In this document: positions 1 to 64,000 of the stretch, piece by piece | Layout: each line of letters begins with the position of its first letter | Numbering within the stretch: position 1 is the stretch's first letter | DNA from: Tribonema minus | Lineage: Eukaryota > Sar > Xanthophyceae > Tribonematales > Tribonemataceae | Assembly: GCA_017506865.1 (NCBI GenBank) | Contig: JAFCMP010000067.1 | Span: forward strand, 248,001 to 312,000 | Direction: 5' to 3' | DNA: 64,000 nucleotides | Position numbers and translations under genes: made by a program | Notes under the pieces: model-generated | What the model saw: only the letters and a program-made list of their open reading frames with translations | Databases searched by the model: none | What the model was told of the DNA's origin: nothing

Positions 1-41
1 GTGTCTGAACTCCTCCATGTCGTCTGTATCGTGCTGCCTGC

Positions 42-2936
42 ATGAATCCTCAGTTCCAGCGGAGGCACATCGGCCCCAGCGAGGCCGACACAGAAGAGAT
101 GATGAAGTTGGTAGGTGTATCCTCCCTGGATGATCTGGTCAGCAAGACGGTGCCCCACGCCATCAGGCTCAGCGAGCCCCTGTCCCTGGATGCCCCACTC
201 TCGGAGTCTGAGGCGCTGGCGAAGCTGAGGGCCATCTCCCTCAAGAATGAGGTGAAGAAGTCCTTCATCGGCATGGGCTACTGTGAGACGATCACCCCCC
301 CGGTGATCCTGCGCAACATGCTGGAGAACCCGGGGTGGTACACCGCCTACACCCCCTACCAGGCGGAGATCTCGCAGGGGCGCCTGCAGTCGCTGCTGAA
401 CTTCCAGACGATGGTGGCGGACCTGACCGGCATGGCCATGAGCAACGCGTCCCTGCTGGACGAGGCGACGGTAAGTTGCACCAAAGTTAACTGGGGTATA
501 TGCAATATGAAGCACAGTTTGTAGCAGCACCAGCCTTTTACAGGATCCGACTTTTCGTGCCAGGATTTATCGCTCTTGGTTTCGCCATTGATCGACTCAT
601 TGTCTGAGTGAATCTGAACGAGCTGCACTCGCAGCAAGCGCAGTCCTTTTTGTGAACAGCTGTGTCCCTTGGACACACTTTCGTCGCTGTAATTCTGATG
701 TTGCGGTGCGTTGACATGAAGACAGTTGTAACAATTCATGCAAGATCCGCCCGAGGTCATGTGCTCTGGACCGAAGTTCTTTTGTTTTCAGCATACAGCT
801 ACAACAAGCCAGCAGCTTTGTGAGAGAGCAGATAGCCTACAGGTCCATCATCAGGCCTTCAGATTTTGATGGCTTTCAGGCAGCACATTGTTAGCTTGCG
901 TGCAGATCTGTAGCTTCCGGTTGGGTGATTTGGATGCAATGCCGTGGCTGCAGTTGCGCGCAACCAGTAGTACACAACTGGGCGCAACCAGTAGTACACA
1001 ACAGGGCTTTTTGCACCCCAAGCGAGACTAATTCGCAAGGACACGATGCCCAATAAATGCAATGAGAGGGGACAAGTATGCATCTTCCACAGAAGCGCAA
1101 AATAACAATAGATGGACATTCAGATGGATCATGTGACGGAGTACACCATGTCAGGTGACGAGAAGCAACAATAGAGGTTACAGTTGTCGGGTCCCTTTAA
1201 GGGCGTACCAGCAAATCATTGACAAAATGCCACTCTGCAGCAGTCCTTGTGTGCATCCGGTCAATGCATTACACTTTGGGCAATTAGATTTTTGACTGGC
1301 CTGTTGACAACCGCGCTACTTGTGTCTTGACGTTCCGCTGCTTTCAAAATGTTCTTGCGGACTCGGTGTTTGGCTAGTTTGCACTTCATCACTGTCGTGG
1401 TAGTACGCAGTCGTGGTAGTATACAGTGGTCAATACTTGGGGCAGGTATGCAATGAGTTGTTCTGCGTTGAGCAAAATTGCTCTCTCTTTACGAGTTGAG
1501 TGGGATGTCAACACTTCCTCCTTGAGCATAGCATCCAGAGTTTCAGAACAGCCTGATGTTCAACACGTGTTTGTTACATACACCAACTCTGATACACTTG
1601 CTACGGACCATGTTCGTTGAGTGTTTCGCATTTCATGACTGTATACATGCCACGCAAATTGGCCTCAGTGTCATGGAAGCAATTGATGCAAGTAGGGCAT
1701 GCCCCTTGGTCGCGCTGCATGGACAGCGCGTCTCCGCCACGATGCTCAGTTGAGCAAGCGGTCTCCGCTAACATACTAGATGCACTCCCACCTGCTCATA
1801 CCCCCACTCTTCTCTTGACACCTGCACATTGCGCGGATGCCCAACTCAATCACCTGCGCACTCCCGCGCCTCCGCGCCTGCAGCGCAGACGTGCGCAGAG
1901 GCCATGTCCATGACACACTCGCGCGGCGGGCACAAGTGCAAGAAGTTCTTTGTCAGCACCTCAACTCTCATCACTTCAACACTCATCACCTACCCTCTCT
2001 CCCTTCTCAACCACGCCTAATAACGCCAGGCGTGCGCGGAGGCCATGTCCATGACGCACTCGCTCGGCGGGCACAAGTGCAAGAAGTTCTTTGTCGCGGA
2101 CGACGTGCACCCGCAGTCGCTCGCGCTCGTGCGCACGCGCGGCGGCGCCATCGGCCTCGACATCATCGTGGGCGACCCCGACAGCGTCGACTTCAGCGCC
2201 GGCGACTTCTGCGGCGCGCTGGTGCAGTACCCGTCGACGTTCGGCGCCGTCAAGGACTACGCTGCGTTCACTGAGCGCGTGCACGCCGGCAAGGTGAGCG
2301 CTGCTGCTTGGGGATTTCAGGGGATGATTGGGGGGGCGGGATGCTGGGCTGCAAAGCGTCGCAGGGGGCAAGGGAGGGGGGCGAGCCATAGTGCACTGGC
2401 GGCTGTGATTGCTGGCGTGAGATGAACCGACAAAGAGGAGGTCGGAGTGGTGATGTCTGTGAGCGCGCTGCGCACGCGTGTGGCGTTGCTGGCGCGCAAG
2501 TGGCGGCACTGCCGCTGTATTGTCTGGCCTGCAGAAGGGCAACAGGCGTTGGACAATGTGCCCTCTCTGCGAAGAGTCCAGTGGAGGGAAGCACCACGTG
2601 CATCGCAGCTAGACCGGCACCGTCCCGCTTGTGCAGGCATACAGCTGTTAACCCCAATTTTATATTGCAGCAGAGTAAACCCTAAACTGCAGCAGATTGA
2701 ACACTAAACTGCAGCAGGGTACTAGCAATGGCGACATCACCTTTGTGGCTGATGGGCTACCTCACCTACTGGAAATGACAAAATCTGTTTCGTCATAAAT
2801 CTGCGTGCATCACAGCTCACCCCCTCCCCCCCCCCTCCTACCGCAGGCGCTCGTGGTGGCGGCCACGGACCTCATGGCGCTGACGCTCATCCGCCCCCCC
2901 GGCGAGTGGGGCGCAGACATTGCGGTGGGCAGCGCT

Positions 2937-2971
<35 letters not shown>

Positions 2972-5900
2972 CCACGCTGCGTTCATGGCGACGAGCGAGA
3001 AGTACGCGCGCCGCATGCCCGGCCGCATCATTGGCGTCACCATCGACTCGCGTGGCAAGCCGGCGCTGCGCATGGCCATGCAGGTACGCCGCCGCAGCCA
3101 CTGCCGGGCGTGAAATGAGTGAACGGATTAGAAATGACCAAATGAATTGATGTATGCCCGGCCGCACCATCAGCATCACCACTGACTCGCGCGGCGAGCC
3201 GGTGCTGCTCATGGTCTTGCAGGTACGCGCGAAATTAGTGCATGAATTGGAAATGAGTGAATGAATTGATGCGTGCGGAGCAACGTCGGCGTCATCATCG
3301 CCGCGCGTGGCAAGCCGGCGCTGCGCATGGCCATGCAGGTCCGCGCGCGTGAAATGAGTGCGTGAAAATGAGTGAATGAATTCATGCATGCCCGGCCGCG
3401 TCGTCGGCGTCACCATCGATGCGCGCGGCAAACCGGCGCTGCGCATGGCCATGCAGGTGCTTGCCGCCGCCGCCGCTGCGCATGAAACTGGTGCAATCAG
3501 AGATATGTGAATGAATTGATGCGTGCAGAGCGTTGTCGGCATTGCCGAGCGATGCGCGTGGCGGGCCGGCGGTGCGCAAGGCCAAGCAGGCGCGCGCGTG
3601 AGCGTGAGCGCGCTTGTAGGGTGCACATGCATGAGTGAATGACTGCACGAATGGATAAATGCGCCGCGTGCCCAGTCGCATGATTGGCAGAGACGCGTTG
3701 TGGTGCGGTCCGTTCCATGGCATCACAGGTGTGTGCTGCGCTGTGCACACCCGCGCCAACGAGTGCGCCTTCGCTACGAGTGCACCATTCAGCGGGCAAG
3801 CCTCAACGAATGAACATGTGAAATGAGGCGCGCCACGTGCTCATACACTGGTCGGGCTGCGCAGCTCACCGGCAGTTCGTAAGCACTCCGTGGTACTGCT
3901 CGCAGTGCATGATAAGACGCGCGGGGGGGCGCGGTTATGCACGGACAAAACGTTTGGTTGGCAAAGACAATTTCGGGGGCATGTCACTGTCAGCTTGCGT
4001 GCAGCCTGGCAGGCGCTCGCGGGATCGGCGCGACGAGCGCCGCGCGCGAAGGCGGTTGTCGCGACAACACACACGTGTCAGCGGCGCGCGGACGAGTTTC
4101 CTTCGTGCGGAAGCACTTTCGCCGTGCAGTCAGCGCGCCGCCGCCGCCAGCGCCTCGGCAGCAGCTCGGTTGCCACCCAGGCTCGCATGATGCGATCACT
4201 GCGCATGCTCGCGCTCGCAGCAGCACACATTCTACCCGTCGATCGTTTGTGGGAGGGCCGCCGGTTGCTCGCTGCCCCGACGCGCACGCCCTGACAGCCC
4301 CCCCCCCCCCCTCGCGCTCCCCCTCGTGCAGACGCGCGAGCAGCACATCCGCCGCGACAAGGCGACGAGCAACATCTGCACGGCGCAGGCGCTGCTGGCC
4401 AACATGGCGGCGTCGTACGGCGTCTACCACGGCCCCGAGGGCGTCAAGGCCATCGCCACGCGCATCCACGGCATGGCCAAGACCACCGCCACCGCGCTCA
4501 GCCAGGTGGGTGCTGCGTTGAGTTGGGGGGAGTTTGGGGGGGGGGAGGGGGGGTATCTCGCTGAGGTTGGAGGGGGAGAGGGGGGGGGGGGGGGGGGGGT
4601 ACAGGGGTACACACGTGTGAGCTCACTGCGGCGCGCCAGACTGATGGCGCGTCTGACTGATGGCGCGGCTGACTGATGCGGATGGTCTCCTGGGTCTGTG
4701 TTGGGGTAGTTTGTGGGGGGGATGTTGATCACGTGAACTCATCGCGGCGTTTCAGACTGATGTGGGTGGTATCCTGCCGCTTCTGCGTGGTGTGCGGCGT
4801 GTTCACATTGTTTAACGGGGCGCCTGAGGCGACGGGCTCGTTGCGGCGCTGTTCGCTATTGTTCGACGCGCGTCGGGGGGGGCGGGGGCTGGGGCTGGGG
4901 CTCGTCACTTGGCTCTGGAAAGGACTGCGCGCTTGGGTATTGCACATGTTGTGCACTTCGAGCCACTTGTGTGCGAGGCGCACCGTTGCGCTGCCTGATG
5001 TCACACGCATCACACGTGTTGCTCACCCCCACCCCCCCCCCACCCCCCCCCCTCCCAGGCCGGCTTCAAGGTCTCCTCCGCGCCCTACTTCGACACGTTC
5101 ACGGTCGACGTCGCGTCCAAGGGCAAGGACGCCGCCGCCGTCGCCGGCAAGGCGGCGTCGCTCGGCGTCAACGTGCGCGTCGTCGACTCCGCCACCGTTG
5201 GCCTGAGCTTCGGCGAGGCGCACACCAAGGACGACGTTGAGGCGCTGCTGGGCGCATTCGGCGTGGAGGCCAGTGCGCTCGACGCGGCGGCGGCGGCCGC
5301 GGCCGGCAGCGGCGTGGACGCGGCCTTCGCGCGCGCGACGCCGTACATGACGCACCCCGTGTTCAACACGCACCACAGCGAGACGCAGGTGGGCATCGCA
5401 GCGCGGCGGGGGATACCCGTTGTTGAGCGCTGCTGGCAGTTTGTCGCGACCGCCGGCACTTCCCCTGATTGAAGTGCGACTGTTGTGGACTGCAGTTGAG
5501 CGGCGGCCGCGATGATGCGCAGCCGCGCGCGGGGGTCGTCGGCGCATGCATCGTGTCATGTGTTTGTGAGCGCGTACGCTGTCGCACCTGCAGGGTAGTG
5601 CACCAGCAGTTTTGATCAGCGTAAGCGTCAGCATGCGTCGTTGTTCACGTCAGGTAGATGCATGCACAACAATGCGAAGTCTGCACCTTCAGCGGCGATA
5701 CGCAGCACGGCATCATACCCAATCTCCACCAAGATGCCACAGCTGACGCATACATGACGGTGTCCCCCCCTCTTCCCCCCGCCCCCCCCCCCCCCCCCCT
5801 TCCCCGCAGATGCTCCGCTACCTCAAGTCCCTGGAGAACAAGGACCTGTCCCTCAACACGTCCATGATCTCCCTCGGCTCGTGCACCATGAAGCTCAACG

Positions 5901-6048
5901 CGACGAGCGAGATGATCCCCATCACGTGGCCCGAGTTTGCCAACATCCACCCCTTTGCGCCGCCGTCGCAGTGGCCAGGCTACATGGAGCTCATAGACAC
6001 GCTCAACCGCGACCTCGCCGAGATCACGGGCTTCGCCGCCGTCAGCGC

Positions 6049-6081
<33 letters not shown>

Positions 6082-9000
6082 GGGGCTCCTGTGCATCAGG
6101 TATACGCTTGTTCATACACTTTTTCGGGCAATCCAATGTTGAAGTACTTGTTGATGTGCATGCAAGTATGTGGCTGCGCCGCCGTCAGTGCGCAGCCCGA
6201 CTTGGGCGCGCAGGGTGAGTGCACGGGTCTAGGCGCACGCCTCATGAAAGTTGGTCTTCCTGTGTCAAAGTATCAAGGTCCGTATGTAAGTATAGCATAT
6301 GAGGCGTTGCCGCTGTCAGCGCGCAGCCCGGATCCGGCGTGCTGGCAAGTTCAAGGCGCTGTGCATCAGGTACACCCCCCCCCCCCCCCGCCTCTTCCCT
6401 GCTGAGCACTGTGATGCTTTCGTCTTGCGAAAGTGATTTGCGATGATGGCATTAATCGACTGGTAGTACCTGTCGGCACAGAGATCTTTGTGTGTGGGCA
6501 CAGAGATATGCGGCGCTGACAGTGGTGCGCTGCTTGAGGGCAAAACGCTATGAAGTAGTAACCACTTGTGCACGTATCTACCGATTTGCCCCGTTGCATG
6601 CTTCATATTGTGCCATTGCCCGGTCCCCACCCCCTTGTATGTACCCTGGCGGTCTCAAAGCGCTGATCGCTGCTACTGCTGCCTCTGCGCGCTGTGCAGG
6701 GAGTACCACATCTCGCGTGGCGACCACCACCGCAACATCTGCCTTATCCCCGTCAGCGCGCACGGCACCAACCCCGCCAGGTAGGCCATCGCAGCTCCGC
6801 TTGTCTGTGGCGTCACTGCTGACGGTCGCAGTCGGGCGATGTGCGCTCGATTGAGCAACCTTTCATGCGAAGCATTTCGGGCTCAGCTCCAGGCTCTTTC
6901 AGCATGAAACAACTTTACAAACTTCGCTGTACATTCATGTGCCATGTTACCGTCACCGCGCACGGCACCAACCTCGCCAGGTGCAAATCCTCTGCTCATA
7001 ATGCGAGGCATCCATGTTGGAATGCTGCCTGTCGCTGGTGTACAACTCGCCTGCAAGTGCATTGGTCGCCACGCATTGCAGGCATCACAGCAGTTGCTGC
7101 GCACCTGCTACAACTGACAGCGGCAATCACTTGGCATCCTGCTCATCTCCCCCCCTCCCCCCTTGCTGCTCTGCCTCTCTCAACACCACAGCGCCGTGCT
7201 GTCGGGCATGAAGGTGGTGGTGGTCAAGTCCGACGAGGCCGGCAACGTGGACTTTGAGGACCTCAAGGCCAAGGCAGACAAGCACAAGGACAACCTCGCG
7301 GCGCTCATGATCACGTACCCGTCCACGTACGGCGTGTTCGAGGAGGTGAGCGCTGCTGCTGCTGCTGAGCAGTGTCGTTGCTGAGCCGTGCCACCGTTTC
7401 AGGCTTAGCGCCGCTGCGCTGCCGTCGCGCGTCTCGCTGCTGTGCTTGCTTGTCCCCTCATGCTGAGCAGCGCTGCCTGGCGTTCCCAGCGGCGCACCCA
7501 CCACTGCTCTCCTTTTGCGCTCTTGTGAACGCATCTGAGGGGCGAGCGCCACCCGCGCTCATTATGGCACCGACAATCTGGCGAGCCGCCTTGTCATGGA
7601 TGGAAATGCGTACCGTGGTTCGTAATCGTGCGTCTCTCTTTGCACGCGTGGACCTGCGATCGCCGGTGCGCGGACGCAGCTGCTGCAAACTCCGCTCGCG
7701 CGCCCCGAGCGCCGTTGCCAACGCCGGTGCGCCTCTCTGTGCATTGCCGCGCTGGCGCAGGGCATCAAGGACATCACCAACTACATCCACAAGAGCGGCG
7801 GCCTCGTGTACATGGACGGCGCCAACATGAACGCGCAGGTGAGGCAGCGCTCCGCTCCATGCCTCAGTGCTCAGCTGTGCCCCCCCCCCCCCCCACCCCC
7901 CTTCGTCCCACCGCCGTATGCACCGCGTGCACGCTAAATCCTCGCTGGTCTCGCGCTCATGGGTTCTGAGCCGCCTTCCGCTGTGCCCTAAGGTTAGGGT
8001 TAGGGTCGCATCTGTTGCTGTGAGCTTGACTCGTGGTGCTGCCAAGTCGTAACGACCTGTCTGCGGCTTTGCCCAACCCGAACCTGAACCCCTGACGCAG
8101 CCCACCCCTCCGCGTGAGCAGCCGCTCCTCTGCGCTGCGCTGGCGCCGTACACGCGCGCCCCCCTTGCAGGCGCTCACACTGCGACCACCGCACATCATA
8201 ACCCCTCTGAACGCGCGTTCCTTGCCCCCCCCCCCCCCCCCCCCATCCCCCCATGCAGGTGGCGCTCACGAGCCCCGGCCACATTGGCGCGGACGTGTGC
8301 CACCTGAACCTCCACAAGACGTTCTGCATCCCGCACGGCGGCGGCGGCCCGGGCGTCGGCAGCATCGGCGTCAACGCCAAGCTCGCGCCGTTCCTGCCGG
8401 GCCACCCCGTCATCCCCACGGGCGGCGAGGGCAGCGGCGTCGTGGCCAAGACGTCGGGCGCCGTGAGGTGAGAGGTTCTGTCGTGCGCATGCTATGCGCA
8501 TCGTGAGCGCAGTGACTACGGCAGATGTGTAGGGCCGCGTTTACCGCCAGGCATGCAGTTAGGTGGAGGGCAGCGGCGGCGTCGCCAAGACGTCGGGCGC
8601 CGTGAGGTGAGAGGGTTTGGCCGCGTGCATTGCGTCGCGCGTGCGTGCGCGTGCCGTCGCGGCGTCGTGAGCGCTGTGAGCGCAGCAGGTGTGTAGGGTC
8701 GCGTGTACCGCCAGGGCGTGCAGAATTCTGGCCGCCCTGCGGCAGGTACATGGGCAGCGGGCGCGTCCCCCCTGAGGTATCCAGCGTCTCTCTAGCGGTC
8801 GTTTATCTAACCTGTTGCAGCCGAGTGGTAACAGGACAGCCCCAGGCCTTCTCCCCATACCGCGTTTGGTTAGGGTTAGGGTTAGCCCGTCGTACACCTC
8901 AAAGTACTCACCACGCCTGTCCTCCCCATTACTGCTCACCTGGTGCCTCGTGTCCACAATGCTTGCCGCGCACGGCCTAGGCGACGCGGTTGCAATATAC

Positions 9001-11719
9001 GAGTAGTGCTCGTGCCACCTAAGTCCTGACATCCGCTCCCCCCCCCCCCCCCCCCTTTTCCCCGATTCTCCCCTTTCCTCTCGACAGCGCGGCGCCATTC
9101 GGCAGCGCCGCCATCCTGCCCATCTCCTGGATGTACATCAAGATGCTCGGCGAGCCGGGCCTGCGCAAGGCGACCGAGTACGCCATCCTCAACGCCAACT
9201 ACATGGCGGCGCGGCTCGAGGGCGCGTACGACATCCTGTACCGTGGCCGCTCCGGCCTCAGCGCGCACGAGTTCATTGTTGACCTGCGCCCCTTCAAGGA
9301 AGCGGGCGTGGTCGAGGAGGACGTTGCCAAGCGCCTCCAAGTGAGTACTTTCTGTGCTTGTTGTGGAATGTAGACGGCCATGTGGGGGTTGACACGAGGT
9401 CTTCGTTTTGGCTGAGACCTTGCTCCGGCGATGGCTAGAGCTTATTGAGAAAAGAGTGACTATCCGTTGCAATCACCCTGGCAGTAACTTGATGGTAGTT
9501 GCCAACCTGATTCTAGCTCCTTCAAGGAAGCGGGCGTGGTGGAGGAGGACGTCGCCAAGCGCCTCCAAGTGAGTAGTACTTTGTGATCAATGTTGATAGC
9601 CATGTGGGGTCTGACACGAGGCTTTGATTGGATTTCTGCTTGGACCTTGCGTGGGCGACGGCTAGGAGTTCTTGAAGGACGTGAGGGGCGGTTGGTTCAG
9701 CGCAACACATCCCTCATGCCAGTAACTTTTGAATTTAAAGTGCTAATTGCCAACGTGATTCTAGCCCCTTGAAGGAAGCGGGCGTCGTCGAGGAGGACGC
9801 CGCCAAGCGCCTCCAAGCGAGTACTTCGACGAATATTTGTGGCCGCGCATGCGCCTCCATGTCAGAACACCGAGTGTTGCCTCTGTGCCCCTCAAGCAGT
9901 CCAAGTGAGTACTCAGCACCTCCAAGTCAGTACGTTGAAACCATCTGACAGCCATGTGAGGTTAGCATGAGGTCTTTTCTTTTGCCTCAGACGTAACTTC
10001 GGCGACGGCTTGAAGTTTGTGAAGAACGAGCGGCCGGTGCATCCATGATCGGCGTGCATGCCCTCGATGACACAGGCAGCACCGACTGCTTTCGCTCCGT
10101 CCAGCGCCTCCTTAGGGTTAGGGTTAGGGTTAGGGTTAGGGTTAGGCTCCATGCCACCGTGAGGTGCAGTGCCACATGTGTTAGATACGCTGCGACCCAC
10201 TCTCGTCGGTTTCTGTCTGCTGGGGCAGTGCCCTTGCAGCACGGTGCTGTCAAATCTGACACATGTGCAGCTTCAGCGTGCCGGCCGCTCTCGCTGACCT
10301 TCCCCCCCCCCCCCCCTTCCCTCTTTCCACGTGCCAGGACTACGGCTACCACAGCCCCACCATGTCGTGGCCCGTGGGCGGCACGCTCATGATTGAGCCC
10401 ACGGAGAGCGAGGACAAGGCCGAGCTTGACCGCTTCTGCGACGCCATGCTGGTGAGCACTGTCACTGGCCCCTGCATTACCGTAGTAGTGCATATGTAGG
10501 ACGCGGTGGTTGAGAGAACAGTACGTAGATGGCGCTTGCAGCAAGGGCTGAATGCCGCATGTCCTAGTGGGCAGCCTGGGCTCATTGTAGCAATGCGCAC
10601 ATTTCACTGAAGCATCTCTTGGCAGGTCAGCAGCACTTTAAGCGGCTCACGACTCGCTGCTGCTGCGCGCTGCTGCGACTTCATACTCTACTTGTTCATG
10701 CGGCGACGCCCCATTTGTTCACTTGATGCCGCTCCGCAGGCCATCCGCGGCGAGATGCATTTTCTACTTGTTCATGAGGTGACTTCATGCGGTGACGCTC
10801 CATTTGTTCACGTGATGACGCCCCGCAGGCCATCCGCGGCGAGATCCAGGACATCCTGGACGGCAAGGTGAAGTCCGCCGACAGCCCCCTCAAGGCCGCC
10901 CCCCACACGTGGGACATGTGCTTCACGGACAAGTGGACCAAGCCCTACAGCCGCGAGCAGGTGCGCGCGATTGTGCGAGTTGAGGTGCAAGCTCGTCGAT
11001 GCTCTAACTTTGAGAAATGTAGTGTACATTTCAGTGTGTCTGAAGCAACGACGACAGCATACACATAATTAGGTACTTCTCAGTTTTAGAAGCTACTCGA
11101 CTTCAACTGCTGGGCGTACTTTGTCAGATATTGGGATCTGCTGCTGCTGCCAGAGGCTTGCCAACACTGTAGAGTCGCTGCACGCAGGAGATGCGCATGG
11201 ACCTGGGCCGTGCCTTTGCTCAGCGTCATGTCATTTGCTTCTCGAGTGAGCACGGCATCGACAGAGCGATGTGCAGCGGGCAGCGACGGTTGCGTTGGCG
11301 AGGCCCGATGCGTGCCAGCACAGCCATCGTCCGCTTCTCTCTCGCAGCGCCTTGTGTGCCCCACCCAGCGCTCAGGCTGTGTTTGGTGAACAGTTCGCCA
11401 CATGCACCGCGCTGCGCTGCAGCGCGCGAGCTAACCTTGAAGCCTCACGACGGCATGCGTGGTACCCAAATTGGCAGCCTCAGCGATCAAGGCACGCATT
11501 CCATTGACCACCAGCCCGTCTGGGTCCGCACATGGCGCCCTCACCTCCCCCCCCCCCCCCCCCCCACATGCGCAGGCCGCCTTCCCCGCGCCGTGGGTGC
11601 GCGCCAACAAGTTCTGGCCCACCGTCGGGCGCGTGGACAATGTGTACGGCGACCGCAACCTCGTGTGCTCGTGCCCCCCGCTGGAGGACTACGACGAGGA
11701 GCTGCCCAAGGCCGCATGA
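42..11719 (+). CDS. GLDC: Glycine decarboxylase (P protein of the glycine cleavage system), 14 exons seen
   Basis: PLP-dependent mitochondrial enzyme that decarboxylates glycine and passes the aminomethyl group to lipoyl H protein. Exons: 42-470, 2030-2293, 2847-3083, 4332-4505, 5059-5388, 5810-6099, 6700-6780, 7192-7345, 7761-7838, 8259-8467, 9088-9340, 10338-10451, 10829-10960, 11576-11719. Phases join cleanly into 962 codons, colinear with human and plant P protein from the RRHIGP motif to the C-terminus. The PLP lysine lies in HLNLHKTF (codon 8316-8318), followed by the glycine-rich IPHGGGGPG. Other landmarks are [20 protein letters not shown] and SSAHGTNP-like SAHGTNPA. The ATG at 42 is followed at once by CAG|TTC, which could be an acceptor, and no transit peptide is visible, so the true start is probably in an exon upstream of the window. 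Introns 1, 3, 6, 7, 10, 11 and 12 hold exon-edge copies (listed separately). Identity is secure; single borders may shift by a codon. Confidence 0.96.
1889..1954 (+). repeat. Echo of GLDC exon 2 start with its acceptor
   Basis: Sixty-six bases preceded by CAG encode [20 protein letters not shown]..., almost identical to the start of exon 2 (2030-2097), then the frame runs into unrelated sequence. It is a diverged direct copy of an acceptor plus exon start, about 141 bases upstream of the real one. Confidence 0.85.
3154..3728 (+). repeat. Tandem array of GLDC exon 3 end plus 5' splice site (about five copies)
   Basis: Intron 3 carries diverged copies of the last 55-70 bases of exon 3. They end at 3222, 3338, 3456, 3589 and about 3728, against 3083 for the true exon end, so the spacing is 116-139 bases. 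Copies 1 to 3 keep a GT donor (GTACGC, GTCCGC, GTGCTT); copy 4 has GC instead, and copy 5 is barely recognisable. The spacer with GTGAATGAATTGATG is also repeated, so the whole unit of exon end plus intron start was duplicated. Confidence 0.88.
6174..6369 (+). repeat. Two diverged copies of GLDC exon 6 end
   Basis: 6174-6230 and 6306-6369 repeat the exon 6 stretch that encodes [22 protein letters not shown]. The second copy ends in the same CTGTGCATCAG|GTA junction as the real exon (6099). Both sit in intron 6. Confidence 0.8.
6946..6980 (+). repeat. Copy of GLDC exon 7 end with donor
   Basis: The stretch encodes [10 protein letters not shown]-like residues and ends CCAG|GTGCAA. It repeats the end of exon 7 (SAHGTNPAR, 6780) inside intron 7. 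Confidence 0.75.
8563..8606 (+). repeat. Copy of GLDC exon 10 end with donor
   Basis: Repeats [21 protein letters not shown] of exon 10 (8467) in intron 10, 139 bases downstream. The flanking intron text around GTGTAGGG..CGCG..TACCGCCAGG is repeated after both copies, so this is a tandem duplication spanning the splice junction. Confidence 0.82.
9517..9933 (+). repeat. Copies of GLDC exon 11 end with donor in intron 11
   Basis: 9517-9568 repeats [22 protein letters not shown] almost perfectly. 9766-9819 is a second copy ending in AGCGAGT, where the donor is lost. Two shorter degenerate copies with CTCCAA|GT-type ends lie near 9895-9930. Real exon end is 9340; unit length is about 228-251 bases. 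Confidence 0.82.
10112..10146 (+). repeat. Interstitial telomere-type repeat (TTAGGG)5 in GLDC intron 11
   Basis: Five perfect TTAGGG units plus a partial one. Shorter runs lie in GLDC introns at 7993-8006 and 8870-8885. Confidence 0.95.
10739..10757 (+). repeat. Copy of GLDC exon 13 start with its acceptor
   Basis: GCAG|GCCATCCGCGGCGAGAT at 10735-10757 matches the true exon 13 start at 10829. The preceding 40 bases (CGGCGACGCCCCATTTGTTCA-like) are repeated before both copies, so the duplicated unit of about 90 bases spans the 3' splice site. Confidence 0.82.
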
Positions 11720-12977
11720 GCGCTGACACGCGTTTGACAGTTACACGACAGTTACGTGACAGTTTCGCGTGCGCGGAGGCGGCGGGGTTCCCGCACGCGG
11801 CGGGCGCTCGTGGAGGCGCGGCGGTGTGCTAAGCGCTGCTGCCATGTGCAGTTTGCTATCAGACTTTTATAAATGGCCTTCCACCTACTTAAATGCACCA
11901 TGTACAGAATGGCGTTGTTGAGCACTGGGGTGTCTCGTTTTTCTGTTTGATTTTTCGTGGTGTTGTGGTGCGGTGCAGAGATGTACCCATGTGCGCGTGA
12001 CGTGCCGCTGTCTGCATTCGCCCGCATGAAGGCCAGCTCTTGCAGCTTGCGCTGCATGTTCTCCTTGTTGCAACACAGGGTGTAGTTGTCTGCATTTCGA
12101 AAACCCCATTGCCCACAATGCACAAAGCTTAGTCTGATTGCAGATTTGCATGATGAAACCAGGCAGAGCTGACTAAGTATGTGAGCTGGTGGAACCCGGC
12201 AAAGGCGCTTTATCAGATCAGCAATCCCACGCAAGAGCTAGCATGGTAAAGTAACAGGCAGAGAACGTCATGTCATTGCAAACATCTATTCCATTCGTGC
12301 TCTCAACAAGACACTGCTGCTTTTAAAAGTTAAAACACAGAAATTGTTGGGGTGTCCATTAAGAGGCCTCCCGCCGCGGGTGCATGCCCCCTGCACATGC
12401 TGCTGCCGCTTTCGCAGCCTAAGTAGTCGGCGCTGGGCAGCTCCGCATGTACCGGCGACGCCAATGTCCTGAGGTGTGCCAGGCTGTAGCATGGCGCGCC
12501 ACAGCTGCTGCGTGTGCACAAGAAGCGCTTCGCAGCTGCCAGAGTTGACAGAAAAGCTGCATGGAGGCGTCCAACACGCGAGGCGAGGATGGGAGCTGGC
12601 ATTGCAAACGCCAAGCGAGCCCCCCCGAGGGCGCTGTGGCTATGCCGCTAAACCTCTGTGCGCATGCGCCACCAGGCATTCGCGATGAGCGTCATGGCCG
12701 CCCCAGCGCGCCACTGCCGCAGCCGCCGCGCCACAGCAAGAGTTGACGGCAGAAGGCAGCGCGCTGTTGCCTGCTGCGGCGCGGCTGCGCAATGCGCCTC
12801 GGCGCATCGCATGACCGCCACCAACAGCTAGCCTGCAGCCGCAGCTACCGTCACTGTAACTGCAGGCAGTGGCGGCCGGTTGAGCATTGCGGCGCAGGGC
12901 CGACAGCCGCAGGTGCAACCGCGGGAGGCACGCCGCCGAGCGCTGCAGCCTGGAGCAGCGAGGCGCAGCGCGTGATG
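11720..12977. other. Convergent intergenic stretch, no gene recognised
   Basis: Lies between the 3' ends of the glycine decarboxylase gene (+) and the ATPase-fragment gene (-). A short open stretch on the minus strand near 12010-12085 could encode a helical segment starting KENMQRKLQELAFMRANAD, but I could not join it to a gene. No clear poly(A) signal was seen. Confidence 0.5.
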
Positions 12978-15279
12978 TCAGGGCGGCCACGCGCCGCGCT
13001 GCACGGCGCGCGCGAGCGCCGTCTGCGCGCCCGTCGCGACGACGACGCACAGCGCGCGCCCGCGCACGACGAGCGCGCCGCACGGCACGAGCGCCTGCGC
13101 GCCGCTGCCTGCGTGCATGCGAAAGCGAGCAGACGCGGCCAAGCGTGGTGACCCAAGGGGGGCATGCAGAGAGGCTGGTGACCCAAGGAGGGCATGCAGA
13201 CAGAAGGCGACGTCAGCTGCACAGCGGGTGCAGCGGACGAGGGCCGCGTTGCGCCGCATGCAGGCCTAACAGCGCCATGGTGTATGCTGAGTGCTCAAAT
13301 CCGATGTCAGCTCCAGTGTCAGACATGCAGGCGCGATGATCCAGATGGGAGCGTCACAGTGGTCCTCTCTGGGCCCTATCCGCCGACGACCGTCTTGGAA
13401 ACTGCAACTTCAGCGAAGCCTACAGCGTACATGCATGGGAACGTTGTATGCTCGGAGAAGTGGCATGCGAGTGATGCTCAAACTGATCATAGCATGTGCT
13501 CGTTACCGCGGCCTGGCAGTGTTGGCCCAACCATGCATCTCACAGTGCCCAGACAGCATGCAGCTGCTACTGGCTATCTGTTGTGGCACCACTGGCTCTC
13601 GATGCACGACCAGCGCTGGTGAGAAAGCGGTCTGGACCCGCTGTCACATCTGCTGTCACTGGGCGGCACATCAAGAGATGCATGTGAAACTGTCGCGCTT
13701 CAACCTGCATGCCGGCAGCAGACTGGCCCCATCCTACTGCACCCAGCACGCCCACATACCCGCAGCACGCCGATCGTCAATGATGAAGTGTCAGTGTTGC
13801 TGCACACAAATCGCAATGGCAGTGTCGCAGCTGCGCGGGCGCTCGCGCACCTGTCGCCGCCGTGGCTTCCGCGGCGTGCGGCGCCAGTGGCTCGCTCTCG
13901 TGCGCAGCCGCCACGGCCGATGCGTCCACCGCCAAAGGCGCGTACTCGTCCAGTACGCACACGTCCGCGGGCGCTCTGTCACCAGCCTGCAACGACGCAG
14001 TGTTACGGTGGCAGAGGCGGGAGCTTGTTGAAAGTGCAAGCCCGACACTCTCAGCAATGTACAGAGTGAGGGCGGCGATGGCGAGCTACGGCAGTGCAAC
14101 GTGACTGGGTGCTGATCGTTTTTATGGTTGAGGGCTCGCGGCCACACCCCCCTGATAGGGCTCAGCGGTACCTGCAGGTGTTGTACTGACGGCATCAGAC
14201 GGGGGATCCAAATTTGAATATCCTCTGATGATGTCACTGAGCGAGTTGACAAGTATGCACGGCCAGAGCAGGGGCTAAGCCCACAACCAACGGGCGCTCA
14301 AGTGGCAAAAGGAAGACCGCGCAAAGGCAGCCTTCATCATGAGGCGCAATGCCGCTCTGCGTCACTACGACCACCGGCGAGGAGCACGGTTGCTGCGTAG
14401 CAGAATCTTCGGCCGATGGGCACAGGGACTGACGTTTCCACTGCACGCGTGGCACTCTTGTTCATAATATGCAAGACTTCTTGGTGTGCTCAAGATCAGC
14501 GCCGCCGGGTGCCAGCCTGCGCAACGGCCTGCAACTTAACTGCCAGATGAATATCAAGCAGGGAACACAGTGATGCGGTCGTTTTTGTGCCTGTGATATA
14601 CGCCTGTGTGATGCTGCGTGTGCAAGAGCAGCGGCGAAGTTCACCACCTACCAGCAGCTGAGACGCACCTGAATGGTGACTATGTCTCCCCTCTGGATAC
14701 CAGCCGCGTCCATTTGGACCCATCGTCCATCATATAGTACCTGCAATGCAAGGACGCCACAGAGCGCGTGCGTTCATTTGTCTCGGCAGCGGCACATGGG
14801 CAATGTGCCCTGCAAGGAATAGGTAGCATGAAGCCGCATGTTGTGTCTGCACTGTGACAGAGCAGTAACTGCGCTGAATCCAGAGTGTGCCTGAAGGATC
14901 ATTGAGCATCGCTTGTGAAGACATCAGCACGTACGCATTGGAAAGTTTCTGCACTCATCGATGCATCTACCTGTGCGACTTCAGGTATCAAATCCTCAAG
15001 CAGCATGTCCAGTTTTGACGCTTTCAGGCAGGGCAGCAGGCAGCAGAGCCATGCTGGCGGCTCCCACCGCCTGGGTACCACATTGGGCCCCTCTGCCACC
15101 CTCCTCGCATGCCGCGTTGCTCTGGGTAGTCCCTGCCAAACAACACAACAAACAAGTTCAAGTTCACAGAGAGAGAGAGATGGCTGACGCTGCATGATTG
15201 CGTTTCGCCAACAGCAACTTACCTGGTCTTTGCTCGTGCCTAACGCCTCAAGAAGCTGCTTTTGCTCCAGCGCATCCAT
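12978..15279 (-). CDS. P-type ATPase actuator-domain fragment gene, 5 exons
   Basis: Exons on the minus strand: 15279-15223, 15132-14971, 14740-14669, 13986-13851, 13108-12978. Together they give 185 codons and a TGA, with all phases matching. The order follows the front of P3-type H+-ATPases: a cytosolic start ending EALGTSKDQGLP and EGPNVVPRRWEPPAWL, then VLYDGRWVQMDAAGIQRGDI, VTIQAGDRAPADVCVLDE and LVVRGRALCVVVATGAQTA. The usual TM1-TM2 segment between the N-terminus and the VLYDG part is missing. The TGES dephosphorylation motif reads AHES. Translation stops before TM3, and I find no DKTGT phosphorylation motif downstream to 11720. It could be a decaying relic or a short soluble regulator; intact splice sites and frame argue that it is, or recently was, expressed. 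Intron 1 contains a (GA)n run near 15168-15181. Confidence 0.62.
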
Positions 15280-15477
15280 CCTCCGTCTGAGCTCGACGAA
15301 CTTCAACGAAGGTTCCGAAGTCCCGGGGAATTGGCTCTGCCCCGGGATCCTGATTGACACGTGGTGCCACTGGCAAACACCTGGCAGCACACCTCTCCCG
15401 CGCTGACCACAGCTCACACACGCTCATGCTGCACGGAAGCCGCCGACTGCAAGATTTCTACCTAATCCACTGAACTC
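15280..15477. promoter_or_regulatory. Short divergent promoter region
   Basis: Only 198 bases separate the assigned start codons of the ATPase-fragment gene (-) and the SIL1-like gene (+). Any core promoter and both 5' UTRs must share this space. No TATA box is evident. Confidence 0.5.
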
Positions 15478-17073
15478 ATGCGACAAGTCAAAGTTGCAGC
15501 GCTTGCGGTGGCCCTCTTGACAGCGGCGCTCTGGAGCGGGGCTGCCGCGATCCAACTGGCGTCAAGCAATGACTCTGCCCCAGAAGAGCCCTTCCACCTG
15601 GAAGCCACATGGGATGCGGAGCAGCAGCAGCTTCAACATCAGCCACAGGCAGAAGCAACAGCAGGACAAAAAACAGGGCCCACATTCACGGCGCTGGACT
15701 CGGAGCAGGTGAAGAAGGCAGCAGGCCTCAACATCGACTTGGCAGCGTTGGAGAAGCGGACGGCGGACTCCATCAGAGGCATAGATGACCACCCCGTGCA
15801 GGACACCCCAGAGGCGCGCACGCAGCGTATGCTGGAGGCCCTGCTGGAGCTGCCCAGGGAGGAGCAGGAACGCATGCAGCTGGACGCCATACTGGCGCTG
15901 GACCCCTCGGAGCGGCCGCCGGCGCTGCAGGCGCTGTGGGAGCGCAGGCAGGCGGAGCTGAAGGAGATCTACGCGGGCATGCCCACGCCCGCCAAGATCC
16001 TCGGCAGCCTCATCGCCATCCTGCGGAGCGAGGCCTCCGGCGACGCCGTCCTCCTCGACGCCCTGCTGGACCTCGAGGACCACCTCTCGGACGTCGACAT
16101 GGCGCGCGACTTCCACACTCTAGGCGGCTGGCACCCGCTGCAGGCGCTGCTGCACGCGGAGCGCGCACCCGCGGTCCGCGAGCACGCCGCGTGGGTCATC
16201 GGCACCGCCGTCAAGAACGTCATTGAGTTCCACGGCTGGGCGTTGGAGACGGGCCCCGCTGCCGCCGCCGATGCGTCGGAAAGCGTCGCTGCCGCCGACG
16301 CATTGGAAAGCGCTGCCGCCAACGCATCGGAAAGCGCTGCTGCCACCGATGCATTGGAGAGCGGCGCTGCCACCGATGCATCGGAGGGTGGCGCTGCTGC
16401 CGACGCCGCTGTCGCTGTCGCTGGCGCCGGCGATGGCCTCAACGCCATCGACAGACTGCTGGAGTGCGTGGCGGATGCGCGGCACGCAGGCCTGCAGGGC
16501 AAGGCGCTGTATGCGCTGGCGAGCGCGCTGCGCCACAACGCGCGCGCGCAGGCGCACTTCGTCACGACCGGCGGCCTCGACGCGCTGCGCAACGCCGCTG
16601 CCACCGCGGCAGACGACGGCGGCGCCGCCGCGCGCGGCCTCCTCACCAAGGCCATCACGCTCGTCAGCGACATTGTGGCGGACGAAGCGCACGAGGAGGG
16701 CAGCGGCGGCGGCGCCGTGGCGGCCGGCGTGGCGCGCGACGAGCGCTGGTGCGTGCTGCTGCACGCGCTGCTGCTGCGCGCGGACGCGGCGCGCGGCGGC
16801 ACGCAGCTGGAGCGCGCGCTGGACGCGGCGCTCGTCCTGGCGCCGCTGTGCGGCGCGCGGCCCGCCGGCGTGGCGCTCGAGGCGCGGCTCGCGGCGATGC
16901 ACACGGAGCTCGGGGCAGCGGCAGCGGTGGCGGGCAGTGATGGCGATGGCGACGGGGACGGGGAGTACGCTGCGGAACTGCTGGAGAAGATGCGGCGCGC
17001 GGAGGATGCGCTGCAAGGGGTGCGGCGAGGGGCGGGTGCGGCGGCGGCGCGCGGCAGCGGCGATGAGCTCTGA
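15478..17073 (+). CDS. SIL1/Fes1-type nucleotide exchange factor for ER Hsp70, intronless
   Basis: A 531-residue protein. Residues 1-25 form a signal peptide (hydrophobic ALAVALLTAALWSGAAA). The Fes1/HspBP1 armadillo-like domain starts around residue 135 and includes ARDFHTLGGWHPLQALLHA, EHAAWVIGTAVKN and, after an insert, KALYALASALRHNARAQAHF. Proteins of this family strip ADP from Hsp70; the signal peptide and the C-terminal GDEL, which resembles KDEL/HDEL, place it in the ER lumen, where BiP would be the partner. Between two armadillo helices lies an insert of about 60 residues of Ala-rich repeats of the ADALESAAANASE type, which other members lack as far as I recall. The first ATG of the open frame fits the signal peptide. 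It is the only long intronless gene in the window, unlike its neighbours. Family call is firm; naming it the SIL1 orthologue is inference. Confidence 0.85.
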   Translation: MRQVKVAALAVALLTAALWSGAAAIQLASSNDSAPEEPFHLEATWDAEQQQLQHQPQAEATAGQKTGPTFTALDSEQVKKAAGLNIDLAALEKRTADSIRGIDDHPVQDTPEARTQRMLEALLELPREEQERMQLDAILALDPSERPPALQALWERRQAELKEIYAGMPTPAKILGSLIAILRSEASGDAVLLDALLDLEDHLSDVDMARDFHTLGGWHPLQALLHAERAPAVREHAAWVIGTAVKNVIEFHGWALETGPAAAADASESVAAADALESAAANASESAAATDALESGAATDASEGGAAADAAVAVAGAGDGLNAIDRLLECVADARHAGLQGKALYALASALRHNARAQAHFVTTGGLDALRNAAATAADDGGAAARGLLTKAITLVSDIVADEAHEEGSGGGAVAAGVARDERWCVLLHALLLRADAARGGTQLERALDAALVLAPLCGARPAGVALEARLAAMHTELGAAAAVAGSDGDGDGDGEYAAELLEKMRRAEDALQGVRRGAGAAAARGSGDEL

Positions 17074-18365
17074 GGGGGGGGGGGGAAGGCGTGGCAGGCG
17101 CGCTCGCGCGCGCGGCGCTGCCGACGGTGTAAGTAAGTGACTGTACAGCGGATGGCGGCACAACGTCTTTTCAACACACAAACGCGATTGATCATTACGC
17201 CCATTGGAACGCCGTGTGTGGTCTTGGTTCACCCGTGACATTGTTGCTGGCGCAATCGTCTCGGTTCTTGCTTGGCGAGAAATCACTGAGGATCAATGGG
17301 CTGCAACCCTCAGGGCTGTTGCTTGCCCTCATGCCTCGTTAGTGTGCAAGGCATGCATGCATTGAAGGTGCTTTGGCCCATGGTGTCTTCAACAACAATT
17401 CGCTGATTTGCCATGTCGAGAAGCGCTTTGGTCGTGGCTTTACACATGTGGAGAAAATGCTGGCACGGCGTCGCCGCGTGTGTGCGTGCAGCCTTCGCAG
17501 TACAGCCCACTTGCACAACACCATGCGCAGCCATGTCCTGTGCTGTGCGATGCCTTTCGCGCCGGCAAATGCAGATGCACAGTTGAACTTGAAGTAAGGA
17601 GGTCTCTTCAATGCACGTGACTCTCCTCATCCATACTTGCGCGTACCACTTGCAAATGTGCAAGACGAGCAAGCCCAAGCCCTTCGCGCGCACCAAAGAT
17701 GGACATAACATCATCAGCCCATGCGTGGCGCTGCTGCCAAAGGAGCAGCCGTGGCGAACATGTAGCAGCGGTGCAGGCAATCATGATGCAGCGCGGACGC
17801 ACATGTAATCAGGCGGTCGCGGAATCAGTCCAATTGTGTGTATTGCCGAGGGGGCAGCAATACTCTACCCCTGATTGTTTCTGTGCGCAACATCGGGCGA
17901 GTGCTACTTCACTCCCGTGAGACGCGTGCGGGCGGCCGGTCAAGTTGATCAGTGGGGGGGGGGGGGGGTGAGTGGGGGGGATGCTGTGAAACAACCAGCC
18001 TCTGTCTCTCTGCTCTTCTCTCTCTCTCTCTCTCTCTCTGTCTGCTGTAAGTCTAGAACTAAATGACAGCGCCTGCGGAATATCACGCTGCCGATGGCGA
18101 TGATGACGATGACCGATGATGCCGTTAGGGGGGGGGTGTAGATAGGGGTTGCCGTTGAAACAGCGTGTGAGGGGGGCGGTGGGGCGGCAGGGGCGGCGCG
18201 CGCGCACACATACACACTCAGCGAGCCCGCCGCGCCGGCAGCGGCGCGCTCTTCCGCGCACACCGGCGGAGGCGCTGCCGCCGTCGCCGCCGTCACGTAT
18301 CACGACTGGCGAGAGGGCAGCGGCGGGCTGGGCGCGCGGCGCGGGGGGCGGCGACGCCGGCGCGC
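17074..18365. other. Convergent intergenic stretch with simple repeats
   Basis: No gene recognised between the 3' ends of the SIL1-like and RNA-binding protein genes. It holds a G homopolymer near 17946-17967 and a CT microsatellite at about 18010-18041. TGTAA occurs at about 17127, 50 bases after the SIL1-like stop, and might be a poly(A) signal if this lineage uses the green-algal type. Confidence 0.5.
18010..18041. repeat. CT dinucleotide microsatellite
   Basis: About 15 TC/CT units in a row, directly readable, in the convergent intergenic region. Confidence 0.9.
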
Positions 18366-21231
18366 CTAGTACTGCGGCTGCGCGCCGTACGCGGGCGGTT
18401 CCGCGGACCGCGGCGGTCCTGCGGGGGCGCTCCCGGGCTGGCCGCGCAGCGCGCCGTACTCGGCGGAGTACGACTCGTTGCCGGGCGATGCAACTGCCGG
18501 GGGGGAAGGGGGGGGGCAGGGGGACGGCGGTGAGGCGGCAGCTTTAAGCCCCGCATCTGAAAGGTGGGCGGGTGGTGCAAGCTGCGCGTCCGCGGCAGCG
18601 GCGCGCATCGTGGGGCGGCGTGCCAAGCGGCGGGGGGTGGCCGGCCCCCTGCATGCTGTGAGCAATCGCGCATGAGTCGCGTGCACGCGCCGTCCTGTGC
18701 CCATTGGCGCAGCGCCACGTCGGTGTCGCGATGCAGCTGTATATGTATGGCGAGCACCTCATGCGCGAGTGTGAGGCAACGCCGGCTAGCACGGAGCACC
18801 TCATGCGCGAGTTCAAGGCAATGCCGGCCTAGCACGGAGCTCAAAGGTGGCTCATCAGGGCTTCGTCACAACAGCATGCGAGAACACGTCACAACAGCAT
18901 GCGAGAACACGAGTCGCTTGACGGCACAGCGTAATCCTGCGTTTCTGGTGCATACTGCTGCTATCCAGCAAATGCTGTCCTTGACTCTGTGTCTCGAATG
19001 GCCTCAAGGAAAGCTGCCGCCTCCTACCTTCACCCTGGGACGCAGTTTGACAGCGCCTAGTTTGCATCAATTTAAGCAGGGCCAAGCGTCAGCTCGCAAC
19101 TGACAGCGTGCGTCCATACCTCTGTGCCCCGGCCTCCGAGCACCTGCGCAGCGTCCGCCAACTGCCACGGTGCGGCAGCAACGACTCTGCCCGCTGCGCC
19201 ACGGCGCCCGCGCCGCCGCGACACGACACTCTCAACATCAGACAGCCCAAACGGCCATACAACGCTATGCGCGCAACCACAAGCGCACGCTCACCTACAC
19301 CATAGCCGTTCGGCCCCAACTGCGCCGCCGCGTACTGCGGCTGCTGCCCGGGGGGCGGCGCCCCAGCCTGCGCCGCCCCCGCGGCCGCGGCGTCGTACCC
19401 CCCCGCCCCCGCCCGGTACGCCGCGTAGCCCGCTGCCTGCGGCGCGCTGTAGCCTGGCGCGCCCGCCCCGTACCCGCCCGTCGTGTACGCCGCGTACGCG
19501 GGGTAGCTGCCGTACGCCGCGGCGGCGGCGGCGCCGTACGCGCTGCCGTACGCCGCGGCGGCGGCGGCGGCGCTCGCGCCGTAGACGCCGTAGCCGGCGG
19601 CGCCGTACGGCGACGTCGCGCCGGCGCCCGCCGCGCCGCCGCCGCCGTTGCGGCCATACACGTGCCGGCCGCCCATGCCGCGCCCCGCCATCGGCATGCC
19701 GTACGGCTGCATGCCGTAGGGGAGGCCACGCCCGCCGCCGGGGGACGCGTTCCGGCGGCTCTCCTTCGGCTCCGCCGTTTTCACCTCCACCATTTTCCCT
19801 GTGGGAGGGGGGTCAGGGGGGGGAGGGGGGGGGGGCGTTAGGGGGTGCGCGCTTGCGGTGAGCGCGTATGGGCGTCTGAGCGAGCACGGCAGCGGCGTTT
19901 GTTGTGCTGCTAAGCTACGAGTGTGTGCGGCAGCGCATCGCGGTTGAGCGACAGCAGGAGGTCTGTTCCGCAGCCAAAAATGGGTTGCGTGCGCGAATAA
20001 GCAAGCGCTGCTGCGAGTGAGGGAAGCGAACGACTCATCTATATGCACGTGCCGTGCCGCGGCGTGCGCGCGCACTCACCATTCAGCTCGTGTGTGCCCA
20101 TGAGCACGTTCTGCACCACGGACTCGTCCTGGAAGGTCACGAACCCAAAGCCCCGGGAGCGCTGCGTCTGTCTATCAAACATCACCACCGCATCTGACAC
20201 CGCGCCGAACCCCTCAAAGTACTGGCGGAACTCCGCCGCCGTGACTGACGGAGCCAGGCCGCCCACGAACACCTTGTTGAAGTCTGCTTGCCGTGTGGCC
20301 CGCGCAGGACCAGGCGCCTCCGACTTCGGCACTGCGCGCTTCACATCTACCACTCGCCCATCGATGTTGTGCTCGGGCTGCGTACAGCAAGTCAGGAAAA
20401 GCAGCAGCAGGAGCGGCAGAGCAAGCATGCATCGTCAGGGCTGCATGATCTGTGGGCCTACGGCAGCGGCAGCTGCGCGCGCAGGGCATGTTGCAGTCGG
20501 CTCAAGGCGGCAGAGCAGGCTGCGCTCACCTGCGCCAGCACTGCGTCCAGCACTGACGGGTCCTCGAACTTTATGAAGCCGAATCCGCGGGGCTGGCCAG
20601 TGTATTTGTCCTTCATCAAAGCTACATCCGCCAGTGCTCCGAACTTGCTGAAGTGGTAGCTGCAACAAGCGGGAAAGCGCAGGGGAGGCTTACAACGATT
20701 AGCTGGCAGGATATTCGAAGCCAGAAAGACGCAAGAACGCTGATGCGATCAACAGGACACATGCAGGAGCGGCAGGTCGCGACGTAGTGGTGAGATGCCT
20801 CGACAGGGTCCATGCAACGCACGTACGTTGCAGAAACCTACCTGAGGCTCTCCTCCGACGTCTGCCAGCTGATGCCGCCTGGAAGACAAGAGAGCAGTGC
20901 ACAGAGTTTGTTGGCCGACCGATGCTGTCGCATACGCGCCAGCAAGCGTGTGTCGCACGGCAAACCAGGCGCTCCAGAAACATGATCATGAGCATCCAAA
21001 AAAAGCACTTGACTTGCCTACAAAGAGTTTGCCAGTCACGTCGCTGTCCTTGTCTATTTCATCAGATCCAGGCACTGGCATGTCCTGCATGCCAAGGCCC
21101 CCCAGCTCCGCTTCCGTGGGCGTCGCCAGCACAGCCTCAGCAGCGGCAGTACTGCTCGCATGGTCCTCCGAGTCCAAATTGATCTTTAGGTCGCTAAACT
21201 GCTGCGACAGCTCGTTCGACAGCTCGCTCAT
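18366..21231 (-). CDS. Two-RRM hnRNP-type RNA-binding protein (DAZAP1/Musashi-like), 6 exons
   Basis: Exons on the minus strand: 21231-21018, 20878-20842, 20659-20530, 20377-20080, 19798-19295, 18493-18366; 436 codons. An acidic N-terminus is followed by RRM1 with RNP2 KLFVGG and RNP1 RGFGFIKF, a linker with HNIDGRVVDVKRAVPKSE, and RRM2 with KVFVGGL, RGFGFVTF and HELNGKMVEVKTAEPKES. This arrangement and the two IDGR/NGK-VxVKxAxP signatures are typical of the hnRNP A/B, DAZAP1 and Musashi group, which bind mRNA in nucleus and cytoplasm. The tail of about 200 residues is rich in Gly, Ala, Tyr and Pro with repeated YGxxYGAAAA, a low-complexity type linked with condensate formation. Intron 1 uses a GC donor (GTAG|GCAAGT), the only choice that keeps KLFVGGISW in frame. 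Specific target RNAs cannot be told. Confidence 0.95.
20879..21017 (-). other. GC-AG intron in the RNA-binding protein gene
   Basis: Donor reads G|GCAAGT and acceptor CTTCCAG|GC. Using the nearby GT at 21020 would break the RRM frame. GCAAGT is the usual strong consensus of GC donors. Confidence 0.8.
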
Positions 21232-24102
21232 TGCAAAGGGCCAGGCACAAAATCTATAACACTGACTCTATCTGGATCCTCTGCCCGCGCCTGGCGCTGC
21301 TTGTGTGCCCTGGTGTGAACTGGTTTTTTTCATGAAAACCAATTGCAAGCTCACTGCGGTTTTCGCCACGTGAACAAGGAAAGTCAGTCCGCTTTTGCTA
21401 TCATGGACATGGACGCGGCAGGACACACAGGACACACAGAGGGGGGCAAGGGATCGCGCTTCTTGTATGACAATTGGCGATATCTCGGCTGTGTGGTCTG
21501 GTAGAACACCGAGATGCAGGCGAGCTCACGCACAAGTGTCTGCAACCACCACGTACCCCACAGTGATGAACTCCTTATAGTGCTTCTTTCGCTGCTCGCC
21601 TATGTTTACGACAATATCAGAGGAAGGATTCATTGGAGCACGCCGGCACACTACGTGCAACTCGCGGGGTGGACCTCTGCATTAGGTTATAATCGTCTTC
21701 AAACTGGGATTTGTTCCAAGGAAGGCTGAGAGGTGAGGAGGTACCTACTGCTTCGTAGGCGCTGCTGTGATGACAGGCAATGGGCAGTAACTGCTGAGTG
21801 AGTGAGCACGCTGGCAGTTTATTGCAGCTTATTGCAAAGTAGCAGTGCTCACAAATATAAACACCAAGGCCACCTTGTTGAAGTTTGAAGTAATCATGAT
21901 GACTTCAGACTGATGAGCACAGCAGATGACAGGAACGTTTTTTAATGAAGTACCAACTGCGCATAGGAGCTCACCGTGTGCTGGCTGACTCAACACAGCT
22001 GTTGTGCACAATGCTTAGTACACAGCTGTGTGTGCTCGGCCTGCAAAAACGATGGCAGTCCGGTCCGTCCACTTGATACATGGTATGCTCCCAGCATGGT
22101 GGCTGCTCTGGGACGCGGTCGACAGTGCTTTAAATGCACCGCTGGCCATCAGCATGCAGCAGTGAGGCGCCGCATCGCAGCTGCACTGCCAGAGGGCTCT
22201 CTCCCAGCTGCTGCCGCGGCTGCCGCGGCTGAGCGCCCAACGCATAGCAGCACACTCGCTGTGATGACGCCGTGGCCGCTGGCTGTCGCGCCTCGTGCAG
22301 GCTGCGTGCACACTGACGCAGCAGCATGGACGCCGGTGGTCAAGCCCTGTGCAGCGGACGTCCTCTGGGGTTGAGTGTACGACACACGCACTGGCTTCTG
22401 GCTTCCTCATTGTTCACTGCCTGTGCTGGGTACGCCACGCGTCATACCGAGTGCATTTGCGAGCCCTATGGTGATGATGAGCAGCGTGATCACGAGTTCA
22501 AGCCATCTGCTGATTTGGAATGCTGAATGGGCTGCTGTTACACCATGAAGATACCCACAGTGCAAGAAACATCGGCAACCTTGAGCTCACCGTTGTGCAG
22601 CCACCTCCGCAGCATGGCTTTCATTGAAACCATTCATCAGATGTCGCATGTACACTTCTGCAAAGGCTGTTGCCAGCAGTGTACAGAGGCTCAACTTGCA
22701 AAGAGGCTCAAGCTGCACTCTCAAACTATTCACAGCATACTCTTTGAGCAATGCACCAGTGATTAATGAAGCAACAGTGGAGATCTGTGCTGATGACCAT
22801 GTGCTGCCGTCAAAAGTGATTATTGCTCTTGCAAGACACTGCCTCTGTGTGTGCCAGATTGACAGCAGCGACCTAGAATGCCCCGAGCCATAATGCAATG
22901 CTGTCAACTTAAGTAATCAAGTGCTTGATGACATAGCACAAAATTGAATCCTGAGCCTAAGTTGCTGGGATATGCAACTGAAGCAAGCAACTATATCTAC
23001 TGTAATCAATATGCAAAGCACCAATCGTGGAGCTGGCGAATCCAAGGACAGCACCCCAAATCACAACCCTACTCTGTGACTGATATTCCAGGTATTGCTG
23101 ACTGCCAGCAAGTGGGCATCCCTCGCACGACTGCGCGCGCGCTTGCACAAGTACTGTATGTCATGCGGCAAGGCACCAGTGCAGTGAAGCCAGACTGCAA
23201 TTGTTGTCCCATTGGCGGCATGCTTTTTTGTGCTCCTGCTGCATGCTATGTCGGGCAAGCACTTGTCCCACTTGCAAATTTGCAGGTTCCAGATGATAAC
23301 TGCTCATGACTGCTGTGTATGATGCTTTGCAATATGCGCCTCGCAAGGGGCTTGCTCATCCATGATACGTAATCACTACCAAATGAGGTCAAAGCCAAAA
23401 CTGTGGTTGAAATGGTCAGCGATGCGCACCATGTGCTGGCAATGTGAATAGGTGCTGAGCCATGCCACACAACAGTCAACCATCCGGCACTCTCATGCCA
23501 GGACCGCCGCAATGTAAACAGCAGCGCCGCTTTGGCGCTTCACGGTCGCTCCCAGTGCAGCCGCATCAGGCCACGGCATGCCATCCACTACATCCATTGC
23601 GGGCGCAGCATATCTGCGGTAGCTTGAGGTCAGCTGCACCGGCTGTTCCACCTCCTGCTGCCTTGCCCCTCGGCCTCCGGCGTCGAGGACTGCACCGCTG
23701 GCCGGCAGCACTACGGCTGCAGCGGCGCCGCACATCACACGGCGCAACGGGGCCGCTGGCGTAGCTGCGTGCTGTGTGCAGTGTCTAGCAGCCGTGCCTC
23801 ACCGCGTGGCGCTGCTGACACAGCTGCAGCAGTGCGTCATCCTTGGTGCTCCGCTGTGTGCGCCGCTATGCCGCTCCACACAATGTGGCCCCGTTCTGAC
23901 CATTGACGACAGAGTCTGAGACCCTGGTGGCAGTGCACGAGAGCCACCGCCTGCTGCGGCGTGCCACCGGCGCTGAGCGCTATCATCACAGCTCGCATAG
24001 CACACGCGATCCTCTGGCGCCCACACCCCCGTGCCGCCGACCGACCGCACGTGTGTGGGCGCCCTTGCGGGGGGACGCGGGGAGGGGGGGGGGGTGGGAG
24101 CG
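21232..24102. other. Intergenic region, 2.9 kb, lower GC, no gene assigned
   Basis: Upstream of the RNA-binding protein gene and downstream of the hydrolase gene. The first 200 bases should hold the promoter of the RNA-binding protein gene. A GC-rich minus-strand open stretch at about 23740-23495 (containing QLTSSYRRYAAPAMDVVDG) and a GC-rich plus-strand stretch at 22150-22370 look mildly coding, but neither has recognisable family features or a clear exon chain. Confidence 0.45.
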
Positions 24103-26329
24103 TCACAATCCCGTGAACCCCCCCACCTCGCGCACCCACAGCTCGAACGTGAAGAGGTCCTTGTGGCCGCCGCGCGCGAACGACGCGAAGCGCACCGCGT
24201 CCGCGCCGAGCGCCGCCGCGGCCGCTGCCGCCAGCGCCTCGCCGACCGCGTGCGCCATCATGGCGTCGCGGCGGCCGTGCAGGATGAGCAGACGCACGCC
24301 GCGCGCGCGCGCGATCGTCGCGGCGCTGTCCCACGTCTCCGCTAGCCGCGCCGCGATGAAGCCGTAGAGGCCGGGGACGAGGCGGAAGGGGAGCGTCGAG
24401 GGGTGGTGACGCGCCGCCGTCTTGAGGTCCGTGAAGGGGGCGTCAAGGATCAGGCCCGCGGGGAGGCGCGGACGCGCGGGGTCTGCCATGCGGGGCGGGG
24501 GGGGGGGGGTAAAGGGGGGGGGGATGACGACATGCTTTCAAGATATCTATTGAAAACGTGGGCACTGTGAGCGTAGGTTTGCAGTGACCTGTGTGGGTGA
24601 TAGGTGAGTTTCAACTGAGGAAGGGGTAGGCGGCAACGCCGGTGAGAGGGCATGCTGCACGGCGGTCTGTAAAGCGCAAGTTGGTGGTGCTGATCCAGCC
24701 TGCTTGGTATAGGTAGTATACTCACGCTAGGCACACGTGCGGTGATAGGTTACCTGACTAATGAGCTGAGATGCTCAGCAGCGTTTTTTGAACAAGGCAG
24801 AGGTGCAATCACCTTTCCACTGAGCTGCATAATGCATGATCAGTGGTTGGCTGCACGCATGAGCAAGCAGGAAGGTTTGACGGGTCCAGTGATTGCAAAC
24901 GTTGCTAGACTTGCACAGGCGGCGAGGTGGGACGCTGTGTGTGAAGGTGTTGCTGAACTTGCAGCACGGTCCACACAGCGTACATAACCTGAAAGTATAT
25001 GACTCCATTGCATTCATAATGTGCGTCCCTCTGCGAGCCAATGCTCTGCTGCACTGAAAACAAAGTACTGCCCCTCGTAGCACTTCCCCGCGTCAATGTG
25101 CAAACATCGCCTGTGAATGCGTCACTGCGACGTGCACGCACGTTCGCCACGCCGCCAGCAGCACACAACGCAACCAGCACAACGCTGGTGACCGCACAGT
25201 CCCATTGACACCTGTGGTATCCTGGCACCCCAGAAGAGAACGGCTGCCCTGCTAAGTCTGCGCAAGCTTCTTAGCTCAGTGGCAAAGCCGGGGTCAACAC
25301 ACAATCAGGCTGCCGAGCACTGACCCTCTGCGAGCGCCGCAGCAAGCTTGATGGCCACGGCAGTGCCCAGCGACTGGCCGTACACGTAGACCTGCGTGTC
25401 GGGGCCGACGCGCGCTTTGACCCAGCCCCATATCGCCAGCGCGTCCAGTAGCAGCCCGCCCTCTGTTGGCGTTCCCTCCGAATCGCCAAAGCCGCGGTAG
25501 CTGCACGCGGGGCGTTGGTACGCAGCGGTGCGGCGTCGGGGGGTGGGGCGGCCAGCCAGGTGGCAGGTGAGTGTGAGGTTATGCGGTAGCGTATGCAGTA
25601 GTTGATTGGGTGGGCAGGGAGCGAGCTGTGGTGCATGCGCGCTGGCTAAGTGCCAAGTGTCACTAAGAGGGTCATCGGCGCCGAGAGACATCACATTGTA
25701 GACCATATGCACACGTATCTCTACTCTTCAGGTTGCTGTCAGAGCACTCGTTGTCTACAGTCTCACAGAGGCACAAGGCATTAAGCTGCTAAGTGCACCA
25801 GTGCCATCCTCACTTCATGCACTCTGCAGCCAGCATCACTGCGATCGCCATACAAACGTAATCACCCCATCAGATCCATCATGCAAGGCACTCACTCAAA
25901 AGCCATCACGTGCGCATCCAGCACGCCGGCCAGTGTTTTCACCAGGTCGACGCGGTTTTTCACACCGCGCGTGGCGGCGTTGCCATGAAAGTACACCACC
26001 ACCCTCTCTGCGTCTGCCAGCTCGCCCTCGAAGTCACCATCTTCCAGCGCCCTGCCCGCCTGGGCACTAACCCGAGCTATTCTCGAGTTGGGCAGCAGGT
26101 GCCAGCCGTAGAGCCGCAGGCCATCGCTGGTGGTGACATTGACATTCCTTGTGCCGTGAAGCCTGAATGCTCTCAGATCTGTGAGCTCTGCAGTCAGGGG
26201 CTGTCTGAAGCTGAGCCAGTGCGCATAGGTGATCAGATTCTGTGCGGGTGTGTAGCTGACCAGGGTTCCCACGGATATGGCCAGCAGGCCGCAGAAGCCT
26301 GCTGCTGCAGCTGGGATCAGCGACAGCAT
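24103..26329 (-). CDS. ABHD12-type alpha/beta serine hydrolase, 3 exons
   Basis: Exons on the minus strand: 26329-25896, 25500-25325, 24482-24103; 329 codons. Residues 6-27 are hydrophobic and probably form a signal anchor, placing the enzyme on the ER or another endomembrane. Oxyanion region HGNAATRG and AFDYRGFGDSEGTPTEGG precede the nucleophile motif VYGQSLGTAVA (Ser). DAPFTDLKTAARHHP matches the ABHD12 ESPFTN segment. The acid lies in LLILHGRRDAMM and the catalytic His in FARGGHKDLF. ABHD12 and its relatives hydrolyse lysophosphatidylserine and similar lipids; the substrate here is not shown by the sequence. Length is slightly below the human protein (about 400) because the N-terminal cytosolic part is short. 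It starts 237 bases from the divergent ketopantoate-reductase-like gene. Confidence 0.93.
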
Positions 26330-26566
26330 GCTGCTGAGGATAATCCGCGGTTTTACGGCTTCACGTCCGGCGCCTATCTGAGCTCAATGTTTTGCCTTTG
26401 GAAGCATATGGTCCTATGGCCCTCTAGTGCACTCACAGCCGCAGCCGCCTCTTTTTTTTTCAATTTTTTCTGCGGATGAACTTCAACCTGAATGTCAACT
26501 TGAAGTTAAAACTTGAAGTTTGAAACCGATCCGTGAATCACACAAGAGCGCGGTTCCTTAGATGCT
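26330..26566. promoter_or_regulatory. Divergent promoter with repeated AACTTGAAGTT motif
   Basis: 237 bases between two divergent start codons. It contains a T-rich run near 26450-26468 and, at about 26480-26524, CTTCAACCTGAATGTCAACT followed by two copies of AACTTGAAGTT. Related TTCAA/TTGAA pairs occur in the divergent promoter at 31609-31823. Confidence 0.45.
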
Positions 26567-29500
26567 ATGAATGGCCAGGGCAACCGACGAAAGCCCAGGG
26601 TGGTCTGCGTCTACAGTGAAGCCAGCGAGGTGTCGACAACAAGCCACGACACCGCCGTCTACATCGGCGCGCTACTGCAACTCGGCGGTCAGTGCGCCGG
26701 ACCAGATGAAATGCTCTCACTGTCAAACACTTTCTCCCTTCAAAGTGCCAGCAGACTCAGTGCCTGGTTTGATGCTTCAATTGAATGCAGGTTGGAGCGA
26801 TGTACACCTCGTAGAATTTTCCGAAGATGACAAAGGAGCAGGACACGCAGCAGGCAGTGGGCGCAACAAAAGCCTTCTGGTCATTCCTCCAGGCAAGAGG
26901 TACGCGTTGGCGCCCAATGTGAGTGCCACATCGGTGCTCGTGCACAAAGCAGCGTGTACTCCAAACCGCGAGCTTCTCAGATGTGCATGCAACCATGCTT
27001 CGAGCATCCAGTGCCGACGTGCCAGCCTGCCTCCTGCCCGCAGCCGCAGGAGTGCCGGTACAGCCAGTGGACGTGCATCGCGGAGGACGACTGCAATATG
27101 GTGCTGGTATTTGTCGATGCGAGCCACGCGGAGGCGTGTGCGAGGCGACTGGAGGGATCGCTCGCCTCGGGCACGGACGTGGCCTGCATCAGCTTTGTGC
27201 AGGGCATGGCCAGTGCTGGCGTCTTAAAGGCCAGGTGAGGGCTTGTTCAGGGTCAGTGAGGTATGCAGCTCCGCCTTGTCCATCAACAGTGTGCCCATCA
27301 CCAGCTGCAGCATTCCGCAGCTGATGCAACACTGAGCGCTCGTGGCCAGTGTCCGTACCTCGCGCATGGTGAGCAGCACCAGCGCATGTATATGGCCAAT
27401 GTTATCCTTAGATTTTAATTGCATCAGCCCACTGGCATCAGGCTACAACAATCATCTTTTTGGAGAGCTTTGCTTGATGCACGTTTGCCCTACAAGCACA
27501 GCAGCGGCGAACGGGATCTCATGCTTCGAAGTCGAGGTCCACGGACACGAGCTCGGCCCTCAGGCTAGCACGTGCGGTGCTGTTCCAGCATCAAATGCTT
27601 CAGCTTGTCGACAACACCCAGTCAGCCCCTCGCGCACCGCCACCACCGCCAACGCAAGAGCAGCTGGCCCCAATTCACGTAAACCCCCCCGGCCTCAAGC
27701 GCCGCGCAGGCTTGCCGACAAGGGCGTCATGACGCTGGACGGTTCGCCGGGGGTGAGCGTCGCGCGCGTGTCGAGCGCTGACGGCCGCGGAGCAGCGCTG
27801 TGCAGCCTGTACGGCGACGCGTCGCGCCTCGTGGTAGAGCGCATCGCCAAGGCGCAGGCGCGGCGCGGCGTCAAGTTCCTGGACCTGCTCGACACCGCCG
27901 GCGTGCAGCTGCTGCACAGGAAGCACGTGCTGCGTGAGTGAGGCGCCGCGGGTCAGCGCGAGCGCGCGTAACATGGCAGTCGGAGGCTTGCGCCGTCCAC
28001 GTGCTGCGATCTCGTTGGCGCGCGCTCGTGCGGCCCACTGCTGCGAATGGCAATATCAAAGTCACGAGCTCAACGCGCGCTGTGTCTCCTCCGAAAGCCT
28101 TGTCGCCCGGTACGCCGTGCGCAGCAGCACTGCTCATCTTTCGCCACAGGCACCATCTGGCAGACATACCACCGTTTCTCAGCCGTGCGGTTGCACGACT
28201 TTCCGGAATCCACGTGCACTGCCGCATTGCGGGGTGGCAGCGAGGAGAGCGTGATGCACACCGCTGCCAACGCCCCCCCCCCCCCCCCCCCCCGCCGCCT
28301 CCCCCTTGCCGACTTCACATGCTGCACCGCTCTGCCCCCCCGTCCCCCCCCCGCTGCTGCAGCGTTCGCGCACGGTGCCGTCATCCACGCCACCGTCGAC
28401 GCGGCCGTCGCGCTGACGGGCCTCACGCTGCGCGCCTTCCTGCGCGACTGGCGGTGCCGCCGCGTGTGGGCGGCCATGATCGCGGAGGGGCTCGCGGTCA
28501 CCGCCGCCGCGAGCAGGGGCGCGTGGGCCCCGGGGAATCCCTGCGGGCCCGCCACGCTGCCGCAGCTGGGTGAGTGTGAGGAAAGCAACTGCGTAGCTGA
28601 AACAGCAGAGTGGTGATGAACTTGAGTGATTTGCAACGAAATCGTTTGCATGTTCGGTCAAGTTACTGTGAACCGGGGAGGGGGAGGGGGGTGTAAAAAG
28701 TACCCACGTGGCCTGCATCGCCAAGCAGCAAACGTACCACCTTCCTCTTCCAGGGATCTTTGGCATGCGGCGCAGCATCGAGGGTGGCGAAGCGGCACAA
28801 TGAATGCATGAATTCATTCTCACGCCCGCGCAGCAGCAACTTTTGCAGGCTAGCTTGTCGAGCTGCGCGCTGCCGCCAAACATGGCAGCTTTTACCTTTA
28901 CTGAAACTGCAATGTTGATCTGCACTCACCGGGTCAAGTCAAGCTAGGGCTGCCCGTGCCGCTCTGCAGCTGTGATCAAGTGGTGACCGTCGCGCCGCGC
29001 TGTGCTGCTTTCCCCAATGACACTTGTTACATTGCAGAGTTGCTGCTGGCCCTGCCTACGCCCCTCTTCCTCACGCTGGAGCCCCTGCTGCTGCGGAGCT
29101 CGTCAGCATCGGCGCCCGCGATGCAGCACGATTTGCAATGTGGGCGCAAGGTACGAGCTTCATCGCCAATGTCTGCATGGAACACACATAGTTGCCGCGG
29201 CTGGCACATGATCACGGGAGCTGTGACATTTCAAGGGCCTGCATGCACCGTGTGCCGTTGCGCAGCATTACCCTCCACGGGCCTGAATATGCAGACACCG
29301 TTGGTGAAAGCGCGTGCAAGCTGATCATCGTCTACAACGTGCATAGTCTCGGTTGGCTTGACGTTAACCCCTGTCCTGACTCTAAGCGACACGCAGTGCT
29401 GTTCATCGGCAACCGCACTTGTTGCACGGGATTCGCATCACACCATCGGCCTACGTGCGGCTGCTGGCCGCCTTGATTGCGAACTGCATTGTACCTCATG

Positions 29501-30696
29501 CGCGCAGCCTCGCTGATGTGCGCCTGCAGACGGCGATCGACATCACCACGGGCGCGCTCCTGAGGGTGGCAAAACGTCACAATATCAGAGCACCTGCGTG
29601 TCAAGGTATGAGCAACACGTCGTTGAGTCCTCGTAAAGACGTATTGCCGCCACAAGCCACTGCATGTGCACCACAACGAGTAGTCTGGCTCATGCAGCCG
29701 TCCACATGGATCAGATTGTCGATGTTGCTCAGCCACATCATGTCAAATACGCACTCCGCCTGGGTTGGAGCATGCCATTGATCTGTTGCATCATTGAGCG
29801 ACAGGGAGTCGGACGACATCATGCACATGCACAGAATGGATGCAGCATTGCTGTCCTGTGACAAGTACTTTTGAATGGCACAGTACCATCTGCTCTACAC
29901 CCTAGAAGTGACACATACTACCCTTACCCTGCGCTTCAAGCCCATGCCATTGGTGCCATGATATTCCCTCTTGCATCATACAGCGTCCCCTGCTTTGCTC
30001 TTAGTCCGACTGTCTGCTGCACGTTTGGCGCAGTGGTACTCTCACTGAAGTATGCATAGACCTACACGACTGCGCTCAAGATCTGCGGCACTGTCAGCGC
30101 CTTGCGCGTGGCTTTCGGTAGAGACCGAGGGGGCCTGTCTCCATGCGTCGCCAGGTGGCATTGAGCCGCTAGTGACATTGCTCGCATTGCATGTGAACCA
30201 TGGCGGCCACAGCTGAGAATGCACTCATGGCGGAGTGCCTCTCTGTGCAAACAGACAATGGGCGAGGACCTGCGTTTTCCGCCCTGCTTGCAAAACTGCG
30301 GTTCTTGCTGCGATCAGAGTGCGCCCACGTGTTGTTAATGCAGCGCGTCTTATTACCTGTACGACATTCTGTACACAAGCAGCATGACCATGCATCTCAT
30401 TGCGCCACGCCCCCGTTCCCCCCGCACCAGCCGTGCACGACCTCCTGTCAGCCGCCGTGGCAGCAGGCGGCCGCACGCCCGCAGTCAGCCCTCAAGACTT
30501 GTACGTGGCGGCTGGCCGCCCGACATACAGCGCATGCGCGCTACGGCGCAAGGCCGCTCTGTGGCTGCTTTGGGCGGGCGGCGCGGTCCTGCTTGCGTGG
30601 TGCCAGCGCGGCGCGCTGGCGGCAGCGCTGCTCAGCGTGGCCATTGCGGTGTGCGCGGCGCTGCGCTACGTGGTGTTCACATCCACCACTCAATGA
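26567..30696 (+). CDS. Ketopantoate reductase-like protein (ApbA/PanE family) with membrane tail, 10 exons
   Basis: Exons: 26567-26687, 26791-26918, 27044-27234, 27710-27937, 28150-28250, 28363-28569, 28754-28783, 29038-29150, 29530-29605, 30431-30696; 486 codons, all phases consistent. The N-terminal Rossmann half reads YIGALLQLGGWSDVHLVEFS and NMVLVFVDASHAEACARRLE, then SFVQGMAS in place of the QNG loop. The C-terminal half has APAMQHDLQCGRKTAIDITT followed by LLRVAKRHNIRAP, equivalent to the SMLQD..R.TEIDYING..R.A..HGI..P signature of 2-dehydropantoate 2-reductase. The TEID Glu is Ala, the GxGxxG dinucleotide loop is not evident, and the active-site Lys is not obvious, so activity in CoA synthesis is doubtful. 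Two hydrophobic segments at the C-terminus (AALWLLWAGGAVLLAW and the following 20 residues) suggest a tail anchored in a membrane. Exon 5 uses an inferred GTGATG donor, and exon 3 could start at 27050. Confidence is higher for the C-terminal half. Confidence 0.68.
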
Positions 30697-31362
30697 CACA
30701 TGTTGTACATACTGCGTGGGCATCCTGACAGGGACGGTGATTGCATGGGGTGGTGCGGCGCTGCCTGCACTGCGCAGTGTCAGAATGTGGCCATGCTTGC
30801 AATCACGATGGGCCGTGTGGACTCATGTCGGTCAAGAGTGTTGTGGGGCTTACTTTTCGTTTTATGTTTTGACAAGGCCAAAGATGGGGTGTGATGCTCT
30901 GCTACGAGTTCCACAACAGGTTACATCTGTTGCCAACGCGCCTCATGCATCGTATACACTGTTAGCAAGGGTGCTGCGGGATGAGTCATCGATGGGCAGC
31001 ACGCATGTGCATGTGCCTGCCTCGCGCTTACGACCATTGCCCATGTGGCTTGTTTTTCTGCAATGCGCCCTTTGCGGGTGATGAACATGGGAGCTTTGGA
31101 CTGTTGACAAATGCACAGCAAGCCAACAGGTGATGGTGTGATTCTCAAATTGCCTCAAGGCAGCAACATACTTCGGTAGCAACGCAGTGCAAGCTGAACG
31201 TACTTCGTTAGCTCGCAGTGCGAGTTGCACATGCAGCACCAGCACCAACTATGCAAGCAACTGAACATGCAACGCCCACTGCTCGGAATACACAGCGATA
31301 TCACCATTAAGCAATGCGATGAACGTCAGCTTTGTTGCAATGGATAATGTATTGTTGAGTCA
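30697..31362. other. Convergent intergenic stretch, nothing recognised
   Basis: 666 bases between two converging 3' ends. No coding signature, repeat or RNA structure was recognised. Confidence 0.5.
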
Positions 31363-31608
31363 TCAAGAAGGTTGTTGTCGCGGTGTCCACACTGCTCTTG
31401 CAATGCCGACGCCCGCGAACCCAACCGCAGCAGCCGCCATGAACATCCTGTTGCCAACCTGCGCCTTCGGCGTTTGTAAATAGTGCATGAAGGTGTACCC
31501 TGATAAGCCGAGGAAGGTGCATGACCCTATAATTTTGCAGCTGCGATAGCACCAGCAGTAGCAGCGGGCAGCATATGGGGGGCGAGGTGAGGCTGCGGCT
31601 GCAGACAT
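31363..31608 (-). CDS. Small two-helix membrane protein, DMAC1/DUF4536-like
   Basis: 81 residues in a single exon from a good ATG. After a short N-terminus comes CYCWCYRSCKIIGSCTFLGL leading into GYTFMHYLQTPK, then a second hydrophobic stretch FMAAAAVGFAGVGIARAVW. A CxxC-type pair at the start of helix 1, a Gly-Tyr at its end, a short loop with Pro and a second helix are the features of the DUF4536 family, whose human member DMAC1 helps assemble the distal membrane arm of complex I in the inner mitochondrial membrane. The match is by pattern only, so function is tentative. The start lies 215 bases from the divergent oxygenase gene. Confidence 0.55.
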   Translation of the reverse strand: MSAAAASPRPPYAARCYCWCYRSCKIIGSCTFLGLSGYTFMHYLQTPKAQVGNRMFMAAAAVGFAGVGIARAVWTPRQQPS

Positions 31609-31823
31609 GATGGGTTTTTTACAGACGTAATCCAGGCGGGCGGTACCTGAGGCAATCTTGAGGTGGCGGGCGCTCAGACATCGCTGTCAACTAGCTCGTA
31701 ACGCGTAGCCGGAGCACGTGCCGCCAGCCCTCGTTTCTTCGGCTTCATCGAAGTTCAACCATAACTTGAACATCTGGATCTTGAAAAAGATCCGCAGCTG
31801 GCACGCACACATTACACGCTATC
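31609..31823. promoter_or_regulatory. Short divergent promoter with TTCAA/TTGAA motifs
   Basis: 215 bases between two divergent start codons. AAGTTCAACC, AACTTGAACAT and TCTTGAAAAAG lie at about 31750-31790, echoing the motifs in the 26330-26566 promoter. Confidence 0.45.
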
Positions 31824-33942
31824 ATGTCACTGCTGGGTAGCGCAGGCAGGGCGGAGGGGATGTCTGCGCTATTTCGAGCTGTAGAAAAACGCTTCGGCAA
31901 CCTGGAATCCTTGCGCGAGCCTGCGAGCGTGGGCGTGATTACAGCAGATGAGCTGCGAAGAGAAGATCTTGAGGCGCTCTTCGAACACAGAGCAGCAGCT
32001 GTGCATGTCAAAGGCTTCTACCCCGCTGCAGCTGCTGCAGCACTAGCTGCAAGGCTAGAATTAATGGAGACGACGAATTGGGAAATCAGCAGTGGCCGGG
32101 GACTGGAGAGCTCAGATGTGACGAGCATCAGCGTGCCTTTCAATGTCGCTCTCGGGAAGGGACCAGAGGCTGTAGAAGGTAAGCGGGTGGTGTGCAATAA
32201 TACTTACCACAGGCAATAGGGTGTGTGGTGATCACGATAGCAGCTTACTTCCCGGCTCTCTACATGCTGATGGAGCTGCCAGCAAGTTGCTCTGAACCCG
32301 TTTCAGCAATGAGCTACGGCAGTATGTCTATAGTCATGTCCAGCATACAGTGGGTTGCAGCATCCTCTGACCAGCAATCACCCATATATGCTACAGATCA
32401 GACAAGAAATGTAACGCATTACCATGCAACTGTCACCTTGGGACTGCCTGTCACACACGACTGTCCATCACGGTGTGCTTGCTGCAACAGCTGAAGTCTG
32501 GCCGTGGCCGAGGGACGGTGCTACTTAGCTGCACCTGATGACTCAATCACGCTCGCTGCCGCACCATGATACATTCATGTACGCTCTGAGGGCTGGTGCA
32601 CGACTGTAGTGGCTTCAGCAGTGACGGTGGGGAGAGCGCCTATTCAGGCGGTGATGTTGCTGCAGCTGATCGAGTTGCTGCTGCTGACGCGCAGCGCTTC
32701 CGCATCTCACTCCCCCGACTTACTCGTCATCGTGGTTGCCTTTAAGAGTAGTGCATTGGCATCACCCCAACCTCCCGCCTTCTGCCCCCCACCACCTCCG
32801 CCTGCCGCCATGGCCGCGCAGCGTACTTCGCGGCGGCACGCGCGCTGCAGCGCCGCCTGCGCGCCCCGCCCGCCCCCGGCGCGCCCCCCCTCCTGCCCCC
32901 CATCGACCAGCTGCGCCTCGAGCTGGACGAGCTCTGGCCGCACGGCGCGCGCGCCGCGCGCGACGCGCGCGGCCGCGCCTTCCTCCCCGGCCTGCCGCGC
33001 ATCATGCGCGGCCCGACGCGCTCGCTCGCGGGGTTCGTCCACGTTGACGACCTCGCGCCGCTGCGCGCGGCGCGCGGCCTCTTCAGCGCGAACGCGTACC
33101 TGCGCATGCCGCCGGCGGGCGGCGCGCTCGCGGTGTACCCGCTCGCCGTGCGCACGCGCTGGGACTTCTACCGCCACGCCGCGACGCTGTCGGGGCTCAT
33201 GGTGCGTGCGGCCGCGCCGCGCGCGGTGTCGCTGAGCGCTGCTGCGGGCGTCGTGTGCGCGCGTTCGTGCTGCGGCGCCGCGTACATCGTTCGTGCGCGA
33301 CAGTTGCGGCGGGCGACGGCGTGGATGTGGCGGGCCGCACCGCGCTGGCGGCGCTTGGACTGCGGCGGCGCATGTAGACGACGCTCTGAACGCGAGAGTT
33401 TCAGTTTTGCTGTAGTTCTGGACAGCAAGAGTGAGATGACGCGGTTTGCTCCATGCCGAGGCAGATCGCGCAATGTCGGAAGGCTGATGGTTTGAAGGCC
33501 GCTGCGGTGCATGTCGCCGCTATGAAGAACGCCGACGCGCACCGCGCCTCCGGGGTCAATAGCCGTCTCCACCAGAGACATGGGCTTTGTGGTCCATCAG
33601 CATGCGCGCGAGCTCACTGCCGTCTTGGCAATAACCACAGCCGCAGCGACTGCTATGTATTAGTGCACATGCGCACTGCGCTGCTACGACAGCTCAGCCT
33701 CCCCCCTCCTCCCCCCCGCCTTTGCCCATTACCTCATCGCTCAGGGCCAGGGCGCGGCGGCGCAGGACGCGCTGCGCCGCGCGCTGCCGCCGCCGCTGCG
33801 CGTGCGCCCCGCGCCGGGCGACCTCGTGCTGCTGTGCGCGCAGCGCCCGCACGCCGCGGAGGGCTTCCCCGTGGGCACGCGCGTGAGCATGCAGTCATTT
33901 GTCACGCACGAGCGCGGGCAGGCGCTCACGCTCGACACCTGA
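31824..33942 (+). CDS. 2-oxoglutarate/Fe(II) oxygenase-like protein, 3 exons
   Basis: Exons: 31824-32178, 32822-33201, 33745-33942 (exon 3 may begin at 33751); 310 codons. The core shows the double-stranded beta-helix pattern: HVDDLAPL gives the metal-binding His-x-Asp, [20 protein letters not shown] the following strands, and [20 protein letters not shown] the strand leading to the second His. GTRVSMQSF supplies the Arg expected to hold 2-oxoglutarate. Such enzymes hydroxylate proteins or small molecules; the substrate cannot be read from the sequence. Exons 2 and 3 are extremely rich in Ala and Arg codons compared with exon 1, a base-composition effect. No signal peptide seen. Confidence 0.7.
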
Positions 33943-35912
33943 GGGCGCGGCGCAGCGGCCGGCTGCCATAGGGTTAGGGTTACGCGCTGCGCTGCGGCGG
34001 CAGCGGCGCAAACACGCGCGAAGCGCGTCGCGCATCGCAGCGGGGCTGCGCGCGCTGCCTGGCGCGCTCCTGGCGCCGAGCGCTGCGCCGCCGCGCGATC
34101 GCTGGCGGCCAAAAGGCATGCACGCCGTGCAGCTCGCGCTTCCTTGCAGCGCCGCGTGAAGGCGAGTTTGTCAGCGGCGAGCAGCGCCGCGCGGCGATGC
34201 AGCCGCCGCGGCGCGCATGGCTCCGCGAGCACTTCTGACAGGAGGCGTGCTGCTGCCGCCAGCGCGATCAGCGCAGCCAGCGCAGCGGCGGCACGCGTTG
34301 AGGCGCCTGCGGAGGCGGTGCGGTGCAGTCCTGCATCAGGTGCGTCGCTGCCTCGTGCGTTTGGCGTCCAGCCGCCCATGATGTGTCGGTGCGACGCTCT
34401 CACACTCCCCGGGACCGCACGGCGCCGCTTCGCTTGTGCCGTTTGGGCGTGACAGCTGCGCTGTGAGCGCGGCGATTCGCTGCAAGCACAGGTGCAGCGC
34501 ATGCTGACATGCCCTGTGTCCCTCAGCGCATGTGCGCAATAGTCACAGTGCGTCCGAGGCAGTATCTGGCAGCGATAACGGCTCGCGTATGATTGCCTCG
34601 CCGCTCAGCGCTCGCGGCGTTGCATGCAGCGAGTGCTTGAGACTTTCTCTAGCGGTGCTGCGTGCGTGGCCGCTCCTTGGTTTTGAGCCGCGCTGCTGAC
34701 GCTTCCGCAGCGCTCAACAGCCGCCTCAAGTCACATCGCAAGAGCACTGCCGATGGCCCTCCCAACCCGTCTCATCTCTCTCCCTTGGCATCTGCATCGC
34801 CGCTCGTGTTGACTCCCAGGCGCCCCCGCTTGCTGAAATGCGCAGCGACTTCATGATGCGCACAGCCGTCGCAGCGCTCGCTGGCGCTGCCAGGGCCCAC
34901 GCGCTACGCACGTCACGCGTCAGAGGGGACACGGCGCCCCCAAGCGCACTCCACAAACCGGACAGACGGGTCCGCCAGGACCTAATCCCAATCCGCTATC
35001 TTGCTGCCAGGCGCTCAGCGCGCCGCGCGCACGCCTGCGATGACCGCCGCATCGCCGTTGCGCAAGCTGCCAGCATAGTCAGCGCCTGTGGCCGTGATGC
35101 CTTGCGCAGGCAGAGTGCTGGCAGCCGTGATTGCGTAGCGTGCTTGGACGTGTGCGTGATGTGCGTGCGCGGAGGGCACTCGCTTGCTGTCCATCGCCAG
35201 CTGATGCACCCAGCGCTGCCATGGCCAGCAGCCAATGTAGCGGCGACAGAAGAGGGGAAACGAACATGTCTAGTGCCGCCGGTCCCAGCTGTCAGATACA
35301 AAAGCACCCAGTGGGCCGCACTGCGAATTGTATGGCACAATACATGCGACGAAGTCCGATCACAGTGCGCGTGAGGCATTCTGCTGCCTGTGCTGTCAAC
35401 GCATTGCCTGGCATTCGCATTGCGCACAAGTGGTAGCATTGCGTGTGCCCTGCCTGGCCGGCAACTGAGCAACGATCACTGTTGCAGAGCATCCGGGTGT
35501 CCGTGCTGGCCAGTGGGCCTTTTGTGGCCAAAGGCCACGTGTGTTTCAACGCATTGCATGCAAACAAGAAGCAGTGCACGTGCACGCATGTATGACCGGC
35601 ATCATGTATGACCGAGGATTGGCTTGAGCACTGACGCAGTATGAGCAAGCTAGATCTTCTTGAAAAAAACAAGTGCATATATGCATGTGTGCATAGTTCA
35701 TGTTCACTACAATAGTGTATACTTCGGGCTTCTGATCGGAATGCGTGCGCGCCGCTGGCGCAGATTCCCGCGTTGACGAAGAGCAACATTTTGGATGACT
35801 AAACAACACACCCGGTAGGCAATGGTGGCAGTCAGCTCCTTCAGCTGCGTGTAGAGTGCTTGGTGGCCGTAGAGTTGGCGGTGGTGCTGCCAGAGCTGCG
35901 AGGCGACAAAAC
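33943..35912. other. Intergenic region, 2 kb, no gene assigned
   Basis: Short telomere-type run at 33968-33981. The minus strand has GC-rich open stretches (about 34330-33950, 34960-34820, 35100-35030) and an ATG at 35267 followed by a hydrophobic stretch (SPLLSPLHWLLAMAALGASA). A spliced minus-strand gene encoding a secreted Ala-rich protein is possible, but the exons could not be joined convincingly and no family was recognised. Confidence 0.4.
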
Positions 35913-38900
35913 ATGCCTGGGACTGATTTCTCTCTGCACAAGGCTGCTTCTCGCGGAGACGTGGGCTGCCTCAAGCGCTATGCCGAGGAGGGCAAGGACC
36001 TTGGCGCCTGCGACAGCTACAACAGGACCCCCATGCACAGCGCCTGCGCAGGGGGGCGTGTGAGCGTCGTGGAGTTCCTGATCGCCAAGGGCGCCGCAGT
36101 GGATCCCGAAGATCGCAGCAGCAGGACCCCGCTTCACGATGCCTGCGAGAGCGGTGTGGTGGAGGTGGTGGCCCTGCTGCTGGAGCGCAAGCCGCAGCTG
36201 CTGCACGCACGCGACCACAGATCCTGGGTCCCGCTGCACGTCGCTTGCTGGCGGGGCCACCTGGCCATAGTTCAATTTCTGTTGCAGGCCGGCGCGAAAA
36301 CGACAGTTAGGGACATGCATCTGCGAACTCCCCTACACCTGTGCTGCCTGGGCGGGCACGTCGACACCGTGGAGTGCATGGTGAAGGCTGGCGCAGACTT
36401 GGACGTTCTAGACGAGGTCAGGGAGCTCCCAGGCGCAAAGTTCGACACAGGGGTGCCCAGGTCACGCAGCAACTTGATCACCACCATCATAGCAGCTGCC
36501 AGGGCGGAGTGGCTGCGGCCTGCTGAGACGCGGGCGGCAGCGGAGGCGCAGCCGCCAGCGCAAGCGCCGCCGCCGGCCGTGCAGGCGCCCGGCTCTGCAG
36601 CAGCCGCGCAGACCGCTCGCGGCGCGGAGACCGCGTTCATGGCGCTGATGGCGCAGCAGCAGGCGCAGCTGCAGCGCATGCAGCAAGAGCAGCAGCAGCA
36701 GCAGCAGCAGCCGCCGCCGCCGCACTCCCAGCAGCAGCTGCGGCAGCTGCTGCCCTCGCTGCTGCCGCCGCCGCTGGTGTTCCCAATCGCGGCGCTCACG
36801 CTGCCGCACGCGCTGGTGCCGCCGCCCGCGTCGTCGCCGCGCGTGACGCAGCTGCAGCCGTCGCCGCGGCACCCAGCGGACGCGCTGCGGCGCGAGGCGC
36901 ACAGGCCGCTGCTGCCGCATCCGCCGCCGCCGCCGCAGCAGCAGCCTCAGGCGCCGGCCCCACTTTCGAGCCCTGCGTCATCGCCTACGCCATTGGGTCA
37001 CCAGCACGGACAGGACGAGCAGCAGCAGCAGCAGCAGCCGCAGCGCGCACGCAAGAGGCCGCTGCCGTCGCGGCCCGCCGCCACGCGCACCGCCAACGGC
37101 GCCGCCGCCGCGGCGCTGCCGCCCGGGGCAGCGCCGCCACCCGACGCATCGCCGCCGCCGGACACGCTGACCAGTGGCGGCAGCGACGACAGCAGTCACG
37201 GCAGCCGCGCGGTCAGCGCCCGCGTCGCGCGCGGCGCGCAAGCAGCAGCTGGTGCCGCTGGCATGTCTGCGAACTCAACGCCGCGATCATCACCGAGCGC
37301 CCGCGTCGCGCGCGGCGCACAAGCAGCAGCTGGTGCCGCTGGCATGTCTGCTGACTCCACGCCGCGGTCATCGCCGCTGCAGCAGCCGCGGGCGTCGCCG
37401 CCGCCGCAGCAGCAGCGCGGCGGTGCGCCGGGGGAGCCCGGTGGCGGCGGCTACGGCGGCGGCGGCAGCGGCAGCAGCGGCTGGGGCCGCGGAAAGCGGC
37501 CCGCGCAGGCGGTGGACGAGCCGTCGTCCTCGCCGGACACCGTGTACGCGACGAACCCCCCCGCGAACTTCAAAAGGTACGTTGAAGTGCGCGTGCTACT
37601 TCAAGTGGCAGTTTTGAGTCGCGCGGGCGCTCTTGCGCGTGCGCGCTGCCCCGCTCTGCTGGTGGCTGCCGCGCTTATCGCATGCGAGGCGCGCGCCTCG
37701 TGCGTCGCACCCCATCATTAGTCACCAGCATTGCACACGCCTCTGTCAAAGTTCAAGTCTGCCACTTCACCCAAATTCCTTAAATCTGCCGAAACCAGGT
37801 GCTGCTTTAGGGATACGCCGTGCGCTGCCGACCGCTGCTGCGCGTCAGCGGCGGCGGCAGCACCCATGCGACCGCTGCGCGATGCCGCATGCGCGCGGCT
37901 GCAGCGCGCCAGCGCGCGCAGGCGGCATCGCGCCAGCGAGTGGCGGCCGTGCCATCGTCAACACCTCGATGCACTTGTGTCGATGCTGGGGCTAGCAACC
38001 GTGACGGCGAGTGTGACCGATCGTGGGCAGCCGCGAACGCCCGTCGGCCGCGGCCGTGCGCAGCGCATGCGCGCAGCACCGAGTTCAGTGCTGCGCAGGC
38101 GCGGCCCGGTGTTGCCAGTGCTCCCTCACGCCCCGCGCGCTGCGCATGGTTCTCGCCCTTGCTCTGGGCGGCAGTCTTCGATCCGTACACGCGGCACGCC
38201 TCAACGCTTCTTGCAGCCGCATACGCTGCGCGCCACGCGTCGTCCCGCCGCACGAGCGCGACCTGCCTACTCGTTGCATGCACGCATACCCCCCTCGTGA
38301 GCCTGTGACTCCCCCCCGTCCCCCCCCCCCCCCCCCCCTTGCCAACGCGCGCAATCAGGATGTCGCTGGCCCACGTTCCGGCGCCAACGGCGGAGGTCTT
38401 TGTGCTGCCGGTGCCGCGCCTGATGAGGCTGGCGCTGCTGGAGGCGGCGGCACCGGAGCTGGCGGCGGCGCGGCGCAGCTGCGGCGGCGGCGGCGGCAGC
38501 AACGGCGGCGGCGTGGCGGGCGCGGGCGCGGGCGTGCCACACAGCGCCATGCAGCTGCAGACGGGGCGCCTGTTTGGTGTGGACGTGGTGATCAGGGTAC
38601 GTAGGTATGCTTGCATGCTCACGGCAGGGGGGGGGGGGAGGGGGGGGGGGCATGACGAGGGACTGCACAGGGTCTGACTGGGCATAGCGAGCAGCGTGCG
38701 CGAATGCTCTGCAAACGCTGCAGCAGCGGCGGCGGCGGCGCGCGCGGCGCGCGCGGCAGCGGCATGGCGGCGGCGGCGCGGCAGTGGTGGCATGCTGGCA
38801 GGGGCGCCGCGGCCGCGGTGGCGGCGGCGCGGCGGCGGCAGCACTGCGAAAGCCTGGTCGCCAACGACTGCCGTCGTTGGCGTCTCGTGACTGGCGGGGC

Positions 38901-41900
38901 GCGGCTAGCGGGATGGTCGTGACGGCAGTCGTAGCAGTGAAGCGCAATGCGGGGGGCGACTGTGCATGGAGGGGTCTTTGCTGCGTCTGCGTCAAACTTG
39001 GAGGCGGCGGGGGTCAAACGAGTGATGCCGTATGATTGTTGCCTGCGTGCATGCACCGGGCGCAGGTGTCCGGGATTGCCTAGCCTCGGGATCCCAAGGG
39101 CATGGCTCAATGTGCGCTCCAACAGGGTTGGTAGGAAACGCTACTTTCCATGAGAGCGCGTTGCTGCAGCCGGTCGCGAGACGCGCGGCAGCGGTTGCAG
39201 AGAGCTGCAGTGGGGAGCTCATGGCATCGCCTGCGTGCGCGCGCGCACGCGTCCGCGGATGGGTGCCGCATCCGCCGCCCCGCTGTTCCGCAGCAGCCAC
39301 CAGGACCGGACGCGCGGACGGTGCACAGCGGTACCTCAACTGCTCACTCACGACTGCGGCCGCCGCGCCCGCAGCTTCGCGCGTGCGGCCGCTCCTTCCC
39401 CCCCCACCATGCAATCAGTGCTCTCTTCCGTGTATGCGTGTTGTGGCGCGCTGCTGAACACTGCTGCTCCCCCCCGCTCCCCCCGCCCCCCCCCCTCCCC
39501 CCCACCCAACCAACCACCATGACAGTGGCTCGGCCCCTGCGCTGTGGAGGAGGCGCTGAGCGCGACGGCGCTGCGGCACTCCAACCTGCTGCCGCTGCTG
39601 GGCATCTGCCTGGACCCCGAGTGGCCGTGCGCGGTGTACGCCTATATGCCCAACGGGTGAGACGCGCGTTGCACTCTGCACAAGGTATCCGTGTCAGTAC
39701 ATGCATCGCGCTGCGCGCAGTATATGCGCATCTACTGTACATGTATCCACGAATAGGTCGCGGATCTTCCGCCGTCGTCGGGCGGCGCACCGCACCGTGC
39801 GCGTCTCCCACAAGCTTCACCGCCGCCTCTGTTGTGCTGTCAAAGTCGTAGCTGACGTACGCGCAGCTGAGGGGCGGCACAAAGCTGTGTACCTCGCTCG
39901 TAAACGCTCTGAAGCCGCAATCAGGTCCTCCTCTCCACTCGCCCGCGGCGCCTCTCCCCGCCGCAGACTGCTGCGCTCACCGCCCCCCCGCCGCCGCCGC
40001 CGCCGCTGCCGCCGCCCGCGCGCGCACGCCCTCGCGCGACAGGTCCCTGGCGTTCCAGCTGCGGCGCAACGAGGGGCGGCGCGCGCTGCCGTGGCTGCGG
40101 CGCCTGGCCATCGCGTTCCAGGCGGTGCGCGCCGTGCGCTACCTGCACGAGGCGCAGGCGCAGCGGCCGCACTGGCGCGCGCGCGCCGCGCTGGGCCCGT
40201 TCCCCTCGTCCAACGTGCTCCTCGACCTCGACTGGGTGAGGCGGCGCCTGCGTACGCGTGCTGCGATGCCGCTCTCGCAGGACTTTGCGCTGTTCCTGTC
40301 ACGTCGGTCGCGTCGTGTTGTCGCGGCGGTGTGCATTGCGGGCGAGGTCGATGTTCGGGACTTCTCTGCGCCCGCACGTGCGGTTCGTTGCGGTCGCCGC
40401 GCGTGCTCGACACGTCGGCTGCTGCCGCTTGGAACCGTCGCTGAGCCTCATCAAAAAGCGACCTGCGCGGACGCGCGTGGACGTGTCGTGCTCAGCAAGC
40501 CGGCTACGCCTTGTGCTCGGAGGCAGACTTCAAGCGCGATGGCGGCACGCGCCGCTGCACCCGACCTCAGCGGCGACTGTCGCGCGTGTCGCCGCTGTCA
40601 AACGCACCGCGCCACCACACCACCGTCTCGTTATCGCCGGCAGCCCAGTTCCTTTAACTTGAACCCCCACGCGTGCCCTGCCGCCGCCGCCGCTGCCGCC
40701 GCCGCCGCCCCCCCCCCCCCTCCACGCAGTCTGTGCGGCTCCAGTGCGACAGCGCTGCGTGCGGCAGCGCCGGCGCGCCGCCCGCCGCCGCCGCCGCCGC
40801 CGACATGCATGGCCTCGGCGTCACGCTGCTGGAGCTGCTGATGGGGCGCCTAGATGCGGATGCGGGGGCCGCGGGGCTGGCGGCGCGCGCCGCGCAGGAC
40901 CTGAGCGACGGCACGCTGAGGAGCGCTGTGGTGAGTGATGAGGGGGCAGGGGGGTGGGGCACGGCGGCGGCGGCGGTGGCGGCGGCGGCGGCGCGCGTGC
41001 CGCGCGGCGCGGTCGCGTGCGCGCTGCCGGCGGTGCCCCTCAGCGGCAGCACCCGCAGCACTACGGATCCGGCCTGCAATATCTGTACAGTAGGGTTAGG
41101 GTTAGGGTTAGGGTTAGGGTTAGGGGTGCTTTCGTTCCATCACATCCACCCCACACCAGTTTCAGCAGCACTCCTACCAGCAGTACGTACCACCTGCAGT
41201 ACCGTGTACCGCCACGGCGGCGATCGCTGCGCCGGCGATGGCGTGCTGGTGGGCGCCGCGGCGACGGCGTGCTTTGCGGATGCGCTCGGCCGCGCTCATC
41301 CGCTTCTGCGTGTCTGCTCCCAGTGCAGTCCATATGCATGTACGTGCTTGATGCATCATATTACAGGCAAGCACACGCCAACATATACAAGTACTTCACA
41401 GCGCATGCTTCGAAGCATAACATGCATATTTTTCTGAAAATATCAAGTTGAAGATGGTGGTGGTCAATGCAGAGCTTGAAACTTGTTGTTTGGGATCTTC
41501 ACCTTTCATGTACATGAAAGTGCTTTGAATTACACGTATCTTCTGAACAATACCGAACGCATCCTGACGCGCCGCCGCGCAGGACCCCCTGGCGGACTGG
41601 CCGCCGCACGTCGCGGCGTCGCTGGCGTGCCTCGCGCTCGGCTGCGCCGCCGCCGCGGCCTCCCCGCCGGCGCCGCTGCAGCAGCAGGTGCCGCGCGACC
41701 TGGAGGTGGGGCTCTACCACCTGCTGCTCGGCTGCTGCAGCGGCGGGCCCGCGAGCCTTGAGGCGCTCGTCGCGCCGGCGTGCGGGCCGCGCTGCGCGCT
41801 GTGCATGAGCCAGCCGCGCGAGACGCGCTTCGTGCCGTGCCTGCACAGGTGAGCAGGGGCGGCGGTGCAGCGGGGGCGGGCGCTGCCAGCGGCGGCGCCG

Positions 41901-42605
41901 CGCCGCAGCAGCGATGATAGGCTTGTTGCTGCGTGAAGTAGATGTGCGCGCGCGGTGGTGTTGTGGCGTTCGCTGGTTGCACACGGGAGGCTTTGCTTAG
42001 GGTTAGGGTTAGGAGCGTCCCTGCTGCTGCCATCTGTCTAGGCGGGCGCCGCACGTGCACCAGCTCGACGCCGGCATCCGAACGCGGCCCGCGCCCAGTG
42101 TGCTACGATTCGCCTACGCCTGCAGTGGCGGTCTTCGTTGATGTTCTGCCGATGACCATCACAGCATCCGCCCACTTTGCTTGCGCTGATGACTGCGTCC
42201 TTGCCTGGCCTTGTTGGACAGGGCTCATGCGTGTGCGCCGCTGCCGCACGCGGCAGCGTTGCCTCGATGCCGCATTCGCCGCCGCCGTGCGCAGCCTCCA
42301 CCCCCTCGATGATTCAACCCCAACACCTGTACCACAACTCCAGCCGTTTCGCACGTGCTCACGCCGCCCTTCCTCCGCTTGTCGCGCGTACCGTCGCTGC
42401 CGCCGCCGCTGCTGCTGCTGCCGCCGCCGCTGCGCGCGCCAGCGTCGCGTGCCGGGAGTGCGCGTCGTACCTGTACCTGGAGGAGGAGGGGTGCCCGATA
42501 GAGGGCTGCGCGATCCGCGCCATCGAGTTCGTGGCGCTGCACGAGAGCGTGTACACGTCCGCGGCGGCGCAGGCGCTGCTCGCCGTCCCGGCGCCGCCCA
42601 TGTAG
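35913..42605 (+). CDS. Ankyrin - pseudokinase - RING protein, 7 exons
   Basis: Exons: 35913-37576, 38359-38596, 39526-39656, 40043-40235, 40730-40930, 41583-41848, 42443-42605; 951 codons with matching phases. Residues about 5-170 form five ankyrin repeats (NRTPMHSACAGG, SRTPLHDACESG, WVPLHVACWRGH, RTPLHLCCLGGH). Residues about 205-550 are Gln/Pro/Ala/Ser-rich. The kinase-like region runs from DVVIRWLGP through ATALRHSNLLPLLGI, YMPNGSLAFQL, LRRLAIAFQAVRAVRYLHE, SSNVLLDLDW and GLGVTLLELLMGR to DPLADWPPHVAASLACLALG. The ATP-binding Lys is Arg (VVIR), HRD is absent and DFG is absent, so it is a pseudokinase. The C-terminus is a C3HC4 RING: CALC, then PCLHSVACREC, then GCPIEGC, expected to recruit an E2. 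Start is the first in-frame ATG before the repeats. Probable role: ubiquitin ligase with ankyrin target binding; targets unknown. Confidence 0.85.
37215..37376 (+). repeat. 81-base in-frame tandem duplication in the ankyrin-RING gene
   Basis: Two 27-codon copies beginning SARVARGAQAAAGAAGMSA, with few differences between copies (GCG/GCA and AAC/GAC among them). It lengthens the low-complexity linker and keeps the frame. Confidence 0.9.
41091..41126 (+). repeat. Interstitial telomere-type repeat in intron 5 of the ankyrin-RING gene
   Basis: Five to six TTAGGG units in a row. A shorter run lies at 41997-42013 in intron 6. Confidence 0.95.
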
Positions 42606-44583
42606 CCAGCAGCAGCAGCATCGGCGGCCCGCCGTCTCGTACAGACGCGAGGCTGCGTGCGCCTGTCAGCGCTGCTGCTGATGGGATCTGCGGGGCAGCA
42701 ATGTGGGGACGTGCACGCGGCGGCCACCTTCTCGGCGCTGCCCGTGCGTAGCGCCTACGTACTGCGCCGTCGAAGGCGGTGCGGCCCCGTGTGCGCATGT
42801 GTGGCAGCGCTGCGCGCGCTCCTCCGGCTGCACCGCTGTGCAGCTGATGCAGCTCTTTGGGCGTCTCCCAACGGCGACAGCAACCGCGTGCATATGTTGG
42901 CCACAAGGCGCCGCTGGTGCGGTGCGCGTGTGTCGTCGTTTCGGCTGCGCGTTGCACGCGCACGCGGCCGCAGCCGCGCGGCTGCAGCAGCGACTGCGGC
43001 AGTCACCGGCCACACAAGGGCTCGCGTCAGTGCGCTGGGGCGCTTAAACCTGCCAGCGGCATTCGGCATGCGAGACGGCGCGCTGTGCTGCCGCTGCCGT
43101 GGCGCGCGTGCACGCGCAGCCTCCGCTGGCAGCGCCGCGAACATCGGCAGCTGCCGTCGCCGCATCAATCAGCGCGCTGACGCGTTTGCCACGACGGCGC
43201 GGCGGCGCCGCGGGCGGCGGTGGCCTCCATGGGTGGAACCTACTTAGAGCATGGCTCCTGGCGCGATGTGCTGCCGTAGCGCGCACCGCCGCCAGCGCCG
43301 CACGCTGCATTAGAAGCCCGGCGCGTGCGCACGCACTGCCGCCACCCTCGCCGATGCACACAAATGGCAGTGGGCGTGCGCGGCGCCGCTGTCGTGCACG
43401 CAGTCGCTGAGGTGGGCGACAGGGCCTGCCGCCCGCGCGGGGGGCACCCATCAGCAGCTTCAAGAGCAGTCTGGTGCGTGCACTGATACGTATTAACTGA
43501 GGCACAGGGGGCGCTGTGAACGGCAGCAACCCCCCCGCCCGTAGATGCCATGGCACTTGCAAGTAGACCAGCGCGTCTGCTCAAGAGAGCAGTTGTTGTT
43601 GCGCTGGGCACAAACCCGCGACAGCGGTACCATGTGCATGCATGCCGTCCCGCATCATTCGTCGCTGTTACAGTATATGACGGCACCCTGTTGCATTCCG
43701 TCTTGGGCGGTTGCCTGCCGTTTCACCTGAGGCATGTGCACACATGCCGGACCGCCGCTATTGAGCATACTGGCAGTACGGCTCGCGGCGCCGATCCTGG
43801 ACCCTTTCGACGATACGTGTGATTTCTGCTGCTGCTGTGCGCTTCGTGACGTTCTTTTTTTCTCTCTGTGCAGTCCAAGAAGTGCGGGCAGTCTCGCAGA
43901 GGCGTTCTGTCTCGCTGTGCTCTATGGTGGAGTGTGACCTCGTCTGCGTTTGCCCCGCTTGTGGCAAAACCAGTGCAGAAAGCTTGTGTAATGAATAGAT
44001 GATACCGGGGCTGCACTTACTTTTGCTTTCTTGTCTGTTTTGACTCTGCACGTTTCCGCCATGCTGTTTGCACCCTACCTCTTGGAGCAGCACAACCTGC
44101 CTGTTTCATGTCTGGTGTAGCAGAGGAAGCGCACTTCACCCGCGTGACGTGCGCACACTGGCGTTCTGAGGCTGAGCGTTGCACAAGTCAAAGTAGCAGC
44201 AATGAGCGCGAAGACGTGCACACTGTCGCATACATAGGTGTGGCATGTTGTGTTTTAGAGATGCCCGTGAAACCTTACTGTGCTCTGGACGTTCGCCTGT
44301 GATGATGCGACAATGATGCCGTGTACCGCGCTGCTGTGCACATCATGCGGTCGCCAAGCGTCAGGGCAGTAGACTCCAGAATATGCTATGAGCATCGCCG
44401 TGCACGCAATAAAAGCACGCGTCCGCTCTGGCGCGCGTCGCCGCAACATCACATGCTGTGACGCACCACCCCCAGAAACACAAGCGGCCAAACAGCATCA
44501 ACAAAACCGAAGAACAGACCCCCCGATCCCAAAAGTTCCTCATTACCGCCAAGCACGCGCAGTCCCAGCGTACGCTTTGCGCG
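42606..44583. other. Convergent intergenic region, 2 kb
   Basis: Between the 3' ends of the ankyrin-RING gene and ArgRS. The first kilobase is very GC-rich and gives long Arg/Ala-rich frames on both strands that look like composition artefacts. No gene, RNA or repeat element was recognised. Confidence 0.5.
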
Positions 44584-47500
44584 TTAAATCTGGTAGAGCG
44601 GCGTGAGACCCAGCAGCTCCATGACCTTGCGCATGACGGCGCCCGTCGCCTCGCACAGCAGGAGGCGGCTGTCGCGCTCCGCGCTGTGCAGCACGTGGCA
44701 GTTGGTGACAAAGTCCGTGAAGCGCGTCGACAGCTGGTACAGGTACTCGCACAGGCGGTTCGGCAGGAGGTCGCGCAGGAAGTCCTGGACGACGTCCGTG
44801 AACTGCAAGCAGGCGGAGGCGAGGGGAGGCGCGCAGAAATGAGGCCCGTGTTGAGCTCGTGCAGACAGGTCATGTTGAGCTCGCGGCACGTCGAGCGACG
44901 CGTGCTTGTCACGAGGCTGTGGGTGTGCAGAGGCGGCCTCGACGACGTCCGTGAACTGCGCAGCGGGAGGCGACGAGAGGAGGCGTGCGCAGAAACACAA
45001 CAAAACTCGTGTCGAGAGCTCACGTAGACGCTGCACAGCGGAGCGACGCGTGCTTGGTAAGAGTCTTTGCGCTCTGAGTGCGGCCAGTGCGCAAGCCTGC
45101 GCCCCAGCTGCCGTGTCTTAGCGCATCGTGAGCATAGGCGCGCGCGGAGAAGGAGCTTGTGGTGAACTCATGCAGACGCGGCATGTCGAGCGACATGTGC
45201 GTGCTAAGAGGCTTTGGACTTTTTGAGCGAGCCCTTGCGCTAGCCGGCGCACCAGCTGCCGTGCCCTCACGCGTCGTGAGCGTAGCACTGTCAGTGGCCT
45301 CGATTTGTCGACTGCAGTTGCAGCTGCGGTGCAGGCGAGCAACTGTCCAAGTGCCATGCGCCGAGCGCGCATTGACGCGACCACTGAAGCTTGCGAGGCT
45401 GCAGCCGCGTGAGCTCGACGCCAGAACGCGCGGAGCGCTGTGCTCCAGTGTCATCCAGGCGTAGCACGACGCAAGCGCGCGAGTTGTGCTCAATCGTCAG
45501 CGGCCTGCACGCGTTCGCAACGGCGCCTCGCGCCTGGCGCACACGCGCGGGGAGCCGCATGCGCCCGGCGCATTTGCGCGCCGTACTGACCTCGGCCTAA
45601 GCCCTAGCCCAAACCCTGCTTGCAACCTGACCCTCGCCCGAACGTTGACCCCCCCCTGAAACGCGAATGCCGCTCAACGCTGTAAAGTGCCGCATGGGTT
45701 GAAGCCGTGCTCACCTTGACCCTGGCGCTAGCTCTGCGCCCAGCCCTACGCCTACCCTCGGTCACCTGCACGAGCTTGGACGCGAGTGTCCCCACCAAAG
45801 GGATAGGGCTATACCCCAGCCCTTGCCCTCAATACTGGGTCCTGATCCACATCCTCATGCCAACCGTAAGCCTAGCCGCTCACATGCAAAAGCTCGACCG
45901 CCAGTGCGCGCTCGGCGTCGTGACGCCGCCGCGAAACCTGCAGCCGTGCTCACTCTACACCTCAACCCTTGTCCCGAACCTGGCCCTACGCTAAATCCTA
46001 CTGTAAGTCTCATCCACTCACCTGCATGAGCTCGAACGCGAGCGCGCGCTCCGCGTCGTGCGCGAGCGTGATGGGCACGCCGCTCGCCAGCAGGTCGGGC
46101 ACGCGCGCGCCCTGCTCATCCGCCGCCTTGCGCAGGATGCTGCAGAGGCGCGCGTGCGCGAACTGCAGGTAGACGGCCGTGTTGCCGCGCGTGTCGAGCA
46201 TGCGGTCGTAGCTGAAGACGTAGTTGGTCGCCGGGTGCTGGCGCAGGTCAAAGTACTTGACGGCTCCGTAGCCGATGGCCGCGGCGGCTGCGGCGGCGGT
46301 GGCAGCAGCGGTAGCAGCGGCGGCGGCCGAGAGTGAGCGTTCGAGCAGGGATGGGCTGGTGTTCACTCTGTACTGTATGAGGCGTTGCGTGTTCACGGCC
46401 TGCTCGTGCGCAAGCGAGAAGGAAACCAGAGCTGGCGGGGTGCGATTCCCTGAGCTAGGCGCACATATTCTCCAACAGAAGGCAACCAAAAGTCTCAGAC
46501 TTTGTGAGGTTGTAGAGCTGGATGCGGCGGCGGCGCGGCGCCCGCAGCGCATCAGCAGCAGCGGCGGCAGCGGCGGCGGCTCACCTTCGTCCACCTTCTC
46601 CGGCGACAGCGGCGACTTGCCGGAGGCGACGCGCTCGACCAGGGTGGCGTGCATGCGCTTGACCGCCTCGTCCAGCAAGTCCACCTGCGTGGCAGTTACA
46701 GACAGTTACAGACAGTTACAGAAGGTTTAGCGCCAGCGGCAGTTGAGTCATCATCGGCAGGGGGCGCGCACGCCAGGCGCGCATGAGTGCAGATGGTGTG
46801 TCGTGAGGACGCGCAGCGGGCGCGGGGGGCCAGCGGCGGAGGAATGCAGACGGCGCCCACCCCCTCCCTTCCCCCTGCCGCTCCTGCGATGCAACAAGGC
46901 GCAGAGTCACTGCTTGTGCATGCCGCAACACTAGTGTGAATTGGTATTGGTCGGCGACGTGCGTGTTGATGGGCATCTCACACACCAGCACTCGCGGACA
47001 ACCTAACCCTAACCCTAACTTTTTAAGTAACACAGCCTGTCACAAGTTGTGCAGAGGGCAGCACTCACGAACTGTACAGGGCGTGTCAGACGCCGCACAC
47101 AGGGTGTGTTGACTGCCCTCCAAGGAGAGGTGGGTCAGGGTTAGGGTAAGGGTTAGCTTAGCTAACCCAAACCCTAAATGCCAACCCTAACTCTAAGCAT
47201 GCGCACGCAGCGAGCGCACGCAGCAAGCACACGCAGCAGCCACGGGTATGTTGACTGCCCTGCGTGGAGACGTGGGTCAGGAATGAGATGGAAGTTAGCT
47301 AACCCCACCCTAACCTCGACCTTAACTCCAACCCCAGCCCTAACCCTGATCATACGGACGCAGGGCAGGGCGCACACACGCACCAGCCGCACGGTGTCGC
47401 CGCTGCGCGACTTGAAACGCTTGCCGTCCAAACCCAACCCCAACCCTAATCATGCACACGCAAGGCGCACGCCTGCAATTATACTTCCACACAAGGGAAG

Positions 47501-50500
47501 AATACTAAACACTAGCTAAATACATGGCGTATTTTCAGAACATACACCAGAGTAAAATTTGGTTGATAATAACGTTGGCGAGAGCAGGATCTGCACTTCA
47601 CGCACCAGTCGCACGGTGTCGCCGCTGCGCGACTTGAAGCGCTTGCTGTCCCTAACCCTAACCTTAACCCTAACCCTCATCATATGCACGCAGGGCAGGG
47701 CGCACACGCACCAGCCGCACGGTGTCGCCGCTGCGCGACTTGAAGCGCTTGCCGTCCTCGCCCTGCACCACGCCAAAGCCGACGTGCTCGAGGCGCTGCG
47801 CGGACGCGTCCTGCAGCCAGCCGCACGCCTTGGCCGCCTGGGCAACGCACACGGCACCAAAGAACGCGGCATGATCAGCATTGGTGATGGAAAGCATGGC
47901 GATGTGCACGCAGGGGCATGATGCAAGGGGTCGGCAGCGTCGGTCGCGAGCGGCCAGTGCGCGCATGGGAGCGCCGCAACACGCGGCACTCACGCCGCGA
48001 TCTCGATCGGCCACCGGGTCGTCGACTCCCAGAAGCTGCCGCAGGTGCAGCGCGGCGCGCGCGCGTGCGTATGGTGCGTGAGTCGCCCACGTGCGAGCTG
48101 CGCTGATTGACGAGCAGACGCAACGCGAGGGCACCGCTGCGGGCCGCGCAACAGGACGACAGTGATGTGAGCGTAACGTGTGCTGTCGCTATGGACGCGC
48201 TGCAAGGACGAGATGGCGCCTCACGGCCAGCACGTGAAGCATTACGGTGCGTGCTGCGGCAGTCGGAGCAGTGCACAAGATGATGCGATAGCCTGCAGGA
48301 GTGAGCTGCGGCAACTACAAACATGACTCGCTTCTGCTTCGAGTTGAGTAGACTTGCTTCACGTTGAGCCCCTGCGCTGATGTATGTGCAGCACATTGCA
48401 TGCCTCCAATCACGTCGGTGACAAAGGTCACCCAACCAAAGCCGCCGAGCTGATTGAGGCAGGAGTCCACTGCTGCCATGTCGACACTCTACTCTACTTC
48501 AAGTGCAACTGTCACGGCGACGCACCTCAAAGACCATGTCAAAGTGCAAGCGCTGGCCCGCATCGGTGACGTAGATACCCAGTCGCGGCTAGTTCAAGTT
48601 CAACTGCCACAAGTGACGCACCTCAAAGACCACAAGTCGAAGTGCGAGCGCTGCCCCGCGTCGGTGACGAAGATGCAGGTGAGCGTGTCGAGGCATCGAA
48701 TCACGGTCATTATTCAAAATTGCTCTGAGTTCAAGCTCTATTTCTAGATCAACTGCCACAAGTGACGCACCTTGAAGACCAATGGTCGAAGTGCCAGCGC
48801 TGCCCTGCGTCGGTAACGTGGATGACCCAGTCGCAGCTACTTCAAGATCAACTGCCACAAGTGACGCACCTCGAAGACCATGTCGAAGTGCGAGCGCTGC
48901 CCCGCGTCGGTGACGTAGATGACCCAGTCGCAGCCGAGCGCATTGAGGCATTAAATCACGGTCGTAATCTAACACTGCTCTAAATTCGAGCTTCACTGCA
49001 AGCTCAACTGCAACAGTGACACACCTCGAAGACCATGTCGAAGTGCGAGCGCTGCCCCGCGTCGGTGACGTAGATGACCCAGTCGCAGCCGAGCGTGTTG
49101 AGGCGGTAGTCCACGGCCGTCATGTCCGTGGAGTCGTAGCCGTAGCCGCCGTCCGACTTGCGCACGATGAGCGGGTACGTGAAGCCGTCCAGCATGCACA
49201 CCGTCGCGCCGCCCTCGACCTGTCGAGCGATGCGCAATGGGCGCGCGCCGGGGAGGGGGAGTGAGGTTGTGGGGCATGTATACTATATTGATGCATTGAC
49301 TACTCCGTACATGGACCATATGTCTGAGGGTGTGTGGAGCCGTCCAGCATGCACACCGTCGCGCCGCCCTCGCTCGACCTGCGGTACGATGCGCAATATC
49401 AAGGGACGCGAGGGGAGAGGGACGAGGTGGGTCGGTAGGGCACGTAGAGTATTCAATATGTCTGAATAACGTGGAGCCCTCCAGCATGTGCATCATTGCG
49501 CAGCCCTCGACCCGCCATGCAATGAGCACCATCAAGAGGGGCGCGCGGTGAGGTCCCTCAACGAACACATGAGCGCAACTTCGACGAGCGACTTTGACTA
49601 GAGCAGACGGGGCGCGCCCTCGCACCGTGTGCAGCCCCTCTTGTGCATCTCGCCAAAGGTGCCGGCTATCACCTACCCTGGCCCTTACCCTACTTAAGGC
49701 GGACGTGAGAGTGGCTACAACGGGCTTCAACGAGAGCAGATGAGCCGCGCCCGCGCACCTTGAGCAGCCCCTTCTCGTTCATCTTGTTGAGCATGCCGGA
49801 TGTCACCTACCCTAACCCCAATCCTACTTGCGGACGTGAGAAGGCGACTTCAATGATAGCACATGGTGTTCAACGAGAGCACGTGGGGCGCGCCCGCGCA
49901 CCTTGAGCAGCCCCTTCGCCTCCATCTTGTCGAGCGTGCCGGGGATCATCTTGTTGTAGAAAGACTCGCCGCACTCCTCCAGGCGCACGCCGAGCCGGTC
50001 GTACACCTAAGACGCGCGCGGGGGGGGAAAGGGGGTGTGGCACAGCGCTCAGCGCTCGGCGCCACGGGCAAGCGCGGTGCAGCACAACACAACGATTTTT
50101 GAAGTATGACATTCAGAACGCGCCCGGCCTGTGCAACACTTGCGGTTCAGGCGCAAGAGCGGTGACCATGTGTACGACCGCATCTGCCTGCCATGTAGAA
50201 GGACGGCCTTTGCCGTCCTTAGTGTCGGGGCTAGGGTTAGGACGGACAGCGCCAGCTGATGCTAGCCCCACTGAAAGAAGTGGACTGCGTCGGCTAACCC
50301 TGACCTTGACCTTACCCTAACCCTGACCTGCCAACGGCGATGGTAGGGCGTGAGGGATGCTGAAGACAGTAAAGGTCATGAGTTGAAGGCTATGAGTTGC
50401 GACTACCGTCGTGCGACGTTCCCGCTGGCGCGACGCGCGGCTGAAGCACGCCGACATCGCGCACTTCATGGCGCGGTATTGCAGACCTTGACGCATACAC

Positions 50501-53500
50501 TCGCACAGCAAGGCGCATGAACGCGTGCGGCGCGGTGCACACGATGGAGCCTTGCAAACGCACTTCTGTTGCTGCGTGCGTGCGTGCATATGACTGGCTA
50601 TGTATGTGAACAGGGCGTCATGGTGAGCAACCCCCCCCACTGAAGCGGGAGCGTGTGCGTGCTGCCTCGGTAGTTTATTTGATGTAATTTGGCGACCACA
50701 TTTTGTGTCTCGCTCAATGTATGCTGTCGTCATCGGCGTGCACACGCTCGCGCTCCGCTGCTGCTGCAGGCATGAGCAAGCACTCGTCATGTATGAGTAC
50801 AGCCCCAGAATTCAATGTGCCAGTCCTAGTACTGTACGAGTACTTGTGTACGAGTGCTTCTACGAGTACAAGTAATGAGTAAAGACTTGTCTCGTCCCAC
50901 TTGTGGCATCATGTGCGCATAGTACACAAGCGCTTGTGTGTTGGTGGACAGCAGTGAGTGGTGGACAGCAGTGATCCGAGAACTCCTTGTTTATATACAT
51001 TCATATGATACCACTGGTCATGTATGTGTACTCAATGATGTGATATGCACCGATGTGATGCATAGCAGCCCTTAGGGCTCGCCCAAGTCAGCTCTGCGTA
51101 CATGATGTGCGTGCCAGCGCGCTCTGACCATGGGCGGTGGTAGTGCAAGCGCACAAAATCACGCCAACACTGTGGCGTCAGCGCAACCGACAGCAGTATC
51201 TTCCAAGATTGCACGATGCTGCCGAGCAAGCAGCAACGGTATCGAGCAAGCCTCTAAGCAGGCGTGCCGTGAACAGAGTAGGCGCGCCGTGCTGCATCGG
51301 TAGTTTATTTGATGTAATTTGGCGACCACGGAATGTGTCTCGCGCAGTGTATGCTATCGTCATGGGCGTGCGCGCGCGCGCTCTGCTGCTGCTGCTCACT
51401 GCTGCAGCGTACAAGGTGATATTGTGCGTTTTGACGAGATCTGCAAGCAATGCAGCACCGCACGTTTCAAATCATCTCAGCCAATACTGTGCAGCTGCTG
51501 CAACAGCACGTATCCTTCATGTTGACGACCTGCGTGGTTTTGTGTCTCGCATGCGCCTCTATATGGCACCATACGGCTGAGCACTGATACACACACAGAG
51601 AAACGGCATGTACAGCGTGCTCTTACAACATGCTCAATACACACCAAGACAGAGACTTCTTGCCAGCAATGCCTCGTGGTCACCAGCTCCACAATACTTC
51701 AACTCTACAAACTTCAATTTTTACTCGACTCGCGCAAGCCAGTGCTTGGGGGGGTGCATACATGGCCAGCCAGCCGCGCGTAGTGAGGGTCAGCAGGGAT
51801 GGGGGGCTGGCACCTTCTGGAACTCGCCGTGGCTGATCTCGCACAGCTTCCTAATTCACCTTGCGCTCTGTACATGTCAAAGACGAAAAAAAGTCAGCAT
51901 AAAACTTCAACTCTATAACCTTTAACTCTACAAAACCTGCAGAGAAGCAGTGCTTGGGGTCCATGGGAAGAGGCAGAAGGGGGTGGAGGCGCACCTTCTG
52001 GAACTCGCCGCGGCTGATCTCGCACAGCAGCTTCCACACCTGCAGGCACTCCGCGTCGCCGCTCTGCAGCTTGACGACCGTCTTGCGGCTCACGTCCTTG
52101 AACTCCTCCGACTCGTCGAACGCCTGCTTGGCGCCCTGTGAGACAATGTACGCATGCAGTGTTTGAAAGGAGAAGGCGTCGCGTCCGCAATATTCAGCGC
52201 ATTGGCCACACTGATTTTGCGAGGCACTGATTCTGCGCTGATTTTGCGGAGAGATGGCGCTGGACGCCTGCGTGGCGCTGTGCACGTGCAGGTTGCGTGC
52301 CCCCCCCGAGAAGCTCAGTGGGGCTGATGGTAGTGACTGAACTGTGCGCGAGCGACGGTGTGGTCTATACGCGTCGAGCATGCCAAGAATCTCAACGCAA
52401 GTGTAAGCCGCAATGCACATCAGTCACAGTGCCCGAGCGTGCCCACCGCGTGGCCACGTAAAAGGCGATCAGGTCCGTCGGCTGCCGCGGGTTCATGAAC
52501 AAGCCCGAGTGCGGCGTCATCACGAGATTAACGAGCACGCCAGCACGTCATGTTAGCACAGAACTTGACCTTCCTTGCGCTGACGCTCGCTCAAGCTCTA
52601 CTGCCGGCCGAACCGACTGGACTGACCTTGTAGAAGGTGGTCAGGTCCGTCAGATTCGGCGGGTGCGTGAGGAAGTCCGGGTACGCCGTCTTCATGTGGT
52701 TGATGAGCATGCCGAACTGCGTCCCCCAGTCGCCCACGTGGTTGACGCGCAGCACCGCGTGCCCCGCAAACTCCAGTATGCGGCAGATGGTGTCGCCGAT
52801 GATCGTGGAGCGCAGGTGCCCGACGTGCATCTCCTTCGCGATATTCGGGCTCGAGAAGTCAACCGCGATCTTCAACTTGCGGTTCGCGGGCAGCGGCGGC
52901 GGCGCGGGCCCGTCGCGCGCGAGCGCGCGCACCGCGTCGCTAATGAACGTCGGCCGCAGCCGCACGTTGATGAAGCCCGGGCCCGCCACGGACGTCGACT
53001 CGACGAGCGGCGACGGCGGCAGCGCAGCGATGATCGCGCGCGCGACGTCGTGCGGCTTGGCGACGCCGCCGCCGCCGCGCGCCTTGAGCAGCGGGTACAG
53101 CGACATGGGCGAGTTGCACTGGAAGTCGCCGTGCTTGTACTGCGCGCACTTGCCGAGCGCTGCCTCGACGTGACCCAGCTGCGGCGGCGCGGCGCAGCGG
53201 AAGAGGGAGGAGGGGGGGGAGCTGAGGTGGGGAGTGCAGCGGGCGCGAGTCTGGGAGTCACTGGCGGCGGCGCAACCGCGGTAGCAGCAGAGCGCGCTGC
53301 TGTGGCGGCGGCGGGAATGCTGCCGCTGAGGCGACCGGCTCAGAGGCACCTGCGGGCGCCGCGCGCTGTTGCACTGAGCAGGACATGCGGAGAGCGGTCG
53401 CCGACCGCCGCCTCTGCCCCTGTGCGCAGGTAGGTATGAACGACCGCAGGGGGGGGCGATCGCACGCCGCCACGGAAGCACACTGCTCCCCGCGCGCACG

Positions 53501-55861
53501 AGAGCTGGTGCGCAGCGCCCACCCCCCGCATCATTGCTCAGCCACAGCGCACCGCCCGTACACGACGACACAGTGAAGCACGTGGCGCAACACGGCACAC
53601 AGCGCGCCGCCGCCGCCGCTCACCTCCGGGAACGCCTTGCTGATGGCGGCCGTGAACAGCCCGCGGATGCTGCCCAGCAGCCCCTGTCCGGCGACGTCCG
53701 CGCTGCCAGCGCCGCCGCCGCCGCCGCTGCTGCCGCCGCCGCGGCACGCCGCGACCAGAGCCGCCGCCTGCTCCGCGACGCCGGCCAGCTGCGGCAGCGC
53801 GGCGACCGCTGCTGCGTACGCGGCCGCGCGCGGGTGAGCGGCTGCCGCTGCGGCGTCGGCGCTGAGCGCTGCTTGCGCTGCGGGCGCGGCGATCGCGTCC
53901 GCGACGGAGGCGGCGGACTGCGCGCGAGCACGCACGGAGGCGGCGCGGGGGCGCGCGCGTGAGGGTGCGTGTGAGAATGCGCCTGCGAAGCAGCAGGCAG
54001 GCTTTGTACGATGTGTTGACGCTGTTTCAGCGGGCGAGTGCGCAGCTTTGGAGCGCGTGCTGACTGCGCTGCGGGCGCGGCTGAGGCGCGCGTGTGGGAG
54101 GCGCGAGGTGCCGCGCAGAGAGACGCAACCCCGTCACCCCCCAGGGGGAGGGGGAGAGACGGGGGCCGCGCGCCCGATGCGAGAGGCGGACAGAAGAGCG
54201 GCAGCGCACTGCGCGGTGTGCTGCTGGCACCACAAAATCGAGTGAGCGCGGCTCGCTAACGGCCGCACGTGTCACGGCCGCGACTGCCTCAGCAGACCGC
54301 ACAGCAGCGACACACGATGCACGCCTGCGATACGCATGACGGCGGCGCAATGGCGGCATGAAATATGTATACTTCAAAGTTATGCGCGGAGCACTGATGC
54401 AGCTGAGCAGGAGCCTCTGCAACCAGCATGCTACTGCTGCTGGTAGATTGCACCAGCAGCAGCACTGCCACGACATGGCTTTAACCGTGAAGACCTGTAC
54501 CGTTGAAGTTGTCAGGCATGTCGTATGACCGTTGCCAGTTCACAGCAATGTGGGTCTAGGTCTGGCTCTGGCATGGCATTATGAGAGAGAAATGCATCAA
54601 CGTGGAGGACAAAAGGACAGGAAATTATCTGATTATCAATAGGGATTGTGCCACCCGCAAGTCAAGTGACATGGAGGAAGTACTACTGCCACTATCAGGC
54701 AGTGTTGAGCACGTCAGGGACCGTGCTGGCTACTAGAAGTACCCTCCAGCGATAACATAACAGTGCAGGCAACGTTACTTAGTGAAGGCCACGCCACGGT
54801 CGTCCAGTGCACCACGAGTGCGCGTTGCGAGCTCACATCACCGCTAGAACATGTACCGAGCGGAACCGCTGCTGCACCCCATGAATGCACACATCCCACA
54901 TGTCCACGACCACCGGCGACATGCGGCTGATGCACGACTCCGTCGCGCTGCGCGATACATACGATCGCTGAGACCCAAGCCAACATGTCCGTGCATGCAA
55001 GCATCTGCCATTGCGCACTACTCACCCCTGCCAGGAAACCCCCTTCCTGCGACCCCAGCCGCGCTTCCAGCGCCGCCAGCAGCGCGCCGCCGCCCCCCTG
55101 CACCTGCGCCTGCGCCCACGCCGTCGCCGACTCCGCCGCCGCATCGCCCGCCGCGTCAGCGGTGTACATGAAGTAGCGGCATGCGGCGCTCGTGCCGAAC
55201 ACCAGCTCTGACTTCTTGACAACCAGCACGCAGCTGCCGGCGAAGGTCAGGTGCGGCGCTGGGTGGGACAGGGCGGGCGCGACAGCGGCGCCTGCCAGGG
55301 CTGCCGCCATCAGCACCTGTTGCGCAGCCAAGGCGTCTTCTGCATACAAGCAAAGGTCGCAATTGGCCGCCGCCGCTGCTGCAGCTCCTGCCGCAGGCGC
55401 AGCTGCTGCTGCCGCTGCCGCCGCTGGCGCCGCTGGAGGTTCCGGGGACTGAGATTTCGCGGCTTTGGACGCCTTTTTCAGCTGTTTCTTGCTGGGCCCC
55501 TCTCGCGCTGGCTTGGGCTGCGGAGGCTGTTTTTCTTTCTTGCCTACTGCGCTCGGAGCCTGGTCATAGTCCGAGCCCGTGAGTGCTTTGAAGTCCTTCT
55601 TGAGCTGAGTCAGGGAAGCCACCTCGGGCGCAAGAGCGGTTTTATCAACGCCCTGGCCTTTGAGTACCCTGATCTTCTCGCCCTGGGCGACGATCGAAGC
55701 CTGTCACGCACGCCAAGGCAGCAATCACCACAAAGTCATCAGACGAATATCTCAAAAGACGTCCTGTTTGTCTGCGTTGCGCTGCTCCAGCATCGCCGTT
55801 GCGTGGACTGATGGATTCGGTACAGAGTATTATTGTTGCTCACCTTTAATTCCTCTGCCAT
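44584..55861 (-). CDS. RARS1: Arginyl-tRNA synthetase with WHEP and GST-like N-terminal domains, 11 exons
   Basis: Exons on the minus strand: 55861-55844, 55700-55026, 53917-53624, 53178-52627, 52135-51995, 50006-49902, 49219-49025, 47837-47712, 46684-46585, 46287-46022, 44802-44584; 896 codons. Class I enzyme charging tRNA-Arg in the cytosol. N-terminus: WHEP-like hairpin ([19 protein letters not shown] to [10 protein letters not shown]), a Lys/Pro/Ala linker, then a GST-like fold ending [18 protein letters not shown] and [16 protein letters not shown]. The catalytic part is colinear with eukaryotic Arg[32 protein letters not shown] (the HIGH motif is HVGH), [27 protein letters not shown], and [14 protein letters not shown] in the KMSKS position; the C-terminal anticodon domain includes [20 protein letters not shown] and [20 protein letters not shown]. 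The start is the ATG giving MAEELK directly before the WHEP segment; an upstream open stretch (55960-55862) could add residues. Introns 4-8 and 10 carry exon-edge echoes. Confidence 0.95.
44933..44966 (-). repeat. Echo of ArgRS exon 11 start with its acceptor
   Basis: On the minus strand GCGCAG|TTCACGGACGTCGT repeats the true acceptor and exon start at 44802, about 155 bases upstream in intron 10, then diverges. Confidence 0.8.
45750..45930 (-). repeat. Two copies of ArgRS exon 10 end with donor
   Basis: 45930-45887 encodes [13 protein letters not shown] followed by GTGAGC, close to the true end [19 protein letters not shown] (46022). 45790-45750 is a weaker copy ending in CAG|GTGACC. Both lie in intron 10. 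Confidence 0.75.
47000..47020 (-). repeat. Interstitial telomere-type repeat in ArgRS intron 8
   Basis: CCCTAA units on the plus strand (TTAGGG on the coding strand). More such runs, partly degenerate and in both orientations, lie at about 47132-47190, 47300-47350 and 47650-47678. Confidence 0.85.
47381..47651 (-). repeat. Two copies of ArgRS exon 8 end with donor
   Basis: 47651-47602 and 47429-47381 each encode [13 protein letters not shown], the last residues of exon 8 (true end 47712), and each is followed by GTGCGTG. Telomere-type runs sit beside each copy, so the duplicated unit includes them. Confidence 0.85.
48411..48950 (-). repeat. Tandem array of ArgRS exon 7 end with donor (about five copies)
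   Basis: Diverged copies of the exon 7 stretch encoding [20 protein letters not shown] plus DMVFE lie at about 48950-48870, 48838-48771, 48705-48621, 48598-48525 and, weakly, 48471-48411. The middle copies keep a GTGCGTCAC donor like the true GTGTGTCAC at 49024. The intron piece with AACTGCCAC or AACTGCAAC is repeated too. Unit length is about 100-155 bases. Confidence 0.88.
49334..49513 (-). repeat. Two copies of ArgRS exon 7 start near its acceptor
   Basis: 49380-49334 and 49513-49471 repeat the exon 7 start GAGGGCGGCGCGACGGTGTG (true start 49219) with the following CATGCTGGACGG-like text. They lie upstream in intron 6. Confidence 0.8.
49625..49798 (-). repeat. Two copies of ArgRS exon 6 end with donor
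   Basis: 49798-49757 encodes [12 protein letters not shown] followed by GTGCGCGGGCGCG, close to the true [17 protein letters not shown] at 49902. 49665-49625 is a third, more degenerate copy. Confidence 0.83.
51811..51851 (-). repeat. Copy of ArgRS exon 5 end with donor
   Basis: Encodes [12 protein letters not shown] and is followed by GTGCCA, against true [19 protein letters not shown] at 51995. The following intron text (CAGTGCTTGGGG and CTTCAACTCTA) is repeated after both, giving a unit of about 190-210 bases. Confidence 0.84.
52457..52520 (-). repeat. Diverged copy of ArgRS exon 4 end
   Basis: Encodes [16 protein letters not shown], recognisably the exon 4 end [17 protein letters not shown] (52627), in intron 4. 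Confidence 0.65.
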
Positions 55862-56609
55862 GTCGGTATCGACACCGAGGATATCACTGTATATTTGTGG
55901 CAGAGGAATGTTCTGCGGACTAGCCAACAAGCCGCTAATAAGGGTCTGCCTGAATATGGTCACACACGACAGCATGCCGCTGCGCGAAATGACAAGCAAG
56001 TCGGACGTGCAGGTTCAACCTGATGGGTGGACAACGCTTGTGTAACAATGACATGCACAGAGAAAAAGTGGGCCAATGGCGCCATGCACGCGTGTAGACG
56101 CCAGTGCCCTACATCATGCAGTGCAGGCGGAGTAGCAAACCTTGAAGCGGCATACCTGTGACCCCACAAAGCCCTGCACACCTCAGGCCAGTGCCATTCA
56201 TGCGACGCAGTGTGACAGCATCTGTGTACATGCGCCGCCATAAGGGCAAGACTTGTGACGAGCATGCTGGTTCAAACGCTCCAGCTTTCATCTCATCACT
56301 GCGACACGACAGCATAAGCACAGACCATATAAAGGCACCACAACGAATCACGCATCGTACTATTACGCCGCGCGCCACCAAATCTCATGGTGTCCCATAC
56401 AACAGCCCAAAACCGCATCGTAATGTGTCATGAAATTTTGATCGTTGCAACCCGCGCTGCATGAAAACGGCGGCGCGCCGCGCAGCTGCATCGTAATACT
56501 TACACGCCGTCGAAACCGGCTCAGCGCGCGCAGCGCGTGCGACAGGACGAGGTGCGGCCTCCGCTGCCACTGTAGATACCTACCTACCCCCACGACAGCA
56601 CAGCAGTGC
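55862..56609. other. Region between ABCF 3' end and ArgRS start
   Basis: Should contain the ArgRS promoter. A minus-strand open stretch at about 55975-55862 (containing [20 protein letters not shown]) runs into the ArgRS start and is preceded by ATATTCAG, so an additional 5' exon is possible. Otherwise AT-richer sequence with nothing recognised. Confidence 0.45.
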
Positions 56610-59600
56610 TCAGTTCTTGCCCATCTTCTTCTTGGACGACGGCGCGCGCTTGCTCGCTGCCGCGGACGCCGCCGCGTCCTCCTCGCCCCACTCCCAGTCC
56701 TGCGGCGCGGGCGCCCTGCGCGATCACGACACGCCGCGTACAGCTGAGTGTCAGCGTCAACGTGTCAAGAGTGGTCGTCAAAGCACCACATGTGGAGCAG
56801 TCGCTTGCACGCAGCGGGAGGGGGGGCAGGCACGCATGCGTTGCCTGTTCGGGGAGGGGGGGGGGGGCGGGGCAGGCAAGGGGGGGCACACGCACAGCAA
56901 GAGGGGGTGCAGAAGACGTGCATATGGGAGCGGGGGGGCTTTAGTGCGCAGGGGGCCAACGGACGAGGATGGTTTAAAAGTTGGTTGCACAGCTTCCAGG
57001 GGCCCCTGCCTATGCAGCATGAACACGCAGCTTGCCTGCACACCATCAGAGTGTGCATGCGCGCCAGACCGCCGCATGCGGGGGGCGCTGAAGCTTTCTA
57101 GGACCATGAGCTGCAAGCGCAGCGCAAGCGGGCGTGTCCTTCCTGCAGCGCACGCACCTGTTGTGGTACTCCATGCCGCCGCCCTTGACGACGGCGGTGT
57201 GCGTCGCCTCTATGCTCTCGACAAACTCCCTGTTGTGCGACACGACCACGACTGTCCCCTCCCAGCCCTTGACGGCCTCCACGAGGCTCTCCAGCGTCTC
57301 TGCGTTAGGGCAAACGCGAGCGGGCAGGTGATGAGTTGGGGCAAATCATGCGGCATGTTGGTATATGCTAGCGGCAACAGGCGGTTAATACGCAGGGAGT
57401 TTGACATGGACGGTCTCCATATGGTGCATGAAGCTGAAGGTGGCGGTCCCGTTGTCACCTTTGACACTATGAGGTTATCGGCGCCACGGTTTACAGCATA
57501 ACACTGCCATTTCGCTGTTGATGCGCTGGTCCGGCGACCGCTGCGCAGCGCGCGCCGCACAGCCCGCCAGCGCCTACAAGGCAAAACATGCACGGCGGAG
57601 GGCACGCTGCACGTGCACAACGCGCCGCGGCATGCGCACGGCCGCAGCTCAGACGTATGACCATGCTGCTGCTGCTGCCGCTGCTGCTGCCGCTGCTACT
57701 GCTGTTGCTACGTCTACTACAGCCAAAATAACCGCTGGCTGCTGATAGCCTCTACATGCATGGGCACACACACACAGCATGGATGGGCGACGTGTCTGTG
57801 CTGCGCATGCCACGCCGCGACTGCGCAATGCATTCCACGCGCCTGTGTCGAGGTGGTTGCTGGGCTCGTCGAGGAGCAGCAGGTTGTGCGGTATCATGCT
57901 GAAGATGGCCAGCGCGACACGCGCCTTCTCGCCGCCCGACAGCCAGCCGATGGGCCGCAGCGCCTTCGGGCCCGTCAGCCCGAGGCCGCCCAGCACGTTG
58001 CGCGCCTGCGCAGGGGGGAAGAGCAGGGCCAGCATTTCAGTTAAAGGCAGCGCTCCAAGGTCGAGATGAGCCTTACAGTATGCCAGTTAAGGGGGGAGGG
58101 TCAGGGTGAGCTCCATTGTAATGAGCAGCACGCTGCGCGCCTGCGCAGGGGGGAAGTAGTGTCAGGGTGAGGGTCAGAGTCAAAGGTGAATGTTGTGGGT
58201 GACCGTAAGTCAGGACACTGTAGGAATGAGTCGCTGCAGCCAGCCGCCTTGTTAGGCAGGGTGCTGGGTGCTGCACGCACGCCTGAAGGTCGCAGCACAT
58301 GTATTGCTTGTGATGCTTGCGTGTGCGGCAGGCGTACTACAAGGTGGCAACGGTTCACCGAGGTCAAAACAACGGTGCTCCCGCAGACAGCCGCACTTCC
58401 GATCTCAAACGCATCAGCCCGAGCCCTTGTTCAGGCGCCGTACACGACTACTCGCACGCCGAGTTTGCGCACGCCACGGTGTTGCACTCGGCAGCAGTAT
58501 GGTGCGCATCCATCCATCCGGCGGGGCACCACCCGTGATGAGAAGCAGGCGCGCAACGTAAACACGCACTGGAGGAGAAGGCGCAGCGGAAGTATCCCCC
58601 AAGAACTTCTCAGAACGCGCAACTTTGTACTTCAAGTACTGTAAGCAAAGTGCAGCGTGCGCAGCGCTCAGTGCTCAACGCTGACCTGCTCGTCGCTGAT
58701 GGTGGTGTCGTACTCGCGGACTTTGTGCAGCACGTGCTCCAGCGCCACCGCGTCCTGCGGCAGATCTGGCGCGCAGGTGCGGCGCACATGGGGGGGGGAT
58801 GGGAGCGGCAGCAATGGCACCATACGGTCAGCAGTGGCGCAGCAAAGGCCGGTGTCTATGCGAATGAGTGCTGAAAGCGCGCAGCGCAGACTGGCACGGC
58901 TAACAACGAGCGGTGTCACCCTGACCCTGATCGCGACCTGATCATAATTGACGCGGCCAACAACTAAATATTCCATGCCATGCCGCAGCTCCCGTACCTT
59001 GCGCGAGGCCCTGCGTGAAGACGCCGCTGCGCCTTCGCTGTCTTGCACTGCTACTGTCGCGTCACTGCAGTGGCGCACATGCGACCGCGCGCTCGGCGCG
59101 ACTGAACGTTTGAGCTCTTGGCCCCTGTGTTGATGCGCATCAGACAGTAGTCAACTTCACATTCCACGCCACGCAGCAGCGCTCGTACCTTGCGCGAGGT
59201 CCTGCGTGAAGACGCCCATGTTGAGGCCCTCGCCCTCGACGCGCGAGCCCGACTGCAGCGGCAGCAGGCCGGCGATGGCGCGCAGCGTGGTACTCTTGCC
59301 TGCGGCGGGGTGGGGGAAGGGGGGGGGGGGGGGGGGGTGATGCGACGGCCGTGCTGGGAGGTGAGGCAGGGGCGTCGTGTGCACGAAGTCACAATGGGCA
59401 CGCCACCATGAGGACAAATGTGAAACGTAACCCAGACGTCGCATCAGTGCCTGCCCTACACCCTGAGAGTTTTTGTCCACTGTACACGCCATCAACAGCC
59501 TCATCAAGCTGCAGCAGCATTGCAGACAAATAGCGTGCGTCGAGTGTATGCTTTGGCCTAGAACTTCATCCCGTGAGGGCTGATCCAAGCAATGATGTAA

Positions 59601-62600
59601 CTTGCCGCCACTCACAAAGCCGTCAAACCCCAAAGGCAGGCTGCAGCTAGGAGAAACACAGTGTTGCAGCTGCCAGATGCTCATTGCGGGGTGAGGAGGT
59701 CCCGGCTGCGCGCAAAGAGCCATGCGGCGGTCACAAAACAGGCGCATGTGCATCTGAAAGTGAACGTTCCACGTGCGCACCGCAGCTCACCTGCGCCGTT
59801 CGGGCCCAGGATGACGAGTCTCTGCGGAAGCGGCAAGGAGAACCAGGCAGCGGCATTTCGTCAGCGCGCCGCAGAGCACTTCAGCGTCAGCAGCTGTGAA
59901 CTTCATTTCCAGCTGTGAGTGGCATGCCACCACCCTAGCCCCCCCCCCTGGCAGGTGGTGACTGACGCCGGGGAGGCACAGCGCCAGTGCGACCTGTGCA
60001 AGGAGACAGTGACGAGACCGTGCATGCTGCACGCCCCTCGCAGAGAGCGCGGCCATCACCACGTCAAGCCAGCATACCCTTCTCGTCCGGTGGCGAGCGA
60101 CATGCCACCGCACCTTCCCATCTGAAGGTCGAGCATGGCATTGGCGCAAGGTACATGGCAACATCCAGCTCTGAAACCAGGCAGTGCATTTTGCAACTGC
60201 TGTCGCAAACTCATCATACCATGCCAGCGTCTCGCGTAGCGCATCAGAGCCACTGCTTACGGCCACAATTGGTGTGAAAAATCATGAAAAACAGTGGCGT
60301 GCATCATGAATTCAAGCTGCGCAGAGTGGCTCGCATCACCTGTCCCTCGAGCAGCTCGAGGTCCCCTAGCAACAAGCAATGACAACATCTAACTCTAACC
60401 CTAACCCTGAAGCCGGACGGTGCATGTTGCAATTGCTGTCGCAACACCAGTGTTGACACTGTCATACCACGCCAGCGCAGACCGCAAGCGCATCATCACC
60501 TGTCCCTTGAGCAGCTTGAGGTCCACGCCGGCGACGGTTGGAGCGTCGCCGCCCCAGCCGTACGCGGCGTCCTTGAGCGTGATCTGGTCCTTGTGGCAGC
60601 TCGGCGGCGCGGGGAGGCGCATGCGCGCCTTCATGACCTGCGGCAGGCAGTGGCGCGGCGCACAGCGCAAGAAACGGGCGTTGATGAGCTGCAGGCGACA
60701 CGTGCAGGTGGGCGGTCACGCCGTCGTGGGAGGCTGAGTTGGCTCTCGCTTGAGGCCACAAAAACGCACAATGCTGAATCCTGCCGCTGCCATCACCACA
60801 TGGCGGCGTACAAGAGTGAGCGTGTTGCGCGGCAGTCACAGTGTGGTTTTTTGTCAGTAGTTGCGCCACCGAACTGCGAGCATGTGGTGCTGACTGCGCT
60901 GCCGTCGCCGAAAGCAGCACGGCGCGAGGCGCGCGCAAGCCCACGGGAAGGGGAGAGGTACGGCCACTGTCACGGCAGACCTGCAACAACGTCACATAAG
61001 GTGCTCCAGGCGCGCTCGCAGTGAACATCTACACCCTGTTCTGCGCTCTGTCGTAAGTGTCGAAGAGTGATGCGCAGGCCCCATGATGGAATACAAACGC
61101 CGCCAGCTGCCGCGGTGGTTCTGGAATGCGCTATGTAGCGCCGTTCTCGGCGGTGCATGGGGGCGATCAACGAGCGCCGCGACGGCAGCCTGCGCGCGCA
61201 CACCTTGCGCTTGAGCTCGGTCGGGTCGTCGCTGGCCGCCGCGGCCATCTTGTCCAGCTTCTTCTGCCTGTCGGCTGCCATCTTGGCGCCCATGGTCTTG
61301 GCGCCTGCGGGCAAAGAAGGGGGGCGCGGCGCAGCATCACGTTAGCTGCTGCAAACGCGGCATCACATCAGCTGCCCCGCTGACGCATGAAGTGTCCGTG
61401 CTGCGTGGCAAAATGCGCTTCTCCGCTGCTGCCGTCGTGAGACGTCGAGTGCACTTGCCGATGGCCTGCAGCAGAAATGAGTGTTTCTGCGCGTGCATTG
61501 CAGCTTCGTGGCGCGGCGCAGCACTTGGCTGCCCCCCGAGAAATTTGCACCCCCGGGGCCCTCTGGGCCCACCTAACATTATCATTGCTATTTGCGTGCA
61601 CACGTGCAGTTATGGGTACAGCAGAGAGGGCCAGCATGGGTACGGCTTCAGCGGCGGCGGTGGCAGCGTAAACAGGGTTTGCAGACGGCGCTGCTCAGGG
61701 AAGTGGCGGCACGCGCTCGTGCTGCGGCGCATGCGCGGCGGCGCACGAGCGGCGTCTGTACGCAGAGGGAGCCCTGCCTGTTTGACAATCAGCGGTGCAA
61801 GCGCGCTCAAACACCGTTGAAGAATCCGCAGGCAGACTTCTTGAACTTCCACAGATGCGGCCTTATTCGAGTTGAGAAGTGACATGCGCTGTGAGTCGGC
61901 CTGTGACGACAGCGCGTTGGCGCCGTGACAGCGGCGCAATGGCGGCTGCAGCAGAGCTCAGTCGGGCACGTCAACCTCAACACTAGCGCACATCGGAAAT
62001 GGCGTAATGTGTCGCAACGTCGCCAGCGCCGCTGCAGCAACGCACCGTCATGCATGCCCGCTAGAAGCACAAGTACACTGATCGATGGCCAGGTGCATGC
62101 GCATCGCAGCCAGCAGTGCAGCGCTCAGCATCGTGTCAGGGGGCCAAGCAACTGCACTATCAACCAGTTTGAATTATCGCGTTGTTCAACTCTTGGTGTC
62201 GTAAATACCACCCTCATCTGAGGCTCAGCAACCTCGCAAGCCACTCTATTCACCGCCGCTGGGCAGCAGACGTCGGCGTCAGCGCGCTCACCGAAGCGGT
62301 CGATGACGGTCTGCATGCGCGCCATCTCTTCCTGCTCGCGCTCAAACTTGGCCAGCGCCAGGCGCACGCGCTCGTCGCGCTCGAAAAGGTACTTCTTGTA
62401 CCCGCACTGTCAGGGGAGGGGGGGGGGGGGGGGAGATTGGAGTTCACTTGAGTATGTATAAGAGCGGGCAGTGCGAGTAGCACTGCAGTTGTGAGACGTG
62501 AGAGTGCGGTGCGCAGCGGGGCTGCGGGGGTTGGGCGCGCCTAGTGCGGCCGCAGCAGGCTCTGTTGCCGCCGCGATGAAGACGCACAGGGCGCGGCACG

Positions 62601-63567
62601 ACCAGCGCGCGCTAGCGCGAGGGGCGCGCGTCCAGATGGCCGCTCTATTTCATCGCAGTGCCGCGCACAGCAGGTGCTCTTGCTGCGCAAGTTTGTGCTG
62701 CATCGGCTGTCTCCAGTGGCCATCATGCGTCAGAGAGCGCCGTGCGTGCTGTCCGCGTGCGCAGAGGGTGGCGCAGTGTCACAGCAGCTTGAAGAAAACG
62801 AGCGAGCGCCGCCGTCCGCCGCGGCGGGTGCCTCGTGAAGCGAGGCGAGATTCTGCACGATCGCGTGCGCGCACTCGCACCTTGAACACCTCGAGCTTGC
62901 AGTTGGCGACCTCGGCGATGGTGGTGCAGCGGATGGCCTCCATGAAGGCCTCGTCGTGCGAGACGACCACCACTGTTCCCTCGTACGTCGACACGTACTT
63001 GCCCAGCCACGTCTTGGCGGCGCTGTCGAGGTGGTTCGTCTGCGCGCCAGATGCGGTGCGTGCATGGGGGAGCGCGGGGTGGAGGGGAAGCGAACGCCGC
63101 TGTCAGGTGAGCAAGGCAGATGGCGGTGCGAGTGATGCGGCAACTGCCGGCCAAGTTTGCACATTATTGGCGAAGGCCTTCAAAGCACCACAGGCTAGTC
63201 TTTGCCCCCACGCTGCGCAGCATTGTGCGCACCCCGGCTTCCAGTCGCAGTCACGCAGCAGCGACGCTCAGCGCGTTCACCGGCTCGTCGAGCAGCAGCA
63301 GCTCCTCCGAGTCGGAGAACAGCATGCCCGCTCGCTCTTCCGGTCACAGTTACGCAGCAGCGATGCTCAGCGCACTCAGCATCTCGCTCGCTCTTCCGGT
63401 CACAATTACGCAGCAACGCTCAGCGCACTAACCGGCTCGTCGAGCAGCAGCAGCTCCGAGTCGGAAAGCAGCATGCGGGCGAGCGCGATGCGCATCTGCC
63501 AGCCGCCGGAGAACTCGGTGCACGGCGCCTCGTAGTCCTCAGGCTCAAAGCCCAGGCCCGTCAGGAC
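56610..63567 (-). CDS. ABCF-family twin ATPase, 5' partial, 11 exons seen
   Basis: Exons on the minus strand: 63567-63433, 63039-62881, 62406-62292, 61304-61204, 60637-60500, 59821-59791, 59299-59189, 58765-58686, 58005-57843, 57299-57158, 56715-56610; 426 codons with matching phases. Domain 1 enters at VLTGLGF and shows signature TEFSGGWQMRIALARMLL, Walker B LLLLDEP|TNHLD and switch VVVVSHDEAF; its Walker A lies beyond 64000. The helical linker (FEREQEEMARMQTVIDRFG, GAKMAADRQKKLDKM) matches the P-site-interaction linker of ABCF proteins. Domain 2 has Walker A GPNGAGKST, signature WLSGGEKARVALA, Walker B LLLLDEPSNHLD and VVVVSHNREF. The tail is Lys-rich, ending KKKMGKN. No membrane segments. 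ABCF ATPases act on ribosomes in translation or biogenesis; the subtype is not resolved. Intron 9 appears to be GC-AG. Confidence 0.95.
57300..57842 (-). other. Probable GC-AG intron in the ABCF gene
   Basis: The exon ends ...CTCGACACAG|GCGCGT and the next begins CGCAG|AGACGCTGG; joined, they give NHLDTETLESL as expected in ABCF proteins. No GT donor near the site keeps the frame. GCGCGT is a weaker GC donor than GCAAGT. Confidence 0.65.
58133..58160 (-). repeat. Copy of ABCF exon 9 acceptor and first bases
   Basis: TTCCCCCCTGCGCAG|GCGCGC on the minus strand repeats the true exon 9 acceptor at 58005, about 130-135 bases upstream in intron 8. Confidence 0.8.
58984..59030 (-). repeat. Copy of ABCF exon 7 end with donor
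   Basis: Encodes GVFTQGLAQ followed by GTACGG, against true GVFTQDLAQ|GTACGA at 59189. Confidence 0.83.
60340..60385 (-). repeat. Copy of ABCF exon 5 end with donor
   Basis: Encodes DLELLEGQ followed by GTGATGCG, against true DLKLLKGQ|GTGATG at 60500. A short telomere-type run follows on the plus strand at 60390-60409. Confidence 0.82.
63275..63340 (-). repeat. Copy of ABCF Walker-B exon end with donor
   Basis: Encodes RAGMLFSDSEELLLLDEP followed by GTGAAC, against true ARMLLSDSELLLLDEP|GTTAGT at 63433, in the following intron. One extra Glu codon is present. Confidence 0.84.
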
Positions 63568-63604
63568 CTGTCAAGGGGTATGTATGCAGGTGTGTGCGAG
63601 GGAT

Positions 63605-63910
63605 AGAGTTAGGGTTAGGGCTTAGGGTTAGGGCTTGGGGTTAGCGGCGCCTCGTAGTCCTCGGGCGTAAAGAAAGCCAAGGCCCGCCAGGACTTGTCGC
63701 AAGGTACGTGCAAGACGAAGTCACGCTACGTCATGGACGTCAGTGACGGCAGCTGGAAATGAAATGCCATGTTCTGACTTCAGATGGATGCAAAGCACAC
63801 AGCCTTGGCTAACCCTAACCCTAAGCCTAAGCCGAGGCCCGTCAGGACCTGTTGCAGAGTACGCGGGTGGGTGCGAGGGGTAGGGTTACGGTTAGGGTTT
63901 GGGGTTAGGG
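63605..63910 (-). repeat. Copies of ABCF exon start with acceptor, beside telomere-type runs
   Basis: Minus-strand copies at about 63700-63640 (LAGLGF..., EDYEAPL) and 63852-63832 (CAACAG|GTCCTGACGGGCCT) repeat the start of the exon at 63567. TTAGGG-type runs in both orientations lie at 63608-63644, 63809-63830 and 63881-63909. Confidence 0.8.
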
Positions 63911-64000
63911 AGTGACGCCGCTGTGTACACGGCAACTTGAAGTAGAATGCCGTATTCTGACTTTAGCACCCGCCACCGCTCTGATTGACGGTGATCAGGT

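Follow-up and report, generated by a model that had tools for sequence, protein, structure and literature searches.

Why should introns hold diverged copies of the edges of the very exons that flank them, splice sites included? The question is raised by a window of 64,000 bases of the Tribonema minus genome (bases 248001–312000 of contig 67, from an assembly of 158 Mb in 554 contigs), where it had been claimed that at least 17 introns in three unrelated genes contain direct, same-orientation copies of an adjoining exon edge. Self-alignment of the window shows these copies, hereafter echoes, in the places described, and 17 of the 56 predicted introns that touch the window hold one, an echo being counted when it copies an exon edge with more than 10 exon bases inside the intron. 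Pfam names the three genes as a glycine cleavage P-protein (GLDC, seven echo introns), an arginyl-tRNA synthetase (ArgRS, six) and an ABC ATPase with an ABC_tran_Xtn domain (four), the counts of introns and of genes being as claimed.

GLDC lies on the forward strand (42–11719) and is modelled with 14 exons (PF02347, E = 4e-178, N-terminal 478 amino acids). On the acceptor side, self-alignment places an echo of exon start 2030–2095 at 1886–1954, with a spacing of 141 bp, 94% identity and a junction that recurs in a paralog, and an echo of exon start 10829 at 10695–10759, with a spacing of 89 bp (10695–10848 in all). The remaining five introns carry donor-side copies. Exon end 3083 heads an array at 3013–3593, in which the source (3013–3085) is followed by echoes near 3154–3223, 3280–3339, 3386–3458 and 3555–3590; exon end 6099 heads another (6029–6375; source 6029–6105, echoes 6172–6230 and 6303–6375), as does exon end 9340 (9288–9826; source 9288–9350, echoes near 9516–9593 and 9764–9826). 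Exon end 6780 is echoed at 6936–6982 (6736–6982 in all), and exon end 8467 is spanned by a tandem duplication, 8427–8558/8566–8723 (8427–8723).

ArgRS lies on the reverse strand (44584–55861; 11 predicted exons; PF00750, PF05746 and PF03485), and its echoes were likewise located by self-alignment. Its intron at 44803–46021 combines a donor-side pair (45997–46060/45860–45922), an acceptor-side pair (44784–44921/44937–45069) and an internal pair (45010–45137/45158–45285), together spanning 44784–46060. Donor-side arrays occupy the introns at 46685–47711 (47320–47757; source 47650–47757, echoes 47599–47651 and 47320–47429) and 47838–49024 (48413–49126; source 48995–49123, echoes 48837–48968, 48736–48837 and 48492–48669). 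The intron at 49220–49901 has both a donor-side array (49597–49951) and acceptor-side echoes at 49328–49397 and 49469–49528 (49173–49951 in all). Two further donor-side echoes lie at 51810–51847, copying edge 51991–52028 at 97% (51810–52028), and at 52458–52541, copying edge 52630–52713 (52458–52713).

The ABC ATPase, which we take to be an ABC-F protein, is also on the reverse strand (56610–64000; PF00005 in two stretches, PF12848) and is predicted to run on beyond the window to about 68098; an internal stop falls near the end of its joined frame, which leaves the limit of the gene imprecise. Self-alignment finds donor-side echoes at 58961–59025 of edge 59152–59216 (58961–59216), at 60334–60364 of edge 60494–60524 (60334–60524), with telomere-like repeats slightly upstream in gene direction, and at 63238–63327 of edge 63393–63476 (63238–63476), and acceptor-side echoes at 63645–63698 and 63829–63910 of edge 63523–63633 (63523–63910). 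A possible extra acceptor-side echo on the same strand, 57991–58021/58126–58156 (57991–58156; 31 bases at 97%), is weaker and was not kept in the intron-wise analysis.

All exon borders and introns are those of models predicted by our own gene finder, a small hidden semi-Markov model with exon penalties, for which training began with 13 GLDC exons identified by eye and went on with the predictions that it made itself. It recovers those 13 exons, with the first start 3 bases earlier, plus a fourteenth at 11576–11719, a recovery that is not an independent test. Median predicted exon length is 184 bp. Several predicted mini-exons (C1 sample, 29785–30095 and 46894) resemble echoes called as exons.

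The main sample comprised 264 kb, the window plus 200 kb of neighbouring sequence and other contigs, and a further 50 kb in five stretches was held out; nine contigs were sampled in all. The light-harvesting family gives 92 matches, which indicate an alga, and the ribosomal RNA locus looks ochrophyte-like; the two together suggest, short of proof, a photosynthetic stramenopile. Pairs found by self-alignment were passed through a complexity filter and compared with one first-order Markov shuffle per contig. The main sample yielded 233 local direct and 15 inverted pairs, and its shuffles none. In 124 kb including the window there were 71 local direct and seven inverted pairs, with 0 of either in one first-order Markov shuffle, and in the held-out sample 37 direct against 0 inverted. 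Among the 200 introns predicted in the 264 kb, 77 hold some local direct pair; border echoes occur in 53 of 197, a count restricted to genes with at least two introns. Exon-edge echoing is not local to the window.

The copies might in principle be unresolved reads or haplotypes that the assembly left in tandem. We regard this as extremely unlikely: exon-part identities range from 72 to 98%, direct repeats outnumber inverted ones on all nine sampled contigs, the copies concentrate at splice borders, and the first GLDC array has the same junction on the contig of its paralog.

The matches concentrate at the border. When 50-base exon windows were compared with the intron next to them, those touching the donor matched in 44 of 181 cases, and the count fell with distance into the exon, to 32/176 at 25 bp, 13/163 at 50, 5/148 at 75, 0/128 at 100 and 0/105 at 125, with stray matches beyond 125 bp (2/85, 1/73 and 1/38). 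Acceptor windows matched in 17/192 cases at the border, then 12/188 (25 bp), 5/175 (50), 2/160 (75), 2/138 (100) and 2/113 (125). As a control, donor-side windows matched one random intron of another gene in 10 of 1564 comparisons.

What, then, is the duplicated unit? Of the primary events, 41 are donor-side and 19 acceptor-side, while 26 lie within introns and are often shorter than border events. Spacing in the 60 border events is 89–281 bp, roughly the 90–250 bases that had been noted and slightly wider. A nucleosome-sized unit was considered; only 13 of the 60 spacings fall within 136–150 bp, too weak a signal to claim. The intron half of the unit is also homologous, better than shuffles at p ≤ 0.01, in 48 of 69 donor-side copies, and most copies are therefore tandem DNA duplications across the exon–intron border, as proposed, rather than copies of spliced RNA. 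Exon-only copying from RNA, which we considered after seeing close copies, was dropped as the main route on the same count. The 21 of 69 copies without intron homology at p 0.01 are decayed or partial; among the 20 copies whose exon parts are at least 0.93 identical, four likewise lack intron homology at p 0.01, which suggests that these arose by partial copying or by conversion and not by plain duplication.

In all 60 border events the exon part measures 18–99 bp and the intron part at least 43 bp, and complete-exon copies were not found (median exon, 184 bp). A uniform simulation with the same kind of detector places 41% of donor events above 0.64 of the unit, and the observed distribution differs from it (KS p 1.6e-7). 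This limit on the exon part is provisional and perhaps in part an effect of the gene finder, by which echoes with a long exon part or a short intron part could be absorbed into predicted exons; the eight exon-only arrays and four exon–exon pairs in the predictions are where such long echoes might hide. Spacing is divisible by three in six of the eight exon-only arrays (78, 81, 207, 168, 123 and 69, and not 866 or 184), and duplications inside exons thus occur, most of them seemingly in frame. Introns with donor echoes are longer than those without any repeat (median 682 vs 473), as the idea of intron lengthening would have it, although long introns also offer more room for finding echoes.

The copies differ in age. 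Exon-part divergence runs from about 2% to 28%, all below the fourfold-site divergence of the GLDC paralogs (0.35), which agrees with the proposal of repeated events over time. Graded decay, also proposed, holds as a spread of ages and fails as an ordering by distance: in the 18 introns with at least two donor-side copies, the nearest copy is the most similar in seven. Where at least 20 intron bases could be aligned (37 copies), identity is 0.89 in the exon part and 0.79 in the intron part, close to the square of the former, as expected if the exon half drifts in the echo only and the intron half in both copies. Exon–echo mismatches at codon positions 1, 2 and 3 number 124/1276, 103/1286 and 205/1286 (9.7, 8.0 and 15.9%), and we take the twofold difference between positions 3 and 2 to mean that drift affects the echo at every position but the exon chiefly at silent ones. 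Indels occur in the exon part of 21 of 73 echoes, and spacing modulo 3 is flat (23, 28 and 22 of 73 copies for remainders 0, 1 and 2). With change at all positions, indels and no frame, echoes do not behave as coding sequence, and none of these three measures gives a sign of coding function.

Might the echoes instead act on splicing? GT is kept in 58 of 65 testable echo donors, and in 34 of the 65 the score equals or exceeds that of the intron's real donor (median 6.42 for the 58 that keep GT, 6.24 for real donors), so that competing splice sites are plausible on sequence grounds. One could read this strength, together with the confinement of intron matches between the GLDC paralogs to echo arrays (see below), as evidence that echoes are functional decoys or alternative exon ends under selection, for instance to regulate splicing. 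We consider this unlikely, given the drift at all codon positions, the indels and the absence of frame bias just described, a GT retention close to the 79% predicted by decay, and a shortage of acceptor-like sites ahead of the echoes.

To measure that shortage, an acceptor-like site was defined as an AG lying within 14 bases and having a positive upstream score, in an upstream-only scan with one echo per intron. Such sites precede six of the 41 primary donor echoes, against 30% at matched positions in other introns (binomial p 0.017) and 27% in a same-intron control (p 0.043); under a stricter cut the figures are 1/41 vs 17% (p 0.004), and with all copies counted 9/74 vs 32%. The notion of echoes as cassette exons preceded by acceptors was rejected, since the opposite was found: 35 of the 41 have no acceptor-like site. 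The pattern suggests a splicing filter, and we read the survivors as copies that probably cannot pass for exons, with the caution that large ones may in part be concealed by the gene finder.

A GLDC paralog on contig 32, with 88% amino-acid identity, gives a second view of the same borders. At E 1e-6, introns of the two genes match each other only in introns 1, 3 and 6, at echo arrays. Border echoes in introns 7, 10, 11 and 12 are private to the window gene and those in introns 2, 5 and 8 to the paralog. Two arrays seem to be inherited from before the split: array 1 has the same downstream junction in both genes, and array 3 a similar intron motif by eye. In intron 6 the match is limited to the exon-derived part and may have arisen independently. 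In array 1, five sites join each echo to the exon of its own locus and zero join echo with echo, which indicates that conversion or unequal exchange homogenised the copies after the paralogs separated, unless the same duplication arose twice at identical bases. Array 3 is mixed (window exon vs its echoes 0.68–0.90, exon vs exon 0.87). On this comparison of loci, echo copies appear homogenised with the adjoining exon, as shown clearly at one border only.

Introner-like mobile elements, or intron birth by duplication of AGGT exon segments, would offer another origin for repeated intron sequence, and both are given as intron sources in PMC9860276 and PMC3443670. Either is very unlikely here. A match to another intron at E 1e-6 is present in only 17 of 200 introns, six of them in the GLDC paralog pair, seven around an apparent single dispersed repeat and four in two neighbour pairs; among the pairs listed (at most six per intron, 200 introns) no spacing equals the intron length, as AGGT birth would require; and in the two GLDC paralogs, compared by eye for this pair alone, the exon blocks have the same end points.

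Of the 100 arrays in the main set, 64 straddle borders, 20 are intron-only, eight exon-only, five between genes and three mixed. Start densities were calculated for events below about 14% divergence with the unit taken as 150 bp and gene-bootstrap intervals; in a detection simulation, sensitivity is near-equal up to that divergence (0.93 non-coding, 0.95 donor, 0.98 acceptor). Duplications start at 1.00 per kb at donors, 0.53 at acceptors and 0.28 in the intron interior, giving ratios of 3.6 for donor to interior (95% interval 1.9–7.2), 1.9 for acceptor to interior (0.8–4.4, alone not significant) and 1.9 for donor to acceptor (1.3–3.0). Duplication starts are denser at borders, above all donors, than in the intron interior. 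Plain duplication followed by a filter predicts even starts, and the observed donor density runs against it. Non-coding arrays are no denser where GC is higher, and exon GC therefore does not account for the bias; of 38 such arrays, six have scores like those of missed exons, reaching or passing the 95th percentile of the background. The 20 held-out arrays (five border, five intron, eight intergenic, one exon and one mixed, with 20 predicted introns in genes above the score limit) point the other way: non-coding arrays outnumber border arrays 13 to five, and with border arrays per intron similar and the non-coding share higher, this sample speaks against a strong border bias.

Border echoes are also clustered by gene, present in 6/6, 4/4, 7/13 and 6/10 introns of some genes vs 0/19 and 0/14 of others (permutation p 0.0002). 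Model quality may contribute to this clustering, as echo-poor genes tend to be low-complexity predictions (seven gene pieces, by eye); echo frequency was not significantly correlated with coding score or GC3. Runs of TTAGGGTTAG, which are telomere-like repeats, number 29 in 172 kb of introns and six in 80 kb of intergenic sequence, with 0 in one second-order shuffle of the 264 kb, and TTAGGG runs occur in 12 of 58 echo introns vs six of 142 others, under a looser echo rule than that of the 53/197 count. This excess arises in part because echo introns are longer (53 kb of intron in all vs 97 kb in the others). The repeats would fit error-prone break repair, which is our guess for the source of the duplications.

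These observations are what an account by mutation alone would draw on, in which exon–intron borders are mutational hotspots, for example through transcription-linked breaks near donors, the bias comes from the lesion rather than from a filter, and the telomere-like repeats are repair scars. The donor density, the clustering by gene, the TTAGGG runs in echo introns and an exon part that departs from uniform simulation and never exceeds 99 bp all speak for it. The process is not confined to borders, however, as the intron-only and intergenic arrays and the mostly non-coding held-out arrays attest, the acceptor excess is not significant by itself, and the telomere link is partly one of intron length. 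We regard such hotspots as a real possibility and lean against them. Rather doubtful is a stronger version, in which tandem duplication has dedicated hotspots at borders, chiefly at donors, and the arrays form a standing system where exon edges and decaying copies exchange sequence by conversion. If true, introns would be extended at their ends, and variants kept in echoes could return to coding edges and splice sites.

The reading that we prefer, at a probability of roughly 70%, is that short tandem duplication is frequent, and that copies at borders are spliced out, decay neutrally, are filtered by splicing, lengthen introns and are in some cases homogenised. Short tandem DNA duplications would arise often in this genome, with spacings of about 90–280 bp where they span a border. 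A border duplication would survive where splicing keeps the outer site, the first donor or last acceptor, so that the extra border leaves with the intron and the protein stays the same. The extra border then drifts as neutral sequence, as documented above. Those that persist would be the ones unlikely to be read as exons, with less than about 100 bp of exon and no fewer than 43 bp of intron in the unit, and seldom an acceptor-like site ahead of the echo; the pattern is observed, and selection is its probable cause. Repeated rounds would build the arrays that we see and, to judge from these and from the longer echo introns, probably lengthen introns. Some arrays would outlive gene duplication, and gene conversion or unequal exchange would homogenise them with the exon alongside, as one GLDC border shows.

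About a quarter of the sampled predicted introns bear copies of their own borders, which have decayed to many different degrees and have strong donors near the real one. A single genome thus provides dozens of natural experiments in donor choice by the spliceosome, the harm done by pseudo-exons and the targeting of breaks to exon edges, where intron growth and the tolerance of border copies have usually been argued from single cases. It also carries a warning, as gene finders may call echoes exons in such genomes.

How do the echoes compare with known systems? A review lists seven routes of intron gain, tandem genomic duplication among them (PMC3443670). The claim that no named system matches was too broad: the elementary event already bears that name (PMC4974935), and it is for its scale, its border concentration and the homogenisation that we met no earlier description. 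In the potato RdRp gene, according to PMC4974935, a tandem duplication likewise copied intron–exon structure, and an 83 bp duplication lies inside an intron of the same gene; that case concerns one gene and one new intron, whereas here 53 of 197 sampled introns are affected, mainly at donor borders, with no new intron shown. The vertebrate ATP2A1/ATP2A2 case, as related in PMC4974935, resembles ours in that tandem duplication of a gene segment places second copies of splice sites, but in that case a new intron forms from the duplicated exon segment, whereas the duplications described here affect a border that was already present and only lengthen its intron. Introners too bring large-scale change in intron content, disproportionately in aquatic lineages according to PMC9860276; they form dispersed families, whereas echoes are local to each border. 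A search of the open-licence literature, judged from titles and the beginnings of abstracts, gave no report of border-centred duplication at this scale. The class of event is known, and its border-centred scale, concentration and homogenisation appear, within that search, not to have been described before. Short intragenic tandem duplications, the internal gene duplication treated by Gao and Lynch in 2009, are reportedly a common eukaryotic mutation. The echoes are likewise short intragenic duplications, and they add border concentration, arrays and homogenisation with exon edges. In the concerted evolution of tandem arrays, conversion or unequal exchange makes copies at the same locus more alike than copies at sister loci. 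Such within-locus clustering is found here at GLDC intron 1, with array 3 mixed, and unlike concerted evolution in general it involves an array of which one member is a coding exon edge under constraint.

Tandem repeats within predicted coding sequence, both in frame, were found at window positions 37215-37376 (an 81 bp unit at 92%) and 16264-16406 (27/51 bp units), and are consistent with the duplication process proposed to form the echoes (diverged, same-direction copies of exon edges within adjoining introns), here filtered for frame. In the joined stretches sampled from contig C1, predicted exons of 48-51 bp at sample positions 29785-30095 and 46894-47592 are near-copies of the start of the next exon. 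These are probably echoes miscalled as exons, and such miscalls represent a hazard for annotation.

Telomere-like TTAGGG runs occur in the window at 10112-10146, 41091-41125, 63599-63644, and about 8870-8886. Across the whole sample, such runs are more common in introns carrying an echo (12/58) than in other introns (6/142).

Repeats of other kinds are also present. Intron 2 of the glycine cleavage P-protein gene (GLDC) contains a dispersed repeat (window 2537-2647; 76-77% identity) that is also found on contigs C507, C371, and C206, and a 1.4 kb inverted repeat, with copies of 83% identity about 6 kb apart, lies within C32:198000-207999. Light-harvesting matches are paired across different contigs (C79/C1, C490/C296, and C70/C489) with equal or nearly equal scores, a hint that they arose by segmental duplication or are retained haplotypes. 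In GLDC, the final exon as predicted (window 11571-11719) shares 96% identity over 149 bases with the paralog on C32, whereas the remaining exon blocks share about 77-92%; this difference in sequence identity suggests that the two GLDC genes recently underwent conversion.
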